This document shows, piece by piece, positions 1-59,854 of a stretch of 59,854 nt of DNA; position 1 is the stretch's first letter; every line of letters starts with the position of its first letter. The position numbers and the translations under genes are program-made. The stretch spans positions 1-59,854 of IMG/VR virus record IMGVR_UViG_3300030419_008063. One strand, written 5' to 3'. The notes beneath the pieces are model-generated. The model was not told the origin of the DNA and searched no databases. It worked only from the letters and a program-made list of their open reading frames with translations. The DNA is from a virus.

Positions 1-90
1 AATCAAGTAGATGCCCAGTGGATATTGGACATAAGAGAATGGAAGTATCCAGAGACAAACAAAAAGAATAATAATAACAAGGGGATATAA
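1..90 (+). CDS. Partial CDS, C-terminal end of unknown protein
   Basis: An open frame runs from the window edge to a TAA at 88-90 and gives 29 residues ending in an Asn/Lys-rich tail (KKNNNNKGI). Only the C-terminus is present, so function cannot be assigned. The next gene starts 3 nt after this stop, which suggests the two are translated from one message. Confidence 0.5.
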   Translation, partial: NQVDAQWILDIREWKYPETNKKNNNNKGI

Positions 91-92
91 GA

Positions 93-188
93 ATGATAGA
101 CTTTCTTATTCAGTATGGGGAAGCTATAGGAGCCTTACCTCTTTTAGTATCAGGTATAGCAATGGTAATATACACAGAACTTTTATAA
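93..188 (+). CDS. Small predicted single-pass membrane protein (31 aa)
   Basis: ATG at 93 follows a purine-rich AAGGGG stretch about 10 nt upstream. The 31-residue product starts MIDFLIQYGEAIGALP and is hydrophobic almost throughout (LLVSGIAMVIY), consistent with one transmembrane helix and short tails. Size and layout resemble the small membrane protein at 6673. I do not recognise the family. Roles such as envelope or lysis accessory protein are possible but unsupported. Confidence 0.5.
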   Translation: MIDFLIQYGEAIGALPLLVSGIAMVIYTELL

Positions 189-191
189 ATA
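184..191 (+). promoter_or_regulatory. Candidate T4-type late promoter (TATAAATA)
   Basis: The octamer TATAAATA matches the T4 late-promoter consensus used by gp55, and a gp55-like sigma factor is encoded at 43250. It lies 44 nt before the ORF at 235 and overlaps the end of the preceding small gene. In DNA this AT-rich several chance copies per strand are expected, so support is position only. Confidence 0.3.
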
Positions 192-234
192 TAGCTGCAC
201 ATTATAGCAGTACTGTAAAGTTGTTCAGTGGGTT

Positions 235-375
235 ATGGGGGTAAAGCAATTAGAAAGTTATAAAGCTTTGAAAAGATTGGGAGATCTTAGAAAGCGATCT
301 AAAAGAGATCGGAAAGTGGTTGGATCTAGTACATGCACGAAAGAATTGCAAGAACTTTATAAAACTTTTTTATAA
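235..375 (+). CDS. Small basic hypothetical protein (46 aa)
   Basis: ATG at 235 opens a frame ending in TAA at 373-375. The product is strongly basic in the middle (RKRSKRDRK, about residues 19-27) with a mixed helical C-terminus, which would suit nucleic-acid contact. The ribosome-binding site is weak. No homologous family is recognised. The gene sits just before a strong promoter and could also be non-coding leader sequence. Confidence 0.35.
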   Translation: MGVKQLESYKALKRLGDLRKRSKRDRKVVGSSTCTKELQELYKTFL

Positions 376-412
376 CTGCATGTTTTGCAAAGGCTTTTCA
401 ACTTAGAAATAT

Positions 413-441
413 TTGACTTTCCTTTCCCAATTTGTTATAAT
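413..441 (+). promoter_or_regulatory. Sigma70-type promoter upstream of the 488 gene
   Basis: TTGACT at 413-418 and TATAAT at 436-441 are separated by exactly 17 bp, close to the bacterial housekeeping consensus. Transcription would start near 448 and reach the gene at 488 after a leader of about 40 nt. The same two hexamers with the same spacing occur on the minus strand at 1324-1352. Such promoters suit early expression by host polymerase. Confidence 0.75.
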
Positions 442-487
442 AGGGGAGTAAAGACAAAGAGACACCAAAAACAAAAGGGAGTTCACA

Positions 488-781
488 ATGAAAAAAGCTT
501 ATACTATCACAATCGAATCAGGTTCCAAGGTTGGCAAGGCTGTCATCATGGCAAAGTCTTACAAAGATGCTATGAGCCAAGCCCTTAAAGCTTGCCCGGC
601 TGGCTTCAAAGTTTCCAAGGTTCAAGAGAACGCAAAAGAACAGATGGTTCGATTTGTCGGTTCTCCTAGAGGCCCTCGCTGTGCTTTGGCTGGCGTTGTG
701 GATAGAGGAAGCCTTTATAAGCGAACCAGCAAGCCGGCCTTCTGGGCTGGAAAAAAGGACAAGAAATTTAAAAGTTGCTGA
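488..781 (+). CDS. Hypothetical protein, 97 aa, basic
   Basis: ATG at 488 has a GGGAG ribosome-binding site about 7 nt upstream and lies directly behind the promoter at 413-441. The protein is basic and begins MKKAYTITIESGSKVGKAVI. It has a mixed alpha/beta look, a RGPRC stretch and a C-terminal run of Lys (KKDKKFKSC). No family is recognised. The strong promoter and leader suggest early, high expression. No signal peptide or membrane segment is seen. Confidence 0.7.
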   Translation: MKKAYTITIESGSKVGKAVIMAKSYKDAMSQALKACPAGFKVSKVQENAKEQMVRFVGSPRGPRCALAGVVDRGSLYKRTSKPAFWAGKKDKKFKSC

Positions 782-839
782 TTTCTAAAACACTGTATTC
801 ATGCGGCTTTGATTAGCCCCCCTTCTAAAGGATGATAAA

Positions 840-1064
840 ATGATTAAATACGATCCCATGGAACTCTTTGCAATGCTCTCTGATGCCACTCGCAAGGCCA
901 TCATAAACCAAGCGCCCTCTATGTGGGATGACCCCGCGCGGAACGACATCCCAGTGCCAGAGGGTTTTGATGAAGCTTGGAATGAAGCCTTAGAGCGCGA
1001 GGCCCGAAGGGCCGAGCATGAGGGGCTTTCAGTTTGCGGCGATGACGAATGGGGGAAGCGTTAG
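840..1064 (+). CDS. Hypothetical acidic protein, 74 aa
   Basis: ATG at 840 is preceded by AAAGGAT at a normal distance. The product is acidic, with many Asp, Glu and Trp residues (MWDDPARND, EAWNEALEREARR), probably helical in its second half. No family is recognised. It follows the 488 gene on the same strand and probably shares its transcript. It is the last plus-strand gene before a roughly 310-nt convergent gap. Confidence 0.6.
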   Translation: MIKYDPMELFAMLSDATRKAIINQAPSMWDDPARNDIPVPEGFDEAWNEALEREARRAEHEGLSVCGDDEWGKR

Positions 1065-1073
1065 TAAAATTTA

Positions 1074-1096
1074 AAAAGCTTTGCAATTTTGCAAAG
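1074..1096 (-). terminator. Rho-independent terminator (minus strand)
   Basis: The inverted repeat CTTTGCAA/TTGCAAAG at 1079-1096 is perfect over 8 bp with a two-base centre. Read on the minus strand it is followed directly by CTTTTTAAATTTT. It would end the candidate small RNA starting near 1317. On the plus strand no U-tract follows. Confidence 0.5.
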
Positions 1097-1317
1097 TGGG
1101 AGAACACCCCCTCCCCCCCTCTCCTCTCCGGAATGTAAATCCCTAATGATTCCGGGCACTTAGGGCGGCCTAATACACGCACGACACACACAGCAAATTT
1201 TGGGAAAATTGAAAAGGGTAAAAAAAGACCCCCCCTTAAAAAAATACGTAGAAAAAAATGCAAGACTTTGTGCTCCTTTCAAAGAACGAAAACTTCTTCT
1301 CAAAACTATTTATGTTA
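1074..1317 (-). ncRNA. Candidate minus-strand small RNA, about 245 nt
   Basis: This gene-free stretch has all the parts of a small RNA gene on the minus strand. The promoter at 1324-1352 would start transcription near 1317. The transcript contains a 7-bp hairpin (arms CCGGAAT 1128-1134 and ATTCCGG 1149-1155), a G-rich block from the C-runs at 1107-1129, and ends at a hairpin followed by CTTTTT (1074-1096). A 114-codon minus-strand frame crosses it but runs far past the terminator into the opposite gene, so I favour an untranslated RNA. No known RNA family is recognised. Confidence 0.45.
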
Positions 1318-1323
1318 TAAAAC

Positions 1324-1352
1324 ATTATAACAAAAACGTCGAGTTAAGTCAA
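1324..1352 (-). promoter_or_regulatory. Sigma70-type promoter, minus strand, for candidate small RNA
   Basis: On the minus strand TTGACT (1347-1352) and TATAAT (1324-1329) are 17 bp apart, with the same hexamers and spacing as the promoter at 413-441. It points away from the fibre genes into the gene-free interval 1065-1317, where no credible reading frame starts. Confidence 0.65.
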
Positions 1353-1376
1353 GAAAAAAATAATATATTTTTAAAA

Positions 1377-1610
1377 TTATTCAGGCGAAACGGGTGTCCA
1401 CTCAGGCTTTTGAATTTCCGCCGATAGTTCGGCTCCGGTATAAACAGTAAGACCCAAGGCAGCAACCCATGAAGGGTTGTTCCCAATCCATTTCAATATA
1501 GACTTCGAGCCGTCAACAGATTTGCGAACTGTGTCGCGGGAAGTTTGAACGCAATCTTCGATCATTTGATCGGTGATAGCATTTGTGTCAATAATTGTGT
1601 AAGTTCTCAT
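1377..1610 (-). CDS. Hypothetical protein, 77 aa, tail-fibre cluster
   Basis: The start on the minus strand (1610) is preceded by AAAGGAT. The 77-residue protein begins MRTYTIIDTNAITDQMIEDC and contains TVRKSVDGSKSILKW, a pattern I associate with small proteins next to tail-fibre genes in marine phages, without a known function. It is the last gene of the minus-strand fibre group (about 55 nt after the LamG gene) and is convergent with the genes before 1065. It may be a fibre assembly or accessory protein. Confidence 0.65.
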   Translation of the reverse strand: MRTYTIIDTNAITDQMIEDCVQTSRDTVRKSVDGSKSILKWIGNNPSWVAALGLTVYTGAELSAEIQKPEWTPVSPE

Positions 1611-1665
1611 TTCAAATTATCCTTTAGCTATATAACACTAGACGGTACCTTCTTCTGCTAATTTT

Positions 1666-2946
1666 CTAGAAGATGTTTTGAAGGCTTCCATCTTCACGGA
1701 TTCTAAAAAGGGCGGGCTCGGTGAATATTAGCGCGTTCGCATCTCCTGCACCGGGTGTAGAGCCCGTTTGGAGAAGCGCTATAGCGGCACCTCCTATGTC
1801 TAACCAATAATACCCTGCCCGTAATTCTGTTGCGTTCGGTGCAGCGGCGAGCGCGCTGGCATTAAAACTGTGCTCTGTTTGTAAGCTGGTTGGGCCGCTG
1901 CCGCCAGCTTCTGATTTAAAGACTCGAAGTGTGGTTTCGGCAAAAGTAACTGGCTGATCAAAAACAACCGGATGCAATGGCTTTTCGTTGTAAGTATTTT
2001 TTTGATAATTTGCGCCAGTTAGTGCAAAGTTGCAATCCATGTGATAGCCGCCATTGAAAAGCTTATCAACTTGGCCGGCATTTAAAGCAAAGTTCCATAC
2101 TGCAAGGTTTGATAAACCACCAGACAAAAGCTGGCGGCTTCCTAAATAATGAACGTCAAGGGCTGCGCCACCAATTCCTAAACATCCAGATCCAGTTTCG
2201 TTTGTTACGGTGCCCGATGGAGCTGTTGCGTTTGACGTAGCAGCAACGGCATTGTTTGTAACTCCCCCAACGGAACTGCTTCCAACGTCATAATACTCTA
2301 CTCTTTCTTGTTTGCCATCTTTATAAAATTTTATACTGCTGTGTGTTCCAGAGCATGCAGTTGTTGCATCTCCATTTGCGGAGCCAGAATATACAACCAC
2401 CCAGTGGTATGGATCAGATGATCCTATTTGAGTACTGGCAGTAACTTGCATTAAATTTCCCGCAGAGTCGCCAACCATAATTGCCGGCTTTCCAGAGCTA
2501 AGCTTCACTCCCCAGCCTCCGAGACGGGCTCCTGTAACGCCATCCCAAAAGCTAATAATATCATTATTGGAAATAATTTGATTATGGCACCAAAAGGAAA
2601 CAGACCATGAATCTGTTTTTGAAAATCTTAGACTATCATCAGCAACACAGCGAATTCTTTCATCCACCCAATCAAAGTGCATCATATATCGATCAGATCC
2701 TGATGCCGGCAACCTAGACGGTATTAGCTTTAGGCCACCACCGTCAAAGGCTCCCCATGTGCCCAAGGACCAATTATCATTTTCCATATTAATACACGTT
2801 CCGGACATGTCATGTGTAAAGTTGCCGGATAGCGAAGCATTTGCAATGGTTTTTGTTCCACCTACAAATCTGGCGTAATCCGAGCCGTCAAAGCGCCAAT
2901 ATGCAACGGGATAAACGTAGGAAGTGTTTTGGTTGAATACAAACAT
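1666..2946 (-). CDS. LamG/concanavalin-like tail adhesin, probable receptor-binding protein
   Basis: 426 residues with a jelly-roll look: short beta-prone repeats rich in Gly, Ser, Asn and Thr, and a LamG-type core at about residues 85-300 (DSWSVSFWCHN, GWGVKLSSGKPAIMVGD, IKFYKDGKQ, GGLSNLAVWNFALN). The last pattern is typical of concanavalin A-like lectin/glucanase folds that bind glycans. It follows a small fibre protein on the same strand and ends with a separate beta-rich tail (LFRIREDGSLQNIF). Likely role: distal tail or fibre protein contacting host surface sugar. Family is inferred from motifs; the exact receptor is unknown. Confidence 0.75.
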   Translation of the reverse strand: MFVFNQNTSYVYPVAYWRFDGSDYARFVGGTKTIANASLSGNFTHDMSGTCINMENDNWSLGTWGAFDGGGLKLIPSRLPASGSDRYMMHFDWVDERIRCVADDSLRFSKTDSWSVSFWCHNQIISNNDIISFWDGVTGARLGGWGVKLSSGKPAIMVGDSAGNLMQVTASTQIGSSDPYHWVVVYSGSANGDATTACSGTHSSIKFYKDGKQERVEYYDVGSSSVGGVTNNAVAATSNATAPSGTVTNETGSGCLGIGGAALDVHYLGSRQLLSGGLSNLAVWNFALNAGQVDKLFNGGYHMDCNFALTGANYQKNTYNEKPLHPVVFDQPVTFAETTLRVFKSEAGGSGPTSLQTEHSFNASALAAAPNATELRAGYYWLDIGGAAIALLQTGSTPGAGDANALIFTEPALFRIREDGSLQNIF

Positions 2947-2963
2947 TTCTGATTTCCTTATTT

Positions 2964-3338
2964 TTAGCTATATGATTTGGATAGGTTGGCAAGAAAATTT
3001 GTCCCGTCGTAAACAGCAGATAGAAGATCAACTGCATTTGCCGTTGTAGAAAGAACTGGTTCTCCTCCGCCCGGAAATTTAAACTTGTTTCCATACGCCA
3101 AGGTTCTACCTCCGGTCCCATCTTGTACGATAATCCAAAGATAAGTTGCACCAGTTTGCATGTTTGTTGGATTTGACAATGTTCGGTTTCCCCCCAAGGT
3201 AACCTTGTGGCTATTACCGTCATCGCAATTTGTTGCAATGTTTATTCCATCTGTCAGTGTGTTTATTGATGAATACGCTTGTCCTGTGACTTCTAAGTTG
3301 TCTGCGATTTGGCCGCGGCCGGGTTTATATCCACCCAT
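2964..3338 (-). CDS. Small tail-fibre/virion structural protein, 124 aa
   Basis: Begins MGGYKPGRGQIADNLEVTG and carries the pattern NRTLSNPTNMQTGATYLW, then GGRTLAYGNKFKFPGG and AVDLLSAVYDGTNFLANL. This beta-strand module recurs in fibre and fibre-adaptor proteins of marine phages, often at a C-terminus. Here it stands alone, 17 nt before the LamG adhesin, so it may be an adaptor or trimerising base for it. Its own promoter is at 3386-3413. A SD-like AAGGAG lies just upstream of the start. Confidence 0.7.
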   Translation of the reverse strand: MGGYKPGRGQIADNLEVTGQAYSSINTLTDGINIATNCDDGNSHKVTLGGNRTLSNPTNMQTGATYLWIIVQDGTGGRTLAYGNKFKFPGGGEPVLSTTANAVDLLSAVYDGTNFLANLSKSYS

Positions 3339-3385
3339 TTGAATTTCTCCTTATAACTGTTTGGCAGGTTTCTCCTATAATTAGT

Positions 3386-3413
3386 ATTATAATTCAAATT
3401 TGGAAAGTTTCAA
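3386..3413 (-). promoter_or_regulatory. Promoter for the minus-strand fibre genes
   Basis: On the minus strand TTGAAA (3408-3413) and TATAAT (3386-3391) are 16 bp apart. Transcription would start near 3379 and run into the 124-aa fibre gene and then the LamG gene. Confidence 0.5.
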
Positions 3414-3445
3414 AAAGTCCTTATTTTTTGGCTTTCTAAGCTTTT

Positions 3446-3622
3446 CTAAGGGTCTTTTTCTTTTGTGGGATGTCCTTCTATGTTTTCGAAAGCTTTCTGC
3501 TCTTCAGGACCTTTGTACGGCTTGCTGTAAGGGTCCTTGCTTTGTTCGTCCCATGCTAATAAACCCAACGTAAAAAAACATACCACGACTGTTAGGAAAT
3601 AAGCAATATCTAATAAATTCAT
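3446..3622 (-). CDS. Small membrane protein, 58 aa
   Basis: On the minus strand an ATG at 3622, preceded by AAAGGAT at a proper distance, opens a 58-codon frame ending in TAG at 3446. The protein starts MNLLDIAYFLTVVVCFFTLG, giving one clear transmembrane helix (about residues 5-23). A polar Lys/Glu/Pro-rich tail follows (SKDPYSKPYKGPEEQ). Start, ribosome-binding site, promoter and composition agree, so it is probably real despite its size. It sits first in the minus-strand fibre group. Function unknown. Confidence 0.6.
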   Translation of the reverse strand: MNLLDIAYFLTVVVCFFTLGLLAWDEQSKDPYSKPYKGPEEQKAFENIEGHPTKEKDP

Positions 3623-3650
3623 TTGTAATCCTTTCGACTATTTATATTAT
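3623..3650 (+). promoter_or_regulatory. Candidate plus-strand promoter of the 3675 gene
   Basis: TTGTAA (3623-3628) and TATTAT (3645-3650) are 16 bp apart, and transcription would start near 3657 before the gene at 3675. It overlaps the opposing promoter at 3646-3675, giving a compact divergent pair. The -35 is weak. Confidence 0.35.
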
Positions 3651-3675
3651 AACACACTATTGCGGAGATTGTCAA
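3646..3675 (-). promoter_or_regulatory. Minus-strand promoter for the 58-aa membrane protein
   Basis: On the minus strand TTGACA (3670-3675, perfect) and TATAAT (3646-3651, perfect) are 18 bp apart. The -35 overlaps the first base of the divergent plus-strand start codon. A TATAAATA octamer (3639-3646, minus strand), the T4 late-promoter sequence, overlaps the -10. Confidence 0.55.
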
Positions 3676-3977
3676 TGAAACTTACAAAAAAAATTTTAGA
3701 AAAAATTATTTTCGAAGCAATTCAAGAAATTAGGGAACGCGAAATGCTTGCGCCTAATCTAAACACTGCTAGTTTATATGCCGCCCTTGTTACTGACGAT
3801 ATTGGGCCGCAATTTGAAAAAGAACAGCTTGCTGCCGGCTTAGAAGAAGTTGTGGTATGGCTTAAGGAAAAAGAAGAGCTAACCAAAATTGCTCAAGAGA
3901 TTGTAGATATTGCTGAAGAAATGTATCCCGATAAATGGGACGAAGTTATAACTGGGCTTTATAAACTTGTAAAATGA
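3675..3977 (+). CDS. Helical phage protein with MKLTK-type N-terminus, 100 aa
   Basis: I prefer the ATG at 3675 over a TTG 15 nt upstream because GGAG at 3664-3667 then stands at normal spacing. The start, MKLTKKILEKIIFEAIQEI, is an amphipathic helix closely like the start of the protein at 9310 (MKLSKDRLKEIIIEE). I associate such leaders with many T4-like marine phage proteins. The IIFE|A segment fits the loose (I/L)-x-E pattern cut by T4-type prohead proteases. The rest is helical and acidic (EEVVVWLKEKEEL, IVDIAEEMYPDKWDEV). Its role is unknown; a head-packaged or scaffold-associated protein is possible. Confidence 0.6.
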   Translation: MKLTKKILEKIIFEAIQEIREREMLAPNLNTASLYAALVTDDIGPQFEKEQLAAGLEEVVVWLKEKEELTKIAQEIVDIAEEMYPDKWDEVITGLYKLVK

Positions 3978-3989
3978 TAGGAAGAATAA

Positions 3990-4529
3990 ATGAGAATCGA
4001 CCATATTGCCTACCGCGTAAAAGACCGACACAAAACTGTAAAATTTTTTATTGATACTTTGGGTTATAAAATTCCTGATGATTTGCCTGATGGCTTTGAA
4101 ATAGAATTCGAAGATGGTTCAAAGGCAAAGTGTTATGCTTTGGTCCCTCCGGAAAAAATCAAGGCGGAGGCTAGATACCTAACCGCTCCTTGGGTTTGCG
4201 GAGAATATCACCTGCCTCCTGAACTTTTTATTTCGGACGGAACAGAAGGTTCAATTGTTGGAGAGTGGGTTAAGGGTCGAAACAATGTTGGCGGAATTCA
4301 TCATATCGCCTATCAAGTTGATTCTGTTGAAAAAGTAATGGAAGAGTGGAAAGAAAAAGGCTATGCTGAATTTACAACTGATAAACCTCTTACATGTCCC
4401 GGCTTGGTTCAAGCTTTTACAAAACCTTCTGAACTAACCGGTATTATTTATGAGTTTATTGAACGGGAAGGTCATGGCTTTTGCGAAACCAATGTTAAAG
4501 ATCTGATGAAAAGTACGGAGGGATTATGA
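3990..4529 (+). CDS. VOC/glyoxalase-superfamily protein, 179 aa
   Basis: Two beta-alpha-beta-beta-beta half-modules of the vicinal oxygen chelate fold are visible. Module one starts at residue 2 (RIDHIAYRVKDRHKT) and module two at about residue 102 (GIHHIAYQVDSVEKV). Conserved metal-ligand candidates are His in each DHIAY/HHIAY motif and Glu in IIYEFIEREG near the end. VOC proteins include glyoxalase I, dioxygenases and methylmalonyl-CoA epimerase; which reaction applies here cannot be told. SD AGGAAG precedes the ATG. It abuts the 4530 gene directly and probably forms a small operon with 3675. Confidence 0.7.
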   Translation: MRIDHIAYRVKDRHKTVKFFIDTLGYKIPDDLPDGFEIEFEDGSKAKCYALVPPEKIKAEARYLTAPWVCGEYHLPPELFISDGTEGSIVGEWVKGRNNVGGIHHIAYQVDSVEKVMEEWKEKGYAEFTTDKPLTCPGLVQAFTKPSELTGIIYEFIEREGHGFCETNVKDLMKSTEGL

Positions 4530-4802
4530 ATGAAAAAAACTATTTTTTTTATTTTTTTGTTAAAAATTTTCGGCGTCGGGGTTTTGATGGCCGCGCCGAA
4601 GGTTGTAGTCAAAAAAGGAAAGGATCGTATTGTTTATAAAAAAAATACGGAAATAAATTTCAATGATCGAATTGTTGATGGCGAATTGGTTCGTCCTTCT
4701 GGAGCTTATCATCAAAGTCGAGCCCGCGCCAAATTCAACAGCCTCATTATGTATAAGAAAGATTTTTTGAAAGAAATGTTGAAAAAGGCAAAAACTTTAT
4801 AA
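4530..4802 (+). CDS. Exported small protein with signal peptide, 90 aa
   Basis: The ATG abuts the previous stop. Residues 1-21 are a typical Sec signal peptide (KK, then IFFIFLLKIFGVGVLM, cleavage probably after MA before AP). The mature part is basic with the pattern INFNDRIVDGELVRPSGAY then R.KFNSLI...FLKEML. From memory this resembles short envelope proteins of Deltaproteobacteria-like bacteria (such as Myxococcota), with a D-x-x-x-x-GEL-x-P-G-Y core. That is a recollection, not a search result. If right, it points to the host and to a host-derived periplasmic gene. It is convergent with the S74 fibre gene, 7 nt away. Confidence 0.65.
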   Translation: MKKTIFFIFLLKIFGVGVLMAAPKVVVKKGKDRIVYKKNTEINFNDRIVDGELVRPSGAYHQSRARAKFNSLIMYKKDFLKEMLKKAKTL

Positions 4803-4809
4803 TTCAATC

Positions 4810-6378
4810 TTATTTTATTTTCTTTTTTAGTTCTTCTACTTCTGCCGATAGTTCTTGTACAGCTTTGACCAATATTGGGATAAGCTCCGCTTTTGCAATA
4901 CTCTTGATTTTGAAACCAAACTTTTCATGCACATGCGGATCTTCAGCAACCATTTCCGGATATACTTGTTCGCAATTTTGAGCACTAAAGCCTATTTTAT
5001 TTAATTTTGTATTATATCGATATAGCGGATTCCATCTGTACTCGATTAGCTCCAAACCGTTGATCGTCTCCAATCCTTTAATTTGAGTTGGATTGATGTC
5101 AGTTTTGATTCTAATGTCCGATCCATTAAAAAGTTCAGGGTTCGCAACTGTTGAGCCGCAGCGAATTCCCCCGCCATCGTCCCCATCACCATCTTGGAAC
5201 TGTAAATAAACACATTTTCCCTGACCTGATGGATTGCCCTCTCCTGCCCTAACTAAGATCCCGGTGTCTTTTTCAGAACCGCCGGCTCCTGAACCGCCGG
5301 GGGCCAACGTTCCGGAATGCCATACGAACAAAGCATTTCCGCCATTATGACCACCCGTATGACCTTTTCCAACGGCAAGAACCATCGCCTCCCCCGAAGA
5401 AGAAACATAAAACAGAGGGCTTCCGGCAGTTTCGGTACAGGTAGCATTTATAAGAAATGAATTATTTCCGCCCGGAATAGGTTTTATAGCACCGCTGACA
5501 AAAAGAGAATTCAAATCGCCACTTGATTTTCCAGCATCGGTAGGGCCGATGATTAACTGCCCTATTTTATCTGCGGCTTCATTGGCATTTACGTAAAGTC
5601 TTCCATGGAGTGCGCCATTTGCAAAAGTGTTTGTTCCGATGGCAACAGAGCCAGAATAATTAATAGTGAAGAGAGGGCTACCATGTGTTTTTCCGCCAAG
5701 GGGCGCGCCGCTACCGGCCCTACGGATTCCGTGTTCTGTTTCATTGTTCTGAATAATGAAAGAATTGTTTACGTGTGGGAAAGACAATCCGAATGAATTT
5801 TTATAAACATCATCCCAATTTGGGCCGAAAGTTCCAACTTCCCACAAGGCCGAACCAGTTCCAGCAAATGCTATCGTATTGGTGGCAAAAGCAGATTCTT
5901 CAGCCTTAATTTTTAAGGGCGAATGATTGACTACCGCTGTGGTCGGAGCAAAAATTTCTAAAGTATGTGCCGAAGAGCCAGATATAAATGCAGAGCCTGT
6001 TATAATATGGTTGACTGATGAAGCTTTTCCGGCGTTTAGATTTCCGCGAATAGTAGCCGAACCTGTAATGCCCAAATCTTTAGCTTCGATCCTTTCAGCA
6101 ATTTGAAGCTTGCCAGAGCCACTTATATCTCCGGCAACCGTCAACACGCTTCCGTCGAAAGTTAAATTTTCTTCCCCATTGAGAGCTTCTGTTGAAGAAA
6201 AAGTTGCAACTCTATTATTAGCTCCATTCTCTACTGAAGATACCGGCGGGGTTACTACAACTGTGTTGCCATTTGAATCTAGACCTAGAAAACTTCCTTT
6301 TCCGGCAACAGAACCGGAAACTACTTCGGAAGAGACAAGATCGATTAAATGTTGTACGCTTTTTATATGTAAAGACAT
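4810..6378 (-). CDS. Tail fibre/spike protein with C-terminal peptidase S74 chaperone
   Basis: 522 residues. The N-terminus (MSLHIKSVQHLIDLVSSE) may be the virion attachment part. Residues about 60-415 are beta-rich, with recurring SGS, ITGSA and GNN elements typical of trimeric fibre shafts. From about 420 the sequence is a peptidase_S74 intramolecular chaperone: SDIRIK gives Ser420 and Lys425 in the S-x4-K spacing of the endosialidase autoprotease dyad, followed by IGFSAQNCEQVYPEMV and a C-terminal coiled coil (LVKAVQELSAEVEELKKKI). In this family the chaperone drives trimerisation and cuts itself off before Ser. Transcribed on the minus strand with the other fibre genes. Confidence 0.85.
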   Translation of the reverse strand: MSLHIKSVQHLIDLVSSEVVSGSVAGKGSFLGLDSNGNTVVVTPPVSSVENGANNRVATFSSTEALNGEENLTFDGSVLTVAGDISGSGKLQIAERIEAKDLGITGSATIRGNLNAGKASSVNHIITGSAFISGSSAHTLEIFAPTTAVVNHSPLKIKAEESAFATNTIAFAGTGSALWEVGTFGPNWDDVYKNSFGLSFPHVNNSFIIQNNETEHGIRRAGSGAPLGGKTHGSPLFTINYSGSVAIGTNTFANGALHGRLYVNANEAADKIGQLIIGPTDAGKSSGDLNSLFVSGAIKPIPGGNNSFLINATCTETAGSPLFYVSSSGEAMVLAVGKGHTGGHNGGNALFVWHSGTLAPGGSGAGGSEKDTGILVRAGEGNPSGQGKCVYLQFQDGDGDDGGGIRCGSTVANPELFNGSDIRIKTDINPTQIKGLETINGLELIEYRWNPLYRYNTKLNKIGFSAQNCEQVYPEMVAEDPHVHEKFGFKIKSIAKAELIPILVKAVQELSAEVEELKKKIK

Positions 6379-6402
6379 TTTATTTCTCCTATTATTATTA
6401 AA

Positions 6403-6443
6403 TAGAAAAATAAAAGAAAAAAGGCGGGCCGACGGCCCGCCTT
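6403..6443 (-). terminator. Strong rho-independent terminator (minus strand)
   Basis: A perfect 10-bp stem (AAGGCGGGCC/GGCCCGCCTT, 6421-6443, loop of three) is unusually GC-rich for this genome. On the minus strand it is followed by TTTTTCTTTTATTTTTC. On the plus strand only A-rich sequence follows. It lies upstream of the S74 fibre gene, so it insulates that gene or ends the candidate small RNA. Confidence 0.65.
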
Positions 6444-6559
6444 AAAAAGAGGATTTTATCCCTCTTCTCTTTTGTGCGACACCATTAGCTGAATAGCAGT
6501 ATCGCACCCTATGGGAGAGCAGCCTTCGGAATCAAATTCGATTCTTTTGTGTGAAGACT
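6403..6559 (-). ncRNA. Candidate minus-strand small RNA, about 155 nt
   Basis: A TATAAT on the minus strand (6566-6571) would start a transcript near 6559, and a GC-rich hairpin with a long U-rich tail ends it near 6403. Inside are an 8-bp stem with one G-U pair (GTGCGATA/TGTCGCAC, 6473-6480 with 6500-6507), a 5-bp hairpin GAATC/GATTC (6528-6543), and a second hairpin AAGAGG/CCTCTT before the terminator. No reading frame of useful length is present. It resembles a tRNA superficially, but no cloverleaf can be built. It could also act as a leader for the fibre gene starting at 6378 if the terminator is read through. Confidence 0.4.
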
Positions 6560-6565
6560 TTCTAT

Positions 6566-6594
6566 ATTATAGAACATTTTCTTTCTTTTTTAAA
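6566..6594 (-). promoter_or_regulatory. Candidate promoter of the 6403-6559 small RNA
   Basis: On the minus strand a perfect TATAAT lies at 6566-6571. The best -35 at 17-bp spacing is TTTAAA (6589-6594, four of six), inside an A/T homopolymer-rich stretch. Confidence 0.4.
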
Positions 6595-6672
6595 AAAAAA
6601 GAAACTTTTTATTTTTTCTGACGATATATATATGTTTGCCTAAAAATAAATCAATACAAGGAGTGTTTAAAA

Positions 6673-6768
6673 ATGTTCGATAGTTTTTGGGGGCCAATGT
6701 GGATTTTGGCTACATGGGGCGCGGTTCTTTTTGGATTAGCATACTTAAAATATTATATTGAAAATTAG
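6673..6768 (+). CDS. Small membrane protein, 31 aa
   Basis: ATG at 6673 has an excellent AAGGAG ribosome-binding site at 6657-6662. The 31-residue product (MFDSFWGPMWILATWG, then AVLFGLAYLKYY) is one transmembrane helix with aromatic ends. It is followed 17 nt later by a membrane metallopeptidase with its own AAAGGAGA site, so the two are probably cotranscribed. Function unknown. Confidence 0.6.
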   Translation: MFDSFWGPMWILATWGAVLFGLAYLKYYIEN

Positions 6769-6785
6769 AAAGGAGATACCATCTA

Positions 6786-7415
6786 ATGGCAAATTCCCTA
6801 AAACAAAAGAGAGAAAAGTTAGAAAATTTTATGACACAAAATATTAAAGGTTTTGAAATTAGAAGTAAAGAAGATAGTTTTTTGATGAAATTTCTTTCAT
6901 ACATAATCTTTTTCAACAAAGGGTTTATGACTAGATTTGTGACCACTTTTTACCCACATGTTTATGTGCCCAAACTTCCATGGAATGAAGATAATAATTT
7001 AGGAGCTATAGCAACATTAGCTCATGAATGGGTTCATCTGTATGATAGGCAACGATTAGGATGGTTTTTCAATTTTCTTTATCTATTTCCTCAGTGTTTG
7101 TTTGTTCTTGGCCTGTTGGGAATTTGGAATCCTTGGTTTTATTTTTTCTTCTTATTCATCTTACCTTTTCCATCTCCGGGAAGAGCATGGGCTGAATTTC
7201 GCGGATATAGAATGACTATTGCAGCATACTATTGGATGACCGGCATGAGAATCGATGTAAAGTCTGTTGTTGATCATTTTGTTAATTCAAATTATTATTT
7301 TATGTGGCCATTTAGAGGCTGGTTGATGAGAAAGTTTCAAAAAGAATGTGTAAAAATACAAAATGATGTATTGACTGCCGAACTAACCATTGTGAAGAAC
7401 ATACTGCGTAATTAA
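6786..7415 (+). CDS. Membrane-associated HExxH metallopeptidase-like protein, 209 aa
   Basis: The zincin signature HEWVH is at residues 80-84 (TLAHEWVHLYD). A likely third metal ligand is Glu137 in AWAEFRGY, after two hydrophobic segments (about 92-113 and 117-130) that place the protein in or on the membrane. The gap between HExxH and Glu is that of a helical gluzincin-like fold. No signal peptide is seen. Neighbours are a 31-aa membrane protein and small unknown genes. Substrate unknown; processing of a host envelope protein would fit. SD AAAGGAGA precedes the ATG. Confidence 0.7.
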   Translation: MANSLKQKREKLENFMTQNIKGFEIRSKEDSFLMKFLSYIIFFNKGFMTRFVTTFYPHVYVPKLPWNEDNNLGAIATLAHEWVHLYDRQRLGWFFNFLYLFPQCLFVLGLLGIWNPWFYFFFLFILPFPSPGRAWAEFRGYRMTIAAYYWMTGMRIDVKSVVDHFVNSNYYFMWPFRGWLMRKFQKECVKIQNDVLTAELTIVKNILRN

Positions 7416-7489
7416 TAAAAACTCAGAGCAAAAACGTTTGAAAACATCTAGTTACTTATGGTAGACTAATAGTGGAGAGGTGTGATCAA

Positions 7490-7810
7490 ATGAAAAAACC
7501 GAAATTTCCTAGTCCAAGTTCTTCTTTAGTTGATGGTGGGTACGAATCAAGCGAATATACAAATACTCACAAAATATTGGCAAACAGCATGTTCATGAAA
7601 GCCGCGGATGTCTCTTGCGAGAGGGAAAGAGCTTATATGAGTAGTGATGAGCTATATTATCTCGCCAATTCTTTGACCGGTCTAAAGAGCGAAAAATACC
7701 AAAGAGCACTAATAGATATGATCCACTTACAGTGTGACGAAGATTCAGTTTATAGATTTATGCAATTTTTGTCGGATGACTTCAAGGAGAGTGTAATGTA
7801 TTCTTGTTAG
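7490..7810 (+). CDS. Hypothetical protein, 106 aa
   Basis: I start at ATG 7490 rather than an upstream GTG because GGAGAGG at 7474-7480 then serves as ribosome-binding site. The protein opens MKKPKFPSPSSSLVDGGYES, a disordered Ser-rich leader. A helical part follows (SDELYYLANSLTGLKSEKYQRA). It looks like a conserved phage protein but I know no function. It precedes the zinc-ribbon gene by 12 nt. Confidence 0.6.
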   Translation: MKKPKFPSPSSSLVDGGYESSEYTNTHKILANSMFMKAADVSCERERAYMSSDELYYLANSLTGLKSEKYQRALIDMIHLQCDEDSVYRFMQFLSDDFKESVMYSC

Positions 7811-7822
7811 GGAGGATGCTTT

Positions 7823-8029
7823 GTGGACCTCTACATAAAAGTTACTTGTACTGTATGCAAGGGAACGGAAGCAACATGGTATGGCAATCACTGCCCGTAT
7901 TGTAGCGTTGGAAAAATGTATGTCGCAGTTACAAAACAAAATTTGCTAAATTATATTTTAGAATTTGAAAAGGAAGATAAATATAAAATATTTAAAACCC
8001 TAAAGGAAGATATAGAAAATGAAAATTGA
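7823..8029 (+). CDS. Small zinc-ribbon protein, 68 aa
   Basis: GTG start at 7823 with GGGAGG about 8 nt upstream. Two CxxC knuckles (CTVC at about residues 9-12 and CPYC at about 24-27) make a short zinc ribbon, followed by a helical acidic tail. Such proteins often bind nucleic acid or bridge to a polymerase, but nothing specific can be said. It overlaps the next gene by 11 nt, which suggests translational coupling with the nucleotidyltransferase-like gene. Confidence 0.6.
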   Translation: MDLYIKVTCTVCKGTEATWYGNHCPYCSVGKMYVAVTKQNLLNYILEFEKEDKYKIFKTLKEDIENEN

Positions 8030-8951
8030 CGAACAAACAGAACCATATCAAAAAGAAGTTCGTAAAAAACACAAAAAAATGAAAATAAAACTCATTGGAA
8101 AAGGTGGTAATAAGTATTCCAAAGGGCCATATAGCGAAAAGCCAGACTACGAAAGGTCAAAAAGCGCTCCGCCATCGGGAAAAAGAGACGAAATTCAAGA
8201 ACTCAACGAAGCAATTCATGCATTTTTTGGTTATGATCAATTCAATCTCAAAGATGAACTAAATCAGAAGTTTTGGAAAAATCCCGAAAAACTTGACTCA
8301 CGAGTGAGGCAAATACTTGTAAAAATAGGGAAAGACTTTTTCAAAACTTTGGAGGTGGATGCAGAGCTTATCGATATCACTTTTACTGGCTCTTTAGCAA
8401 ATTATAATTATGCTGATGAATCTGATATTGATCTTCACATATTGTTGGATTTTAAAAAAATAGATCATAGATTTACTTTTCTTAAAGATTATTTCACTTC
8501 AAAGAAAAATGATTGGAATAGAAAACATGATATTAAAATAAAAGGTTTTGAAGTTGAAGTCTATGCACAAGACGTTAATGAGCCTCATGCTTCTACCGGT
8601 GTTTATTCTCTTCTCTATGATCGCTGGGCTACAAAGCCAACAAAGAAAAAAATCAAAGTTGACTCTGCGGCTGTTTATAAAAAAGCCGCTGCCATCGGAA
8701 ATGCAATAAATGATGTTCATGCTCTTTTTTCAATAGGCAATTATGAGCAGGCACACGCAGATGCTGAAAGGTTGATGGAAAAAATAAAAAAGTTCAGAAG
8801 GTGTGGGCTGGAAACCGGGGGGGAATTTTCCTCGGAGAATTTAGCGTTCAAATCCCTGAGAAGAAGTGGGTATTTGGAAAAATTATCTAAGATAAAAACA
8901 AACGCATATGATGAAATGATGTCCATTGCCGCTAAAAGAGATACTAGGTAA
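8019..8951 (+). CDS. Pol-beta-type nucleotidyltransferase-fold protein, 310 aa
   Basis: After a basic leader the central domain shows the nucleotidyltransferase signature: GS at residues 124-125 (FTGSLANYNY) and the metal pair DID at 136-138 (ESDIDLHI), with a later acidic strand (EVEVYAQD, about 178-185) supplying the third carboxylate. This is the pol-beta/MNT fold used by nucleotidylyl-, aminoglycoside- and toxin-type transferases. Proteins of this type recur in marine T4-like phages without a defined substrate. The C-terminus is helical. It overlaps the zinc-ribbon gene upstream. Confidence 0.7.
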   Translation: MKIDEQTEPYQKEVRKKHKKMKIKLIGKGGNKYSKGPYSEKPDYERSKSAPPSGKRDEIQELNEAIHAFFGYDQFNLKDELNQKFWKNPEKLDSRVRQILVKIGKDFFKTLEVDAELIDITFTGSLANYNYADESDIDLHILLDFKKIDHRFTFLKDYFTSKKNDWNRKHDIKIKGFEVEVYAQDVNEPHASTGVYSLLYDRWATKPTKKKIKVDSAAVYKKAAAIGNAINDVHALFSIGNYEQAHADAERLMEKIKKFRRCGLETGGEFSSENLAFKSLRRSGYLEKLSKIKTNAYDEMMSIAAKRDTR

Positions 8952-8956
8952 ATGAA

Positions 8957-9268
8957 ATGTTATTTTCAAAAAAAATCATAAAAGCATTTATTTATGGAAT
9001 CTTGTTTTTTAATTTGGTTGATATATTTGTGTCAATCGGTGTCATAAAAAATGGTTTATATAAAGAAAACAATCCTTTTATGAATATTTTTATGAAAATG
9101 GATGGAATTATGCCTTTTATTCTTGTCAAAAGTATTCTAATTTGTTCCGGGTGTTATTTTATTTATAGATATAAGGATGTTCTCATGGCACAAATTGGGG
9201 CTTATCTTTGTTTTAGTTTTTATTGGGCATTAATTGTTCATTTTTATTATTTTTTGTGGTATAAATAA
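8957..9268 (+). CDS. Integral membrane protein, 103 aa (DUF5658-like)
   Basis: Three hydrophobic segments (about residues 8-27, 51-70 and 76-100) are joined by short loops. The first loop carries KENNPFMNIFM, like the E-x-NP motif of small DUF5658-type membrane proteins. No enzymatic motif is seen. The stop codon lies inside a TATAAATA octamer. Confidence 0.6.
   Translation: MLFSKKIIKAFIYGILFFNLVDIFVSIGVIKNGLYKENNPFMNIFMKMDGIMPFILVKSILICSGCYFIYRYKDVLMAQIGAYLCFSFYWALIVHFYYFLWYK
9260..9267 (+). promoter_or_regulatory. Candidate T4-type late promoter (TATAAATA)
   Basis: TATAAATA lies 43 nt before the ATG at 9310 and spans the stop codon of the preceding gene. Its position ahead of a run of probable virion-associated genes fits a gp55-dependent late promoter. 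Chance occurrence in AT-rich DNA cannot be excluded. Confidence 0.35.
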
Positions 9269-9309
9269 CTAATTATATGCTCAAACTTTACCTTACAAGG
9301 AGGAATATG

Positions 9310-9654
9310 ATGAAACTTAGCAAAGATAGGCTTAAAGAAATTATCATAGAAGAAATAAATAAACTGGATGTAAATGAAGCGCAGGATAAAGATAAAAGTT
9401 CTGTCAAACAACTAAAGGGCCACCGGGCATGGGATTTTTTCTTCGACCGGATGAAAAAGTTTAAAGTTGATGATGTTATAGAAATCACACAGGCTATAAG
9501 CGCTATTATGCAAGAATTGGGAATGGGTTTGGAAGATTTTCAAAAAGCAATTCCTTTGATCAAAAGAGATCTCAAAGGTGATGCGGCAGAAACTGAAGCT
9601 CCTCCAGAGGAAGAATCTTCAAAAGTACAAGTCGGAGAACCTGACGACCTATAG
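9310..9654 (+). CDS. Helical phage protein with MKLSK-type N-terminus, 114 aa
   Basis: ATG 9310 is preferred because AAGGAGG (9297-9303) is then 6 nt away; the adjacent ATG at 9307 is too close. The leader MKLSKDRLKEIIIEEINKL is nearly the same as that of the 3675 protein and contains III-E-E, a candidate prohead-protease site. A compact helical domain (WDFFFDRMKKFKVDDVIEI, then MQELGMGLEDF) and an acidic disordered tail follow. Its place just before the metallopeptidase and ligase-like genes suggests a head- or scaffold-associated protein, but this is inference. Confidence 0.65.
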   Translation: MKLSKDRLKEIIIEEINKLDVNEAQDKDKSSVKQLKGHRAWDFFFDRMKKFKVDDVIEITQAISAIMQELGMGLEDFQKAIPLIKRDLKGDAAETEAPPEEESSKVQVGEPDDL

Positions 9655-9670
9655 TGGGGGAAATAATCAA

Positions 9671-10528
9671 ATGCCTTTTTTTATTATTGATGAATCTGAA
9701 CGAGATAATTCAAGAACTATGGAATTGTTGGATGACTTTTATCCTTTTGCGAAACAAAGGATGAAGTTTGATAAAGATGCAACAATTAGATTTGTTTCGG
9801 ATAGAGAAAATGCAAAAAAAGAGTTAGGGAGAACAGCATATTATGATCCCGATAATCACCGAGTGACCGTATATGTTGATAATAGGCATCCCAAAGACAT
9901 TCTCCGTTCAGTTTCCCATGAGTTGGTCCATCATGCACAAAATTGCAGGGGAGAGTTTGACGAAAATTCTATTACCTTTGAGGGTTATGCTCAAGAAAAT
10001 CCACATCTTCGAAAAATGGAAATGGAAGCTTATTTAATGGGAAGTGGAATGCATTTTAGAGATTGGGAAGATTCTTATAAGTTAGGAGAAAAAATTATGA
10101 AAGAGTGGAAACAAGATAAAAAGGAGAAAAAAGTTTTGAAAGAAGCAAAAAAAGAAAAAGGTATTAAGCACGACTGTGCATCTCATGTAAAAGAAAATAC
10201 CACCGGAAGAGAAGGTGTTGTAATTTCCCATAGTCTATTGGAAGATGGAACAGTTAATTTTTATACAGTTGATTTCGGAGATGAGGTTGTGGAAGATATA
10301 AATGTTTCCGAACTCACCGTTTTAGAGATGCGCGAACACATGCATCAAAAAAGAGATGAGCCAAAACCGGATTATTTAGATTTAGATAAAGATGGCGATA
10401 AAGAAGAATCCATGTCTAAAGCCGCAAAAGATAAAAAAGTAAAAAAAGAAGGTAAATCTATTGCCGAAAGAAAAAAAGAAGCAAGAGAAAATACTTTTAT
10501 AAAACTGATGGAGAAGTGGACTAGATGA
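9671..10528 (+). CDS. HExxH metallopeptidase-like protein with SH3-like and EF-like segments, 285 aa
   Basis: I start at ATG 9671 (GGGGGA 9 nt upstream); the open frame further upstream overlaps the 9310 gene. The zincin motif HELVHHAQ is at 83-90, with acidic candidates for a third ligand in KMEMEAYLMG (116-125). Residues about 164-215 look like a small beta-barrel (DCASHVKENTTGREGVV, then DGTVNFYTVDFGDEV). Residues 237-247 (DLDKDGDKEES) match an EF-hand-like Asp-rich loop common in T4-like marine phage proteins. The C-terminus is a basic helix (AERKKEARENTFIKLMEKW). Possibly a virion or prohead peptidase; not proven. Confidence 0.7.
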   Translation: MPFFIIDESERDNSRTMELLDDFYPFAKQRMKFDKDATIRFVSDRENAKKELGRTAYYDPDNHRVTVYVDNRHPKDILRSVSHELVHHAQNCRGEFDENSITFEGYAQENPHLRKMEMEAYLMGSGMHFRDWEDSYKLGEKIMKEWKQDKKEKKVLKEAKKEKGIKHDCASHVKENTTGREGVVISHSLLEDGTVNFYTVDFGDEVVEDINVSELTVLEMREHMHQKRDEPKPDYLDLDKDGDKEESMSKAAKDKKVKKEGKSIAERKKEARENTFIKLMEKWTR

Positions 10529-10773
10529 GTATTGCTGTTCAAAAAAATAAAATTCGAGGTGATTTCATAATTGAAAATTTCACAATTGGAGAATTGACTT
10601 TTCAAAAGAAGAGAAAAACAGAGGGAGGGGCAGGAGATATAACAATTGATCAAATTCCTTTCTCCCTAGGAGTGGGGACCGGCCATAGAGCCAGAGGAAT
10701 ACCTTATGTTATTTCAATTTCCAATCCGGATATGATATTTCCCTATCCAATAACACACAGTCAAGTAGATTAA
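10525..10773 (+). CDS. Hypothetical protein, 82 aa
   Basis: The ATG overlaps the previous stop (ATGA), so translation is coupled to the metallopeptidase gene. The sequence is beta-prone (FIIENFTIGELTFQ) with a Gly-rich centre (EGGAGDITIDQIPFSLGVG). No signal peptide, membrane segment or known motif is seen. Its neighbours are putative virion-associated proteins. Confidence 0.55.
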   Translation: MSIAVQKNKIRGDFIIENFTIGELTFQKKRKTEGGAGDITIDQIPFSLGVGTGHRARGIPYVISISNPDMIFPYPITHSQVD

Positions 10774-10783
10774 GGAGAAAAAA

Positions 10784-11017
10784 ATGGGTAAAGCATGGAA
10801 AAGGCTGACTTACAGAAGAAAAGTGGAAGAAAGAAAAAAACAACAAGAAGAAATTGTAGATTTTGGAGAAATTATCACTGAAACAAAAACCCCTTCTGTT
10901 ATTTCGGAAACCACTAAAATAAAAGCTGAGAAGCCAAAAAAAATTGTGAAAAAGAAAAAGCCAACTAAAGCCAAGAAAAAATCTAAAAAAACAACAAAGG
11001 TCAAAAAAAATGATTGA
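10784..11017 (+). CDS. Lysine-rich, probably DNA- or RNA-binding protein, 77 aa
   Basis: AAGGAG precedes the ATG. The first 25 residues form a basic helix (GKAWKRLTYRRKVEERKK). After a short acidic linker, the C-terminal 30 residues are almost only Lys, Pro, Thr and Ala, resembling a histone H1-type tail. Similar K/A/P-tailed proteins occur in T4-like marine phages. A role in DNA condensation or packaging is plausible. It overlaps the next gene by 8 nt. Confidence 0.6.
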   Translation: MGKAWKRLTYRRKVEERKKQQEEIVDFGEIITETKTPSVISETTKIKAEKPKKIVKKKKPTKAKKKSKKTTKVKKND

Positions 11018-11288
11018 CTTAAACAAAATAACAAAAAATTTTCTAATGAAAGAGTGGAAAGAAAATCCGACATTATCCGGATATATCCAGTCTGTTCATG
11101 AACTTCTTTCTTCTTTGAGGCCAAAAACTCTCAAAGAACAAAATAGGGTTTCTGTTGCTAGGCAACAAATAAAGGAAATTAAAAAACTGACAAAAAAACT
11201 TGAAGAACGTGTAAGAATTTTAGAAGAACAAATTCAAGTTTTAGAAGAAGGTAATAATACAAAAAATGAAGAAAAAACTTCTAACTGA
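11010..11288 (+). CDS. Coiled-coil protein, 92 aa
   Basis: The N-terminus resembles a short globular lead (LNKITKNFLMKEWKENPTL). Residues about 40-80 are a clear heptad coiled coil (IKKLTKKLEERVRILEEQ). The start overlaps the Lys-rich gene and the end overlaps the 11266 gene by 23 nt, so these are tightly coupled. No family is recognised; a structural or assembly partner of the downstream 881-aa protein is possible. Confidence 0.6.
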   Translation: MIDLNKITKNFLMKEWKENPTLSGYIQSVHELLSSLRPKTLKEQNRVSVARQQIKEIKKLTKKLEERVRILEEQIQVLEEGNNTKNEEKTSN

Positions 11289-13911
11289 AGGCGGTGCGGC
11301 TGGGCATATGTCCCATCCCTTTGATCTGAAATCCGTCAGAAACGGAAAAGATCTTATTGGTTTTTTTATGCTTGCGCAGGACTCTTTAGAAGAAAGCCCA
11401 GCAAGTGTGAAAATTGATGGCGTGAACGTAAGTTTTAAAGTAATCGGAGACGAACAAAGTAAACAGTTTGCAGTTGATAGGGGAAGTTTAAAAGCAATTG
11501 ACCAAGCCGGCGTTACTGTTTCAAATGTTAGAGAAAGATTTCCGAAGAATCCCGGCACAGGGCAAGAGCACGGGATGGTAAAATCGGTTACAAAACTTTT
11601 AACAATATTGAATCGCTCTCTTCCTAATATTGAAGAGGAACTAAAAGAGTTAGGACTTTATGATGATCCTACAAAATTTATCAACGCTGAATATGTTTCT
11701 GAAACCACAAACGTTACAAAATACGAAGATAATTTTTTAGCTTTTCATGGCATAAATCAGTTTTATGAAAGAAAAGATCGAAAAGGAAATGTTGTAAGAC
11801 AGGGCGAAAGTAGGCCGGAAAAATCAAAAGCGGTGAGTTATGAAGTGAAATATGATCAGTCAAAAATGCAGGAAATGATTGATAAAATAATGCCTGTTGC
11901 TGAAAAATATGGTTTTAAAATATATGGAAGCATTCCAACTGAATTCAAACAAAAGCCAAAATTTGATTCTGTTTTGTCGGAAACTTTTTCAGTTACGATT
12001 TCAGAAGAAAATATAGAAGAAAAATCGTTGAAACAATGGCTAATTCAAGCTGATAATCCCGCCGGAGAAAAAATTAAGGTTGGAGAGCGAAAAGGCGTTG
12101 GAGCAGTTAGTAAAGAAGTTTATCTTTTGGTTCTCAATGGAACACCTTTAGAACCCTTGATTGAAGATGAAAAAGAAAGAAAAAAAGCCATTGATGGTGC
12201 AATAATGTATCATGCGACTCGTGAAATGGGAAATATAATTTTAGATTCTTTGACCAGTGTTGCCGGCGAAATGAGAGATCATGAGGGGATTGTTCTGCGA
12301 GATGAGAAAAGATTTGGAACAAAAAATCCTATAAAAATAACGGGTGATTTTATTATTGGAGGCATGCAATCTTCATTTCAACAAGCAAATGAAGAATTGA
12401 AAGATGATTCTAAATATATTATTCTTATTCCCGGAGGTTTCAAACCTCCAACTGCTGGCCACTATGAATTGATGATGGAATATGCAAACAGTCCGCAAGT
12501 TGAAAAAGTAATTGTATTTATTGGAGATAGTCCTCGTGGAAGGTTTACGTTGGACGATTCTTTACAAGTTTTTGAAATTTATGGAATTTCTCAACACCCT
12601 AAAATTGAAATTAAAACAGTGTCTGGAAGTCCGGCAAAGTCTGTTTATGAGTTTATTGAAAAAGGTGGAGAAGCTGGTCAATATGAAAATGTAAAATTTG
12701 CGATGGGAGCTAGTTCTAAACCTGATAAATCAAAAGAAGAAATTACTGATGCCGCAAGGGTCAATGAATTTAAAAGATGGGCTGATGCCAATAAACAAAA
12801 ATTAGAAATTGACCCGGAAAAAGTCGATGTACCTCCTTTCGTTGCCAAAGTCGCAGTTGGAAAAGGAGGAATGGACTTGAGTGCTTCGTCTTTCCGACAG
12901 GCCATAGAAAACGAAGACGAAGCAGGAATAGATGATCATATTCCTAGATTTATTGTTGGCGAAAAAGGGGAAAATACTGGTCCTGATAATATTTATAATA
13001 AAGTAATGGCCATATTGAGACCAGAATCTTTAGAGGAAACATCTGTTATGGGTTCCGGAGCTGTGGCTATTGGACCAGTCAAAAGGGCAAAACCTAAAAG
13101 AGATAAAAAGTTGAAGAAACTTAAATATGAAAAAATTGATCGGAGTGAATTTATTATGGATCTTATTCAAGAAGAAAAGCTTAGAAAACTTATAAGAAAA
13201 ACTATCGTAAATATACGAGAACAACAAGAAGCAGAAGCTAAACTTCGAGGTGTAATAAGAAAATTAATCTCAGAACAAGAAGAAGTTGGCGGAAGCTCTT
13301 TCACCGGAATCAATGAATTAGGTGATCTTCTCAAACAAATTATGCCAAAAATTGAAATTCATTATAAAAAAATGAAAACAAGCAAAGGCCAAAGAGATTC
13401 TTTTCGCAAACATTTGGTTGTAAATTTGAAAAATCTCTTAAATGTACCTATCGCAATCGCAGATATTGCAGATCAATATGAAAAAATAAAAGCCGACAGA
13501 ACAGAAGACACCGAACCTCTGGCTTTAGAAGAAGATCTTCAAATAGATTTGACAGATCAGCCTGAAGAAGAAGAGGCTGCTATATTCGATTTGAAAGGTG
13601 ATGAAGAAGCGGCTGAAATAGAGCAAGAGTTGGAAAAAGAAGCAGAAGACGAAGTTGATTCTCTTCCCGGAGAAGACAAAACAGGAGCTGCTTTTGCGGC
13701 TGATGCCGTCAACGAAATTGACACTCAAGTTATAAATTCTTTCAACAGGGTAAAGGCCAATCCAGTAGATAGAGAATTATTTGTCCGTTATTTATTGATC
13801 AACGCTCTCTTGAATATGGATAATTATGAAGCTGAAATTGGAGAGGCTCCGGAAACGGATGTTCCCGGATATGAGCAAGAAAAATCTGAAATCGAGGCTG
13901 AATTGAGATAA
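11266..13911 (+). CDS. Fusion of ligase-type and cytidylyltransferase-type nucleotidyltransferase domains, 881 aa
   Basis: Domain one (about 15-370) carries covalent-nucleotidyltransferase motifs: KIDG at 49-52 (motif I, adenylated Lys), an acidic strand NAEYV near 140-144 (motif III-like) and DHEGIVLR at 338-345 (motif IV), as in ATP-dependent DNA/RNA ligases. Domain two (about 384-585) has GGFKPPTAGHYELM (TxGH at 397-400, the HxGH-type motif) and LSASSFR (538-544, the SSxxR-type motif) of NMNAT/cytidylyltransferases. From about 625 comes a helical part with two KLRxxIRK repeats, then an acidic region. Similar two-domain proteins exist in T4-like marine phages, reaction unknown. RNA or DNA end repair, or cofactor metabolism, are options. 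Confidence 0.7.
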   Translation: MKKKLLTEGGAAGHMSHPFDLKSVRNGKDLIGFFMLAQDSLEESPASVKIDGVNVSFKVIGDEQSKQFAVDRGSLKAIDQAGVTVSNVRERFPKNPGTGQEHGMVKSVTKLLTILNRSLPNIEEELKELGLYDDPTKFINAEYVSETTNVTKYEDNFLAFHGINQFYERKDRKGNVVRQGESRPEKSKAVSYEVKYDQSKMQEMIDKIMPVAEKYGFKIYGSIPTEFKQKPKFDSVLSETFSVTISEENIEEKSLKQWLIQADNPAGEKIKVGERKGVGAVSKEVYLLVLNGTPLEPLIEDEKERKKAIDGAIMYHATREMGNIILDSLTSVAGEMRDHEGIVLRDEKRFGTKNPIKITGDFIIGGMQSSFQQANEELKDDSKYIILIPGGFKPPTAGHYELMMEYANSPQVEKVIVFIGDSPRGRFTLDDSLQVFEIYGISQHPKIEIKTVSGSPAKSVYEFIEKGGEAGQYENVKFAMGASSKPDKSKEEITDAARVNEFKRWADANKQKLEIDPEKVDVPPFVAKVAVGKGGMDLSASSFRQAIENEDEAGIDDHIPRFIVGEKGENTGPDNIYNKVMAILRPESLEETSVMGSGAVAIGPVKRAKPKRDKKLKKLKYEKIDRSEFIMDLIQEEKLRKLIRKTIVNIREQQEAEAKLRGVIRKLISEQEEVGGSSFTGINELGDLLKQIMPKIEIHYKKMKTSKGQRDSFRKHLVVNLKNLLNVPIAIADIADQYEKIKADRTEDTEPLALEEDLQIDLTDQPEEEEAAIFDLKGDEEAAEIEQELEKEAEDEVDSLPGEDKTGAAFAADAVNEIDTQVINSFNRVKANPVDRELFVRYLLINALLNMDNYEAEIGEAPETDVPGYEQEKSEIEAELR

Positions 13912-13912
13912 A

Positions 13913-14272
13913 ATGTCTTGGAAAAGAAAAAGAAAAATATCTGGTAAAAACCGGTATTATTCCATATCTAAAAAACTTCGAAAAGAAAAGAAATCCAACG
14001 AAAATTTCGAAGTCATGTTTAATAATCTTTCCTTAGAAGAAGTCATAGCACTTAAACTCGAACTTGCATCAAAGTCAATTGGAGGAAATCTATATGGTCT
14101 TCCTATATGGAGATCCTTAAAATATGTTGTTGAAGATGCAGTTCTAAAATATGCTCTTTCTGCCGCTAGGACAAAAAAAGAAGTTGCTAGATTTTTGGGT
14201 CTAAGAGAAACTGAAATGAGAAAAATAAATTGGATTTATAATCCGGATTCTTATTTCGAAGAAAATGAATAG
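13913..14272 (+). CDS. Small basic protein with HTH-like C-terminal domain, 119 aa
   Basis: Starts 1 nt after the preceding stop. A basic leader (SWKRKRKISGKNRYYSISKK) precedes a conserved helical domain (LSLEEVIALKLELASKSIGG, then GLPIWRSLKYVVEDAVLKYA). It ends in TKKEVARFLGLRETEMRKI, which reads like the turn and recognition helix of a Fis-type helix-turn-helix. I associate this domain with T4-like cyanophages and relatives, where its function is undefined. A DNA-binding or regulatory role is likely. The TAG stop falls in the 5' arm of the inverted repeat beginning at 14270. Confidence 0.65.
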   Translation: MSWKRKRKISGKNRYYSISKKLRKEKKSNENFEVMFNNLSLEEVIALKLELASKSIGGNLYGLPIWRSLKYVVEDAVLKYALSAARTKKEVARFLGLRETEMRKINWIYNPDSYFEENE

Positions 14273-14391
14273 GCTTGCAATGATGAAGGGATTTTTTTTG
14301 TTTGTATAATGTAAACCTCAACTCCTCCAACGAGTTTGTGAAGGGAGGAGAGCATGGCTGTTAAGCTAGAAACCAGCCCATTGCAAGCCTA
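14270..14391 (+). ncRNA. Structured RNA-like element with closing stem and SD-masking hairpin
   Basis: A perfect 13-bp inverted repeat (TAGGCTTGCAATG 14270-14282 with CATTGCAAGCCTA 14379-14391), extendable with A-T and G-U pairs, closes about 96 nt. Inside are a 7-bp hairpin CTCCTCC/GGAGGAG (14322-14328 with 14344-14350) that buries a Shine-Dalgarno sequence, and a second hairpin GGCTG/CAGCC (14356-14360 with 14374-14378) that covers the following start codon and stacks directly on the closing stem. This three-way layout looks like a cis-acting RNA controlling the small ORFs downstream. A mobile element with terminal repeats is the alternative, but no target duplication is visible. Confidence 0.5.
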
Positions 14392-14416
14392 TTTATCAAT
14401 ATTGTGGGAGATGTAA
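14354..14416 (+). CDS. Possible 20-codon leader peptide
   Basis: ATG at 14354 stands 3 nt after GGGAGGAG (14343-14350), the buried ribosome-binding site of the element above. It encodes MAVKLETSPLQAYLSILWEM, then TAA. The sequence has no known motif. The reading frame opens within the RNA structure and ends 5 nt before the next possible start, so it could be a regulatory leader peptide whose translation opens the structure. Confidence 0.3.
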   Translation: MAVKLETSPLQAYLSILWEM

Positions 14417-14421
14417 TTAGC

Positions 14422-14574
14422 TTGTTTTTATTTTTATTTTGTTTTTTTTATTATGTCTGTATTCTTGCTATCTTATTCTTATCTTATAATAAACCAGAAC
14501 AAGGCATAGAGAAATATGAAAACTCCTCTAGCCATGTAATGAAAGATATTATAAATAAATATTATTTTTATTAA
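14422..14574 (+). CDS. Possible small membrane protein, 50 aa (TTG start)
   Basis: A frame from TTG 14422 (GGGAG about 11 nt upstream) to TAA 14574 encodes a strongly hydrophobic N-terminus (FLFLFCFFYYVCILAILF) followed by a polar tail (NKPEQGIEKYENSSS). That is the layout of a one-helix membrane protein. A GTG at 14404 in the same frame is an alternative start without a good ribosome-binding site. The end overlaps the convergent protease gene by 4 nt. A TATAAATA at 14550 lies within it. Support is compositional only. Confidence 0.35.
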   Translation: MFLFLFCFFYYVCILAILFLSYNKPEQGIEKYENSSSHVMKDIINKYYFY

Positions 14575-15398
14575 TCCCTTTGCGGAATATAATATTCTGA
14601 ATTGTCTTTGTGCGGATCCGGGTTGATACAAAAGCCAAATCCAAACTTTTTCAAATGTTTATTTACAAAATCATTTAGTTGTTTCCATGTGGGAGATATG
14701 GAAATATGGTGAAATCGTCGACTAACAGCCGAAACCATTCCAACTATATAACCATCTGAATTCAAAATTGGAGAACCTGAAGAACCTCCGGCTACTGGAA
14801 TTCCTGTAATTGCCATAGGGAGTCCGCCAAAACTTCTATCTACCATTATCCCCAAATACCTTCCTTCATACATACCAACTAGGTCTTTTCCAAATAATCC
14901 CGTTGGAGCTGCGACATTATAAAGTTTTTCTCCGAGTTTTGGCTCGGTAGAGGAAATGTGAAGCATTGGAATATTAACTTTATCTATAGAAACGATTGCC
15001 AAATCAGATTTTTTATCCGACTTTATTATCTTTTTAAGTTTATATTTTCTCCCGGTTATATCTTGAAATGTGTAAGTGGACACAATTTTCAATTTTCCTT
15101 GACTTTCCAGCATTATTCTTTTGAAATTGCTAATCGGCTCCATCCATATCATGTGTGCGGCTGTCAATATATAACTACTTTTATTTGAATGATAAATTAC
15201 AGAAGCGCTTCCAGTCATCCGACCTTGGTGGACAATAGAGCATTTATTTGTTTTGCATTGAAAAAAAGTTGATTTTTTTTCAACAAATAAAAAAGAATTT
15301 CGTGGAAACACCGTTCGAATTTGTGGCGCAAGAGAAAAGCACCCGCTGAAAATAATAGCGGAAAAAAGGAATAATGACAATAGTACAAATTTTTTCAT
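14571..15398 (-). CDS. Trypsin-like serine protease, predicted lipoprotein, 275 aa
   Basis: Residues 1-20 are a type II signal peptide with lipobox (FSGC, Cys20), so the mature protein should be lipid-anchored in the host envelope, facing the periplasm or outside. The chymotrypsin-fold triad is readable: His82 in LTAAH, Asp132 in KSDLAIV and Ser207 in GGSSGSP. The length suits a trypsin-like domain without PDZ. It is the only minus-strand gene between 6.4 kb and the right edge, with AGGAGGT before its ATG. Probably a host-interaction gene acquired separately, for example to cut a receptor, toxin or competing phage protein. Confidence 0.8.
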   Translation of the reverse strand: MKKFVLLSLFLFSAIIFSGCFSLAPQIRTVFPRNSFLFVEKKSTFFQCKTNKCSIVHQGRMTGSASVIYHSNKSSYILTAAHMIWMEPISNFKRIMLESQGKLKIVSTYTFQDITGRKYKLKKIIKSDKKSDLAIVSIDKVNIPMLHISSTEPKLGEKLYNVAAPTGLFGKDLVGMYEGRYLGIMVDRSFGGLPMAITGIPVAGGSSGSPILNSDGYIVGMVSAVSRRFHHISISPTWKQLNDFVNKHLKKFGFGFCINPDPHKDNSEYYIPQRD

Positions 15399-15470
15399 AA
15401 TTTTACCTCCTAGTTCTAATTACAAAGTTCACCTCCTTTAGGCATGTTCCCGCCACCTAATAATAACTAG

Positions 15471-15479
15471 TGATATAAT
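15471..15479 (+). promoter_or_regulatory. Extended -10 promoter upstream of phoH
   Basis: TGATATAAT (TGn plus perfect TATAAT) has no clear -35 at 17 bp, as is usual for extended -10 promoters. The transcript would start near 15486 and reach the phoH ATG at 15545 after about 60 nt. Confidence 0.45.
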
Positions 15480-15504
15480 GAGTCTTTCGCAGGTATGAAC
15501 TATT

Positions 15505-15512
15505 TATTTATA
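15505..15512 (-). promoter_or_regulatory. Candidate late promoter for the minus-strand protease
   Basis: TATTTATA on the plus strand is TATAAATA on the minus strand, 107 nt upstream of the protease ATG. Two Shine-Dalgarno-like sequences (AAAGGAGGT near 15430-15440 and AGGAGGT near 15405) lie between. Chance is possible. Confidence 0.25.
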
Positions 15513-15544
15513 CATTTGTCATAAAGAAAAAGGACAATAACAAC

Positions 15545-16855
15545 ATGGCAAAAAAAACTTATATCCTTGATACCTCTGTTTATCTCACCGAGGCAGATGC
15601 TATCAGAAACTTTGGAAAAGACGATATAGTAATTCCTTTAAAAGTTTTAGAAGAGATTGATAAGCACAAAACAAGACAAGATGGCGTTGGTGCTCAAGCT
15701 AGAAAAATTATTCGTATTTTAGATGAACTTCGAGGCCAAGGAAATCTTCAAAAAGGTGTGCGATTAGCGAAGGGAAAAGGTTTAGTTCTCACCAAAACTT
15801 ATAATCCTGAGTATCTTCCGGAGGGTTTTGACGAAAGAAGCCCTGATAATCAGATAATATGTGTTGCTTTGACAGAAAAAAGAGAAAAACCAAAAAGAAA
15901 AGTTATATTAGTATCTCGTGATATAAACATGCGAGTAAAATGCGACGCGATAGGGATACAGGCAGAAGATTATCTAGCTAGTAAAATCGTCAGCGACACA
16001 ACTCAGCTTTATACTGGTTTTCGAAAACATTTGGTTGATGATCAAGTTATCGATCATTTTTACAATAACGAAGATGTTTTTATTGAGAAAAAATATGAAA
16101 ATTTTTATCATAATCAGTTCATTATGCTTGTTTCTAACGCAAATGATAAGAAGACATCATTATGCAGATTTAAAGGGCATGCAGTACCCTTAGAACGAAT
16201 ATACGACGGCAAAGAAAAGGAATGGGTTGTCAATCCTCGAAATAAAGAACAAAGTTTTGCTATGGATCTTCTTTTAGATGAAAGTGTCCCTATTGTAACA
16301 CTAATAGGAAGAGCGGGAAGCGGAAAAACTCTTTGTGCGATATCGGCGGGACTGCAACAAGTGTTGGATGAAAGAAGATATAAGAGACTAATAGTATCTA
16401 GACCCGTGCAACCCATGGGGCGAGATATTGGATATCTTCCGGGTACAATGGAAGAAAAAATGAGGCCTTGGCTTGCACCAATTAGAGATAATTTACAATT
16501 TCTCATGGGCGGTGATAAATTTATGATGGAAGAATACATGACTAATGGAACAGTTGAAATAGAGGCTATAACTTATATAAGAGGAAGATCTATTTCTGAT
16601 GCTTATATGATAATTGACGAAGCTCAGAACTTGAGCCGACATGAACTGAAAACAATTATAACTAGGGTTGGAGATAATACTAAAATTATATTAACAGGAG
16701 ATATTGAACAAATTGATAATGCATATGTTGATGAAACTTCAAATGGACTAACTTACGCAATAGAAAAATTTAAAGACTCCCAAATAGCAGGTCATATAAC
16801 TCTAAAAAGAGGCGAAAGAAGTAAAGTTGCAACTCTTGCTGCAAATATATTGTAA
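15545..16855 (+). CDS. phoH: PhoH2-type protein: PIN ribonuclease domain plus PhoH ATPase
   Basis: The N-terminal PIN domain (about 1-150) shows acidic nuclease residues (Asp9 in ILDTSVYL, Glu36 or 37, Asp101 in SPDNQ, Asp126 in SRDIN). The PhoH domain (about 230-436) carries Walker A GRAGSGKT (255-262), Walker B MIIDEAQ (356-362) and the GYLPGTMEEKM motif typical of PhoH. PhoH2 proteins act as RNA helicase-ribonucleases, and phoH is among the commonest genes in marine phages. Expressed from the extended -10 promoter at 15471. Full length (436 aa), no defects seen. Confidence 0.9.
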   Translation: MAKKTYILDTSVYLTEADAIRNFGKDDIVIPLKVLEEIDKHKTRQDGVGAQARKIIRILDELRGQGNLQKGVRLAKGKGLVLTKTYNPEYLPEGFDERSPDNQIICVALTEKREKPKRKVILVSRDINMRVKCDAIGIQAEDYLASKIVSDTTQLYTGFRKHLVDDQVIDHFYNNEDVFIEKKYENFYHNQFIMLVSNANDKKTSLCRFKGHAVPLERIYDGKEKEWVVNPRNKEQSFAMDLLLDESVPIVTLIGRAGSGKTLCAISAGLQQVLDERRYKRLIVSRPVQPMGRDIGYLPGTMEEKMRPWLAPIRDNLQFLMGGDKFMMEEYMTNGTVEIEAITYIRGRSISDAYMIIDEAQNLSRHELKTIITRVGDNTKIILTGDIEQIDNAYVDETSNGLTYAIEKFKDSQIAGHITLKRGERSKVATLAANIL

Positions 16856-16863
16856 ATTAGTTC

Positions 16864-16892
16864 TTTACTTTTTTACGATACTATGCTATACT
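16864..16892 (+). promoter_or_regulatory. Extended -10 promoter before the 16924 operon
   Basis: TTTACT (16864-16869) and TATACT (16887-16892) are 17 bp apart, with TG one base before the -10 (TGCTATACT). The start would be near 16899, just before AAAGGAGA and the ATG at 16924. No stronger promoter is seen between here and 42.5 kb, so it may drive the nuclease and the sugar island. Confidence 0.6.
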
Positions 16893-16923
16893 CTTTAAAG
16901 CAAGCTTTATAAAGGAGATTTTA

Positions 16924-17238
16924 ATGGCTAAAAAGAAGAAAGAAAAAGAAGAAAAAATTATTAATGAAAAAGATCTTGATCTTGAAAATCCTGAATTGGA
17001 AAATAATGTTGCAATAGATACTCCAGTAAAACAATTTTTAGTAAATTATACAGGAGAGCAACATACACCTGAAGATGATCATGTAACTGTTGGAATGATT
17101 GTTGAAACTGTGGCAAAGGAATTCCCAGAATTCTTAATGGCAGTTGCTGAAGAGAATTGGATTAGAGGATACCATCAGGCAATGCATGATGTTGAAGAAG
17201 GGGAGAAAATTTTGAAGAATGAAAAGGATGATAATTGA
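16924..17238 (+). CDS. Conserved phage hypothetical protein, 104 aa
   Basis: AAAGGAGA stands 7 nt before the ATG. After a Lys/Glu-rich leader the protein has a conserved-looking core, VTVGMIVETVAKEFPEFLMA then EENWIRGYHQAMHDVEEGE. I recall it from T4-like marine phages with no function attached. Predicted all-helical and acidic. It overlaps the next gene by 20 nt. Confidence 0.6.
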   Translation: MAKKKKEKEEKIINEKDLDLENPELENNVAIDTPVKQFLVNYTGEQHTPEDDHVTVGMIVETVAKEFPEFLMAVAEENWIRGYHQAMHDVEEGEKILKNEKDDN

Positions 17239-17905
17239 ATATATTAAAAAGAAAACAAGAAATACCAAAAAATATTCTATTCATGGTTTCCTAAAAGTTT
17301 ATGTCTTACAACCTCTTCCTGAGAATGTTGAACTTTCCTATGTTATAGATAAAATACAAAACAACATACCAAAGAATTTTTTCTACAATATTGACGGAAT
17401 ATATATTACTAATATTCCAGAATTTGAAGAGAGAGAAATCAATGCCCTACATAAAGACGGTGTTATATATATTACACCAGAACAAGATGATAATGAAGAT
17501 TTGATTGATGATATTGTTCACGAAGTCGGACACGCGGTAGAAAAATATTACGAAAAAGAAATATATTCAGAAAGATCTATAGAAAAAGAATTCTTAGGAA
17601 AAAGAATGCGCCTATATGATCTTTTGAAAGCAGATGATCAAAATCCTGACATACTTCTGTTCAAAGACATTTATTTTTCCAGAGAAATGGATGATTATTT
17701 TTACAAAAACGTTGGGTATGATAGGTTATCGGCTCATACGATGGGCTTGTTTACTAGCCCTTACGCTCCCACATCTTTGAGCGAATATTTTGCAGAAGGA
17801 TTTGAAGAATATTTTATTGGAGATAGAAAATATATAAAAAATATAAGTCCACTTCTTTATAAAAAAATAAAAATGTTGCATGATTTAGATAGCTTGGAGG
17901 ATTGA
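17219..17905 (+). CDS. Lethal-factor-like HExxH metallopeptidase, 228 aa
   Basis: HEVGH at 101-105 (IVHEVGHAVEKYY) and a downstream SEYFAEGFEEYF (188-199) match the anthrax lethal factor (ATLF) pattern, in which the third zinc ligand is the first Glu of an E-[FY]-F-A-E motif (here Glu189). The N-terminal half (about 25-90) is beta-rich and probably belongs to the fold. No signal peptide, so it acts in the host cytoplasm or inside the virion. The start overlaps the 16924 gene; a second ATG at 17228 is possible. Host or phage protein substrate unknown. Confidence 0.7.
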   Translation: MKRMIIEYIKKKTRNTKKYSIHGFLKVYVLQPLPENVELSYVIDKIQNNIPKNFFYNIDGIYITNIPEFEEREINALHKDGVIYITPEQDDNEDLIDDIVHEVGHAVEKYYEKEIYSERSIEKEFLGKRMRLYDLLKADDQNPDILLFKDIYFSREMDDYFYKNVGYDRLSAHTMGLFTSPYAPTSLSEYFAEGFEEYFIGDRKYIKNISPLLYKKIKMLHDLDSLED

Positions 17906-17909
17906 TTGT

Positions 17910-18212
17910 ATGGATTTTGAAGTAAAAGTCGATAAAATAAAGGGAATAGTTGAGGTTATAGTTGAATTGTCGCCTAGGCGTTTAGCCAAACAGCCAAAAG
18001 TACAATTCTCAGAGAGGGATGTAAGAAAAAGACTAGTAAAAGAAAATCCTAAATTAAAGGTTGGAGAATTGATTTCTGGCAAAAATACAAAGGTAAATAA
18101 TTATAATTCACTTTCCGGAAAGTGGGTTTACAAGCTATTAGTTGATAAGCCAAAGCCTGTTGTTCCTCGAAAAGTAAAAAAACAAACACCCTCTAAATAC
18201 CAAAAAAAATAA
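17910..18212 (+). CDS. Hypothetical basic protein, 100 aa
   Basis: Starts 4 nt after the metallopeptidase stop with AGGA nearby. The sequence is beta-prone at the start (EVKVDKIKGIVEVIVELSP) and basic throughout, with a Pro/Lys-rich tail (KPKPVVPRKVKKQTPSKYQ). Possibly nucleic-acid binding. No family recognised. It precedes a nuclease gene by 14 nt. Confidence 0.55.
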   Translation: MDFEVKVDKIKGIVEVIVELSPRRLAKQPKVQFSERDVRKRLVKENPKLKVGELISGKNTKVNNYNSLSGKWVYKLLVDKPKPVVPRKVKKQTPSKYQKK

Positions 18213-18226
18213 AGAAAGGAGGCGTA

Positions 18227-19009
18227 ATGCCTCACATATCATTTTCGGCACTGAAAGTATGGAACGAGTGCCCCTACAAACACAAGCTCACTTATATAGA
18301 TAAAATAGAAGAGTTCAGAGGAAATGCTTACACAGCGTTCGGATCTGCTATTCATGAGGTGTGCGAAAAAATTCTTCTTAAAGAATATGATCATAGTAAA
18401 GCTCCAGAGAAATTCAGAAAAGCATTTATAAGCGAACTCAATTCTCTGCCTCAAGAAATAAAGGTAAATTTGGATGAAAATTTGCTAAAACAAATGCTTG
18501 AACAAGGTTTGAAATTGGCTCCATTGGCAATCCCATATCTTGAAAAACATTTTGGAAAATTTGAAATAATATCCTCAGAAGAACAATTATATGAACCAAT
18601 TACAGAATATTCTGACGAGGATTATGATTTCAAAGGGTTTATTGACTTGGTGATTAGAACTGAAGACGATAAATATCACATTGTCGATTGGAAAACTTGT
18701 TCTTGGGGTTGGGATATGAGAAGAAAATCCGAACCTATGACAACTTATCAGCTAACTCTTTATAAACATTATTATGCCCAAAAACATGATATCAATCCAA
18801 AAGATGTCGAAACTCACTTTGCTTTATTGAAAAGGACTGCAAAAAAAGATCAAGTTGAAATATTCAGAGTAACGTCTGGTCAGAAAAAAAGTAAAAATGC
18901 GCTTAATTTATTAAACAAAGCGTTGTATAATATTGATAAGAATATTTTTATAAAGAATCGACTTTCCTGTAGAAATTGTGGATTCTACAAAACCATACAT
19001 TGTAAATAA
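18227..19009 (+). CDS. PD-(D/E)XK nuclease, RecB/Cas4-like with Cys cluster, 260 aa
   Basis: Motifs in order: CPYKHKLTYI near 15-24, FGSAIHEV with His43, FKGFIDLVI with Asp140, IVDWKT with Asp154 and Lys156, then Gln175 in TYQLTLYK. This is the PDDEXK_1/RecB-nuclease set. Cys15 together with Cys248, Cys251 and Cys259 (CRNCGFYKTIHC) has the layout of the Fe-S cluster of Cas4/AddB-type nucleases. Likely a DNA exonuclease in recombination or host-DNA degradation. AAAGGAGG precedes the ATG. It is the last gene before the sugar island. Confidence 0.8.
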   Translation: MPHISFSALKVWNECPYKHKLTYIDKIEEFRGNAYTAFGSAIHEVCEKILLKEYDHSKAPEKFRKAFISELNSLPQEIKVNLDENLLKQMLEQGLKLAPLAIPYLEKHFGKFEIISSEEQLYEPITEYSDEDYDFKGFIDLVIRTEDDKYHIVDWKTCSWGWDMRRKSEPMTTYQLTLYKHYYAQKHDINPKDVETHFALLKRTAKKDQVEIFRVTSGQKKSKNALNLLNKALYNIDKNIFIKNRLSCRNCGFYKTIHCK

Positions 19010-19020
19010 GGGGAAAAAAA

Positions 19021-20286
19021 TTGGATAAAAAAATAAAAGTGCTTACCATTAGTGATCACCCTTTGAGTCCGTCAGGTGTCGGATCGCAAACCAGATATGT
19101 GATAGAAGCGTTGTTGAAAACTGAAAAATTTAAGTTTATTTGTCTGGGCGGAGCAATGAAACATAGTGATTATCGCCCAATGCAGACGGAAGAATGGAAG
19201 GACGAATGGATTATTTATCCAGTCGATGGATATGGCACTGAAGAAGTTGTAAGATCTGTTTTAAGAACAGAAAGACCAGATATTCTTTGGTTTATGACGG
19301 ATCCGCGTTTTTATGAATGGTTATGGGGCATGGAGCATGAGATCAGAACTTTAGTTCCCATGGTTTATTATCACGTATGGGACAATTACCCGCTTCCAAA
19401 ATTCAATAATAAGTTTTACAGATCAAACGATTTCATCGCGGCAATTTCGAAAGTTACACATGACATTGTACAGAAAGTTTCACCTGATGTTGATAGCGAA
19501 TATGTGCCACATAGTGTCAATACTGATATTTTCAAAAAATTAGACAATATAGATGAACTTAGAGAGCAACTTCTAGGAGAGGAAAATGAAAATAAATTTT
19601 TTGTCTTTTGGAATAATAGAAATGCTCGTCGCAAAATGACCGGATCGGTTCTTTGGTGGTATAAAGAGTTTCTTGATAATATAGGCAAAGACAATGCAAT
19701 AATGGTTATGCACACAGATCCTACCGATGTTCACGGTCAAGATCTTGCAATGCTTATCGATACTTTGGAATTGGACAAGTCTCAAATTCGAATTTCTTCG
19801 CAAAAAGTACCACCAGAAGCGTTGGCAACTGTATATAATGCCGCGGACGTAACCGTCAATATTTCAGATGCTGAAGGTTTTGGCTTGGCGACTTTGGAGT
19901 CTTTATCCTGCGAGACTCCTATTATTGTCAACATGACCGGCGGCTTGCAAGAACAGGTTACAGATGGTGAAAAATATTTCGGTGTAGGTATTGAACCATC
20001 GTCAAAGGCTGTGATTGGATCTCAGCAAGTTCCTTATATATATGAAGATAGAGTTTCTAAAGAAGATTTTGTAAAAGCCCTTGAACTCATGTACAATCTC
20101 TGGAAAGATAAGCCTGAAGAATATGAAAATTTGGGAAAAATGGGTCGAGAACATGTAGAGAAAAATTATAATTTTGAAACATTCAACAAACAGTGGACGG
20201 ATATTATGTTAAAAGTCCACGAAAAACATGGTTCATGGCAGACGAGAAAAAATTATAAATCATGGGAATTATTAGAGGTTAAATAA
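19021..20286 (+). CDS. GT-B glycosyltransferase (GT4-like), 421 aa
   Basis: Starts at TTG 19021 behind AAGGGG. The N-terminal Rossmann domain opens KVLTISDHPLSPSGVGSQTR, and the C-terminal domain has VNISDAEGFGLATLESLSC then TPIIVNMTGG, the E-x7-E donor-binding pattern of GT4. The acceptor is unknown. Unlike most GT4 enzymes it has no membrane-associated patch, so a soluble enzyme is likely. It is the first gene of the 23-gene sugar island; the next gene follows after 2 nt. Confidence 0.8.
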   Translation: MDKKIKVLTISDHPLSPSGVGSQTRYVIEALLKTEKFKFICLGGAMKHSDYRPMQTEEWKDEWIIYPVDGYGTEEVVRSVLRTERPDILWFMTDPRFYEWLWGMEHEIRTLVPMVYYHVWDNYPLPKFNNKFYRSNDFIAAISKVTHDIVQKVSPDVDSEYVPHSVNTDIFKKLDNIDELREQLLGEENENKFFVFWNNRNARRKMTGSVLWWYKEFLDNIGKDNAIMVMHTDPTDVHGQDLAMLIDTLELDKSQIRISSQKVPPEALATVYNAADVTVNISDAEGFGLATLESLSCETPIIVNMTGGLQEQVTDGEKYFGVGIEPSSKAVIGSQQVPYIYEDRVSKEDFVKALELMYNLWKDKPEEYENLGKMGREHVEKNYNFETFNKQWTDIMLKVHEKHGSWQTRKNYKSWELLEVK

Positions 20287-20288
20287 TA

Positions 20289-21575
20289 ATGAGAACAAAA
20301 GTATTTGTAAGAGGTCCGGTCTTGAGCAGGTCCGGCTACGGAGAGCATGCTCGTTTTATTCTCAGGTCGTTGAGATCTCAGCATGAAAAGTTTGATATAT
20401 ATGTACAGAATATAAACTGGGGTCAAACTGGATGGATTTTCGATGACAACGAAGAAAGGGAGTGGATCGATAGAAAAATTGAAAAAACGTCCACTCTAAT
20501 AGCTCAAAATAAGAAGCCGGCATATGATATGTCTATTCAAGTTACTATTCCCCAAGAATTTGAAAATCTTGCTCGCGTAAATATTGGAGCTACTGCCGGC
20601 ACAGAAACAACTAGAATATCCCCCCAATGGATTGAAAAATCAAACAACATGAACAAAATTATTTTTGTTTCAAACCATGCGAAAAGTGCATTTAAAAATT
20701 CGTCCTATTCAGGCCAAAATGCTGAAACTGGTCAAATTGTCAAAGATTTTAGATGCACTATACCTATGGACGTTGTAAATTATCCTGTTAGAATAGTGGA
20801 GCCATCTGATGCGGAATATAATTTTGATTATGATTTCAATTTTCTAATCATGGCACAATATTCGCCGCGAAAAAATCTAGAAAAAACTATTGAATGGTTA
20901 GTCGAAGAATTCTATGATAGGGAAGTAGGAATCATTTTAAAAATGAACCTAAAAAATGATTCCATTATTGATAGACACCATTCTTACGAAAAACTAAAGC
21001 AACATGTAGTTACAAAATATCCAGACATGAAATGTAAATTATATCTTCTTCATGGAACTTTGTCAGAAGGTGATATGTCGGCTCTTTTTCAACATCCCAA
21101 AGTCAAGGCAATGGTAAATATTGCCCACGGTGAGGGATTTGGCCTTCCTATATTTGAGGCAGCATATTATGGCTTACCTGTTATTTGCCCGGAATGGGGA
21201 GGTCAACTAGATTTTTTACATGTTCCTGTGAAAAACAAAAAAGGGAAAACAAAAAATAAAGCTTACTTTGCCAAGGTTGATTATGATATCAAGCCAATTC
21301 AAAAAGAAGCTGTTTGGGAACCAGTACTGACCAAGGACTCTAGCTGGTGTTATCCAAAACAGGGAAGTTTTAAGATGAAGTGCAGGGAGGTAGTCCGCGA
21401 TTATAAAAAATATAAGAAAATGGCCGAAACCTTGAGAAAGCATATTTTGAAAAACTTCAAAGAAGAAGATATGTATGAAAAATTTGTTTCTTGTATTGAG
21501 GAGTTTATAATCCCAAGCGCATCACAAGAAGAAGTTGATAATCTTTTCGCAGAACTAGTCGAAAGTGCAAGATGA
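20289..21575 (+). CDS. GT-B glycosyltransferase, 428 aa
   Basis: Begins MRTKVFVRGPVLSRSGYGEH, like several phage and bacterial GT-B enzymes that start with a GPxxxxSGYG loop. The C-terminal half has LIMAQYSPRKNLE and NIAHGEGFGLPIFEAAYYG with VICPEWGG, the donor-binding site. Full length for GT4. It overlaps the next gene by 4 nt. Sugar and acceptor unknown. Confidence 0.8.
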   Translation: MRTKVFVRGPVLSRSGYGEHARFILRSLRSQHEKFDIYVQNINWGQTGWIFDDNEEREWIDRKIEKTSTLIAQNKKPAYDMSIQVTIPQEFENLARVNIGATAGTETTRISPQWIEKSNNMNKIIFVSNHAKSAFKNSSYSGQNAETGQIVKDFRCTIPMDVVNYPVRIVEPSDAEYNFDYDFNFLIMAQYSPRKNLEKTIEWLVEEFYDREVGIILKMNLKNDSIIDRHHSYEKLKQHVVTKYPDMKCKLYLLHGTLSEGDMSALFQHPKVKAMVNIAHGEGFGLPIFEAAYYGLPVICPEWGGQLDFLHVPVKNKKGKTKNKAYFAKVDYDIKPIQKEAVWEPVLTKDSSWCYPKQGSFKMKCREVVRDYKKYKKMAETLRKHILKNFKEEDMYEKFVSCIEEFIIPSASQEEVDNLFAELVESAR

Positions 21576-23191
21576 TAATATTTTGTTCAGATATTTTTAG
21601 AGAATTTTATGCCGGCGGTGCGGAGTTAACAACCGATGCAATTATAGAAGATTCTTTGATCCCTGTGGGGAAAATATTTTCTTCATCTGTCAACATGAAA
21701 ACTCTTGAACAGAATAAGGACAAATTTTGGGTATTTAGCAATTTTAGTAATTTATCGGATAACGCTCTTTTTTATATTGCAAAAAATATAAAATATGCAA
21801 CTTTGGAATATGATTATAAATATTGTGAATATAGATTGCCGGAACTGCATAAACATGTTGAGAAAAAAGATTGCGATTGTCATAATTCGACAAGGGGAAA
21901 AATTATTTCTATTTTTCTCAAGAATGCGCAAGCTACTTTTTGGATGTCTCACAAGCAAAAAAAACATTATGAGGAAATGTTTCCTTTTTTATCTAAACAT
22001 AATAATATTGTTCTTAGTTCGGTGTTTTCCAGTGAGTCTTTGGAATATTTTAGAGAGTATCAAAAAAATCCCAAAAAGAAGAATGATAAATGGATTATAA
22101 CTGGCAACCCATCATGGGTGAAGGGCCTCCAAGCTTCTATCAAATATGCTGAAGATAACGAATTAGATTATGAAATTGTCAATGGCATACCTTATGACGA
22201 AATGTTGGATAAGCTGGCAGAATCAAAAGGTATAATATTTTTTCCCAAAGGCAGGGATACATGCCCTAGATTTACAATTGAAGCAGCTTTGCTTGGTTGC
22301 GAAACAATACTAAATGAAAATGTACAGCACAGAGACGAAAAATGGTTTGAAAATCCAAAAACAATTTTGGAATATATGGAAAAAAGAACAGAAGTTTTCT
22401 GGAGAGAGTGTTTCAAATACGTTCCAGAAATTCCAAAAGTAGATAAATTAGACGAAAATACGCATTTTAAGATTGTGGTTCCTTTCTACAATGCTGAAAG
22501 GTGGATTGAAAAGTGTATTAATAGTGTAAAAATGCAAAATTATGACAATTTTACGTGTTATTTGGTCGACGATATATCTACCGACAACACTGTGGAATTA
22601 GCCAAAAAAATAATCAAAGACGATAAAAGATTTAGAATAATTGAAAATAAAGAAAAAAAATATGCTTTAGGAAATATTCATGACACAGTTGAACACTCTG
22701 AAGCGAAGGATGATGATGTTATTATTCTTTTGGATGGGGATGATTGGCTGTCATGTTATGATGTTCTCCCTAAGTTGAACGAAGTTTATCAAACAAATGA
22801 TTGTACAATGACTTATGGCAGCTATTTCATGCACCCGTTTGGTGTGCGAGGTGTTGAGCCATCAGAATATCCCAAAGAAGTTATAGAATCTAACGGATAT
22901 AGGGAAGATAAGTGGCGAGCTTCTCACCTGAGAACGTTCAAATACTTATTGTGGAAAAACTTGGATAAAAATGATTTGAAATATGAGAATGGTGAATTTT
23001 TCAAAATGACGTATGATCAGGCAATCATGCTTCCGTTGCTTGAAATGTCTGGAGAGAAAGCAAAATATATAGATCATATTATGCACGTATATAATAAGGA
23101 AAATCCGTTGAATATTGACAAGAACAAAGCAGAAGAACAACACAACTTAGCTTTGAAAATAAGAAATAAGAAAAAATATAAAAGAATATGA
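21572..23191 (+). CDS. Two-domain glycosyltransferase: GT-B N-terminus fused to GT2, 539 aa
   Basis: Residues about 1-280 look like a compact GT-B unit (IITGNPSWVKGLQASIKYAE, then FFPKGRDTCPRFTIEAALLG). From about 300 a GT-A/GT2 domain begins (FKIVVPFYNAERWIEKCINS) with VDDISTDNT and the metal-binding LLDGDDW. One chain may therefore add two sugars in succession. Part of the coupled island (4-nt overlaps at both ends). Confidence 0.75.
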   Translation: MIIFCSDIFREFYAGGAELTTDAIIEDSLIPVGKIFSSSVNMKTLEQNKDKFWVFSNFSNLSDNALFYIAKNIKYATLEYDYKYCEYRLPELHKHVEKKDCDCHNSTRGKIISIFLKNAQATFWMSHKQKKHYEEMFPFLSKHNNIVLSSVFSSESLEYFREYQKNPKKKNDKWIITGNPSWVKGLQASIKYAEDNELDYEIVNGIPYDEMLDKLAESKGIIFFPKGRDTCPRFTIEAALLGCETILNENVQHRDEKWFENPKTILEYMEKRTEVFWRECFKYVPEIPKVDKLDENTHFKIVVPFYNAERWIEKCINSVKMQNYDNFTCYLVDDISTDNTVELAKKIIKDDKRFRIIENKEKKYALGNIHDTVEHSEAKDDDVIILLDGDDWLSCYDVLPKLNEVYQTNDCTMTYGSYFMHPFGVRGVEPSEYPKEVIESNGYREDKWRASHLRTFKYLLWKNLDKNDLKYENGEFFKMTYDQAIMLPLLEMSGEKAKYIDHIMHVYNKENPLNIDKNKAEEQHNLALKIRNKKKYKRI

Positions 23192-24084
23192 ACATCCATT
23201 TTGAGAACGTTGACATCAATAGTCATAGTGGGCCAAATTCTTTTGCTTCAAAACTTGTAAAGTATATGAAACAAAGGGGGCACTCTTTTGATCCTTCTTT
23301 ACCAGCCGATGTCGATCTTTGTTTTATAGAATCTTTCAAAGCAAAGCATAACAATCCAATGGTGTTGAGGCTGGACGGAATTTATTTCAATACAATGCAG
23401 GATTATAATTTTCAAAATAGAAATATACGCCTTAGCTATGAGAGAGCCGACGGCGTTATTATTCAATCTGAATTTGACAAGAAATTGATATTTGAGTATT
23501 TTGGAGAGCACAGAAACGCAACAGTTATTCGAAACGGCGCAGATACCGAATTCATTAAAAGAATCCAGCCAGCTCTAAATACAAGGTTTGATAAGATTTG
23601 GTCTTGCGCTTCATACTGGCGACCTCATAAAAGATTAGATGAGAATATAAAATATTTTCTAGAGCATTCCGGAAAAAATGATTGTCTTTTTGTTGCCGGC
23701 ACCATACCACCAGAACATGAAAGGTTTGAGGACGGAAGAATTTTATACACTGGCGAGCTAGATTTAGAACATTTATTGAAACTATATAAAACATCAGACT
23801 ATTTTGTTCACTTGGCATGGCTAGATCATTGTCCAAATGTTGTTGTTGATGCAAAAGCAGCCGGCTGTAAGATTATTTGTTCTTCTGCTGGAGGAACATC
23901 AGAAATAGCTGGAAATGGTGACATCATAATACAAGAGGAAGAGTGGAATTTTGAACCGGTTGAGCTTTATAATCCTCCAAAATTAGATTTTTCCAAAAAA
24001 ATAATAAAAAAAGAAAACACAGATGTATGTATGAAATTTGTTTCTGAAAAGTATGAAAAATTCTTAGAAGAAACTAAGAGATAA
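23188..24084 (+). CDS. GT-B glycosyltransferase (GT4-like), 298 aa
   Basis: A short GT-B protein. The N-terminal part (NIHFENVDINSHSGPNSFAS) contains the SGPN loop, then VIRNGADTEFIK before the second domain, and HLAWLDHCPNVVVDAKAAGC with IICSSAGGTSEI for donor binding. About 60-100 residues shorter than usual GT4 enzymes because the N-terminal domain is small. Overlaps the preceding gene by 4 nt. Confidence 0.75.
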   Translation: MNIHFENVDINSHSGPNSFASKLVKYMKQRGHSFDPSLPADVDLCFIESFKAKHNNPMVLRLDGIYFNTMQDYNFQNRNIRLSYERADGVIIQSEFDKKLIFEYFGEHRNATVIRNGADTEFIKRIQPALNTRFDKIWSCASYWRPHKRLDENIKYFLEHSGKNDCLFVAGTIPPEHERFEDGRILYTGELDLEHLLKLYKTSDYFVHLAWLDHCPNVVVDAKAAGCKIICSSAGGTSEIAGNGDIIIQEEEWNFEPVELYNPPKLDFSKKIIKKENTDVCMKFVSEKYEKFLEETKR

Positions 24085-24086
24085 AA

Positions 24087-25016
24087 ATGAAAAAAATTTA
24101 TATTTTAGATGGTAATGAAAATTGGATTTGTGATAGATTCACAAGAGAGTGGCGCACAAACAATCCGGAACTTTGTGCCAAAAATCCCATGGAAGCCGAT
24201 ATTCTCTGGCTTCTAGCAGAATGGAAGTGGGATTCTATTCCTCCAAGCATTTTAGATGAGAAAAAAGTAGTTGTTACCATTCATCACATCGTCCCGGAAA
24301 AGTTTCACAAAGAAAAGGCTTTTGGGTTTTCTTTTCGAGATAAGTTTGTTGATTTATATCACGTCCCTTGTTATAAGACTATGATGGCTCTTAGGCCTTT
24401 GACTTCAAAACCAATAGAGATAGCACCTTTTTGGGTAAATTCAGATATTTTCTTCGAGATTGAAAATAAACAAACTCTGAGAGAAAAATATAATATTGCT
24501 GTTGACAAATTTGTTATAGGTTCTTTTCAAAGAGATACAGAAGGGCATGATCTCAAGAGCCCAAAGCTTGAAAAAGGCCCGGATATATTTTGTGATGTAG
24601 TTGAACATCTTCACTCTAAAAATAAAAATATTCAAGTTTTGTTGGCCGGTTGGAGGAGGCAATATGTTATTAATCGCCTAGAGACTGCCGGAATCAAATA
24701 TTATTATTATGAATTTTGTGATTTTGAAACGTTAAATGAGTTATATAATTGTTTAGATTTATATATTGTATCTTCTAGATGTGAAGGCGGACCTCAAGCA
24801 ATCGTAGAATGCGGAATAACAAAAACGCCGATTATCTCAACAGATGTGGGATTAGCTAGTCGTTTTTTACCCCATGAAAGTATAGCAGATAGCGATAAAT
24901 TGTTATTTGCAGAACCAAATGTTGAACAAACTTATAAAAATGTGGTAGAATATGAAATAGGCAAGTACATGAAAAAATTTAACAATCTAATCATAAACAG
25001 TGAGAAATTATTATGA
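24087..25016 (+). CDS. GT-B glycosyltransferase (GT4-like), 309 aa
   Basis: The start is atypical (KKIYILDGNENWICDRFTRE), but the second domain is clear: FVIGSFQRDTEGHDLKSPK, VLLAGWRRQYVI and SSRCEGGPQAIVECGITKTP with ISTDVG. The charged RDTEGHDL loop may bind the nucleotide phosphate. Acceptor unknown. Ends in a 4-nt overlap with the carbamoyltransferase gene. Confidence 0.75.
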   Translation: MKKIYILDGNENWICDRFTREWRTNNPELCAKNPMEADILWLLAEWKWDSIPPSILDEKKVVVTIHHIVPEKFHKEKAFGFSFRDKFVDLYHVPCYKTMMALRPLTSKPIEIAPFWVNSDIFFEIENKQTLREKYNIAVDKFVIGSFQRDTEGHDLKSPKLEKGPDIFCDVVEHLHSKNKNIQVLLAGWRRQYVINRLETAGIKYYYYEFCDFETLNELYNCLDLYIVSSRCEGGPQAIVECGITKTPIISTDVGLASRFLPHESIADSDKLLFAEPNVEQTYKNVVEYEIGKYMKKFNNLIINSEKLL

Positions 25017-26629
25017 AAATAGCAGGGGTATATTCAGGTCACGATTGTTCTTTTTATATTTCGGAAAACGGAAAACCGATTGTGCATGCGGAATATGAAA
25101 GGTATATCAGAGAAAAAGAACCAGAAGGCGATTCAATAGGGTTTATGTTCGAGGAATATAATCAGTGTGATGATATCAAGCATGTTGCTCTTTGTCATCC
25201 GGTTTCAAAAACTGCTGGATATAAAGAATCTTATGAAAAACTTAAAAACATCGTAAAGAAGAATGACGGAGAAATATATTCCGTTGGACATCACCAAGCA
25301 CACGCAGCAAATGCATTTTTTTCTAGCAATTTTGAAGATGCTCTTATTATAACAATCGATGGTGGAGGGTATGAAGATAACAACTTTGTATCTGCCTGTA
25401 CGGCATGGAAAGGCAAAGGGAACAAAGTTGAGCCGCTCCATCTCTTTCCTTTGGAAAAAATAAATATTGGCGGAATATGGACCAGAGTTACAAGATATAT
25501 TTTTAAATTATCTTCTGGGTGGCCAAGAGGACATTCTGCTGGGACTGTGATGGCCATGGCAGCTTTGGGCAACTCGGAGAGATTTTTAGATGATTTTTAT
25601 AAGATGTTGACAACAGACTTGGCAATGGCCTCCGCGCGTCCGCACAACCAGCCAAAAGGGGTTTATGATGGAAACGATCCTGAACATCCTTATTTGAAGA
25701 AGTGGGCTAAACTAGCAGATGAAAGTGAAGAGAATAAATTTGATATTGCGGCCGCTTTGCAGAAAGCAACAGAGAAATATCTCAAAGGATTGATAGGGGA
25801 GATACTTCAGAAAAATCCAAGCAAGAATCTTTGTCTTTCTGGCGGTGTCGCTCTAAATTCAGTCGCAGTGGGTAAATTTAGAAAATGGTTTCCAGATTTG
25901 GAGGGCATTTATGTTACACCAACACCACATGATGGTGGGTTGCCAATTGGGGCTGCTCAATATGTGTGGCATCAAATATTAGACAATCCGAGAATCAAGT
26001 GGGAAGATAATTATACTCCTTATCTGGGATATGTTTATGAAAATGTTGAAGAGACTTTGAAAAATTACTTTGACAAGGTGGAGTGGCGAAAAGCTTCTGA
26101 CGATCAGGTGGTAGATCTTTTGTCGGAAGAAAATATAATCGCAGTATTTGGAGGAGGCTCAGAGTCTGGAAGAAGGGCTTTGGGGAATAGAAGCATCCTT
26201 GCAGATCCTCGTAGTCCGAATATGAAAGATTTGATCAACGAAAAGGTAAAACACAGACAGTGGTTTAGGCCATTTGCACCTTCTATTCTCCGTGAAGAGG
26301 TTTCTAAATGGTTTGAAGAAGATATTCCCAGCCCTTATATGAGTTTTGTTCTTAAATTCAAAGAAGAGGCAAGAGACAAAGTTCCGGCCGTTGTTCATTT
26401 TGATGGCTCAGCAAGACTTCAAACAGTGGCCGAAAAAGATAATAAATGGTATTATAATTTCATAAAAAAATGGCATAAAAAATCAGGTGTCCCCATTGTT
26501 CTCAACACCAGTTTCAATGATCGAGAACCTATATGCGAAACAGCCCAACACGCAGTGAACTGTTTTCTAAAGACTGATATTGATTATTTATATTTTTATG
26601 ATGAAAATTTATTGGTTAGCAAGAGATAG
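25013..26629 (+). CDS. O-carbamoyltransferase (NodU/TobZ/CmcH family), 538 aa
   Basis: The N-terminal Kae1-like domain has YSGHDCSFYI, VGHHQAHAANAFF (metal-binding His) and ITIDGGG. The C-terminal YrdC-like part has GGGSESGRRALGNRSILADP and QWFRPFAPSI, signature stretches of the NodU/CmcH/TobZ family. These enzymes make carbamoyl-AMP from carbamoyl phosphate and ATP and transfer the carbamoyl group to a hydroxyl, usually on a sugar or antibiotic. Full length. In this island it most likely O-carbamoylates a glycan residue. Confidence 0.85.
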   Translation: MKIAGVYSGHDCSFYISENGKPIVHAEYERYIREKEPEGDSIGFMFEEYNQCDDIKHVALCHPVSKTAGYKESYEKLKNIVKKNDGEIYSVGHHQAHAANAFFSSNFEDALIITIDGGGYEDNNFVSACTAWKGKGNKVEPLHLFPLEKINIGGIWTRVTRYIFKLSSGWPRGHSAGTVMAMAALGNSERFLDDFYKMLTTDLAMASARPHNQPKGVYDGNDPEHPYLKKWAKLADESEENKFDIAAALQKATEKYLKGLIGEILQKNPSKNLCLSGGVALNSVAVGKFRKWFPDLEGIYVTPTPHDGGLPIGAAQYVWHQILDNPRIKWEDNYTPYLGYVYENVEETLKNYFDKVEWRKASDDQVVDLLSEENIIAVFGGGSESGRRALGNRSILADPRSPNMKDLINEKVKHRQWFRPFAPSILREEVSKWFEEDIPSPYMSFVLKFKEEARDKVPAVVHFDGSARLQTVAEKDNKWYYNFIKKWHKKSGVPIVLNTSFNDREPICETAQHAVNCFLKTDIDYLYFYDENLLVSKR

Positions 26630-26640
26630 GAGAAAAAGTT

Positions 26641-27441
26641 TTGAAAATAGGCATTCTCGGAGTAGGGGTAGTTGGAAGCGCTGTCAAGTATGGTCTTGAA
26701 AAACTAGGCCACAATATTTGGGTACACGATCTTAGGCTTGGGACGACAATTCAAAATGTCCTAGGCACAGAGATGTGCTATATCTGTGTTCCTACACCTT
26801 CTTTAGAAACTGGACAGTGTGATACTGCTATTGTTGAAAAAGTGGTTCACGAACTAGAACAACATGGTTATGATGGCATTATTGCCATAAAATCGACTGT
26901 GGAGCCCGGAACAACCGAAAAGCTGAGAAAAGAGACCGGTAACGACAAAATTTGTTTTGTTCCGGAATTTCTTAGAGAACGTTGTGCTATATCAGACTTT
27001 ATTGAAAATCACGACCTGTGTGTCATAGGAACGGAGGATATGAAAATATTTGATTTGGTGAAAAAGTCTCACGGCTCTTATCCAAAGAAAGTAGTACAAT
27101 TATCTCCAACAGAAGCAGAATTTTGCAAATATTTTAGCAATGTCTACAATGCTACATTGATAACCTTTGCAAACAATTTTTCCGAAATATGTGAAAAAAT
27201 GAATGTCAATTACAGCAATGTCAAGAATGCCGTTGTAAACAGGAACCATATAACGGATAGTTATCTAGATTGCAATGACAGTTTTCGGGGCTTCGGCGGC
27301 GTGTGCCTTCCCAAAGATACTAAAGCTATGGCGTTTATCTCTTCGATGCTTGAAACGGAGGGGGAGATGTTCGAATTTCTTATAAAAGAGAATAATAAAT
27401 ATAAAATAACAGTTCCAAAGGGGATGAGAGATGACTCCTAA
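26641..27441 (+). CDS. Short nucleotide-sugar dehydrogenase (UGD/GMD-like) lacking C-terminal domain, 266 aa
   Basis: TTG start behind AGGAG. The N-terminal Rossmann motif KIGILGVGVVGSAV binds NAD; VPTPS and KSTVEPGTTEKL are family signatures; the catalytic Cys is Cys222 in GFGGVCLPKD. UDP-glucose and GDP-mannose dehydrogenases are about 390-450 aa with a C-terminal UDP-binding domain that is absent here. A second short copy lies at 41673. Either these are a compact family variant that oxidises a sugar nucleotide to a uronate, or the substrate differs. The end overlaps the next gene by 11 nt. Confidence 0.75.
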   Translation: MKIGILGVGVVGSAVKYGLEKLGHNIWVHDLRLGTTIQNVLGTEMCYICVPTPSLETGQCDTAIVEKVVHELEQHGYDGIIAIKSTVEPGTTEKLRKETGNDKICFVPEFLRERCAISDFIENHDLCVIGTEDMKIFDLVKKSHGSYPKKVVQLSPTEAEFCKYFSNVYNATLITFANNFSEICEKMNVNYSNVKNAVVNRNHITDSYLDCNDSFRGFGGVCLPKDTKAMAFISSMLETEGEMFEFLIKENNKYKITVPKGMRDDS

Positions 27442-28372
27442 AGTAACATTTGGTATTATAAATTATAATAGATTATTTTATTTGAAGAGTTGTGCTGAAT
27501 CTTTGATGGAGTCTGTAGAGGATTATGATAATGTAGAATTTATCTGCATTGATGATGATAGTAGGGAAGTTGGCACCAAGGCATATCTAGCCTCTTTGCG
27601 AGAAAGAGGATGGACAGTTATTAACCAAGAAGAATATAGGATAGGCAGAAAACTAGTAACAGATGAATATAATGATACTACTCATATGAACGCTTTTGCC
27701 GATGCTTTAAATATAATTTTGAAAAAATCATCCGGCCAACTTTTTGTACCGCTTCAGGGGGACATGGAATTTGTGAGAAAAGGATGGCTTCCTGATTATG
27801 TTGAATTATTTTCAAAAAGACGCGATATTGGATGTGTTCTTTTAGACGCACAGAGAAAAGCTAGGTTGAAAAAAGCGAAGTTTGAGGAACAGATTTTTAC
27901 TAAAACAAATCTTTTTGCTGTTGATGTGGATAGGAAAATATCTGGTGCGGGAGATGCAATGTATAGAACATCTTTGGTCAAAGATTTGGGGGGTTGGAAC
28001 CCCTCTCCCGCTTTGACAAAATTTGGAAACAATCCAACCTCAGAGACTGATTTCATAATCAGGGCATATACAGAACACGGTGACAAAATAAAAATATATC
28101 AACCATTTAAACCTCCGGCCGTTGCGATATTGACAGATCCAAGCGGAACAAACGCTAGGATAAGGGGTGGAAAAAGATATGGAAGCTATTGGCAGGCAAT
28201 GGATAATAGATATTATATATGGAGCAACACACAATGGAAAAACGACGAAAGGCCACAATCTATAGAGGAGTTGGTTGTTACAAATGGTAATTGGGAATTA
28301 CCAATCGATGAAAATGGAGACATAATAAAGTTAGGAACAAAAATTGATCTGCTTGAATACGAGGAGATATAA
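27431..28372 (+). CDS. GT2-like glycosyltransferase, 313 aa
   Basis: A GT-A fold start (KVTFGIINYNRLFYLKSCAE) with CIDDDS, then an acidic site QGDMEF in place of the usual D-x-D, and GAGDAMYRTSLVKDLGGWN, like the second conserved region of GT2 enzymes. Probably a metal-dependent inverting transferase. The stop shares a base with the next start. Confidence 0.7.
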   Translation: MTPKVTFGIINYNRLFYLKSCAESLMESVEDYDNVEFICIDDDSREVGTKAYLASLRERGWTVINQEEYRIGRKLVTDEYNDTTHMNAFADALNIILKKSSGQLFVPLQGDMEFVRKGWLPDYVELFSKRRDIGCVLLDAQRKARLKKAKFEEQIFTKTNLFAVDVDRKISGAGDAMYRTSLVKDLGGWNPSPALTKFGNNPTSETDFIIRAYTEHGDKIKIYQPFKPPAVAILTDPSGTNARIRGGKRYGSYWQAMDNRYYIWSNTQWKNDERPQSIEELVVTNGNWELPIDENGDIIKLGTKIDLLEYEEI

Positions 28373-29367
28373 TGAGCTTTTTCAATGACAGTAAAAAAAG
28401 AAATATATTAATAACCGGCGGTGCCGGCTTTGTTGGTTATCACTTGGCAAAAACTCTTGCTGATGAAAATCATAATATCACAATAATTGACAATTTTCAA
28501 AGACCAAATGAAGATGAAATGTTTTTGCAATTAGTGTCGAAAGACAATGTTGAACATCTCAAAGTAGATATATCCAGTCATGATGTATATGATAACTTGG
28601 AGATGAACTATTATGATGTGATTTATCACTTTGCGGCACTTAATGGAACGGCTAATTTTTATAATCACCCGGAAAAAGTTGTAAAAATAGGGACATTATC
28701 TACGATATATTTGTTGGAATGGGTCGCAAAACATGAAAATAGGCCAAAAATAATATATACAAGCAGTTCAGAAACATATGCCGGCACGGCAAAACTTTTA
28801 GGGGAAAACTTTCCCTTGCCAACACCAGAAGATGTCCCCCTTACAATTGACGATGTTACAAATGTTAGGTGGAGTTATGGAGCTAGTAAACTTTTGGGCG
28901 AGGTTGCGTTTTATTGTTATGGCCAAGCGCACGAGATTACAGATTTTAACGTTGTGAGACTTCACAATATATATGGACCTAGGATGGGTTTTGAGCACGT
29001 TATCAGCCAGTTTATCGAAAGATATAGAAATGGTGAAAGACCTCTCGCTGTCTATGGCGGTTCAAATACTAGATCTTTTTGTTTTATCACTGACGTGTTG
29101 GCCGCGCTTTCAAAAATAACTAACGAAGGAATTCCGAGAGAAATTTATCACATTGGAAATGATAAAGAAGAAATAAGAATAGATGATTTGGCAAAGCTGC
29201 TTTTTGAGATAAATGAAGAAAAAATCAATATCAAGGTTCATGAGGCTCCGGAGGGAAGCGTCAACAGAAGATGTCCAAATATTGATCGGCTCAAATCTTT
29301 AGGGTACGAAAATGAAACCTCTCTAAAAAATGGACTCAAAGTAACATATGATTGGTATAACAGATGA
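28372..29367 (+). CDS. Extended SDR NAD-dependent epimerase/dehydratase, 331 aa
   Basis: TGGAGFVGYHL is the NAD-binding Gly motif, TSSSETY the catalytic Ser/Thr strand and YGASK the Tyr-Lys pair. HNIYGPRM and YGGSNTRSFCFITD resemble UDP-glucuronate decarboxylase and 4,6-dehydratase relatives. It directly precedes the PMP-type 3-dehydrase gene (4-nt overlap). A 4-keto-6-deoxy sugar nucleotide made by such an SDR would be the expected substrate of that enzyme. The exact reaction cannot be fixed by reading. Confidence 0.75.
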   Translation: MSFFNDSKKRNILITGGAGFVGYHLAKTLADENHNITIIDNFQRPNEDEMFLQLVSKDNVEHLKVDISSHDVYDNLEMNYYDVIYHFAALNGTANFYNHPEKVVKIGTLSTIYLLEWVAKHENRPKIIYTSSSETYAGTAKLLGENFPLPTPEDVPLTIDDVTNVRWSYGASKLLGEVAFYCYGQAHEITDFNVVRLHNIYGPRMGFEHVISQFIERYRNGERPLAVYGGSNTRSFCFITDVLAALSKITNEGIPREIYHIGNDKEEIRIDDLAKLLFEINEEKINIKVHEAPEGSVNRRCPNIDRLKSLGYENETSLKNGLKVTYDWYNR

Positions 29368-30638
29368 TGGAACAGTTAAAAAAAGAAATCTTTGAAAAAG
29401 TAGAAGAATATTTTGCAACAAAAACGAATGAGCCTAGTGAAAAAATAGGTGTTGCTTATCCATGTTTTGATCACAAGGAAGTCAATCAAGCTCTGGATTC
29501 TTTGCTCGATGTTTGGATTTCTCAAGGTCCAAAAGTAAAACAATTTGAAAAAGAATATGCTAAATATATCGGTACAAAATATGGAATTGGATGCAATTCG
29601 GGAAGCTCAGCAAACTTATTGGCTTTGACCTCGTTAATTCAGGCTGGACATTTGAAGCCCGGCGACGAGGTTATTGTTCCTGCTGCAACTTTTACAACCG
29701 TTATCTCTCCTTTGTTACAAACTGGTTTGGTGCCTGTATTTGTGGATGTTGAACTGGAGACATATAACAACGATCCGGCAGCAATAGAGAGGGCAATTAC
29801 GGACAAGACAAAGTTGATAATGATTGTTCATTCTTTGGGTTGTGCTTCGAAGATGGATGAGATTATGCACATATCTAGAAATTACAATATACCGGTCTTA
29901 GAGGATTGTTGCGAGGCTCACGGCTCCTCCATTGACGGCAAGAAAGTTGGAAGTTTCGGTCTAATTTCTACATTTAGTTTTTTCGTTGCACACAACATGA
30001 CAACAGGTGAAGGTGGCATGATAATGACTAGCGATGATGAACTTCATGACATACTTCGCTCTGTTCGCGAATTTGGCCGCCTGACAAAATATGAAAAGAA
30101 TAAACCTAGGTTTTATTATAGCGATGAACACTTGAATGAATATGATGAAAGATATGTGTTCACAAACGTTGGGTACAATCTTCGAATGACGGATATTGCC
30201 GCTTCGCTGGGCATTGAGCAGCTTAAAAAATTGGATGATTTTAATGACGCAAGAGTAAAGATAGCTCATTTTTATACCGAAAGTTTGTGCAAGTTTCAAG
30301 ATTATCTAACTTTGCCAAAAATACCATTGGGGTATTTTCACTCTTTTTATGGCTATCCGTTTGTTATAAAACCTGATGCTCCTTTTACTCGACAAGAGCT
30401 GGTCAACCATTTAGAAAACAACAATATTGAAACTAGGGCTTTCATGGGTGGCGATCTTTCAAAGCAGCCGGCCTATAGAAATACACCATGCAAGACGCCA
30501 TATAGTATGCCAAATACAGATCTGATGTTTAATAATGCATTTTTCATTGGCTGTCACCCTTTTATAACCGAAAAACAAAAAAAACAAATTGTCGAAGCAT
30601 TTGAAAGCTTCTTTTTGTATAAAAAGCTAAAAATATGA
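29364..30638 (+). CDS. PMP-type sugar 3-dehydrase of DegT/StrS fold (RfbH/ColD-like), 424 aa
   Basis: The DegT/DnrJ/EryC1/StrS aminotransferase fold is clear (NSGSSANLLALTSL, EVIVPAATF, VLEDCCEAHGS, GEGGMI). The residue that normally holds PLP as a Schiff base (Lys in the F-x-x-x-K-N/H segment) is His210 (FFVAHNMTTGEGG), as in the PMP-dependent dehydrases E1/RfbH and ColD. The N-terminus (LKKEIFEKVEEYF) also looks like RfbH. E1 enzymes carry a 2Fe-2S Cys cluster after this motif; here that stretch (about 240-262) has no Cys, which is closer to ColD. Likely removes the C3 hydroxyl of a 4-keto-6-deoxy sugar nucleotide. Confidence 0.8.
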   Translation: MMEQLKKEIFEKVEEYFATKTNEPSEKIGVAYPCFDHKEVNQALDSLLDVWISQGPKVKQFEKEYAKYIGTKYGIGCNSGSSANLLALTSLIQAGHLKPGDEVIVPAATFTTVISPLLQTGLVPVFVDVELETYNNDPAAIERAITDKTKLIMIVHSLGCASKMDEIMHISRNYNIPVLEDCCEAHGSSIDGKKVGSFGLISTFSFFVAHNMTTGEGGMIMTSDDELHDILRSVREFGRLTKYEKNKPRFYYSDEHLNEYDERYVFTNVGYNLRMTDIAASLGIEQLKKLDDFNDARVKIAHFYTESLCKFQDYLTLPKIPLGYFHSFYGYPFVIKPDAPFTRQELVNHLENNNIETRAFMGGDLSKQPAYRNTPCKTPYSMPNTDLMFNNAFFIGCHPFITEKQKKQIVEAFESFFLYKKLKI

Positions 30639-31549
30639 AAATTTATCTCAATAGGAGTCCAAAAACAGGCCCATGGGGCGGCGGTAACAAAACTGTTACA
30701 AAGCTTTCGGAGAAGCTTGTTGAACAGGGGCACGAAGTGGTTTATGAGTTGTGTAAGGGCATAGATATAATATTCTGCTTTGATCCGCGGCCAAATGAGA
30801 GAGGCGAGCAATATGCAAATTTTTTGGATTATAGAAATAAAACTGATTGCAAAATAATTCAAAGAGTTGGAGATTTGGGAACACATGGAAAACCACAGCT
30901 AACCAGCTTTGTCAAAGAAACAATAGAGTTGTCCGACTTTCTCATCTTCCCCAGTGAATGGGCGAAGGAAAAAATAGAATATAAAAAAAACAATTATAAA
31001 ATCGTCCACAACGCTCCTTTGGAAATGTTTTATAATTACAGAAACGAGAATTCTAATATAGTAGGGCAAAAAATAAAAGTAATTACTCATCACTGGTCGA
31101 CGAATCCAAAAAAAGGTTTTGATTATTATAACACAGTTGATCGTGCATGCAGAGATAGTAAGTTCTTAAGTTTTACATATATTGGAAGATTACCTGAAGA
31201 TATGGAAATGAGCAATCACATTGAAGCTACCGGCGACAATAATTTTATAGCTAAAAAATTGTCAGAAAGTCACATATATCTTACGGCATCGGAGGAAGAA
31301 GCAGGCGCTAATCATGTTTTGGAAGCCATGGCAGCCGGGATACCAGTCGTATATCATGAAAATGGTGGGAGTATTCCAAATTATTGCAATGGTTATGGAT
31401 TATCTTTCGAGGACGAAATGAGCATGTTTGTAAAAATTCGCGATGTTGCTTATAATTATGCTGATTACAAAGCTGCCACAATGAAGTATCAAAGAAACAT
31501 GTCAAATGTTATAGAGGAGTACATAGAAGTAATATGCAACATAGGGTGA
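30635..31549 (+). CDS. GT-B glycosyltransferase (GT4-like), 304 aa
   Basis: Start KIYLNRSPKTGPWGGGNKTV has the Gly-rich acceptor loop. The second domain shows VITHHWSTNPKKGFDYY, TYIGRLPEDM and LTASEEEAGANHVLEAMAAG with PVVYHENGG. A short but complete GT-B. Its end overlaps the deacetylase gene by 16 nt. Confidence 0.75.
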   Translation: MKIYLNRSPKTGPWGGGNKTVTKLSEKLVEQGHEVVYELCKGIDIIFCFDPRPNERGEQYANFLDYRNKTDCKIIQRVGDLGTHGKPQLTSFVKETIELSDFLIFPSEWAKEKIEYKKNNYKIVHNAPLEMFYNYRNENSNIVGQKIKVITHHWSTNPKKGFDYYNTVDRACRDSKFLSFTYIGRLPEDMEMSNHIEATGDNNFIAKKLSESHIYLTASEEEAGANHVLEAMAAGIPVVYHENGGSIPNYCNGYGLSFEDEMSMFVKIRDVAYNYADYKAATMKYQRNMSNVIEEYIEVICNIG

Positions 31550-32253
31550 ATATTAGCATTGATGATGTTTCTCCGCATCCTAAATCTTCTACCAAGGTTC
31601 TAAAACAATGCTATAAAATAATAGAATCTTTTCCATCAGCAAAATTTACATTGTTTATTCCAATAGCCTATTGGAGAACTGTACGTCCAAGTATATCTAC
31701 TAGCGAACCCTTGTTTATATCAGAGTATCCGTCCTTTTGTGATGAGTTGAGAAATTTATCAAAAGAAAATTTTGAAATTGCGTATCACGGATATTATCAT
31801 GGTATTCCAAACAAGAGTGACAATGATGAATTGAGAGATTTAAAATATGATGAAGCAATTTCTTTATATGAAAAAATGTTCAAAGAAGTAAAAAAAGCTC
31901 AATTGGAAAAAGTTTTTAAAAAAATAATCCGCCCGCCGGCTTGGAGGATGTCTCCCGAAGCTATCAAAGCAGCAAAGCATGTGGGTTTTGAAATATTGGC
32001 ACTTTCGCCAGACAAGTATCCTGACGGCTCTTTGGATTACAAGGAGGAGGATAAAAAATTTGGTAACGTTGTTTACTATAATGTGTGCCCTCCGTCTAAA
32101 AAAATGGAATTGTATGAAAAAACAGAAATTGTTTATCACGCCTGCGAATGGGACAAAAATTATCTTGACGAAAAACATGCTGATCAGTTGATTGCTTTTT
32201 TTTCAACCCACGAAGAACAAGTGGATTTTTGTTTTATGAAGGGTATGATATAA
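31534..32253 (+). CDS. Polysaccharide deacetylase-like protein (CE4/DUF2334 type), 239 aa
   Basis: Motif I is ISIDDVSPHP with Asp10-Asp11 (catalytic base and metal ligand), motif II is YHGYYHG with His85 and His89 (the H-x3-H metal pair), and motif III is IIRPPAWRMS (133-138). These are the metal-dependent de-N-acetylase motifs of the NodB/DUF2334 group. No signal peptide, so it works in the cytoplasm on an intermediate rather than on finished cell wall. Overlaps both neighbours. Confidence 0.75.
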   Translation: MQHRVNISIDDVSPHPKSSTKVLKQCYKIIESFPSAKFTLFIPIAYWRTVRPSISTSEPLFISEYPSFCDELRNLSKENFEIAYHGYYHGIPNKSDNDELRDLKYDEAISLYEKMFKEVKKAQLEKVFKKIIRPPAWRMSPEAIKAAKHVGFEILALSPDKYPDGSLDYKEEDKKFGNVVYYNVCPPSKKMELYEKTEIVYHACEWDKNYLDEKHADQLIAFFSTHEEQVDFCFMKGMI

Positions 32254-32855
32254 TGGGCAGATCTGATCCTGTAGTGTTTCAATTTTACAGGCAAAACATA
32301 ACACCAGTGGGAAGTGTTGCCTTGTTGGGGTTCACAGATGCTAATCTTTTTGAAGGAGATTTGTATGATTTGCAGTTGAATAATTGGGACATAAATTCTG
32401 ATTGGAAATTAGATAAAAAGTATGATACAATTATCAGCCTTAGATGTCCATATTTCTCTAAAAATCCTCAAGTCTTTGTTGACAAATGTTACGAACACTT
32501 GAACGATGGCGGCTTTCTTTATATGGACTGGGGATTGGGTGATCATTGGAGATTTGAAGATTATAAAGTTGGTTGGAAGAAAAATGGAGAACAAGAATAT
32601 GCATATGGTGATTCGAATTTTCTTTGGTCAACAGCTTGGGGTGATGAATTTTTAGACGATGATCAATATAGATTATTTTGTCAAAGGGTTGAAAAATTTG
32701 GATATACCGACGTAAAGAGCGCTATTTTCAAAGAGGTTCCCTCGATATTGGAGCTGGATTATATAAGAAAATATTTTAAAGTGGGGTATAGAGTTCTCGC
32801 CCTTTGGGATGATAGACCTCAATTATATATCCTAACTGCGGGAAAGAAGATATGA
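32253..32855 (+). CDS. SAM-dependent methyltransferase-like protein, 200 aa
   Basis: I start at ATG 32253 (GAAGGG upstream), which shares a base with the previous stop. The class I methyltransferase fold is suggested by VALLGFTDANLFEGD, then YDTIISLRCPYF and the post-motif strand LNDGGFLYMDWGLGDHW. The glycine-rich SAM loop is weak, so catalysis is not assured. Probably methylates a sugar in this pathway, or is an inactive relative. Confidence 0.55.
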   Translation: MGRSDPVVFQFYRQNITPVGSVALLGFTDANLFEGDLYDLQLNNWDINSDWKLDKKYDTIISLRCPYFSKNPQVFVDKCYEHLNDGGFLYMDWGLGDHWRFEDYKVGWKKNGEQEYAYGDSNFLWSTAWGDEFLDDDQYRLFCQRVEKFGYTDVKSAIFKEVPSILELDYIRKYFKVGYRVLALWDDRPQLYILTAGKKI

Positions 32856-33817
32856 ATTTTGTTGCCACAGAAACAACATTTTTAAGATATTTTCTACCTC
32901 TTATAATCGAAGGGAACAAAAGAAAAATTAGTTCAAAACTTTTTATTTCCCCAAATAATAAATATAATAATCCCTATTCTTATATTTCAAATATTAAAGA
33001 GTATGCAAACAATTACGGTTTTGAATTATTTGACTTGGACCAGATCGCCAATCATCCAGATATCACTTTTTTTGTCGAAGGTTGCGGCGCAGATCGTGTT
33101 CCTTATGATAGGGAGAAAATTTCTTTTACCTATATGACTGATTTTTCACTATCGTATAAAAACTATATTGACAAAGTTGATTATGTTGTCCATCCTAGTG
33201 AATTTTTTGCAAAATATTATAAAATTGAAGGAAACAAAAATCTTTATTTAGGTTCTCCAAAATATGACATAGAATTAAAAGATAAAGACATTTTATCTAA
33301 ATACAATTTGACAAATGATAAAAAAGCTCTGATTATGTTTCCGAGAAACAGGGATTTGCATCTAATAGACATTAGAAAAATATATCGCTCTTTATCAGAC
33401 TTGGGCTACAAGATAATGGTCAAAACCAGAGGAAAAGACCCAGTTACCGATAAAAACAACAAAGGTGATTATTATTTTGAAGATTGTTCTTGGTTTCCTC
33501 ACACCGGCATGGAGTTGATAAGAGTATCTGATCTTATTATAAACTTTAGCTCTACCACTATAAAAGAGTGCGTTCTTCTAAGTAAGCCAGTTATAAACTT
33601 TCACATTAAGCCATTTAAAAAACCATTGGATTTCCTGTATAATTATGGTTATTGTGACATGTATGAGAAACATGTCGATGAAGATAAACTAAGGGAATCA
33701 ATTCAAAGGTTGACGACAGTTAGTTTGGAAGATGAATTTGAACTTTCGATTCAAAAACATCTTTTTCCTGTCAAGGGTACGTGTAAAAGAATATTGGATT
33801 ACTTAGAGGTGAAATGA
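32852..33817 (+). CDS. GT-B-like transferase (glycerophosphotransferase/epimerase-like), 321 aa
   Basis: The second half reads as a GT-B C-terminal domain: LIMFPRNRDLHL, IMVKTRGKDPVT and LIINFSSTTIKECVLLSKPV. The last pattern is shared by CDP-glycerol glycerophosphotransferases and UDP-GlcNAc 2-epimerase-like proteins. It could transfer a polyol phosphate or sugar, or stand in for the missing NeuC-type epimerase before NeuB. The N-terminal half is not recognisable. Coupled by 4-nt overlaps on both sides. Confidence 0.5.
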   Translation: MNFVATETTFLRYFLPLIIEGNKRKISSKLFISPNNKYNNPYSYISNIKEYANNYGFELFDLDQIANHPDITFFVEGCGADRVPYDREKISFTYMTDFSLSYKNYIDKVDYVVHPSEFFAKYYKIEGNKNLYLGSPKYDIELKDKDILSKYNLTNDKKALIMFPRNRDLHLIDIRKIYRSLSDLGYKIMVKTRGKDPVTDKNNKGDYYFEDCSWFPHTGMELIRVSDLIINFSSTTIKECVLLSKPVINFHIKPFKKPLDFLYNYGYCDMYEKHVDEDKLRESIQRLTTVSLEDEFELSIQKHLFPVKGTCKRILDYLEVK

Positions 33818-34374
33818 GAATACTTGCAATCATACCCGCTCGCGGCGGAAGTAAAAGACTAGAAAAAAAGAATATTTATCCCATCTGGGGAAAGCCGATG
33901 TTACATTGGGCAGTAAAGGCTTGTCAAGAGTCAAGATATTATATCGAGCCATGGGTAAGTACAGAAGATTCAGAAATAGAAAAAATTGCTATATCTTCAG
34001 GCGCTCGTGTCCACCGAAGAGATCCAAAACTATCAAAAGACAAGGTATATAAACAAGTCGCTATTCGTGCGGCCGCAAAATATATATTTGACAATTCTGG
34101 AAAATATGATATAATAATATCTCTTCAAGCAAATTCGCCACAAATAAAAGCAAAGCACTTGGATGATGCAATTGACATGTTTTTAAAGTATGAAAGAGAT
34201 GAAGTTTTTAGCGTCGATGAAAACCTGATGCAAAATGCAGCTTTCAGAATTTTCAAAGGGGATTATGTTTTCCAAGAGGATTTAAGCACAAATTGTGGAG
34301 TTGTTGTTTGTCCCTTGCACGATGTTCACACAAAAGAAGATGTCAAGTTTATAGAGGAGTTGGGAGATGTCTAG
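33814..34374 (+). CDS. neuA: CMP-nonulosonate cytidylyltransferase (NeuA-like), 186 aa
   Basis: The N-terminal signature IIPARGGSKRLEKKNI is that of acylneuraminate cytidylyltransferases, followed by GKPMLHWAV, VSTEDSEI and ISLQANSP (the LQPTSP-type motif). It would activate a nonulosonic acid (sialic, legionaminic or pseudaminic type) with CTP. At 186 aa it is about 40 shorter than typical NeuA, mainly at the C-terminus. The next gene overlaps it by 8 nt; the neuB-like gene lies after that inserted gene. Confidence 0.8.
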   Translation: MRILAIIPARGGSKRLEKKNIYPIWGKPMLHWAVKACQESRYYIEPWVSTEDSEIEKIAISSGARVHRRDPKLSKDKVYKQVAIRAAAKYIFDNSGKYDIIISLQANSPQIKAKHLDDAIDMFLKYERDEVFSVDENLMQNAAFRIFKGDYVFQEDLSTNCGVVVCPLHDVHTKEDVKFIEELGDV

Positions 34375-34399
34375 AGTTTATATAATTAGCGAACTTTGT
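34367..34399 (+). repeat. 33-bp direct repeat, copy 1
   Basis: Bases 34367-34399, from the ATG of the PhyH gene, are identical to 35581-35613, from the ATG of neuB. The match begins exactly at the start codon and ends after codon 11; the bases on either side differ. Confidence 0.95.
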
Positions 34400-35566
34400 T
34401 ATGAATCATTGGAAATTTTTAATGATAAAAAAGGTTTATTGGTTTATTTAAGAGATATTTTTTCACAGCAAGATATTCAAGAAATAAAAACACTTATTAC
34501 AGAAGATAAAGGAGCATTTGTTGATCTTTATTCTGCTTTTGACCAAAAGCAAGAAGATTATTTTTCTGAAGTTGACTGCGAAGAGGAGCTTAGATTATAT
34601 GTTAATGAACTTTTTTCCAATGGTTTCGCAAAAATTGAAAATGTTTTTTCCGAAGATGAATTGGAGGAAGTAAAAGAATTTCAAGATTTAATGCAAGAAG
34701 CTATATTTCCTGACAATGGTATTTCCGGCTATATTGTAACTCCTTACACGGATCTATCAAAGAATTCCGAGCAGATATATCCTCTTTGGAGAGAAGTTTT
34801 CTCCCACCGGCGCGCATGGCACCCGAACGCTGGAGGGCATGCCAACCCGAAGGAAAAAAAGCATATTTCCCTCTCCCCTGCGCTACCAAATGATGGCCAA
34901 CAGAGAATTCAGTCAAAAAATTTAGGCATTCATCCTCCCGGTATTAATACCATGGTTGAAAAACCAATATTGTGTAAAATTTTTGCACACTATAACAACC
35001 TTAAAAAATATGAGATTGATCGCTCTACTCTGGAATTTATATTCCCCGCCCCAATTAATCACAATGGATGGCACAGAGATACTGCATTTAATGAACTAAA
35101 AGCGATGATTTTGTTAGAAGATGTTGATGAATATACTGCCCCGATACTCAGTGCTATTGGTTCCCACCGCGCCAAGAAAGATTTTGATAAACAGCATTTG
35201 CATGATATGTTTGTAATGACTCCTAATGGTAAGTTTGGTGATCCATCTTCATGGCCGGCCAACACAAGATGGCCCGAATATGCTATTCATAAAGATAGTT
35301 CTCATAATGGGTATATTTCACATGAGCATGCTCCATTTAATATGTCTCCTTCGGAACGTATACAAAAACATGTAGTTATCAATGATTGCGAATATGAATT
35401 AGGTGCCGGCACTGGAAAAGCTGGAGATGTATTATTTTTCGAAACTTGCGCTCTTCATTCCGGTACGCGAGCGCATTTTAAAAGTCGTAGAAATATTTCA
35501 CTTTCGAGTGCAATATATTCATCTCCAAAAACTATATTTTTCAATATGTTAAATGACTTTGTTTAA
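34367..35566 (+). CDS. Phytanoyl-CoA-dioxygenase-family (PhyH) hydroxylase, inserted at the start of neuB, 399 aa
   Basis: The Fe(II)/2-oxoglutarate site is readable: His236 and Asp238 in NGWHRDT and the distal His364 in CALHSGTR with basic residues after it. PhyH enzymes hydroxylate small molecules, including sugars and lipids. The first 11 residues (MSRVYIISELC) are identical, base for base, to those of the next gene (neuB), and no other in-frame ATG exists before residue 109. The gene therefore uses a captured neuB start. The conserved PhyH part begins near residue 83 (LFSNGFAKIENVFSEDEL); residues 12-80 are a poorly conserved leader. Confidence 0.75.
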   Translation: MSRVYIISELCYESLEIFNDKKGLLVYLRDIFSQQDIQEIKTLITEDKGAFVDLYSAFDQKQEDYFSEVDCEEELRLYVNELFSNGFAKIENVFSEDELEEVKEFQDLMQEAIFPDNGISGYIVTPYTDLSKNSEQIYPLWREVFSHRRAWHPNAGGHANPKEKKHISLSPALPNDGQQRIQSKNLGIHPPGINTMVEKPILCKIFAHYNNLKKYEIDRSTLEFIFPAPINHNGWHRDTAFNELKAMILLEDVDEYTAPILSAIGSHRAKKDFDKQHLHDMFVMTPNGKFGDPSSWPANTRWPEYAIHKDSSHNGYISHEHAPFNMSPSERIQKHVVINDCEYELGAGTGKAGDVLFFETCALHSGTRAHFKSRRNISLSSAIYSSPKTIFFNMLNDFV

Positions 35567-35580
35567 GAAAGGCGGATATT

Positions 35581-35613
35581 ATGTCTAGAGTTTATATAAT
35601 TAGCGAACTTTGT
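35581..35613 (+). repeat. 33-bp direct repeat, copy 2
   Basis: Second copy of the 33-bp sequence at 34367-34399, here as codons 1-11 of neuB. The residues fit the NeuB family (IISELC...GG), so this copy is the likely original in protein terms. Confidence 0.95.
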
Positions 35614-36276
35614 GGCCAATGGGGTGGTTCCATAAAGAGAGCAGAGCAAATGATTTTACAATCTAAGGTGGGAGGAGCAGATGCTGTAAAGGTTCAGCTT
35701 TGGGACACTTATAGAATGCCCGGAACTCATAGGAAAAAATGGGAATATCTTACGATGACAGAAAAGCATTTTCTTCATTTAAAAGATTATGCTGAAAGTT
35801 TGAATCTAGATTATTTTGCTTCGCCCTTTCACGAAGATAGGTTTGAGTGGATTAGAAAAGCCGGCCTGCAAACTAATAAAATCGCCAGCTCGCTTTTGGA
35901 ATGGGATATAAAACTATGCGAAAAGATGGTCAAATCTGATATAAAAACTTTTTGTTCATTAGGAAAATGGGAAGAAGACCATCTCCCATTCCAGAGAGAA
36001 AATGTATTTTATATGCACTGTGTTGCAAAATATCCCCATTCTTATAGAGAAGCTTTTGAGTTGTTACCACCAGTTTTTACAGAAAAACTTTGTGGATATA
36101 GCGATCACAGCATTGGAATCGAAGCTTGTAAAGATGCAGTAAAAAGAGGAGCAACTGTTATAGAGAAGCATTTTACAATTGATAGAGATCTTCAGTGTGA
36201 AACTGAAAGTGCACATGTGTGCTCTATGGAACTAGCAGAGCTTTCCGAGCTTAGAAATTTTTGTGAAAAGAGATGA
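35581..36276 (+). CDS. neuB: N-acetylneuraminate-synthase-like (NeuB) protein without SAF domain, 231 aa
   Basis: TIM-barrel NeuB motifs: IISELCGQWGGSIKRAEQM, GADAVKVQLW, FASPFHEDRFEWI, KIASSLLEWDI, GYSDHSIGIEACKDAV and GATVIEKHFTID. It would condense an N-acyl-hexose derivative with phosphoenolpyruvate to a nonulosonic acid. Typical NeuB is about 340 aa with a C-terminal antifreeze-like (SAF) domain; that domain is missing. AAAGGCGGA precedes the ATG, so the gene kept or gained its own ribosome-binding site after the PhyH insertion. Works with the NeuA-like gene at 33814. Confidence 0.8.
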   Translation: MSRVYIISELCGQWGGSIKRAEQMILQSKVGGADAVKVQLWDTYRMPGTHRKKWEYLTMTEKHFLHLKDYAESLNLDYFASPFHEDRFEWIRKAGLQTNKIASSLLEWDIKLCEKMVKSDIKTFCSLGKWEEDHLPFQRENVFYMHCVAKYPHSYREAFELLPPVFTEKLCGYSDHSIGIEACKDAVKRGATVIEKHFTIDRDLQCETESAHVCSMELAELSELRNFCEKR

Positions 36277-36962
36277 TCCAAAGACCGAAAAAAGTTTTAA
36301 TTATTGCTGCTCATTATGATGATGAAACGATTGGTGCCGGTGGAACTATAAAAAAGTGGTCCGATTTGGGGACGGAGATTCACGTACTTTTCGTGACAAA
36401 TGGAAGCACAGGAATCGATCAAACTGGTGACTATACTTCTGAAGACATTGTTACAATAAGATCTGAGGAATCCAAAGAAGTAGCTAGGATGTTAGGTATT
36501 TCAAACATATACAATTTGAATGTGCCGTCTCAGAGTGTAGAAAATACACAAAGATTTTTTCACAGAATTATTTTTTATATTCGAAAACTTCAGCCAAACT
36601 TGGTTATGACTCACTTAAATGTGGACAAGCATCGAGATCACGTTCAAATATCAGAAGTTGTCAAGGAAGCATGTTGGAAATCGAATGAAGATATTCACGA
36701 AGAGCTGGGCGAATGCCACAGGGTTGATGATTTGTGGGCATTTGAAGTGACAGATCTTCTTCCAAAAGTTGATGTTGTTGTTGATATAAGTAACACAATT
36801 GACTATAAATTGGCCGCTATGGAGGTATATTCATCGCAAAAAAACGTCATAAAAGGCATTCTAAGCCATATTTTGGGCCTTTCTAGGGTTAGGGGTTATA
36901 TGGTGGGGAAAATGCACGGAGAAGGCTTTATGCGGCTTTCTCATGGCCCTCTAGTGTGTTGA
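36273..36962 (+). CDS. PIG-L/LmbE-family de-N-acetylase, 229 aa
   Basis: AAHYDDETIGAGG gives the metal motif AHxDDE (His14, Asp16, Asp17, Glu18), and DKHRDHVQ gives the second metal ligand set (His120, Asp122, His123). Family members remove N-acetyl groups from GlcNAc-type sugars. Next to the formyltransferase-like gene this suggests deacetylation followed by formylation of a sugar amine. Overlaps neuB by 4 nt. Confidence 0.85.
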   Translation: MIQRPKKVLIIAAHYDDETIGAGGTIKKWSDLGTEIHVLFVTNGSTGIDQTGDYTSEDIVTIRSEESKEVARMLGISNIYNLNVPSQSVENTQRFFHRIIFYIRKLQPNLVMTHLNVDKHRDHVQISEVVKEACWKSNEDIHEELGECHRVDDLWAFEVTDLLPKVDVVVDISNTIDYKLAAMEVYSSQKNVIKGILSHILGLSRVRGYMVGKMHGEGFMRLSHGPLVC

Positions 36963-36969
36963 AATTGTT

Positions 36970-37701
36970 ATGAATATTTCGATTATTACATCTAACCACT
37001 TGCGTCACAAAGCTTTTGCAAAAAGATTGTGCGATATATTGAGTATAAAGACCGTTGTTTGCGAGAGCAAGAAGCGCTCAACAAAGCAATTTCACGAAAA
37101 AGAAAAAGATTATTACAAAGAAGTAGAAGAATGGTCCCCGTACAATCGTTTTGTTGTATGTGCAGAGGGTGCCGTCAACGGAGAGGTTATTGAAGGCATT
37201 CTCAAGAAAGACAAGTTGGATTATTTGTTCATTTTTGGCTGTAGTTTGTTAAAAAAGAATATTTTTTCAATTCCAAAGAAGGGGTGTATCAATATACACA
37301 CGGGTCTGGTGCAAAGTTTTCGCGGGGTTGACAGTAGTTTGTGGGCAATCTATGAAGAAAAACCCGAAGCAATTGGAGCAACGATTCATTTTGTCAACAA
37401 TTCAATTGACGGAGGGAATATCATAGCCCAAAGCAGAACAGAGCTGGACATGGAAGACGATTTGCATGACATTTTTTTCAAAACTTGTAATACGGGTTTT
37501 CAACTTCTTGAGGAAAAAGTTTTTGATATACTTGCTGGCCGTACCCGGCAGAAAAAATTGACAAAAAAAGGAAAACTTTATCAGAAAAAAGATCTTACAA
37601 AGCAGGTTGTAGAAGAGGTTGTCCAAAAAACGCCCGATGTGATAAGAAAATATTTACAAAACAAAGAAAAAATTGATTTGGGACTTAGGTTGATAAAATG
37701 A
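36970..37701 (+). CDS. Formyltransferase-family enzyme, probably sugar N-formyltransferase, 243 aa
   Basis: The formyl-transfer triad is visible: Asn108 and His110 in CINIHTGLVQSFRG and Asp147 in NNSIDGGNII. The N-terminal Rossmann part is abbreviated (NISIITSNHLRHKAFAKRL). Relatives use N10-formyltetrahydrofolate to formylate Met-tRNA, phosphoribosylglycinamide or amino sugars; the neighbourhood argues for a sugar amine. The C-terminus is a basic helical tail rather than a tRNA-binding domain. Confidence 0.75.
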   Translation: MNISIITSNHLRHKAFAKRLCDILSIKTVVCESKKRSTKQFHEKEKDYYKEVEEWSPYNRFVVCAEGAVNGEVIEGILKKDKLDYLFIFGCSLLKKNIFSIPKKGCINIHTGLVQSFRGVDSSLWAIYEEKPEAIGATIHFVNNSIDGGNIIAQSRTELDMEDDLHDIFFKTCNTGFQLLEEKVFDILAGRTRQKKLTKKGKLYQKKDLTKQVVEEVVQKTPDVIRKYLQNKEKIDLGLRLIK

Positions 37702-38540
37702 AAGTAGATATTATCCTATGTGCGCACAATGCAGAGAGAACAATAAAAGATTGCATATCTTCTTTGGTCGTGCAGACTCACAAAGATATCAATATTCATG
37801 TTTTTGATGATGCCAGCACAGACAATACTTTGGAAATACTGAGAAAATATCGCGACACTAGAGTCAATATTGTATCATCAAAGAAAAATATTGGAACTTA
37901 TGCTGGAAAGAATTTTATTTATAAAAACTTTTGCGCTGGATCCGACTATATCGCCCTTCAAGATGCTGACGACTATAGTCATCCGCGAAGAATAGAAATA
38001 CAATCTAAATTCCTTAAGGATAATGATATAGTATGTGCTGGCACTGGCATTGTAGAGTTTTGGGAACAGGGTTCATTGCCATGGACAAAACATTCCGGCG
38101 AGTGGATCGGAAACAGTAGAGAGAATTATTATCCTGAACTCATAGAGAATAAAGATTTAGAAGAGGTTTTGAGCTATTTGCAAGACAATGAAAATTATCA
38201 AAGATATTTGAAATTTAAGTTTTGTATGAATGGGTCAGTTATGTTCGAGACAGAATTTTTAAAAAGTATTGGAGGTTGGGATGGAGAAGCTCGTGTAGCA
38301 GCCGATACTGATATTTTTATTCGTACCTTGGCCAATAATAATATCTGCAATATACAAAGATGTCTTTATTATCGAAGGTTTCATAAGAATTCCCTTACAG
38401 CTAGAAAAGACTGGGGAATAAAGTCAGATTTTAGAAAAGAATATAACTTGAACAGAATTCCTGTTATTGAAAGCTCGCTACAGAACATACCTGTGGTAAG
38501 AAATTTTTACTATCCGGAATTTGATTATGAGGTTTATTGA
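37698..38540 (+). CDS. GT2 glycosyltransferase, 280 aa
   Basis: A canonical GT2 start (VDIILCAHNAERTIKDCISS, then VFDDASTDNTLEIL), D-x-D region LQDADDYSHPRR and the later AADTDIFIRT. Soluble, no transmembrane helices. The stop shares its last base with the asparagine-synthase ATG. Confidence 0.85.
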   Translation: MKVDIILCAHNAERTIKDCISSLVVQTHKDINIHVFDDASTDNTLEILRKYRDTRVNIVSSKKNIGTYAGKNFIYKNFCAGSDYIALQDADDYSHPRRIEIQSKFLKDNDIVCAGTGIVEFWEQGSLPWTKHSGEWIGNSRENYYPELIENKDLEEVLSYLQDNENYQRYLKFKFCMNGSVMFETEFLKSIGGWDGEARVAADTDIFIRTLANNNICNIQRCLYYRRFHKNSLTARKDWGIKSDFRKEYNLNRIPVIESSLQNIPVVRNFYYPEFDYEVY

Positions 38541-40165
38541 TGTGTGGAATTATAGGAACAACAAACAAGAGACTAAATCGCACATCTTTGAATCAGATTT
38601 CTCACAGAGGTCCCGATGAAAGAGGGCTACATTCTGATTCGGATATATGCCTAGGTCACACTAGATTATCTATTTTGGGGCTTGACTGCGGAACCCAGCC
38701 GTTGTCCGATGACGAAATTGTCCTTTCCTACAATGGTGAGATTTACAATTATATAGAACTGGCAAACTCTCTAGGTATAAGTTCTTCTTCTGATACAGAG
38801 GTGTTGGCAAAATATTATCAAGTTCATGGCTTGGAAAAGACATTGAGAGATATAAATGGTATGTTTTCCATTGCGATATATGATAGAAAAAAAGATATTA
38901 TATATCTGGTGAGAGATCGGATGGGGATAAAGCCTCTGTTTTATTCAACACATAAAAACGAAATAAGTTTCTGTTCAGAAATAAATCCACTTCGTGATCT
39001 GATTGGAGTTGAAGAGCTTACTATTAATAAAATGGCTGTAGCCCTGTTTTTCAATCTTTATTATATTCCATGGCCAAATACAATTTGGAATGAAATAAAA
39101 TCTGTTCCTCCCGGAAGTTATATTGAATATAATTTAAAAACAAAAAAACATAAAATTGTTCAATATTGGAACATTGAAAAAAGAGAAAGAAATGAATCTG
39201 ATTTTGAACAATTGGAAAATTTATTGTGCAACTCTGTCAAGTTGAGAATGAGAAGCGATGTTCCTTATGGCGCATATCTCTCCGGCGGAAATGATTCAAC
39301 GCTCGTTGTAAAATGTATGACGGAACACAAAGAGGAAAATAAAACTTTCACAGCCGTAATTCAAGACGAAGAATTGAACGAAAAAGAATATGCAGACCTT
39401 GCGGCAAAAAAATTCAAAACAAAACACACAGATATTGATGTAGAATATGGGGATATAAAAATATCCTTTCTTAGGGAATTGATAAAATATTTTGGACAAC
39501 CTTTCGCAGATTCTTCTATTGTTCCGACTTATTTGATATCAAAAGAAATAGCTAAAAACGTTACAGTTGCCATCGGCGGAGATGGTGCAGATGAAATATT
39601 TTGTGGGTATAATAAATATAATAATCTGACCGCAGATATCAAAAGCAGGTTTTATAGAAATGTTCTTAATAATTTTCTCAATTTAGAGTATAATAAAGAT
39701 ACTTATGGATACTTAAAATCTCTTCTTCCCTATGAAACAGAAGATGATTATGAGACTTTGCGACTTTTAGATATTAAGTTTTTTTTAGAAGGAGATATTC
39801 TGCAAAAAGTAGACAGAATGAGCATGGCTAGTTCTTTGGAAGTTCGGGTGCCATTTTTGGATCATAGAGTGGTTGAGTTTTCAAATCGCCTGAAACGAGA
39901 ACACATCTTTGGAGATGTCCGTAAGTACGCCGTCAAGCATGTCCTTTCAAAATATATGTCTCATGACTTCGTTCATCGTTCAAAGATAGGATTTATGTTG
40001 AACATAACGGAGTGGATTGAGCCTTTGCAGGAGTATGTAAACTTCTCACCTGTTTTAAAAAGCGGAATTTTCAAAGAAGGGTTCGATATCAAAAAGATTG
40101 ATAACAATTATTTAAAATTTGCTATCTTGATTTTTACACTATGGTACGAGGAGAATTATGCGTAA
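38540..40165 (+). CDS. asnB: Asparagine-synthase-family glutamine amidotransferase, 541 aa
   Basis: I start at ATG 38540 so that Cys follows the initiator Met (MCGIIG), as needed for the class II glutaminase nucleophile; an in-frame TTG one codon upstream is not used. HRGPDERG and SYNGEIYNY are glutaminase motifs. The synthetase half has AYLSGGNDST (PP-loop) and DGADEIFCGYNKY. In O-antigen clusters such enzymes turn uronic acids into uronamides. With the dehydrogenase at 41673 and the epimerase at 40788 that role fits better than amino-acid synthesis. Confidence 0.85.
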   Translation: MCGIIGTTNKRLNRTSLNQISHRGPDERGLHSDSDICLGHTRLSILGLDCGTQPLSDDEIVLSYNGEIYNYIELANSLGISSSSDTEVLAKYYQVHGLEKTLRDINGMFSIAIYDRKKDIIYLVRDRMGIKPLFYSTHKNEISFCSEINPLRDLIGVEELTINKMAVALFFNLYYIPWPNTIWNEIKSVPPGSYIEYNLKTKKHKIVQYWNIEKRERNESDFEQLENLLCNSVKLRMRSDVPYGAYLSGGNDSTLVVKCMTEHKEENKTFTAVIQDEELNEKEYADLAAKKFKTKHTDIDVEYGDIKISFLRELIKYFGQPFADSSIVPTYLISKEIAKNVTVAIGGDGADEIFCGYNKYNNLTADIKSRFYRNVLNNFLNLEYNKDTYGYLKSLLPYETEDDYETLRLLDIKFFLEGDILQKVDRMSMASSLEVRVPFLDHRVVEFSNRLKREHIFGDVRKYAVKHVLSKYMSHDFVHRSKIGFMLNITEWIEPLQEYVNFSPVLKSGIFKEGFDIKKIDNNYLKFAILIFTLWYEENYA

Positions 40166-40778
40166 TCCACAAGCTTCAATAATTGTTACAAATTATAATT
40201 ATGGAAAATATATTTCAAGATGTATTCGAAGTTGCCTAGCTCAGAAAAATATAAGGTGCGAAGTTATTGTAATAGATGATTGTAGTGTCGATAATTCTTT
40301 AGAAGTGCTTGAAACATTTAAAGACGATATAAGAATTATTAGAAACGAAAGAAATCTTGGCGTTGCAGGATCTTCTAACGTAGGGGTCAAAGCTGCTAAA
40401 GGCCAGTTTGTTGTTCGTGTAGATGCGGACGACTTTATACAACCGGATATGTGTTATTTTATGAAAACATATTTAGAATCTAATCACGATGCTTTTTGTG
40501 TCTCTTGTGATTACGCCATGGTCGACAATCAAGAAAATATGATTGAGAGAAAATATGCTGAAAAAGATAATATCTCTTGTGGTATAATGTATCGTAGAGA
40601 CTTGCTTCTAGAAGTTGGCGGATATAATCCAAAAATGCGCCATCGCGAAGAAGAGGAGTTACGAAAGAGATTAGGCGAAGATTATAAAATTCACCATTTG
40701 CGTATTCCGTTTTATCGCTATCGGATGCACAAGAGCAACAAAACAAAGCAGTCTGAATACAAGACGTGGCAAATTTAG
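40158..40778 (+). CDS. Short GT2 glycosyltransferase, 206 aa
   Basis: GT-A/GT2 motifs ASIIVTNYNYGKYISRCI, VIDDCSVDNSLEVL and VRVDADDFIQPD (D-x-D). At 206 aa the acceptor-binding C-terminal region is minimal (HREEEELRKRLGEDY), yet the catalytic core is complete. Overlaps the amidotransferase gene by 8 nt. Confidence 0.8.
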   Translation: MRNPQASIIVTNYNYGKYISRCIRSCLAQKNIRCEVIVIDDCSVDNSLEVLETFKDDIRIIRNERNLGVAGSSNVGVKAAKGQFVVRVDADDFIQPDMCYFMKTYLESNHDAFCVSCDYAMVDNQENMIERKYAEKDNISCGIMYRRDLLLEVGGYNPKMRHREEEELRKRLGEDYKIHHLRIPFYRYRMHKSNKTKQSEYKTWQI

Positions 40779-40787
40779 GAGAATAAA

Positions 40788-41663
40788 ATGGCTAGATGCT
40801 TAGTCACTGGACATAAAGGTTATATTGGCTCTCATCTCTTTAGAACATTACGAGAACAGGGGCATGAAGTCCTAGGGATTGATCTGAAAGAAGAATATCC
40901 AAAAGATATTTTAGATTACCTAAGAGAAAAGGCAGATAAATCTGGTTTTCACCCACATTATGAAAACTTCAAACCAGAATATATATTTCACTTGGCTGCG
41001 ATACCTAGAGTGCCTTATAGCATAGAAAATCCTGTTGAAGTTATGGAAAATAACATAATGGCAAATTCTATAGTTCTAAATTTTGCTAGGAAAGTGGGAG
41101 CTAAGAGGGTAATATATTCAAGCTCATCTTCTGTAATGGGGAACGGAGACGGCCCGGAAAGTCCATATGCCGTTTCAAAATTGACACCAGAGTTAGAATG
41201 TAAAATGTATTCTAAGTTATATGGCTTGGACACCGTTTGTTTGAGATATTTTAATGTATATTCAAAAGATCAGACGGTTGACGGCCCATATGGAACCGCT
41301 GTTGCATCTTTTATGGATGCTATCAAAAAAGGAACTAACCCTTATATTACCGGTGACGGCGAACAGAGAAGAGATATGTTACATGTTAGTGATGCTGTTA
41401 GAGCCAATATATTTTGTATGGAATATGAAGGCAAGTTTGGAGGCCAGCATTTTGATACTGGTACCGGCCATAATATCTCTCTAAATGAAATAAAAAATAT
41501 AGTTTTAAGTAAGCATTCAGATGTTGAGTTTGATTATGTGCCGCCTAGGCCCGGAGATGTTATGTTGACTAAAGCCAACACTCTGCCTTTTAATAATTTG
41601 GGCTGGCATACCAAAGTATCTATACAATCTGGAATAAAAGAGTGTTTTAATTTTACCAAATAG
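40788..41663 (+). CDS. NAD-dependent sugar epimerase (GalE/WbpP-like), 291 aa
   Basis: CLVTGHKGYIGSHLF is the NAD-binding loop, YSSSSSVMG the catalytic Ser strand, PYAVSK the Tyr-Lys pair, LRYFNVY and RRDMLHVSDAV are extended-SDR signatures. Close in plan to UDP-GlcNAc/Glc 4-epimerases. Sitting next to a dehydrogenase gene recalls the WbpO/WbpP pair that makes UDP-GalNAc uronate. Substrate not proven. Confidence 0.8.
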   Translation: MARCLVTGHKGYIGSHLFRTLREQGHEVLGIDLKEEYPKDILDYLREKADKSGFHPHYENFKPEYIFHLAAIPRVPYSIENPVEVMENNIMANSIVLNFARKVGAKRVIYSSSSSVMGNGDGPESPYAVSKLTPELECKMYSKLYGLDTVCLRYFNVYSKDQTVDGPYGTAVASFMDAIKKGTNPYITGDGEQRRDMLHVSDAVRANIFCMEYEGKFGGQHFDTGTGHNISLNEIKNIVLSKHSDVEFDYVPPRPGDVMLTKANTLPFNNLGWHTKVSIQSGIKECFNFTK

Positions 41664-41672
41664 GAGAAATAA

Positions 41673-42506
41673 ATGAAAGTAGGAATTGTTGGAAATGGCT
41701 TTGTTGGAAATGCATGTGCCTATGGTTTTAGTGAATATGTGCCGGTATATATCCACGACAAAGATCCGGCTAAAAGTGTAAACTCTTTCGAAGAAACAGT
41801 AAATGAATCTGATTTCATATTTGTTTCGGTCCCAACCCCAATGAATGAAGATGGCTCTATCAATCTGGACATTGTTTATAATGTTTTCGAGAGCATCAGT
41901 CAGGTCAACACTAGAAAAGACAATGTGGTTTTGCTAAAGTCGACAGTCATTCCCGGAACAACCGAAAGGTTGAGCAAGAATTTCCCCGACTTGAATATTG
42001 TTTTTAATCCAGAATTTTTGACAGAAAGAAAAGCCAAATTTGATTTTATTAATCAGGCGAGAATTATTTTAGGCGGAAAACCTGAGCATACAAAAAAAGT
42101 TGAAAAGCTATATAGGTTTAGATTCAACAATTGCAATCTAATCCATACCGACTCAAAGACAGCAGAGTTTATTAAATATTTTGGGAATATTTTCTTTGCC
42201 GTAAAGGTTTCTTTTGCGAATGAAATGAGAAGGATAAGTGATTTAGTTGGGGTAGACTGGAATGCAGCTTTGGCCGGTTTTGTCGCTGATGCTCGCGTTG
42301 CAGATTCTCACTTGAGAGTTCCCGGCCCGGATGGTAAAAAGGGCTTTGGAGGAAGCTGTTTCCCTAAAGATATAAATGCATTTATAACCTTTTGTGAAAG
42401 TTTGGGTGTCAATGCAAATGTTATAAAAGCTGCTTGGAAAACAAACTTGGAAGTTCGACCTGAAAAAGATTGGGAAGATCTGAAGGGTAGAGCAGTTACT
42501 AATTGA
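41673..42506 (+). CDS. Second short nucleotide-sugar dehydrogenase (UGD-like), 277 aa
   Basis: KVGIVGNGFVGNACAYGF binds NAD; VPTPMNEDG and KSTVIPGTTERLS are family motifs; the catalytic Cys is Cys229 in KGFGGSCFPKD. Like the 26641 protein it ends soon after the central domain and lacks the C-terminal UDP-binding domain. The two are clearly related but divergent. It is the last gene of the sugar island; AGGAG precedes the ATG. Confidence 0.8.
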   Translation: MKVGIVGNGFVGNACAYGFSEYVPVYIHDKDPAKSVNSFEETVNESDFIFVSVPTPMNEDGSINLDIVYNVFESISQVNTRKDNVVLLKSTVIPGTTERLSKNFPDLNIVFNPEFLTERKAKFDFINQARIILGGKPEHTKKVEKLYRFRFNNCNLIHTDSKTAEFIKYFGNIFFAVKVSFANEMRRISDLVGVDWNAALAGFVADARVADSHLRVPGPDGKKGFGGSCFPKDINAFITFCESLGVNANVIKAAWKTNLEVRPEKDWEDLKGRAVTN

Positions 42507-42516
42507 GGAGAAAAAA

Positions 42517-42708
42517 ATGAGTTTAAAATTATCAGAACAAGCAATGGGGGCGATCATGATGGCTCTCCAAAAATCACTAATGGAACAATCAGATATAGTA
42601 CCAGTTTTGCAAAACATGGAATGGCATCCGGGATCAAACGGAAAACTATATGTGGAAAACCCCCCCATCGTAAAAACCGAGGCGCTCGAAGAAGACGAAG
42701 ATGCCTAG
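42517..42708 (+). CDS. Conserved T4-like phage protein, 63 aa
   Basis: Begins MSLKLSEQAMGAIMMALQKS and contains EQSDIVPVLQNM, a small conserved protein I recall next to gp55 in marine T4-like phages, function unknown. It marks the return from the sugar island to core phage genes. Overlaps the zinc-ribbon gene by 8 nt. Confidence 0.65.
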   Translation: MSLKLSEQAMGAIMMALQKSLMEQSDIVPVLQNMEWHPGSNGKLYVENPPIVKTEALEEDEDA

Positions 42709-42958
42709 GTATGAATATCATTGTAAAAATTGTAACAAAAACTCACTAATACGGCACGGCATAAAAGAAAAAGTAACAATATGCCCAGTTTGTCACAAAG
42801 AAGGCCAGCTAGAGCGTATCCCTTCTTTTTCTGGAAATTATAAAATCAAAGACAAGAAAACACAGGCAGGCTCCGTGGTGAAAAAGTACATAGAAAAAGC
42901 GAAAGAGCAGTTGAAAGAAGAAAAGAAAGATCTAAAGAATAGAAAATATGGTGAATAA
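42701..42958 (+). CDS. FmdB-type zinc-ribbon protein, 85 aa
   Basis: PRYEYHCKNCNK with a second CPVCHKEG knuckle is the FmdB/Zn-ribbon regulatory-protein pattern, followed by a long basic-acidic helix (KKYIEKAKEQLKEEKKD). Such proteins are common in T4-like phages beside the late sigma gene. A role in transcription or DNA contact is possible. The stop overlaps the next ATG. Confidence 0.7.
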   Translation: MPRYEYHCKNCNKNSLIRHGIKEKVTICPVCHKEGQLERIPSFSGNYKIKDKKTQAGSVVKKYIEKAKEQLKEEKKDLKNRKYGE

Positions 42959-43287
42959 TGTTGTCTATAATTATAAATATTGTTTTATCAGTTGCGATCA
43001 TATTCTTGATCTACTATGTTGTATACCTCATAAGGACACTTCTTTTCCATTCAGAAAACCTTTCAGAGCTTAAAGACAATTTGAACCTGTTTAGAGAGCA
43101 CTTAGAGAGTATTTATGAGCTAGAAGTTTTTTATGGAGACGAGACTTTAGAATCTCTTCTACAGCATTCCAAAGAAATTTCTACATATATTGAGAAATAT
43201 AATGAAATTTATTCTCTAGCAGAAGAAGAAATCGGAGAAGAATTTGAGAATGAAGAAGAAGATCCGGAGGACGAGAGGGAAGAGTAG
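42958..43287 (+). CDS. Single-pass membrane protein with acidic coiled-coil domain, 109 aa
   Basis: Residues 2-30 form a transmembrane helix (IIINIVLSVAIIFLIYYVVY); the rest is an acidic, helical cytoplasmic or periplasmic part ending in a run of Glu and Asp (EEEDPEDEREE). Overlaps the gp55-like gene by 38 nt in another frame. No family recognised. Confidence 0.6.
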   Translation: MLSIIINIVLSVAIIFLIYYVVYLIRTLLFHSENLSELKDNLNLFREHLESIYELEVFYGDETLESLLQHSKEISTYIEKYNEIYSLAEEEIGEEFENEEEDPEDEREE

Positions 43288-43954
43288 AAAGCTCTATTTT
43301 ACTCAAGAGCATGAAAATGCTATAGTAGAGTATGCCCTCTCAGATTCCGTTAGAAAAAGGACAGATTTGTATGTGAAGTGGATCCAGCCAGCTTTCAATG
43401 AGATGGTTGATAAGATCGTTTTTACTTACAAATTCACAAACTTACCTAACGTTGACTCTTTGAAAGAAGAGTGTAAAGTTTGGCTAACAACAATTTTGGA
43501 CAAATATGATCCAAACAAAGGTTCGAAAGCGTTTTCTTATTTCTCAGTTATAACAAAAAACTGGTTTATACACAAGGTAAAGAAAAACGCAGCCCGCACA
43601 AAAAGAGAAGTTCATTATGATGAACTGCCCGCCAATGTTACTCTAGAAGAACAACTTATAACACATAATGAATATCATGAAAAAAGAGAAAATCTTGAAT
43701 TTTGGACTTTGTTGATTGTTGAAGTAGATTCATGGTTCAAAATGGAACTCCGCCCCAACGAAAAGAAAGTAGTTGAGGCAATAAAGATTCTCATGAGCCA
43801 AACAGAGTCTATCGAAATTTTTAATAAAAAAGCTATTTATTTATATCTAAGGGAAATAACAGGCTTGAATACAAAGCAAGTTGTCAACAATTTGAATAAA
43901 ATACGAAAAAGATATAAATCTTTTAAGGAAAAATGGGATAACCATAAGTTATGA
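43250..43954 (+). CDS. 55: Late-transcription sigma factor, T4 gp55-like, 234 aa
   Basis: The stretches RKLYFTQEHENAIVEYA, RTDLYVKWIQPAFNEMVDKI, KEECKVWLTTILDKYDP and KAFSYFSVITKNWFIHKVKK match the gp55 family of T4-like phages (sigma region 2-like). In T4, gp55 directs host polymerase to TATAAATA late promoters together with gp33 and the sliding clamp. ATG 43250 is chosen over an in-frame TTG at 43244. The C-terminal half contains helices resembling a region-4 remnant (TGLNTKQVVNNLNKIRKRY). Confidence 0.85.
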   Translation: MKKKIRRTRGKSRKLYFTQEHENAIVEYALSDSVRKRTDLYVKWIQPAFNEMVDKIVFTYKFTNLPNVDSLKEECKVWLTTILDKYDPNKGSKAFSYFSVITKNWFIHKVKKNAARTKREVHYDELPANVTLEEQLITHNEYHEKRENLEFWTLLIVEVDSWFKMELRPNEKKVVEAIKILMSQTESIEIFNKKAIYLYLREITGLNTKQVVNNLNKIRKRYKSFKEKWDNHKL

Positions 43955-44259
43955 AACAAATCGATCACTATGTGGAAAAAGCAATAAAAAATATTGAACA
44001 AGATCGTGCCACCACTCAAGTTTTGCTGACCGATGCCATGGCCTATCTTAAACAGCATGCCGAAAACCACAAAAGCACAGGCCCAGTTGTTGCAAAATAT
44101 TTAGAAACTTTACAGAGATCTAATGAGCAATTGGTAAAGATTGCACAACTGGTTTACAAAGTCCAGACTCGCGATATGGAAATGGACGGGTTTGATGAGG
44201 AAGATATTTTTGATCAAATAAAAAACAGCTCCGAAGAAGAAAAAGAGGAGCAATCATGA
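43951..44259 (+). CDS. Conserved helical phage protein, 102 aa
   Basis: ATGA overlap with the sigma gene. All-helical and acidic, with ATTQVLLTDAMAYLKQHAEN and GPVVAKYLETLQRSNEQLVK. I recall relatives beside gp55 in T4-like marine phages with no assigned function. A partner in late transcription is a reasonable guess only because of position. Confidence 0.65.
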   Translation: MKQIDHYVEKAIKNIEQDRATTQVLLTDAMAYLKQHAENHKSTGPVVAKYLETLQRSNEQLVKIAQLVYKVQTRDMEMDGFDEEDIFDQIKNSSEEEKEEQS

Positions 44260-44260
44260 G

Positions 44261-44401
44261 ATGAGAAAAATGTTGATTTCGTTGTTCACTTTTTTGTGGA
44301 TGGCGGGTTTTTTGAGTGTGTATTTTATGTTCTTCAGCGATGCTCACGGACGCAAGGCCAGTTTCAGGTCATGCAAAGACGAAAAAAAGGAGAGGGAATG
44401 A
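44261..44401 (+). CDS. Small membrane protein, 46 aa
   Basis: ATG 44261 starts 1 nt after the previous TGA. Residues 1-25 (RKMLISLFTFLWMAGFLSVY and on) form one transmembrane helix; the C-terminal 20 residues are polar and charged (KDEKKERE). The end contains AAAGGAGAGGG, the ribosome-binding site of the hub gene 2 nt downstream. Family unknown. Confidence 0.55.
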   Translation: MRKMLISLFTFLWMAGFLSVYFMFFSDAHGRKASFRSCKDEKKERE

Positions 44402-44402
44402 A

Positions 44403-45827
44403 ATGCCATGGCCCGGATATGAATGGGGGATATTAAACCCAGTTGAAAGACCTTCGCAACTAGGACAAAGCGTTCGTGGAGAATATGATTTTTATGAAAC
44501 AGATCCTATGAATCTAGCCCTTCAGGCTGGTCAAAAACTTCTAGAACCGGATGCTTTGAAAGATGTGGATATATGGAAAGCAATTGTTCTTCGTGAAGTT
44601 GATGCCAAAGAACATTCTGCTACGAAAGAAATTCAAAGAAGATTTAAAATCAAGCTTATGGAAGGTGATGCTTGCATACCTTTTGATGGTACAAAAGATT
44701 ATTCAAAATCTCCAAAATCTGTAAAACAAATAACGGCTGATCAACATTTCGCAGATATGCACATTACAGCAACCGCCGGCGCAGCTATTCCCTACCTTAA
44801 ACCCGGTGACCGATGTTTGATAAAATTCCAACACAAAGATAATTTTAAAATGGCAACAATTGTTGGCGTTCCGGATGCAAAGCAGTCTGAAATTCAACAG
44901 AGGGCGGCTACGGCTGGATTATTTGTGTCGTCCGAGCTTTCCAAAATCAGCCACATGAGAAAGTATCTTGTTACGCCAAATGAAATAAAAGGACAGTTAA
45001 AATATTTAGGGTCAGGACCAGCCATAGTAAGCGCAGTCTTGGACTACGAATCTTATAATTTTGAATCACAAACTACAAACCGAAACGGGCTTAACAACTT
45101 TTCAACATGGAATGCGAATGATGCCGGTGCCGGCGTTTCGTTCGGCTTCATCCAGTTTAATCAAAAGGTTGGCTCACTGCTTCTTTTGTTTCAGCAAATG
45201 TATCAAGATGATCCCGATACTTATAATCAGCATTTTGGAAAATACGCTGACAAGCTTAGAAACAGGAGATGGCTAAGGGGGACTGCGCTGAGAGATAACA
45301 CCTTGAACACGCCAGAATTAAAAACGTTGATAACGAGAACGGGACGTATAAAAACTTTTCGCGATTCTCAATACAAAGTAGCTAAAAGAGGTTATTTCGA
45401 CCCAGCAGTCAGATTGTGTAATGAATATAACTTGAAATCTGTCAATGCATATGCTATGTGCACTGGTATAGCTATTCAATTTGGTGTGACAGCCCGACGG
45501 GGATTGCAAAAATGGCTAGCCGAAACTAGAAAACAGGTAGGAGCTGACGTTCCAAAGGTCCCAGAGTATCAATTTTTAAAAGTTCTTGCAAATCTTGTTG
45601 ATAGAGCAAGATGGCAAATGGGAATGAAAAAAAGCCATGCTGCTAGAGCAAACCATTCACTAAAGAATTTTTTGTCCTTCCTCCAGAGTCCACCCGGAGG
45701 TCTTCACAGGTTTTATCGCCACAAGGGCGGCAAGATTGGAAAAGGTTGGAAGAACTGGGCCGCTGATCAAGTCGGGCTTAAACTTCAGGCCGGTAGGGCA
45801 ACTGATCAGTTTAAAGCGAAGAAATAA
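44403..45827 (+). CDS. Baseplate hub/tail-tip protein with lysozyme-like domain, 474 aa
   Basis: I use ATG 44403 (AGGAGAGGG upstream). Residues about 1-170 contain a phage-spike OB-like part (WKAIVLREVDA, LKPGDRCLIKFQHKDNFKM). Residues about 195-420 look like a glycoside hydrolase of chitosanase/lysozyme type: VLDYESYNFES (Glu216 a candidate acid), GVSFGFIQFNQKVGSLL and RRWLRGTALRDN. By position it corresponds to T4 gp5, the cell-puncturing hub lysozyme. Substrate would be host peptidoglycan. Confidence 0.7.
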   Translation: MPWPGYEWGILNPVERPSQLGQSVRGEYDFYETDPMNLALQAGQKLLEPDALKDVDIWKAIVLREVDAKEHSATKEIQRRFKIKLMEGDACIPFDGTKDYSKSPKSVKQITADQHFADMHITATAGAAIPYLKPGDRCLIKFQHKDNFKMATIVGVPDAKQSEIQQRAATAGLFVSSELSKISHMRKYLVTPNEIKGQLKYLGSGPAIVSAVLDYESYNFESQTTNRNGLNNFSTWNANDAGAGVSFGFIQFNQKVGSLLLLFQQMYQDDPDTYNQHFGKYADKLRNRRWLRGTALRDNTLNTPELKTLITRTGRIKTFRDSQYKVAKRGYFDPAVRLCNEYNLKSVNAYAMCTGIAIQFGVTARRGLQKWLAETRKQVGADVPKVPEYQFLKVLANLVDRARWQMGMKKSHAARANHSLKNFLSFLQSPPGGLHRFYRHKGGKIGKGWKNWAADQVGLKLQAGRATDQFKAKK

Positions 45828-45845
45828 TACTAAAAGGTAATATGA

Positions 45846-46865
45846 ATGGCTACAACAAAAAAAGTTTATGATAAAGAAAAACTTAGCAAAGAGCAAAGAG
45901 AAGCTTTGTCCGGGGATGCCGGCCGCGGTATTGGGTGTACTTTCTTGTCAGAGCCGCTCCCAAACTTCAATCAAGCTGAGTGTGAACATGTTATAGAAGG
46001 CAGGAACAATACTTACATTGTATTGGGAAGAGATCGTCCCGGACCAAAAATTGTAAACTTGAAACCAGAAGAAGATGACAACCCTAATCTGATCACAGGC
46101 CCTTACGGACCCAAGGGATATCCAAAGTGTGGAACAATTGATATAGTCGCCGGCCGCCACAGCGTAGATCCAGCTCCTTTTAAGAAAGTGGGTACGGGAA
46201 CTTCGGCCAGAGAAATGACTTTGAAACATGAGCCGGATTTCTTTCGCGACGCTGCGAGAATTTATATAAGTCAAAAAACAGATGTTGATGAAAATTTTAA
46301 GATCGGAAATAAAAGATGGATAGGAAAAGATTACGATAGAAGCTCTCAAGGTCCCGGAGCCCCTCAGTCGGTTGGCAAATCTGCGATTGGGATGAAGGCG
46401 GATGCTATTCGAATTATAGGGAGAAGCGGAATAAAGCTAGTTACCGGCACTGATTCAAGAGATTCTTTAGGCCGTTTTATTTCAGTTGGAGGAATTGACC
46501 TGATAGCAGGCAATGATGATGAAGACATGCAGGCTCTGATCAAGGGAAAGAACATGCTAGATTGTATGTCAGAGCTTGTTAGTCAAATGGATACTTTGAG
46601 TGGTTTGGTTGCACAATTTTTGGAAGATCAGACAAAAATCAACAATGCGTTTGTACAGCATACTCACAAATCACCATTTTTCGGCCTGATAACGGCTCCG
46701 TCTGAAACAGCAGTGGTGGTCGGCAGAAGTGCTATAATTTCACAACTCAATAAAACAAAATTAGGATTAGTTATTTTCAAAAAAAGCTTGGCCAGTTTTA
46801 GAACTAATCACCTAACTCCCTTGGGACAAAAATATATTTGTAGTAAATATAATAGGACAAACTAG
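45846..46865 (+). CDS. Virion structural protein of the hub region, 339 aa
   Basis: The central part (MKADAIRIIGRSGIKLVTG, then SVGGIDLIAGNDDEDMQALI, and a His pair in FVQHTHKSPFF) is a pattern I know from tail proteins encoded next to the hub in marine T4-like phages. Mixed beta and helical, no membrane segment. The GNDDED acidic cluster could bind a metal. Probably a baseplate component. Confidence 0.65.
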   Translation: MATTKKVYDKEKLSKEQREALSGDAGRGIGCTFLSEPLPNFNQAECEHVIEGRNNTYIVLGRDRPGPKIVNLKPEEDDNPNLITGPYGPKGYPKCGTIDIVAGRHSVDPAPFKKVGTGTSAREMTLKHEPDFFRDAARIYISQKTDVDENFKIGNKRWIGKDYDRSSQGPGAPQSVGKSAIGMKADAIRIIGRSGIKLVTGTDSRDSLGRFISVGGIDLIAGNDDEDMQALIKGKNMLDCMSELVSQMDTLSGLVAQFLEDQTKINNAFVQHTHKSPFFGLITAPSETAVVVGRSAIISQLNKTKLGLVIFKKSLASFRTNHLTPLGQKYICSKYNRTN

Positions 46866-46867
46866 CA

Positions 46868-49800
46868 ATGGCAACTAAAAAACCAAAAGGCTTTAGTGAG
46901 TTTACACCAGATGAATATGCAGATTATCTAGATGAACAAGAAGTCAAAGAAAAACAGCGCAAAGAGCGAGAAAAAAGAGAAAGAGAAAAGATAGCTGCTG
47001 TAGCCAAGAAACAAAAAAACCTAACAGGGTTTACTGCGTCTGAATTTAGAAAAGGTTTGCTTGAACCAGATAAATTTAAGAAAAAATTGGGAATAAAGAC
47101 GGATACGCAGCTAGAAAAAACAAAAACAAAACCCTTGACCGGTGTAGAGGATATAACCTTTATACTTGAAACAGATTCTGTAACAAAAGATTTCAACGAA
47201 TTAGGAAAGGCATTGTCGGATTTCGATGCCCAATACAGGAATTCAACCTTTTATAAAATCTACAAAGGAAGACTTCAGGTCATTGGAGGCAATTCGAAAT
47301 GGGGAAAGGAGTTAGATCTTAAAGTTTTTGCGGGACAGATGAGCACTCTAAAATCTTCAATAACGGAGTTTATAAGAACTGCTGCCAGTACTCAGCCATT
47401 GGCTCTTGATAAAAACTATAGAGATTTATTTGGTATCAATGTAAATCCATTTTACAATCCCATATTATCGGCCAGCAAAGAGAGGCAAAATCTCCAGAAA
47501 GAATTTGAAGATTTGGAAGCTTTTTTAAAAAGTGTTGGCTGGCCGAACACGGATACATGGAGCGACGAAGACGCTAAGAAGATTCGAGCTTCAGCTAAAA
47601 GAGCAGAAGAGATAAAAAACAAAATTACTAGCATCGATGGCGATGTCAACACTGGTTCAAAAAATGTAGCTAAAACTACAAAAGGTGGTAATTTTGTTCG
47701 TCGGTTTGATGGCGTTGATGGAAAAACAAAATATCGTATTACTATGGTTTTTGGCCATCAACAAGATGTTGATTTATATGAACTTCGCGAAGTGTACCTT
47801 AATATTCCTCTTTATAAATCCTCCAATTCTTATGAGATCACAGGGTATTCTGAAAGATTTACTCTATATAACAAACTAGCTCCAATAACTCAGATCATAG
47901 ATTTGCCAAAAGATTATAAAATCCCTCCTCTTTTGGCTGGAAGCTTGAGGCCTTTGATATATCTTCGCTGGCTAAGTTCTTTAGATCGAAAAGCAAATAC
48001 AAGACTAACTTGGGTCGAGTTTATTCAAAAATATGATCCTTTTACGTTTGCTCTTTTTCCCGATAATAAGGGAAAGGTGGTATTGGTAAATCAAACTGTT
48101 GCTGAGATTCTCAAGAGATTTGAAAAATCAACTGTCAAAGCTAGAAAAGAAAGCGATGCGCTAGACAAAGAAATAAGATCTAACAAAGAGTTACAAAAAC
48201 ATTTTATTGATAACATAGAAAAAAAACAAATTCTAGAGCCATCGCTGGCAGACGAACTTAGAGCTTTGCTCATAGAGTTGAATAATTCTGAAACTTTGGG
48301 TGATGCCGCTGGAACACTGGAAAAGCTTCAAAAGCTTTATGGCCTAGTGTTACATAAATATGACTTGAAAGAATTGGTTGGAACTGCTATTGAATGCGCT
48401 AACAAGCTGGTGCCTTTTGAAGAAGTGGAAAGGCTGATCTGCAAGAAAATCTTTGGCAACATAGCCAAGGCTGTTGGAGTTGAGTTCTTGAGAGGGTTGC
48501 TCAAAGATTCAGCCGGTGACGTTGAAAAGTTCGCAACTGAATTTGCTGATGTTATCAATGCTAATTTTGCCGGCCCCATGGGTATAAACGCAGTTGAAAC
48601 CTCAAAGTCTGTAACAGCAAGCGCAGATCAGATAGTAGATTTTGCGAATGAACTAGAACAGGCTCTAGATTTTCAAAAATTGTGCAGCCTTCTTTTGGAG
48701 AACGTCCCAGAATTTTTGAGACTGGTTGAACAGTCTATTGAATCGTTGGGTGCTAAGTTTGATGATCTTTCAAAAATGACTTTGCCAAAACCTCCAAGCT
48801 TTTCTTTTCCGATTATCAAGCTTCCCGATCCTTTATCCGGCGTCACACAACAAACAGAACAACAAATGTTTGACGCATTGGCAAGAACTGTTTACAGTGG
48901 AGCAATATCTCTGTTGACAACAATTATTGATGCCACATGCGTTCAGGATTATAATTATGGCGAGCAGATAATAACCAGATTGATACCGGATGGTCAAAAG
49001 ATTGCCGATGTATTTAATAGGTTTGGCATCGGTGACAGCGATACTGCGAATGAGATTGGGGGAGCTTTAGAAAAACTTTCTTTGATCTTAACTGGTACCG
49101 AGATTTGTGCTCTTTTATCAGGTGTTCCTTCCGGAAGAGTTTTGAAAATAGTAAAAACTTTTATGGATTCTCAGTATCCAAAATACAGAGATGTTTTTGC
49201 CGATGATCAAAGAATAGGTGATTTATTTTTGGCACTGGGCACACTAGTTGACGATGACGTGTGTCAGTCAATTAGAGATAACGTAGAACCTTTGGGTGAC
49301 AATTGTTTCGACAACCCCAGAAGAAACGAAATACGACAATGCTATATGAAAGGTGTTGGAGTAACAGACGAAAGGCTAAATGACTTATTTAGAGAGATGG
49401 CCGCTGAAAGTTCTTCTAGATTAGAGGAATTGATTAGAATAGCCGATCAGAAAGATCCGTATAGCGATGATGCTCCGTCTCCGTTTTGTGACGGAGAAAA
49501 AGTTTCTTTATTTCCGAAAAATAATCCAGCAATTACAAATGCTGTTTCTAGTGTTGTTGACACTGTTTTCAATACAGTTGAAATGTCTTTTGACGAGTCT
49601 ATAGCTTCTTATACTAAAAGTTTATTAAAAAAAGAAGTTCTAGAGGGTGGCAAAGATAATAATCAATCGCCCGCTACTCAAGCCGCCGAAAACCTTTTGG
49701 AGCAATATAACAATCAATATAAAAGCGGGGTTAAAAGCTCACTTCCCAACACGAAAGATGGCGTATTTGAAGATTCGAGACTGAATTCTTTTATCGACAG

Positions 49801-52800
49801 CCGCGCACTAAGTTCAAAGTTGGATCTTTTTAAGTTCAAAAACACACGAAAAAAAGTACAACCAGATTTATACAAAAGATTAGACAGCGCCGAAGAAAAT
49901 GAACTTTATTTGTATAATAAAGGCAATTATGTTTTTTCTTTACCAAAAACACCAGAGGAAGAGCAGGCAGAAATCTATGGAATAGGCTCAGAAGCTGCAA
50001 AATCAACAAACTTTCTTTTGAGCAGAATTTTGCCTCTCAAGAAGAATAGACAACTTCGAGCTTTTATGGACAATAAAATAGTAAAGGACGATAAAGGTAA
50101 AACAAAAATAACAGACGAGTTCAAATTGGATCTTTCAATTTCTGAGGTTCGCAAGCCACCTCCAAGACCTTTTCCTGTCACCGGTGAAAAATATGTAAGT
50201 GAAAATGAATGTAGGATTTATACAGTATTTATGCCGATTACTTTGGGGATAGCGAAAGATATTCGTTTTTTCGAAAGACTAAAGATTGCCGGAATAACAA
50301 AACTCAGCACTCAGCCTATTTTTCCGAATTTTGGAGAAGTAATTCCTGCATATCATCCTGAAATTTATCCATTTAAAAATCCGGGATTGGATTACAACAA
50401 GTGGAATATATCTTCTGGGATTGAAGCTGCGACTGCTAGGCTAAGAAAACAGTGGCAGGATGAGGTTTATAGAGGTCTAAAGGGGGATGATTCTTCTGCT
50501 TTTTGGCCACAAGCTTTTGCAAAAGCATTATCTTCCTCACCAAAGCCAACAAATTCATATACAGCCTTGGGCAGTAACCTTTCTGATGTGGCTCTTTTTA
50601 CCGGTTGGTATAATCCCGCGGATATTAGAGGCGGAAATTTTAGCTCATTTATTCAAAACACTGATGCGGAGCCGGACTATAAACAGGTTTTAGCCAAATT
50701 AGAAAAACATTGGCTTGACAGAGTATGGGCAGATTTGAAAATAGCCTATACATATAGGGTTTTCCAAAATGGCGAAGCTTATTTGGTTGGTTTTGATTTG
50801 AGAAGGGCGTGTCCTTCAAGTGTGCCAGATGGAACATATGCCGGCCCAAGTATGAATTTGGATGATTGGGCTAAATATAACAATGGAAATTTAGGACAAC
50901 CAGATTGGAACACAAATAATGACAGATTCAGAGCGGATTTTCCCCACCGATATCAACAAGCCATTTCAGGTCATAAGTTACATTGGATTAATCTTTTTGC
51001 CGGTTATGCCGGCGTAAAAGGTGGTAAAACACCTTTTCCCAAAGGTATCCCTGCCAATGAAAAAGCTAGAAATGTATCAAAATCAACACGAACTAGACCT
51101 TACGACCCGGTTAGTAATTTTTCTTTTTTTGACGGAGATGTTAGCATACAGTATCTGTCGGAGATGTTTACAAAATATGGATTATCAACCGATAAAGCTC
51201 GCAGAAAATTTTGGGATGATATAGGATATACTAACGAGTTTGTCAATTCAACCTTAAAAAGTGGTAATTTTCGCTGGGTAAATGGACAGTTGTGGAGAGT
51301 TGACAGTAATGGTAACTTGACGAGAAAACTAAAAGGTACGATAGATATCGGCTTTCCCAAGACAACAATACCTAAAATTGGTGGTGGAAAATATGCTATT
51401 GAAGATATTTTAAAACTTAGCGACGAGCCTGTGAGGCAGTTTCAAAGCTTGGGGCCAAATTATTTTTATGGAGAGGATGGAACTTACGCAAACAGAGAAT
51501 ATACTATTCTCGTCGAACAAAGAAAGTATGAACAAACCTCTCTTGTTGATGAAAAAGTCCAAAAATTCATTGACAAAAACAATCTCCTAAGAGAGGCTCC
51601 CAAGACTAGTCAAAAAGTTTCATCGATCAAATTTACGGAAAAAACAGCTAACAATTGGGAAACTGCTAATTCTGAAAAATTATCTGAAAAAACTGCCAAA
51701 GAATTGTTGTCGCTGAACTCAAAAGAGAAGGTAGAAACGGCTAGAAAAAGTCAAAAGTTTAATGCATCCACTTTTGATTATATTTTTGCAACAATGATAA
51801 GGAATAAGTGGGAAAAAAGATTCGGATTGTCTTTCCCAGAGATAACAAACTTTTATCTAAACAATCCTTATTTTGAAAATGATAAAGAATCTACGCACGA
51901 AGAGTTGAGAAATGCTTTTATAAATAAGATTGCAAAATTTATTTCATTTTCCAATCTTTTTGGAACAACAGATTCTGCAAATCCGAAAGTTACGGAAGAC
52001 CCGAACCTTCATGAGACAAATTTGCTTGAACATGTTGATTTCTCCCCAGAACCTTCCGAAAGTCTCAAACTATGTGACTTAGATATAGACCTGATGAGAT
52101 TTCGCGAAATAAAAAGGCAAGCCAGAGACGAATATAACACAGCAATTAACTGCATGCAGGGAGACTTCAATTCATCAGAGATTGATTTTGTATTATCTGT
52201 TTCCTCTGTGAAAGTTTTGATCAGATTGCATTGTGTGGAAGCTATTATGGCCGCTTTGTTCCCTTTTTCAATGTTTAATTTAAACGAAAAAGATGTTGAC
52301 GATTCTTTGCTTGACTACGTTACGTTGGACATTATTGAGACGATAAAAGAAGAGGCAGAAAAAATCAATCCGGGCGTTACACAAAGAAGAGAAGCTTACG
52401 ATGAGGCTTTGGAAAAATATAACACCAGCGAAGATCCCAAAGATTTGCTTCAAGCAGAAAAGGAAAGGCGAAAGATTGGAACAGATTTTTATGAATCATT
52501 TTTGGAAATCGTAGCTAGACTTTATATAAAAGATAATCCAGTTGAAGGTGTTATTGATTGTCCGAATCTCTTAATGGAATTGGTTAGAAAAGAGCTGGTG
52601 TTGGCCTCTAGGAGGCTAAAGGATGTACTTTATGATCCGAAGTTGGTTAGAGATAATAAGTTTGAGCCAAATCAAGTTTTGCTTAGGGAGATCTTTTTTA
52701 CAATTGGAATGCCAGAAAGCGAAGTGGAATATAGAAAAATTGGAAGCAGGTTTTCTAAATCTTACACCGAAAATAAAAAAACCAAGACCTATGATTCGAC

Positions 52801-55309
52801 AAAAGAGGGTGTACCAGAATACATAACAAACTATTATGGCGGCTTTTATCAGCCTAGGACTGGGTTTTTCAACGCGAAACGAGTGAGCGAAATATTTGAA
52901 TATGATCGCGGAGGTTTCTTTTTAGAAAAATATGTCAAACCAACATGGCGACCGAACCAAAAGCCGAAAGATAGAGCACTACAGGGCTACGTAGACATTC
53001 AGGCTATGGAGAAGTATCTAAAAAAGATTTCTTTTGGCACCGGTGCAAACAAAAACACACTTTTAAAAGATTATTTCACTGATCTTAAATTTGGCCTGAG
53101 ACTTGTATATAGAAGCAAAGTCTCTGGCCCTACAACATCTACTCGGTCCAAAGCAGAATCAAAATTATATTTTGATCTTATGAGCAAGTGTTTGCAAAAT
53201 AATGCAGTACAGAGGGATTCAAATGATAAAATAGCTTTGGGCTCCCCAAAGGGTCGTGTTTTTATGCACGAAGAGAAAACATGGTTTGAACCCGGACTTA
53301 CAACACTTGGTCCACCTGACTTGTTTATTCGGCAAGTTATAGATCAAACCTCTTTGCAAAAGCCATTTAAGCTTCCCGGCTTCACTGCTGATGGAAAAGA
53401 TCAAAATGGAAATGATGTATTGGCAAAAGCTGATCTTACTTTTTATATAAATTGGAAGTTTCCGTTTCCAAATAACAAATATGGTGCCGGCACTTATAAT
53501 AAGCAGTTAAATTTATTGAAAAAATTTGTGATAGATTCCATGTACGATTCATATCCAAAGAACCAAAAAGTACCAGCCAATTTATTTGACACTTCTCTGT
53601 TGAAAAAAATTAATGGTCTTTCAATAGAGGTTAGAGTCGAGCCTAATTTCGTTCCCGGTGCTCCGCAGGCATCCATTGACAAGGCAAAAGATGAACTTGT
53701 TAAACAAAATTGGCCGACAAAAAAACCAACAAAGCCCGGCATGGGTGTGGTTACCGGCAAAGATGCTATGAGTGTTGCTTATTTTGATTTTAAAAACTTT
53801 GCAAATCTTGGCTTTGTTCCCAAGCCGGCCCAAGAGGGGGGGTCATATTCAAAAATCTCGTACGAGGAAAAACACTTTTTCCTTTTTTGGAATTTGGAAA
53901 CCGAAAGAAGATATTCTTCGGTTCGGAACACGGACGAAGACATTCTGACAAAATATCTTAATCGGGGAAAGCCCCCGACTTCTGCATTTTTGAAAAGAGG
54001 TTTCAAAGGAGGTGGCATGGCCGGCTGGCCATTTGTTGGCTCCGGACCGGAAGAAGCAATTTTTCAAGGTTTTGTCGGCCTCACTCCGATGATCGAGGTC
54101 GAAGAAAATATAAGCTTAGACATTCCAGCCGCAAAATTTGTCATAACCTCTGCAAAGGAAGATTCTCAAACTGTTTCTTTGGGGCAGCCCGCAACTTGTT
54201 CTCCTGAAGAGATAGCAAAGGCCGGCCGCCGCCAAGATAGTGTTATGCCGATTGTCAGCGTTGATTTTCTTGGGGAATATGCTGACTGCTATGAAGACAG
54301 TTTGATAGATAAGATGATCAAGACAGACGACTATAGCCTCCTTTTTGGATATATGTTCCCTCTAGAAAAAGCGATTTCTCTGTTATCTATTCATGGAATG
54401 TTCTATAACAAAAATACTACAAATATTGGAGGATTGTTTGACACTGTTAAAAATAATCTTATTAGCTTGATACAGTCGGTCGACAATATCAATAATCGAG
54501 AATACGAGGACAGGAGAATAAGAGCAGTTGGCGGAGACAGAGGTTTGAATAAAGTTTCTACAAAAATTAGGACCGGCCCATCTCCAGAGCTTCAAATTGC
54601 TGAAAGAATATTTAGCTCTACTATAGACTTTGCAACAGCTCCTTTGGTTATTTTAAAAGGAATGACAGAAACATTCGATCCAAACATCGCTATGGCCAAG
54701 AAAGTTACGCAACTGGTAGGCTCCTATAAAACTGCAATTGAAGCTCAAGCGCAACCGATTTTGTTTTTGGTTGAACAACTTAAGGTGATCGGCGAGACCG
54801 TTTTCGGCGCACAGTTTCCCAAAGAGAAGCAGTTAATAGATGACAACCAGTGGTTACTCCAACTTTTAGAAGCCGTGAGAAATGTTCCTGATTTGCCGAT
54901 CCATATTCCTTCTATTTTCTTAATGTTTCAAGGAATAATTCCGGGACCACAAGGGTGGATCTATTTATTGCTAGAGCCGTTGCTAAACGACGAATTACTC
55001 AGAAAACTAAAAGAAATGGCCCTAAAAAATACTGAAGGCTTGGCCATTGAAACAACAGGTTTAGATCTTAATGCTTCGCAAAAATTGGATCTTAGCTTAC
55101 AGCAAGAATGCCGCGAAGCGCAAGTTTATCAAAAAGAAGGCCGCGGCAGGGTCGTTCTGGCCCGGCAATATACCCAAGGTGGGGAGTATGTAAGACAGAG
55201 AAATAAAAAAGACTATATAGGTCATTTTCATGTTCATGAGGATGGTACGGTTATGACAGGACCTTACCACGATCCAAAAGTTGACCATGACATTTTAGAG
55301 AAAAAATAA
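46868..55309 (+). CDS. Giant baseplate/tail structural protein, 2813 aa
   Basis: The largest gene here (8.4 kb, intact frame). The N-terminus (SEFTPDEYADYLDEQEVKEK) leads into a basic-acidic coiled coil (about 24-50). The rest is a long mosaic without repeats I can define, including IIGKF-type helices, aromatic-rich segments (about 1150-1600) and a C-terminus IGHFHVHEDGTVMTGPYHD. That His-rich end also occurs in large tail proteins of marine myoviruses. It lies between the hub-region protein and gp25, so a large baseplate or tail-tip scaffold is likely. No tape-measure-like uniform coiled coil was seen. Confidence 0.7.
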   Translation: MATKKPKGFSEFTPDEYADYLDEQEVKEKQRKEREKREREKIAAVAKKQKNLTGFTASEFRKGLLEPDKFKKKLGIKTDTQLEKTKTKPLTGVEDITFILETDSVTKDFNELGKALSDFDAQYRNSTFYKIYKGRLQVIGGNSKWGKELDLKVFAGQMSTLKSSITEFIRTAASTQPLALDKNYRDLFGINVNPFYNPILSASKERQNLQKEFEDLEAFLKSVGWPNTDTWSDEDAKKIRASAKRAEEIKNKITSIDGDVNTGSKNVAKTTKGGNFVRRFDGVDGKTKYRITMVFGHQQDVDLYELREVYLNIPLYKSSNSYEITGYSERFTLYNKLAPITQIIDLPKDYKIPPLLAGSLRPLIYLRWLSSLDRKANTRLTWVEFIQKYDPFTFALFPDNKGKVVLVNQTVAEILKRFEKSTVKARKESDALDKEIRSNKELQKHFIDNIEKKQILEPSLADELRALLIELNNSETLGDAAGTLEKLQKLYGLVLHKYDLKELVGTAIECANKLVPFEEVERLICKKIFGNIAKAVGVEFLRGLLKDSAGDVEKFATEFADVINANFAGPMGINAVETSKSVTASADQIVDFANELEQALDFQKLCSLLLENVPEFLRLVEQSIESLGAKFDDLSKMTLPKPPSFSFPIIKLPDPLSGVTQQTEQQMFDALARTVYSGAISLLTTIIDATCVQDYNYGEQIITRLIPDGQKIADVFNRFGIGDSDTANEIGGALEKLSLILTGTEICALLSGVPSGRVLKIVKTFMDSQYPKYRDVFADDQRIGDLFLALGTLVDDDVCQSIRDNVEPLGDNCFDNPRRNEIRQCYMKGVGVTDERLNDLFREMAAESSSRLEELIRIADQKDPYSDDAPSPFCDGEKVSLFPKNNPAITNAVSSVVDTVFNTVEMSFDESIASYTKSLLKKEVLEGGKDNNQSPATQAAENLLEQYNNQYKSGVKSSLPNTKDGVFEDSRLNSFIDSRALSSKLDLFKFKNTRKKVQPDLYKRLDSAEENELYLYNKGNYVFSLPKTPEEEQAEIYGIGSEAAKSTNFLLSRILPLKKNRQLRAFMDNKIVKDDKGKTKITDEFKLDLSISEVRKPPPRPFPVTGEKYVSENECRIYTVFMPITLGIAKDIRFFERLKIAGITKLSTQPIFPNFGEVIPAYHPEIYPFKNPGLDYNKWNISSGIEAATARLRKQWQDEVYRGLKGDDSSAFWPQAFAKALSSSPKPTNSYTALGSNLSDVALFTGWYNPADIRGGNFSSFIQNTDAEPDYKQVLAKLEKHWLDRVWADLKIAYTYRVFQNGEAYLVGFDLRRACPSSVPDGTYAGPSMNLDDWAKYNNGNLGQPDWNTNNDRFRADFPHRYQQAISGHKLHWINLFAGYAGVKGGKTPFPKGIPANEKARNVSKSTRTRPYDPVSNFSFFDGDVSIQYLSEMFTKYGLSTDKARRKFWDDIGYTNEFVNSTLKSGNFRWVNGQLWRVDSNGNLTRKLKGTIDIGFPKTTIPKIGGGKYAIEDILKLSDEPVRQFQSLGPNYFYGEDGTYANREYTILVEQRKYEQTSLVDEKVQKFIDKNNLLREAPKTSQKVSSIKFTEKTANNWETANSEKLSEKTAKELLSLNSKEKVETARKSQKFNASTFDYIFATMIRNKWEKRFGLSFPEITNFYLNNPYFENDKESTHEELRNAFINKIAKFISFSNLFGTTDSANPKVTEDPNLHETNLLEHVDFSPEPSESLKLCDLDIDLMRFREIKRQARDEYNTAINCMQGDFNSSEIDFVLSVSSVKVLIRLHCVEAIMAALFPFSMFNLNEKDVDDSLLDYVTLDIIETIKEEAEKINPGVTQRREAYDEALEKYNTSEDPKDLLQAEKERRKIGTDFYESFLEIVARLYIKDNPVEGVIDCPNLLMELVRKELVLASRRLKDVLYDPKLVRDNKFEPNQVLLREIFFTIGMPESEVEYRKIGSRFSKSYTENKKTKTYDSTKEGVPEYITNYYGGFYQPRTGFFNAKRVSEIFEYDRGGFFLEKYVKPTWRPNQKPKDRALQGYVDIQAMEKYLKKISFGTGANKNTLLKDYFTDLKFGLRLVYRSKVSGPTTSTRSKAESKLYFDLMSKCLQNNAVQRDSNDKIALGSPKGRVFMHEEKTWFEPGLTTLGPPDLFIRQVIDQTSLQKPFKLPGFTADGKDQNGNDVLAKADLTFYINWKFPFPNNKYGAGTYNKQLNLLKKFVIDSMYDSYPKNQKVPANLFDTSLLKKINGLSIEVRVEPNFVPGAPQASIDKAKDELVKQNWPTKKPTKPGMGVVTGKDAMSVAYFDFKNFANLGFVPKPAQEGGSYSKISYEEKHFFLFWNLETERRYSSVRNTDEDILTKYLNRGKPPTSAFLKRGFKGGGMAGWPFVGSGPEEAIFQGFVGLTPMIEVEENISLDIPAAKFVITSAKEDSQTVSLGQPATCSPEEIAKAGRRQDSVMPIVSVDFLGEYADCYEDSLIDKMIKTDDYSLLFGYMFPLEKAISLLSIHGMFYNKNTTNIGGLFDTVKNNLISLIQSVDNINNREYEDRRIRAVGGDRGLNKVSTKIRTGPSPELQIAERIFSSTIDFATAPLVILKGMTETFDPNIAMAKKVTQLVGSYKTAIEAQAQPILFLVEQLKVIGETVFGAQFPKEKQLIDDNQWLLQLLEAVRNVPDLPIHIPSIFLMFQGIIPGPQGWIYLLLEPLLNDELLRKLKEMALKNTEGLAIETTGLDLNASQKLDLSLQQECREAQVYQKEGRGRVVLARQYTQGGEYVRQRNKKDYIGHFHVHEDGTVMTGPYHDPKVDHDILEKK

Positions 55310-55324
55310 CAAGAGGGAGAAAAA

Positions 55325-55744
55325 ATGGCAGGACTTTCACCAAAATTACCATTGCAGAGAGATCAAGTTGACGGGTTTTATTCTTTGAATAAGACGCACG
55401 TTGAACTAGTAAAACAAAATTTTAAAATGCTTTTGCTAACCTCGCCCGGTGAAAGAATAATGGATCCTAATTTTGGCGTAGGGTTGCGAACATTTTTGTT
55501 CGAGCAGGATGCACAAATATTACAAGATCAGATTGTCTCGAAGATAAACGAGCAGGTTAAAATCTATTTACCCTTCATAGATGTTCAAGAGGTAAATTTT
55601 CATGCCTTGTCACAAGGAGGTTTGGATTTTGATCCAAATACTTTATCAGTTGTTATCAAGTATGAAATCATTCCTTTGAAAAAATCTTATTCTTTGGAAA
55701 TTAGTCCTTTGGAAGATATTTCTCGTGCGCAAATAAATCTGTGA
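55325..55744 (+). CDS. 25: Baseplate wedge protein, gp25/GPW family, 139 aa
   Basis: NFKMLLLTSPGERIMDPNFG and VGLRTFLFE are the core of the gp25-like (GPW) family, with KYEIIPLKKSYSLEI near the end. In T4, gp25 joins the wedge and starts sheath assembly; the fold resembles lysozyme but lacks activity. The immediate neighbour is gp6-like, as expected. AGAGGGAG precedes the ATG. Confidence 0.9.
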   Translation: MAGLSPKLPLQRDQVDGFYSLNKTHVELVKQNFKMLLLTSPGERIMDPNFGVGLRTFLFEQDAQILQDQIVSKINEQVKIYLPFIDVQEVNFHALSQGGLDFDPNTLSVVIKYEIIPLKKSYSLEISPLEDISRAQINL

Positions 55745-55778
55745 TTGACTATTTATTTTAAAAAAAGGAAATGGTTAT

Positions 55779-57599
55779 ATGGCTCAATACCGTTCAAAGT
55801 CTAAAGCTAAAAAAGTACCTATTAAGTACACAAGTAGAGATTTTTCGTCAATTCGTGACGATCTGATCGATTACGCAAAGAGATATTACCCCAGTACATA
55901 TCAGGATTTCAGCGAAGCCGGTTTCGGCTCGTTGATGATTGACACTGTTTCTTATGTTGGGGATATTTTATCGTTTTATCTGGATTATCAGGCAAATGAA
56001 ACTTTCTTGGATACTGCTTTTGAGTTTGAAAACATTCGAAAGATTGGGAAACAACTAGGGTACAAAATCAAGGGAAGACCAACTTCTTTTGGCACGGCAA
56101 CGTTTTATGCGACTGTCCCAGCCGCGGCTGTTGGAGAAGGTCCAGATTCTAGATATTACCCCACAGTTAAAAAAGGAACAGTTCTTTCGGCTGATAGCGG
56201 TAACCGTTTTACTCTAAATGAAGATGTGTTTTTTGATGATCCAACAAATGAAGTTGTTGTTGCTGAAGTTGATTCAACAACCGGCTTGCCAATCTCTTAT
56301 GCGATAAAAGCAAAAGGTTTGGTTCTTTCTGGCGAACTAAATGTTCAAACCATCAATGTTGCCGATGCAGAGAGATTTCTCAAGATTCAGCTAGAAGATC
56401 CTAACTTTAGCGAAATTGTGTCAGTTATCGACTCGGATGGTAATGAATACTTTGAGGTTGATAGTTTGTCACAGAATGTAGTCTATAAAGCTGTTACAAA
56501 CAGAGGTAGGACATCTTTGGATGCTAAATCTATTCTCAAGCCTTTTGTTGTTCCTCGAAGATTCACTGTGGATTTTGACGGCGATTTCTTCTTTTTGCAG
56601 TTTGGATCAGGCACTGAGACAGAATTAGAAGAAGCTAGTCAAAACTTGTTTGATCCTCAAAAAGTTGCATTACAGATGCATGGAAGAGATTATGTTTCGA
56701 GCACGTCTTTCGATCCAAACAGACTGATTAAAACAGATAAGTTTGGAATAGCTCCGGGCAACACGACTTTGGAAATTGTATATCGAAGAGTTGACACTGA
56801 GACAGCTAATGCAGCGGTTGGGACTCTAACACAGGTTATCGATCCAATCGTAACTTTTGCCGACGAAACAACAGTTGATACTGAATTAGCCTTTTCTGTT
56901 ATTGACTCTTTAGAGGTCACTAATGAAGATCCGATTACTGGAGATGTTGAAATTCCAGATGCAGATGAGTTGCGACAGAGAATATTTGATAATTATGCAT
57001 CTCAAAATAGAGCAGTTACTGCACAGGATTATCAGGCAGTAATTTATGCAATGCCGCCAAAATTTGGTTCGGTGAAAAGGGCAGCAATTTTGAGAGATAG
57101 AAATTCTCTAAAAAGAAATTTGAACATTTATGTGATTTCAGAAGATTCCGAGGGAGAGCTGGTGCAAACAAGCAATTCTATAAAAGAAAATTTGAAAACT
57201 TGGCTAAATCGCTATAGAATGATCAACGACACTATTGACATTTTAGATGCTAAAATTATAAACTTATCATTAGAATTTAGCATTTTAGGGGATTTAGAAA
57301 AAAATAAATATGATATTTTGAATGATGCGGTGACTGAACTTCAAAACTATTACAATCGGACATTTGATATTGGCGAGCCTTTCTTTGTGACTGATGTTTA
57401 TAAAGTCTTGAAAGACGTTGAAGGCGTCGTTGACGTTGTTGATGTAAAAGTAAAGCAAAAAACAGGAGGAGAATACTCCAGAACTCGAATTGATATGGAA
57501 AGGAGTACATCGAGAGATGGCCGCCTGATTCGAGCCCCGGAAAATTGTATTTTTGAAATCAAAAGGCCTATCGCTGACATTAAAGGGATTATTAAGTAA
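55779..57599 (+). CDS. 6: Baseplate wedge protein, gp6/baseplate J-like, 606 aa
   Basis: Start PIKYTSRDFSSIRDDLIDYA, then FSEAGFGSLMIDTVSYVGDI and LSFYLDYQANETFLDTA, are hallmarks of the gp6/baseplate_J family; DELRQRIFDNYASQNRAVTA and DYQAVIYAMPPKFGSVKRA are the J-domain core. gp6 forms the ring that links baseplate wedges and controls sheath contraction. Full length for the family. The stop TAA shares its last base with the next ATG. Confidence 0.9.
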   Translation: MAQYRSKSKAKKVPIKYTSRDFSSIRDDLIDYAKRYYPSTYQDFSEAGFGSLMIDTVSYVGDILSFYLDYQANETFLDTAFEFENIRKIGKQLGYKIKGRPTSFGTATFYATVPAAAVGEGPDSRYYPTVKKGTVLSADSGNRFTLNEDVFFDDPTNEVVVAEVDSTTGLPISYAIKAKGLVLSGELNVQTINVADAERFLKIQLEDPNFSEIVSVIDSDGNEYFEVDSLSQNVVYKAVTNRGRTSLDAKSILKPFVVPRRFTVDFDGDFFFLQFGSGTETELEEASQNLFDPQKVALQMHGRDYVSSTSFDPNRLIKTDKFGIAPGNTTLEIVYRRVDTETANAAVGTLTQVIDPIVTFADETTVDTELAFSVIDSLEVTNEDPITGDVEIPDADELRQRIFDNYASQNRAVTAQDYQAVIYAMPPKFGSVKRAAILRDRNSLKRNLNIYVISEDSEGELVQTSNSIKENLKTWLNRYRMINDTIDILDAKIINLSLEFSILGDLEKNKYDILNDAVTELQNYYNRTFDIGEPFFVTDVYKVLKDVEGVVDVVDVKVKQKTGGEYSRTRIDMERSTSRDGRLIRAPENCIFEIKRPIADIKGIIK

Positions 57600-59254
57600 T
57601 GGCAATCAAAAGATACACGGCTATAGCTGATAATACAATAACAAATGCTTATAAGAGTGATTTGAGCACTCGTGGCAGCGGCTCAAATATGGGAGCCGCA
57701 GATACAGTGGAGATATTTTCTCTATACGGCCAAGCTTCCGGCACCTCTGGCTTATCCTCAGAATTGTCTAGGGCAATATTGAAATTTCCAATTGCTGGCA
57801 TGCAAACAGATCGTTCAGCCAGCATCATACCTGTCTCCGGAAATGTTAGCTGGTATCTAAGACTGTTCAATGCTCCTCACGCAGAGACCACTCCGAGAAA
57901 TTATCATATGGCTGTTTCTGCACTGGAAAGAGCATGGGATGAGGGTGACGGCCTTGATATGGAGTCCTATTCTGACAAAGGTTATCCGCTGGGCTCCGGC
58001 TCGAACTGGATTTATGCCCGACAAGATAAAAAATGGCAAGCAACGGGCGCAGACTTTGATCCCACGGACGCATCAGGAACTTATACTCAATATTTTGACA
58101 CCGGTGATGAAGATTTAGAAATTGATGTCACTCCCTTGGTAGAGTCATGGATGCATGATAAAAATAGCGCCTTTGCTAGAAGGTTCGATCATGGTATAAT
58201 TGTTTATTTGAGTGGGAATTATGAAGCATATTATTCTGGATCTGTAAAAGCTCGCGGCGGCCAACTAAAAACAGGATCAGAGGGTGAAGAAATTCACAAC
58301 ACCAATGGAGCAAAACGTTCTTATTATACAAAAAAATTCTTTGCTAGAAGTTCTGAATTCTTTTTCAAAAGACCAGTGCTTGAAGCTAGGTGGAATTCTG
58401 CAAAAAAAGATAATAGAGGTAACTTCTTCTACAGCAGCTCTTTAGCGCCTGCGGAGGATAACCTCAACACCTTGTATCTCTATAACTATATAAGAGGTCA
58501 GTTGAGAAATATTCCAAGCTTGGAGAAGACCGGTGGCAAAATCTATGTTTCTCTATTTAGCGGAACAAATCCCGATCAAACTATTTCTCAACAACAGCTC
58601 CATTTAGCAGCAGGAGGCGATGTTGTTGCAGCTTTAGATTTCAATGCAACTGGCGGGCTTGTTTCCACGGGGATATATTCTTGTTCAATTTGTCTTACTG
58701 CGGCTGTTTCTCCTCACACGCAAATATATGATGTTTGGCATGATGGTGCCGGCCCGTCTTATGCGGCAACGCAGTTTTTTACAGGATCAATTTATCCTGA
58801 AAAAATAGAAGCATCAGAGTTTAATCCTACAAACAAATATTACACTTCAATAACAAACTTGAGGCCAACTTATTATACAGATGAGACTGCTAGGTTTAGA
58901 TTATATGTTAGACCAAGAAATTGGAATCCAAATATATACACCAGAGCAGTTAGCACAATTGAATCAAATATGATAGAAAGTGGCGCTTATCAAGTGTATC
59001 GCGTCGCTGACAATCGAACAGTTGTGGATTTTGGCACAGCTAGTTATGCTTCTACACTTGGCAGAGGTGAAGGTTTACATACTCAAATGTCTTATGATAT
59101 ATCCGGAAATTATTTTGATCTGGACATGAGCATGCTTGAGCCGGGATATTCATATGGTTTGAGATTTGCATATTATGATGGAGCTATTAGCTCTTGGCAA
59201 GAGCAGAGAGAATATTTCAAATTTCGAGTAGAAAAGACGAGAGAATTTAACTAA
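57599..59254 (+). CDS. Baseplate-region structural protein, beta-rich, 551 aa
   Basis: Begins MAIKRYTAIADNTITNAYKS and is beta-rich with SRAILKFPI and VSWYLRLFNAPHAETT, a DNRLRE-like jelly-roll pattern, followed by DVTPLVESWM. In related phages this gene follows gp6 and encodes a structural protein of the wedge or fibre attachment site. No catalytic motif. Overlaps gp6 by one base. Confidence 0.7.
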   Translation: MAIKRYTAIADNTITNAYKSDLSTRGSGSNMGAADTVEIFSLYGQASGTSGLSSELSRAILKFPIAGMQTDRSASIIPVSGNVSWYLRLFNAPHAETTPRNYHMAVSALERAWDEGDGLDMESYSDKGYPLGSGSNWIYARQDKKWQATGADFDPTDASGTYTQYFDTGDEDLEIDVTPLVESWMHDKNSAFARRFDHGIIVYLSGNYEAYYSGSVKARGGQLKTGSEGEEIHNTNGAKRSYYTKKFFARSSEFFFKRPVLEARWNSAKKDNRGNFFYSSSLAPAEDNLNTLYLYNYIRGQLRNIPSLEKTGGKIYVSLFSGTNPDQTISQQQLHLAAGGDVVAALDFNATGGLVSTGIYSCSICLTAAVSPHTQIYDVWHDGAGPSYAATQFFTGSIYPEKIEASEFNPTNKYYTSITNLRPTYYTDETARFRLYVRPRNWNPNIYTRAVSTIESNMIESGAYQVYRVADNRTVVDFGTASYASTLGRGEGLHTQMSYDISGNYFDLDMSMLEPGYSYGLRFAYYDGAISSWQEQREYFKFRVEKTREFN

Positions 59255-59268
59255 GTCGGAAAAACAAA

Positions 59269-59854
59269 ATGAGTTCGAAAAAATATTTTGATAAAGCAAC
59301 AAAAATCCTAAAACAAAGTGATCTAGAAGCCGTTGGAAAAAAGGTAGAATCTAGAGAATATATTGACAAATATATAGCTCAAAAAGATAGGTACGTTCCT
59401 CCGGTTGATTTTTCATCGGCTTCGAATTTTGCAAGATATGGGTTGGCTAGCAAATATTATGAAGATTCTGTAAAAAGAATTTATAAACAATATCCTTATG
59501 ATGGTTCCAGAAAAGAAAAAATAGAATGGGAGCTAAGCTCTTCCTATTTGGATAAATGGGTTTTTGAAAATGTATATCCCAGAACTCACGGCTGGGCAAA
59601 CATGGGATTCAACTGGGGCGCTTCTAAGTCTACGATTTATGACTATGGAGCACCGGTAACTGCTTCGTATGAATATATTAAGATTAAAGGCGGCCCAAAT
59701 TCAGGATTTGATCCCCATGGGGACAGAACTCCTGAGTCGTTATCTGGATCTAAAGGCATAAGATATGATAATGTAAATATTTACGACGAAGCAAAAAATA
59801 GGACTTCAAATTTAAAATTCAATCTAAGTGGAGCTTTCAGCGGTAGCGACAATG
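59269..59854 (+). CDS. Partial CDS: structural protein, N-terminal 195 residues
   Basis: ATG at 59269 begins MSSKKYFDKATKILKQSDLE and the frame stays open to the window edge. The stretches DRYVPPVDFSSASNFARYGL and VKRIYKQYPYDGSRKEKIEW match large virion proteins encoded after gp6 in marine T4-like phages, often followed by LamG-type domains. The C-terminus is beyond the window. Confidence 0.7.
   Translation, partial: MSSKKYFDKATKILKQSDLEAVGKKVESREYIDKYIAQKDRYVPPVDFSSASNFARYGLASKYYEDSVKRIYKQYPYDGSRKEKIEWELSSSYLDKWVFENVYPRTHGWANMGFNWGASKSTIYDYGAPVTASYEYIKIKGGPNSGFDPHGDRTPESLSGSKGIRYDNVNIYDEAKNRTSNLKFNLSGAFSGSDN

Follow-up and report, generated by a model that had tools for sequence, protein, structure and literature searches.

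The carbohydrate-gene locus analyzed here is a fixed-site hypervariable slot, the interior of which is swapped wholesale between close relatives. Phage pairs that are 97–98% identical at gp55, the right anchor of the locus, had 0 of 5 or 0 of 7 cassette genes in common, and hundreds of related viruses turn out to fill this one slot with differing sugar genes. Sugar-gene clusters were noted in marine phages as early as the first cyanophage genomes and have been interpreted as modifiers of host lipopolysaccharide (LPS) or as possible stuffer DNA; an earlier description of a fixed, swappable glycan slot in phages was not found in the literature searched. The slot opens with a conserved glycosyltransferase pair, GT4a and GT4b, and we lean, with somewhat better than even confidence, towards the view that this pair and the cassette behind it glycosylate a virion protein, the candidate acceptor.

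Gene content of the locus

ORF calling in the window (the whole stretch of DNA analyzed, 59,854 nt) confirmed that the gene block at 19021–42506 is real and placed in it 24 consecutive genes, all on the plus strand, where the initial annotation had counted 23. The tight packing described there (overlaps of 1–16 nt or tiny gaps) holds for most junctions, with gaps of at most 14 nt, the exception being a single overlap of 25 nt between 31534–32253 and 32229–32855. Long runs of same-strand genes are normal in phages; to our knowledge, a run of more than 20 sugar enzymes is not. Pfam searches identified nearly all of the 24 genes as carbohydrate enzymes, comprising GT-B and GT2 glycosyltransferases, carbamoyltransferase, DegT, DUF2334, PIG-L, PhyH, NeuB, CTP_transf_3, formyltransferase, AsnB, two SDR proteins and two UDPG/GDP-Man dehydrogenases, so that most of the enzyme calls made from the sequence were borne out.

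The block is flanked on one side by a nuclease and on the other by a series of small genes and gp55, both as first proposed. The conserved left flank encodes a PD-(D/E)XK (RecB-like) nuclease (18227..19009, plus strand; PF12705/PDDEXK_1, E 1.5e-21), and phoH lies near the locus (15545–16855). On the right, all on the plus strand, follow the conserved small protein p63 (42517..42708; motif LS-x-ALQKSLxEQSDI), which marks the edge of the locus and has homologues in 14 of 16 marine contigs, a Zn-ribbon protein (42701..42958; PF09723), p109 (42958..43287), with one predicted membrane segment, and a gp55-like late sigma factor (43244..43954), recognized by a weak PHROG match (phrog_234, E 8e-4). 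Tail genes begin beyond gp55, and the island itself is almost free of other gene types. GC content is unbroken over both edges. Promoter and terminator scans gave no sign that the island is regulated separately, nor did the T4 late-promoter word TATAAATA, found at 13 sites against a mean of 5.4 expected.

The first gene, GT4a (19021..20286; PF00534), has a GT-B fold and is the lineage-wide anchor gene. Its structure was predicted with a pLDDT of 89.8, and its best PDB match, by profile and by fold alike, was the chlorovirus glycosyltransferase B736L (3oy2), the closest chlorovirus enzyme being one whose acceptor is not established (PMC9614988). GT4b (20289..21575), the second conserved glycosyltransferase, is followed by an enzyme with a C-terminal GT2 domain (21572..23191; PF00535, E 7e-24, residues 301–432) and by two GT4-type enzymes (23188..24084, PF00534; 24087..25016, PF13692, E 2.3e-10). 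Interspersed further along are another GT4-type enzyme (30635..31549; PF13692), three GT2 enzymes matching PF00535 (27431..28372; 37698..38540, E 1.6e-24; 40158..40778, E 3e-32) and a weakly matched CDP-glycerol/GT-B-like transferase (32852..33817; PF04464, E 7e-4, below the cut-off).

The remaining genes appear to supply and decorate sugars. They include a NodU-family O-carbamoyltransferase (25013..26629; PF16861, E 9e-64, and PF02543), an NDP-sugar 4,6-dehydratase/epimerase family protein, SDR1 (28372..29367; PF01370, E 8e-37; best NCBIfam match TIGR01181, far under its cut-off), and a DegT protein (29364..30638; PF01041, E 1e-100) resembling PMP-type sugar 3-dehydrases, in which His replaces Lys. 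The best PDB match of this last protein was the CDP-4-keto-6-deoxyglucose-3-dehydrase 3bcx, with the His aligned and with no E1 Cys cluster in the alignment. Two UDP-glucose dehydrogenase-like proteins (UGDH1, also GDP-Man dehydrogenase-like, 26641..27441; UGDH2, 41673..42506) matched PF03721 and PF00984, with the C-terminal domain family unmatched in Pfam in both. UGDH2 homologues (46–55%) lie close to the right edge in 7 of 16 contigs, as do homologues of the GalE-like epimerase SDR2 (40788..41663; PF01370, E 5e-46; best PDB match UDP-glucose 4-epimerase 4zrm, E 8e-39) in several relatives. A DUF2334 polysaccharide deacetylase-like protein (31534..32253; PF10096, E 3e-12), a PIG-L family de-N-acetylase (36273..36962; PF02585, E 1.5e-28), a sugar N-formyltransferase-like protein (36970..37701; PF00551, E 2e-14) and an AsnB-type amidotransferase (38537..40165; PF00733, E 3e-66, and PF13537) are also encoded. 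One enzyme call of the initial annotation, a methyltransferase at 32229..32855, had no Pfam match and is a guess; the gene has a 60% homologue in the same gene order in one relative.

Nonulosonate synthesis is represented by a short NeuA/PseF-like CMP-nonulosonate cytidylyltransferase (33814..34374; PF02348, E 1e-22; partial TIGR03584 match) and a NeuB-type synthase (35581..36276; PF03102, E 2e-28; PDB 6ncs, E 7e-19) that consists of the TIM-barrel part only, the SAF domain being missing. Between the two lies a PhyH-type 2-oxoglutarate dioxygenase gene (34367..35566; PF05721), and no PhyH gene was found between NeuA and NeuB in the relatives; from this comparison, PhyH is apparently an insertion. 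Its start (34367..34399) and that of NeuB (35581..35613) form a 33-bp exact direct repeat on the plus strand, the sole exact repeat of at least 25 bp within the window. L002 and L003, both close relatives, were all that NeuB recovered as a probe; gp55 and GT4a performed far better.

The same slot in related phages

We compared 16 independent marine contigs (100–205 kb) and the isolates immuto, Mel-JY01 and RM378; the contigs may be incomplete, so absences from them are provisional. Used as a right-anchor probe, gp55 matched at least 598 viral loci. The marine contigs, Flavobacterium phage immuto and Microcystis phage Mel-JY01 share the order nuclease, GT4a, GT4b and then a sugar cassette. The nuclease precedes GT4a in 16/16 contigs and in both of these isolates (26–27% identity), and the glycosyltransferase pair forms the left edge in the same 18 genomes. 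GT4a was present in 19/19 phage genomes, including the Rhodothermus phage RM378, and GT4b in 18/19, its RM378 homologue being weak. RM378 carries the pair alone, with the cassette missing, and one contig (G005) has nothing after GT4a and GT4b, giving a minimal locus of 3.4 kb; sizes range from there to 27.5 kb. In the marine clade gp55 always closes the locus, usually via p63. The nuclease stands beside GT4a almost throughout the lineage, a possible sign of a role involving DNA.

Conservation falls steeply within the locus, from 1.00 for GT4a and 0.75 for GT4b to 0.02–0.05 at three to six genes after GT4a. The interiors of the relatives' cassettes also consist of sugar enzymes, and across relatives location is fixed, gene orientation uniform and reading frames intact. 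Most non-saturated cassette gene pairs gave dN/dS of 0.02–0.24, indicating that retained cassette genes are under purifying selection. Together with the Pfam assignments, the relatives and the dN/dS values give good support to the initial proposal that the phage encodes a programme for making and decorating a specific glycan.

Sixteen independent contigs, and isolates too, show this architecture, which is therefore due to neither chance nor chimera. An artificial join of host and phage sequence, for which no supporting point was found, has a negligible probability and was rejected on this recurrence: the edges are identical in contigs of 100–205 kb, and the left edge is found in two isolates as well. 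Neither of the grounds for refutation named in the initial annotation (such a join, or absence of the genes from phage contigs) applies: the locus is present in contigs as long as 205 kb and in cultured phages.

The source is probably a marine Far-T4-like myophage lineage. The gp23-type capsid protein (PF07068) was found in 10 marine contigs and the three isolates, the window stopping short of gp23. In an unrooted gp23 tree, near-T4 and cyano-T4 phages split off with support of 100/100, the marine clade was supported at 93/92 and RM378 formed a long branch. Megablast of the capsid region of one relative against phages gave no match, and Shine-Dalgarno counts gave no pointer to a host. Only three prokaryote genome contigs contained gp55 relatives, from a Flavobacteriales, an Actinomycetes and a WOR-3 MAG.

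Proposed function and alternatives

A hydropathy scan, which detected both Wzy and Wzx of E. coli as controls, predicted no membrane segments in the 24 window genes, and none of 596 genes of the relatives had three or more. With positive controls, the flippase family PF01943 was found in 0/19 phage genomes, as was PF02397, the one initiating phosphoglycosyltransferase family searched. The cassettes thus encode no detectable lipid-carrier, flippase or polymerase step, which suggests that glycan assembly probably takes place in the cytosol, with a soluble phage molecule as the acceptor. The fixed slot, the conserved pair, the swappable interior, purifying selection and the missing membrane steps together point to a dedicated phage function. 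A phage-encoded virion protein would be the likeliest acceptor, because the GT4a-GT4b pair is retained more widely than the rest of the cassette in phages infecting different bacterial phyla.

We infer that GT4a and GT4b would put the first sugars on the acceptor in the cytosol. The cassette would supply rare activated sugars, which here would be a CMP-nonulosonate, a 3-deoxygenated sugar and derivatives of uronic acid, decorated with carbamoyl, formyl and amide groups and by de-acetylation. The other glycosyltransferases may lengthen the chain one residue at a time, giving each phage its own surface glycan type. This full rare-sugar supply contrasts with virion glycosylation in mycobacteriophages, in which few genes are reportedly involved. 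The acceptor could be the gp23-type capsid protein, which has a variable insertion of 200–270 residues with 17–22% Ser+Thr, against 12–13% in the core. That the enrichment is only mild counts against a virion acceptor, as does the possibility that the cassette glycosyltransferases use a host lipid-linked intermediate and a borrowed host flippase. A bolder proposal, to which we give slightly less than even chances, is that of phage glycotypes in a widespread marine lineage: the slot would hold one of very many cassettes, with GT4a-GT4b mounting the product on the virion. Virions of near-identical phages would then differ in surface chemistry as bacterial serotypes do, an O-antigen-like diversification on proteins, with no membrane step and with a core common to phages of several phyla. 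If virions carry glycans, phage surface chemistry would be a rapidly evolving trait, adsorption, decay, grazing and lectin recognition would be affected, and rare-sugar enzymes would be available from the cassettes in large numbers. The glycosylation target is directly testable in cultured phages with the same core (immuto, Mel-JY01 and RM378). In immuto, whose host is Flavobacterium sp. LMO8, GT4a is gene immuto26A_90; for RM378, with its bare pair, the expected glycan would be short, of one or two sugars.

The main rival to a virion acceptor is remodelling of the host envelope, in which LPS or capsule would be altered during infection, for example by adding sugars to lipid-linked intermediates, so as to stop competing phages adsorbing or progeny rebinding. 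It is the published reading of pelagimyophage glycosyltransferase islands (PMC7029224), the cassette enzymes resemble O-antigen building-block enzymes, and the locus adjoins a tail hydrolase gene that is hypervariable too. We nevertheless consider it unlikely, since the cassettes lack membrane-bound transfer, flippase and polymerase proteins, phages of Flavobacterium, Microcystis and Rhodothermus all retain the pair although the envelope glycans of these bacteria differ, and it persists alone in G005 and RM378. Among the acceptors initially proposed (virion, DNA or host surface), DNA is the least supported, and it is quite improbable that modified bases of the phage genome are decorated by the GT4 pair and the cassette as protection against nucleases. 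T4 offers a precedent, the nuclease–GT4a neighbourhood is conserved, and immuto has, independently, genes for DpdA and a queuosine pathway; against this, PF00303 (thymidylate synthase/dCMP hydroxymethylase family) was found in 0/16 marine relatives with a positive control, and the QueD family in immuto only. PF00303 was also missing from two of the three isolates, immuto having ThyA. Escape from restriction needs no elaborate hypervariable glycan. A search for Tet/JBP-type base hydroxylases gave 0 matches, with no positive control matched either, and carries no weight for or against. The wide size range and fast turnover of the cassette would suit transient cargo from hosts, functionless for the phage, and LPS clusters of cyanophages were at one time discussed as stuffer DNA (PMC3037559). 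The fixed site, single orientation, intact frames and mostly low dN/dS where measurable make this very improbable, and stuffer DNA was rejected on the purifying selection.

Comparison with known systems

Like bacterial O-antigen clusters, the locus has conserved edges, a replaceable interior and the same enzyme classes, with NDP-sugar enzymes and several glycosyltransferases in one operon-like block. The O-antigen or S-layer likeness drawn initially is borne out by the building-block enzymes and by a layout in which genes are swapped in place. It does not extend to the pathway: where tested, neither Wzx nor Wzy nor an initiating transferase of the PF02397 type was detected. The cyanophages P-SSM2, S-SSM7 and S-SM2, which are marine T4-like myophages, also have large sugar-enzyme clusters, and one cluster of P-SSM2 lies near phoH, as does the locus here (PMC3037559). 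Those clusters occur only in a few large genomes, in varying places and with function unknown (PMC3037559), whereas the slot here is fixed, lineage-wide and bounded by the conserved pair; GT4a matched 11 records, none of them from these three phages. The pelagimyophage host recognition cluster is likewise a hypervariable glycosyltransferase island of uncultured marine myophages, but lies between VrlC and gp14, contains tail fibres and is dominated by GT8 (PMC7029224); the present island is almost purely sugar genes and runs from nuclease to gp55.

Moraphages, another aquatic large-phage lineage, have four glycosyltransferase orthogroups among their core genes, with no cassette locus described (PMC12619734). 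In mycobacteriophages, glycans occur on capsid and tail tube proteins (Freeman et al. 2023, as cited in PMC12619734). The locus shares virus-encoded rare NDP-sugar pathways, glycosyltransferases and lineage-specific gene content with virion glycosylation systems. Among these, the glycan genes for Megavirinae fibrils (PMC10117803) and chlorovirus capsids (PMC5408694) likewise combine rare-sugar pathways with glycosyltransferases, in sets of 6–33 genes with clade-specific content, and chlorovirus capsid glycosylation is cytoplasmic (PMC5408694). Those viruses infect eukaryotes, and chemical proof exists for the glycans on their virions, whereas the virus here is a phage of bacteria with a predicted glycan, and whole cassettes are swapped here at a single site.

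Gene content and edges of the sugar-gene island

The window, a complete IMG/VR virus record with 59,854 bases, probably represents only part of a larger phage genome. ORF calls placed 24 contiguous plus-strand genes at 19021–42506, rather than the 23 of the initial annotation; the overlaps and gaps between them are short, as described there, but the biggest overlap (25 nt) exceeds the 1–16 nt previously given. Pfam backed the carbohydrate-enzyme calls, identifying GT-B-type and GT-A-type glycosyltransferases, a carbamoyltransferase, two UDPG/GDP-Man dehydrogenases, two SDRs, one DegT enzyme, two deacetylase families, PhyH, NeuB, a CTP transferase, a formyltransferase and AsnB, whereas the methyltransferase on the earlier list found no family support. 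The RecB-like nuclease adjoining the island on the left belongs to the PD-(D/E)XK type. On the right lie a 63-aa protein (p63; 42517–42708), a Zn-ribbon protein, a one-segment membrane protein and the gp55-like sigma factor (43244–43954) expected from the proposed gp55-region flank, with weak PHROG support. GC content does not break at either island edge. Between phoH and the nuclease, a small HExxH zinc-metallopeptidase-like protein (17219–17905; sub-threshold Pfam match) is kept in most relatives, and a trypsin-like protease that starts with a hydrophobic segment is encoded at 14571–15398 on the minus strand, opposite to the island.

A phage locus with a hypervariable interior

A gp55 probe retrieved at least 598 viral loci, and a probe for GT4a, the first glycosyltransferase of the island (19021–20286), retrieved 174. 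The GT4a-to-gp55 stretch was pieced together in 16 marine contigs of 100–205 kb using mechanical gene calls. These contigs may not be full-length, which makes any absence provisional. The order nuclease–GT4a–GT4b (GT4b, 20289–21575) stood at the left end in all 16, although in one of them an additional gene separates GT4a from the nuclease; gp55 stood at the right end in 16/16, and the genes between were nearly all plus-strand. The tiny p63 has a strongly conserved motif, LS-x-ALQKSLxEQSDI, and its homologues bound the slot on the right in 14 of the 16 contigs. The shortest locus (G005, 3.4 kb) carries only GT4a and GT4b before p63, and the longest (G015, 27.5 kb) carries 36 plus-strand genes. 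Among cultured phages, Flavobacterium phage immuto and Microcystis phage Mel-JY01 have a homologous nuclease–GT4a–GT4b run followed by sugar genes, with one unrelated gene separating nuclease from GT4a in Mel-JY01 and gp55 located elsewhere in both genomes; Rhodothermus phage RM378 has the glycosyltransferase pair only, its GT4b homologue being weak (E 8e-7). Instead of an assembly join at the edges or an absence from phage contigs, either of which the initial annotation had named as evidence against its reading, the architecture thus recurs in 16 contigs and in isolates, and the island is a phage locus. The 2.8-Mb chromosome of a MAG from candidate division WOR-3 (L150, CP070664.1) also contains part of a gp55 homologue (58% identity across 77 aa), which may be a phage remnant or an assembly artefact.

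Conservation was scored as the average proportion of other loci that have a homologue at ≥40% identity. Across 66 dereplicated GT4a loci it was 1.00 at GT4a, 0.77 one gene before it and 0.75 at GT4b, then fell to 0.17 in the gene following GT4b and to 0.02–0.05 in the four after that. From the right, it was 1.00 for gp55, 0.65 at the p63 position and 0.03–0.07 at 7–12 genes upstream. Near-identical gp55 does not guarantee any common cassette gene, and loci may share nothing: L053 and L056 (gp55 97.8% identical) had 0/5 genes in common, and L029 and L031 (96.9%) had 0/7 at 70% identity and 1/7 at 40%. The 235 pooled interior proteins of relatives belonged chiefly to SDR, GDP-mannose dehydratase-like, DegT, NeuB, cytidylyltransferase, methyltransferase, acetyltransferase and glycosyltransferase families. 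In unsaturated homologous cassette-gene pairs dN/dS was mostly 0.02–0.24, with higher values only in remote pairs, so the cassette genes that are kept evolve under purifying selection. A HAD-phosphatase-like protein of ~105 aa (DIDGTIC...TARG; e.g. 14699–15028 in L133), missing from the window, recurs in roughly half the cassettes of relatives.

Clusters of sugar genes have been described in cyanophages (PMC3037559) and pelagimyophages (PMC7029224), and moraphages have glycosyltransferases among their core genes (PMC12619734). Megavirinae and chloroviruses possess rare-sugar clusters, and their virion glycans are proven (PMC10117803, PMC5408694). In the open-licence literature we found no account of this lineage having, at a fixed site, a cassette that can be swapped and is bordered by a conserved pair of glycosyltransferases; since the search covered open-licence papers only, the novelty of the slot is not proven.

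Predicted chemistry and probable remodelling at NeuB

The DegT protein aligned best with CDP-4-keto-6-deoxyglucose-3-dehydrase; it retains the catalytic His in place of Lys, but the cysteine cluster of that enzyme is absent. It therefore fits a ColD-like PMP 3-dehydrase, in agreement with the PMP-type assignment made initially, and by analogy with that family would remove the C3 hydroxyl. Plausible decorations, on putative substrates, are an amide (AsnB), carbamoyl (carbamoyltransferase) and formyl group (formyltransferase) and de-acetylation (PIG-L). NeuB (35581–36276) is shortened to the barrel, without a match to the usual C-terminal domain, and the UGDH proteins (26641–27441 and 41673–42506) match only the first two of three usual domains, without a C-terminal match; shortened UGDH2 homologues of 272–307 aa are 46–55% conserved in relatives.

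The starts of the PhyH and NeuB genes share 33 identical bp (34367–34399 and 35581–35613); no other exact repeat of ≥25 bp occurs in the window. At the NeuA–NeuB junction, relative L030 has no extra gene, L002 has a protein that begins like an FkbM-type methyltransferase, and L003 has one with a radical-SAM-like CxxxCxxC (both labels read from sequence). It looks as if a decorating enzyme was recently inserted at the NeuB start.

Probable assembly and acceptor of the glycan

A simple hydropathy scan, which found 6 segments in Wzy and 9 in Wzx of E. coli K-12, predicted membrane segments in 0/24 island proteins, and three or more in 0/596 of the relatives' proteins upstream of gp55. Neither PF02397 nor PF01943 was found in 19 phage genomes, with positive controls. 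The product is thus unlikely to be a polymer of the O-antigen type, and it is probably assembled in the cytosol on an acceptor that is soluble.

The main rival to a phage-encoded acceptor is modification of the host envelope by the island enzymes. We favour a phage-encoded acceptor, because GT4a–GT4b persists in phages whose hosts are unrelated and can occur by itself. The GT4a model (mean pLDDT 89.8) had as its best PDB match B736L, a glycosyltransferase of chlorovirus NY-2A (sequence profile E 9e-16, fold E 1e-20); as B736L has no established acceptor, this likeness is suggestive only. The gp23-type capsid protein of relatives contains a variable stretch of 200–270 residues with 17–22% Ser+Thr, versus 12–13% in the core. 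In an unrooted gp23 tree, where RM378 forms a long branch, the marine contigs fell outside near-T4 and cyano-T4, compatible with membership of the Far-T4 group; variable parts of Far-T4 capsid proteins were earlier proposed to be linked to virion-specific decorations (PMC4360716). DNA is a less likely acceptor, since a search for PF00303 in the 16 marine contigs gave no match.

Variable and giant genes beyond gp55

The gene at 44316–45827, the counterpart of the second gene after gp55 in relatives, varies more still than the cassette, with essentially no ≥40% homologue over most of its length (61 dereplicated loci). It encodes a GH46 chitosanase-like domain in the window and exchangeable catalytic domains in relatives (Amidase_2, M23, M15/VanY, SLT, tail lysozyme and GDSL), and is perhaps a gp5-like tail hub with a swappable wall hydrolase. 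Further on, 46868–55309 encodes a 2,813-aa protein without a Pfam match, which may be a giant adhesin or part of the tail; at the counterpart position, relatives encode proteins of ~1,400–2,600 aa, with 20–30% identity where detectable.
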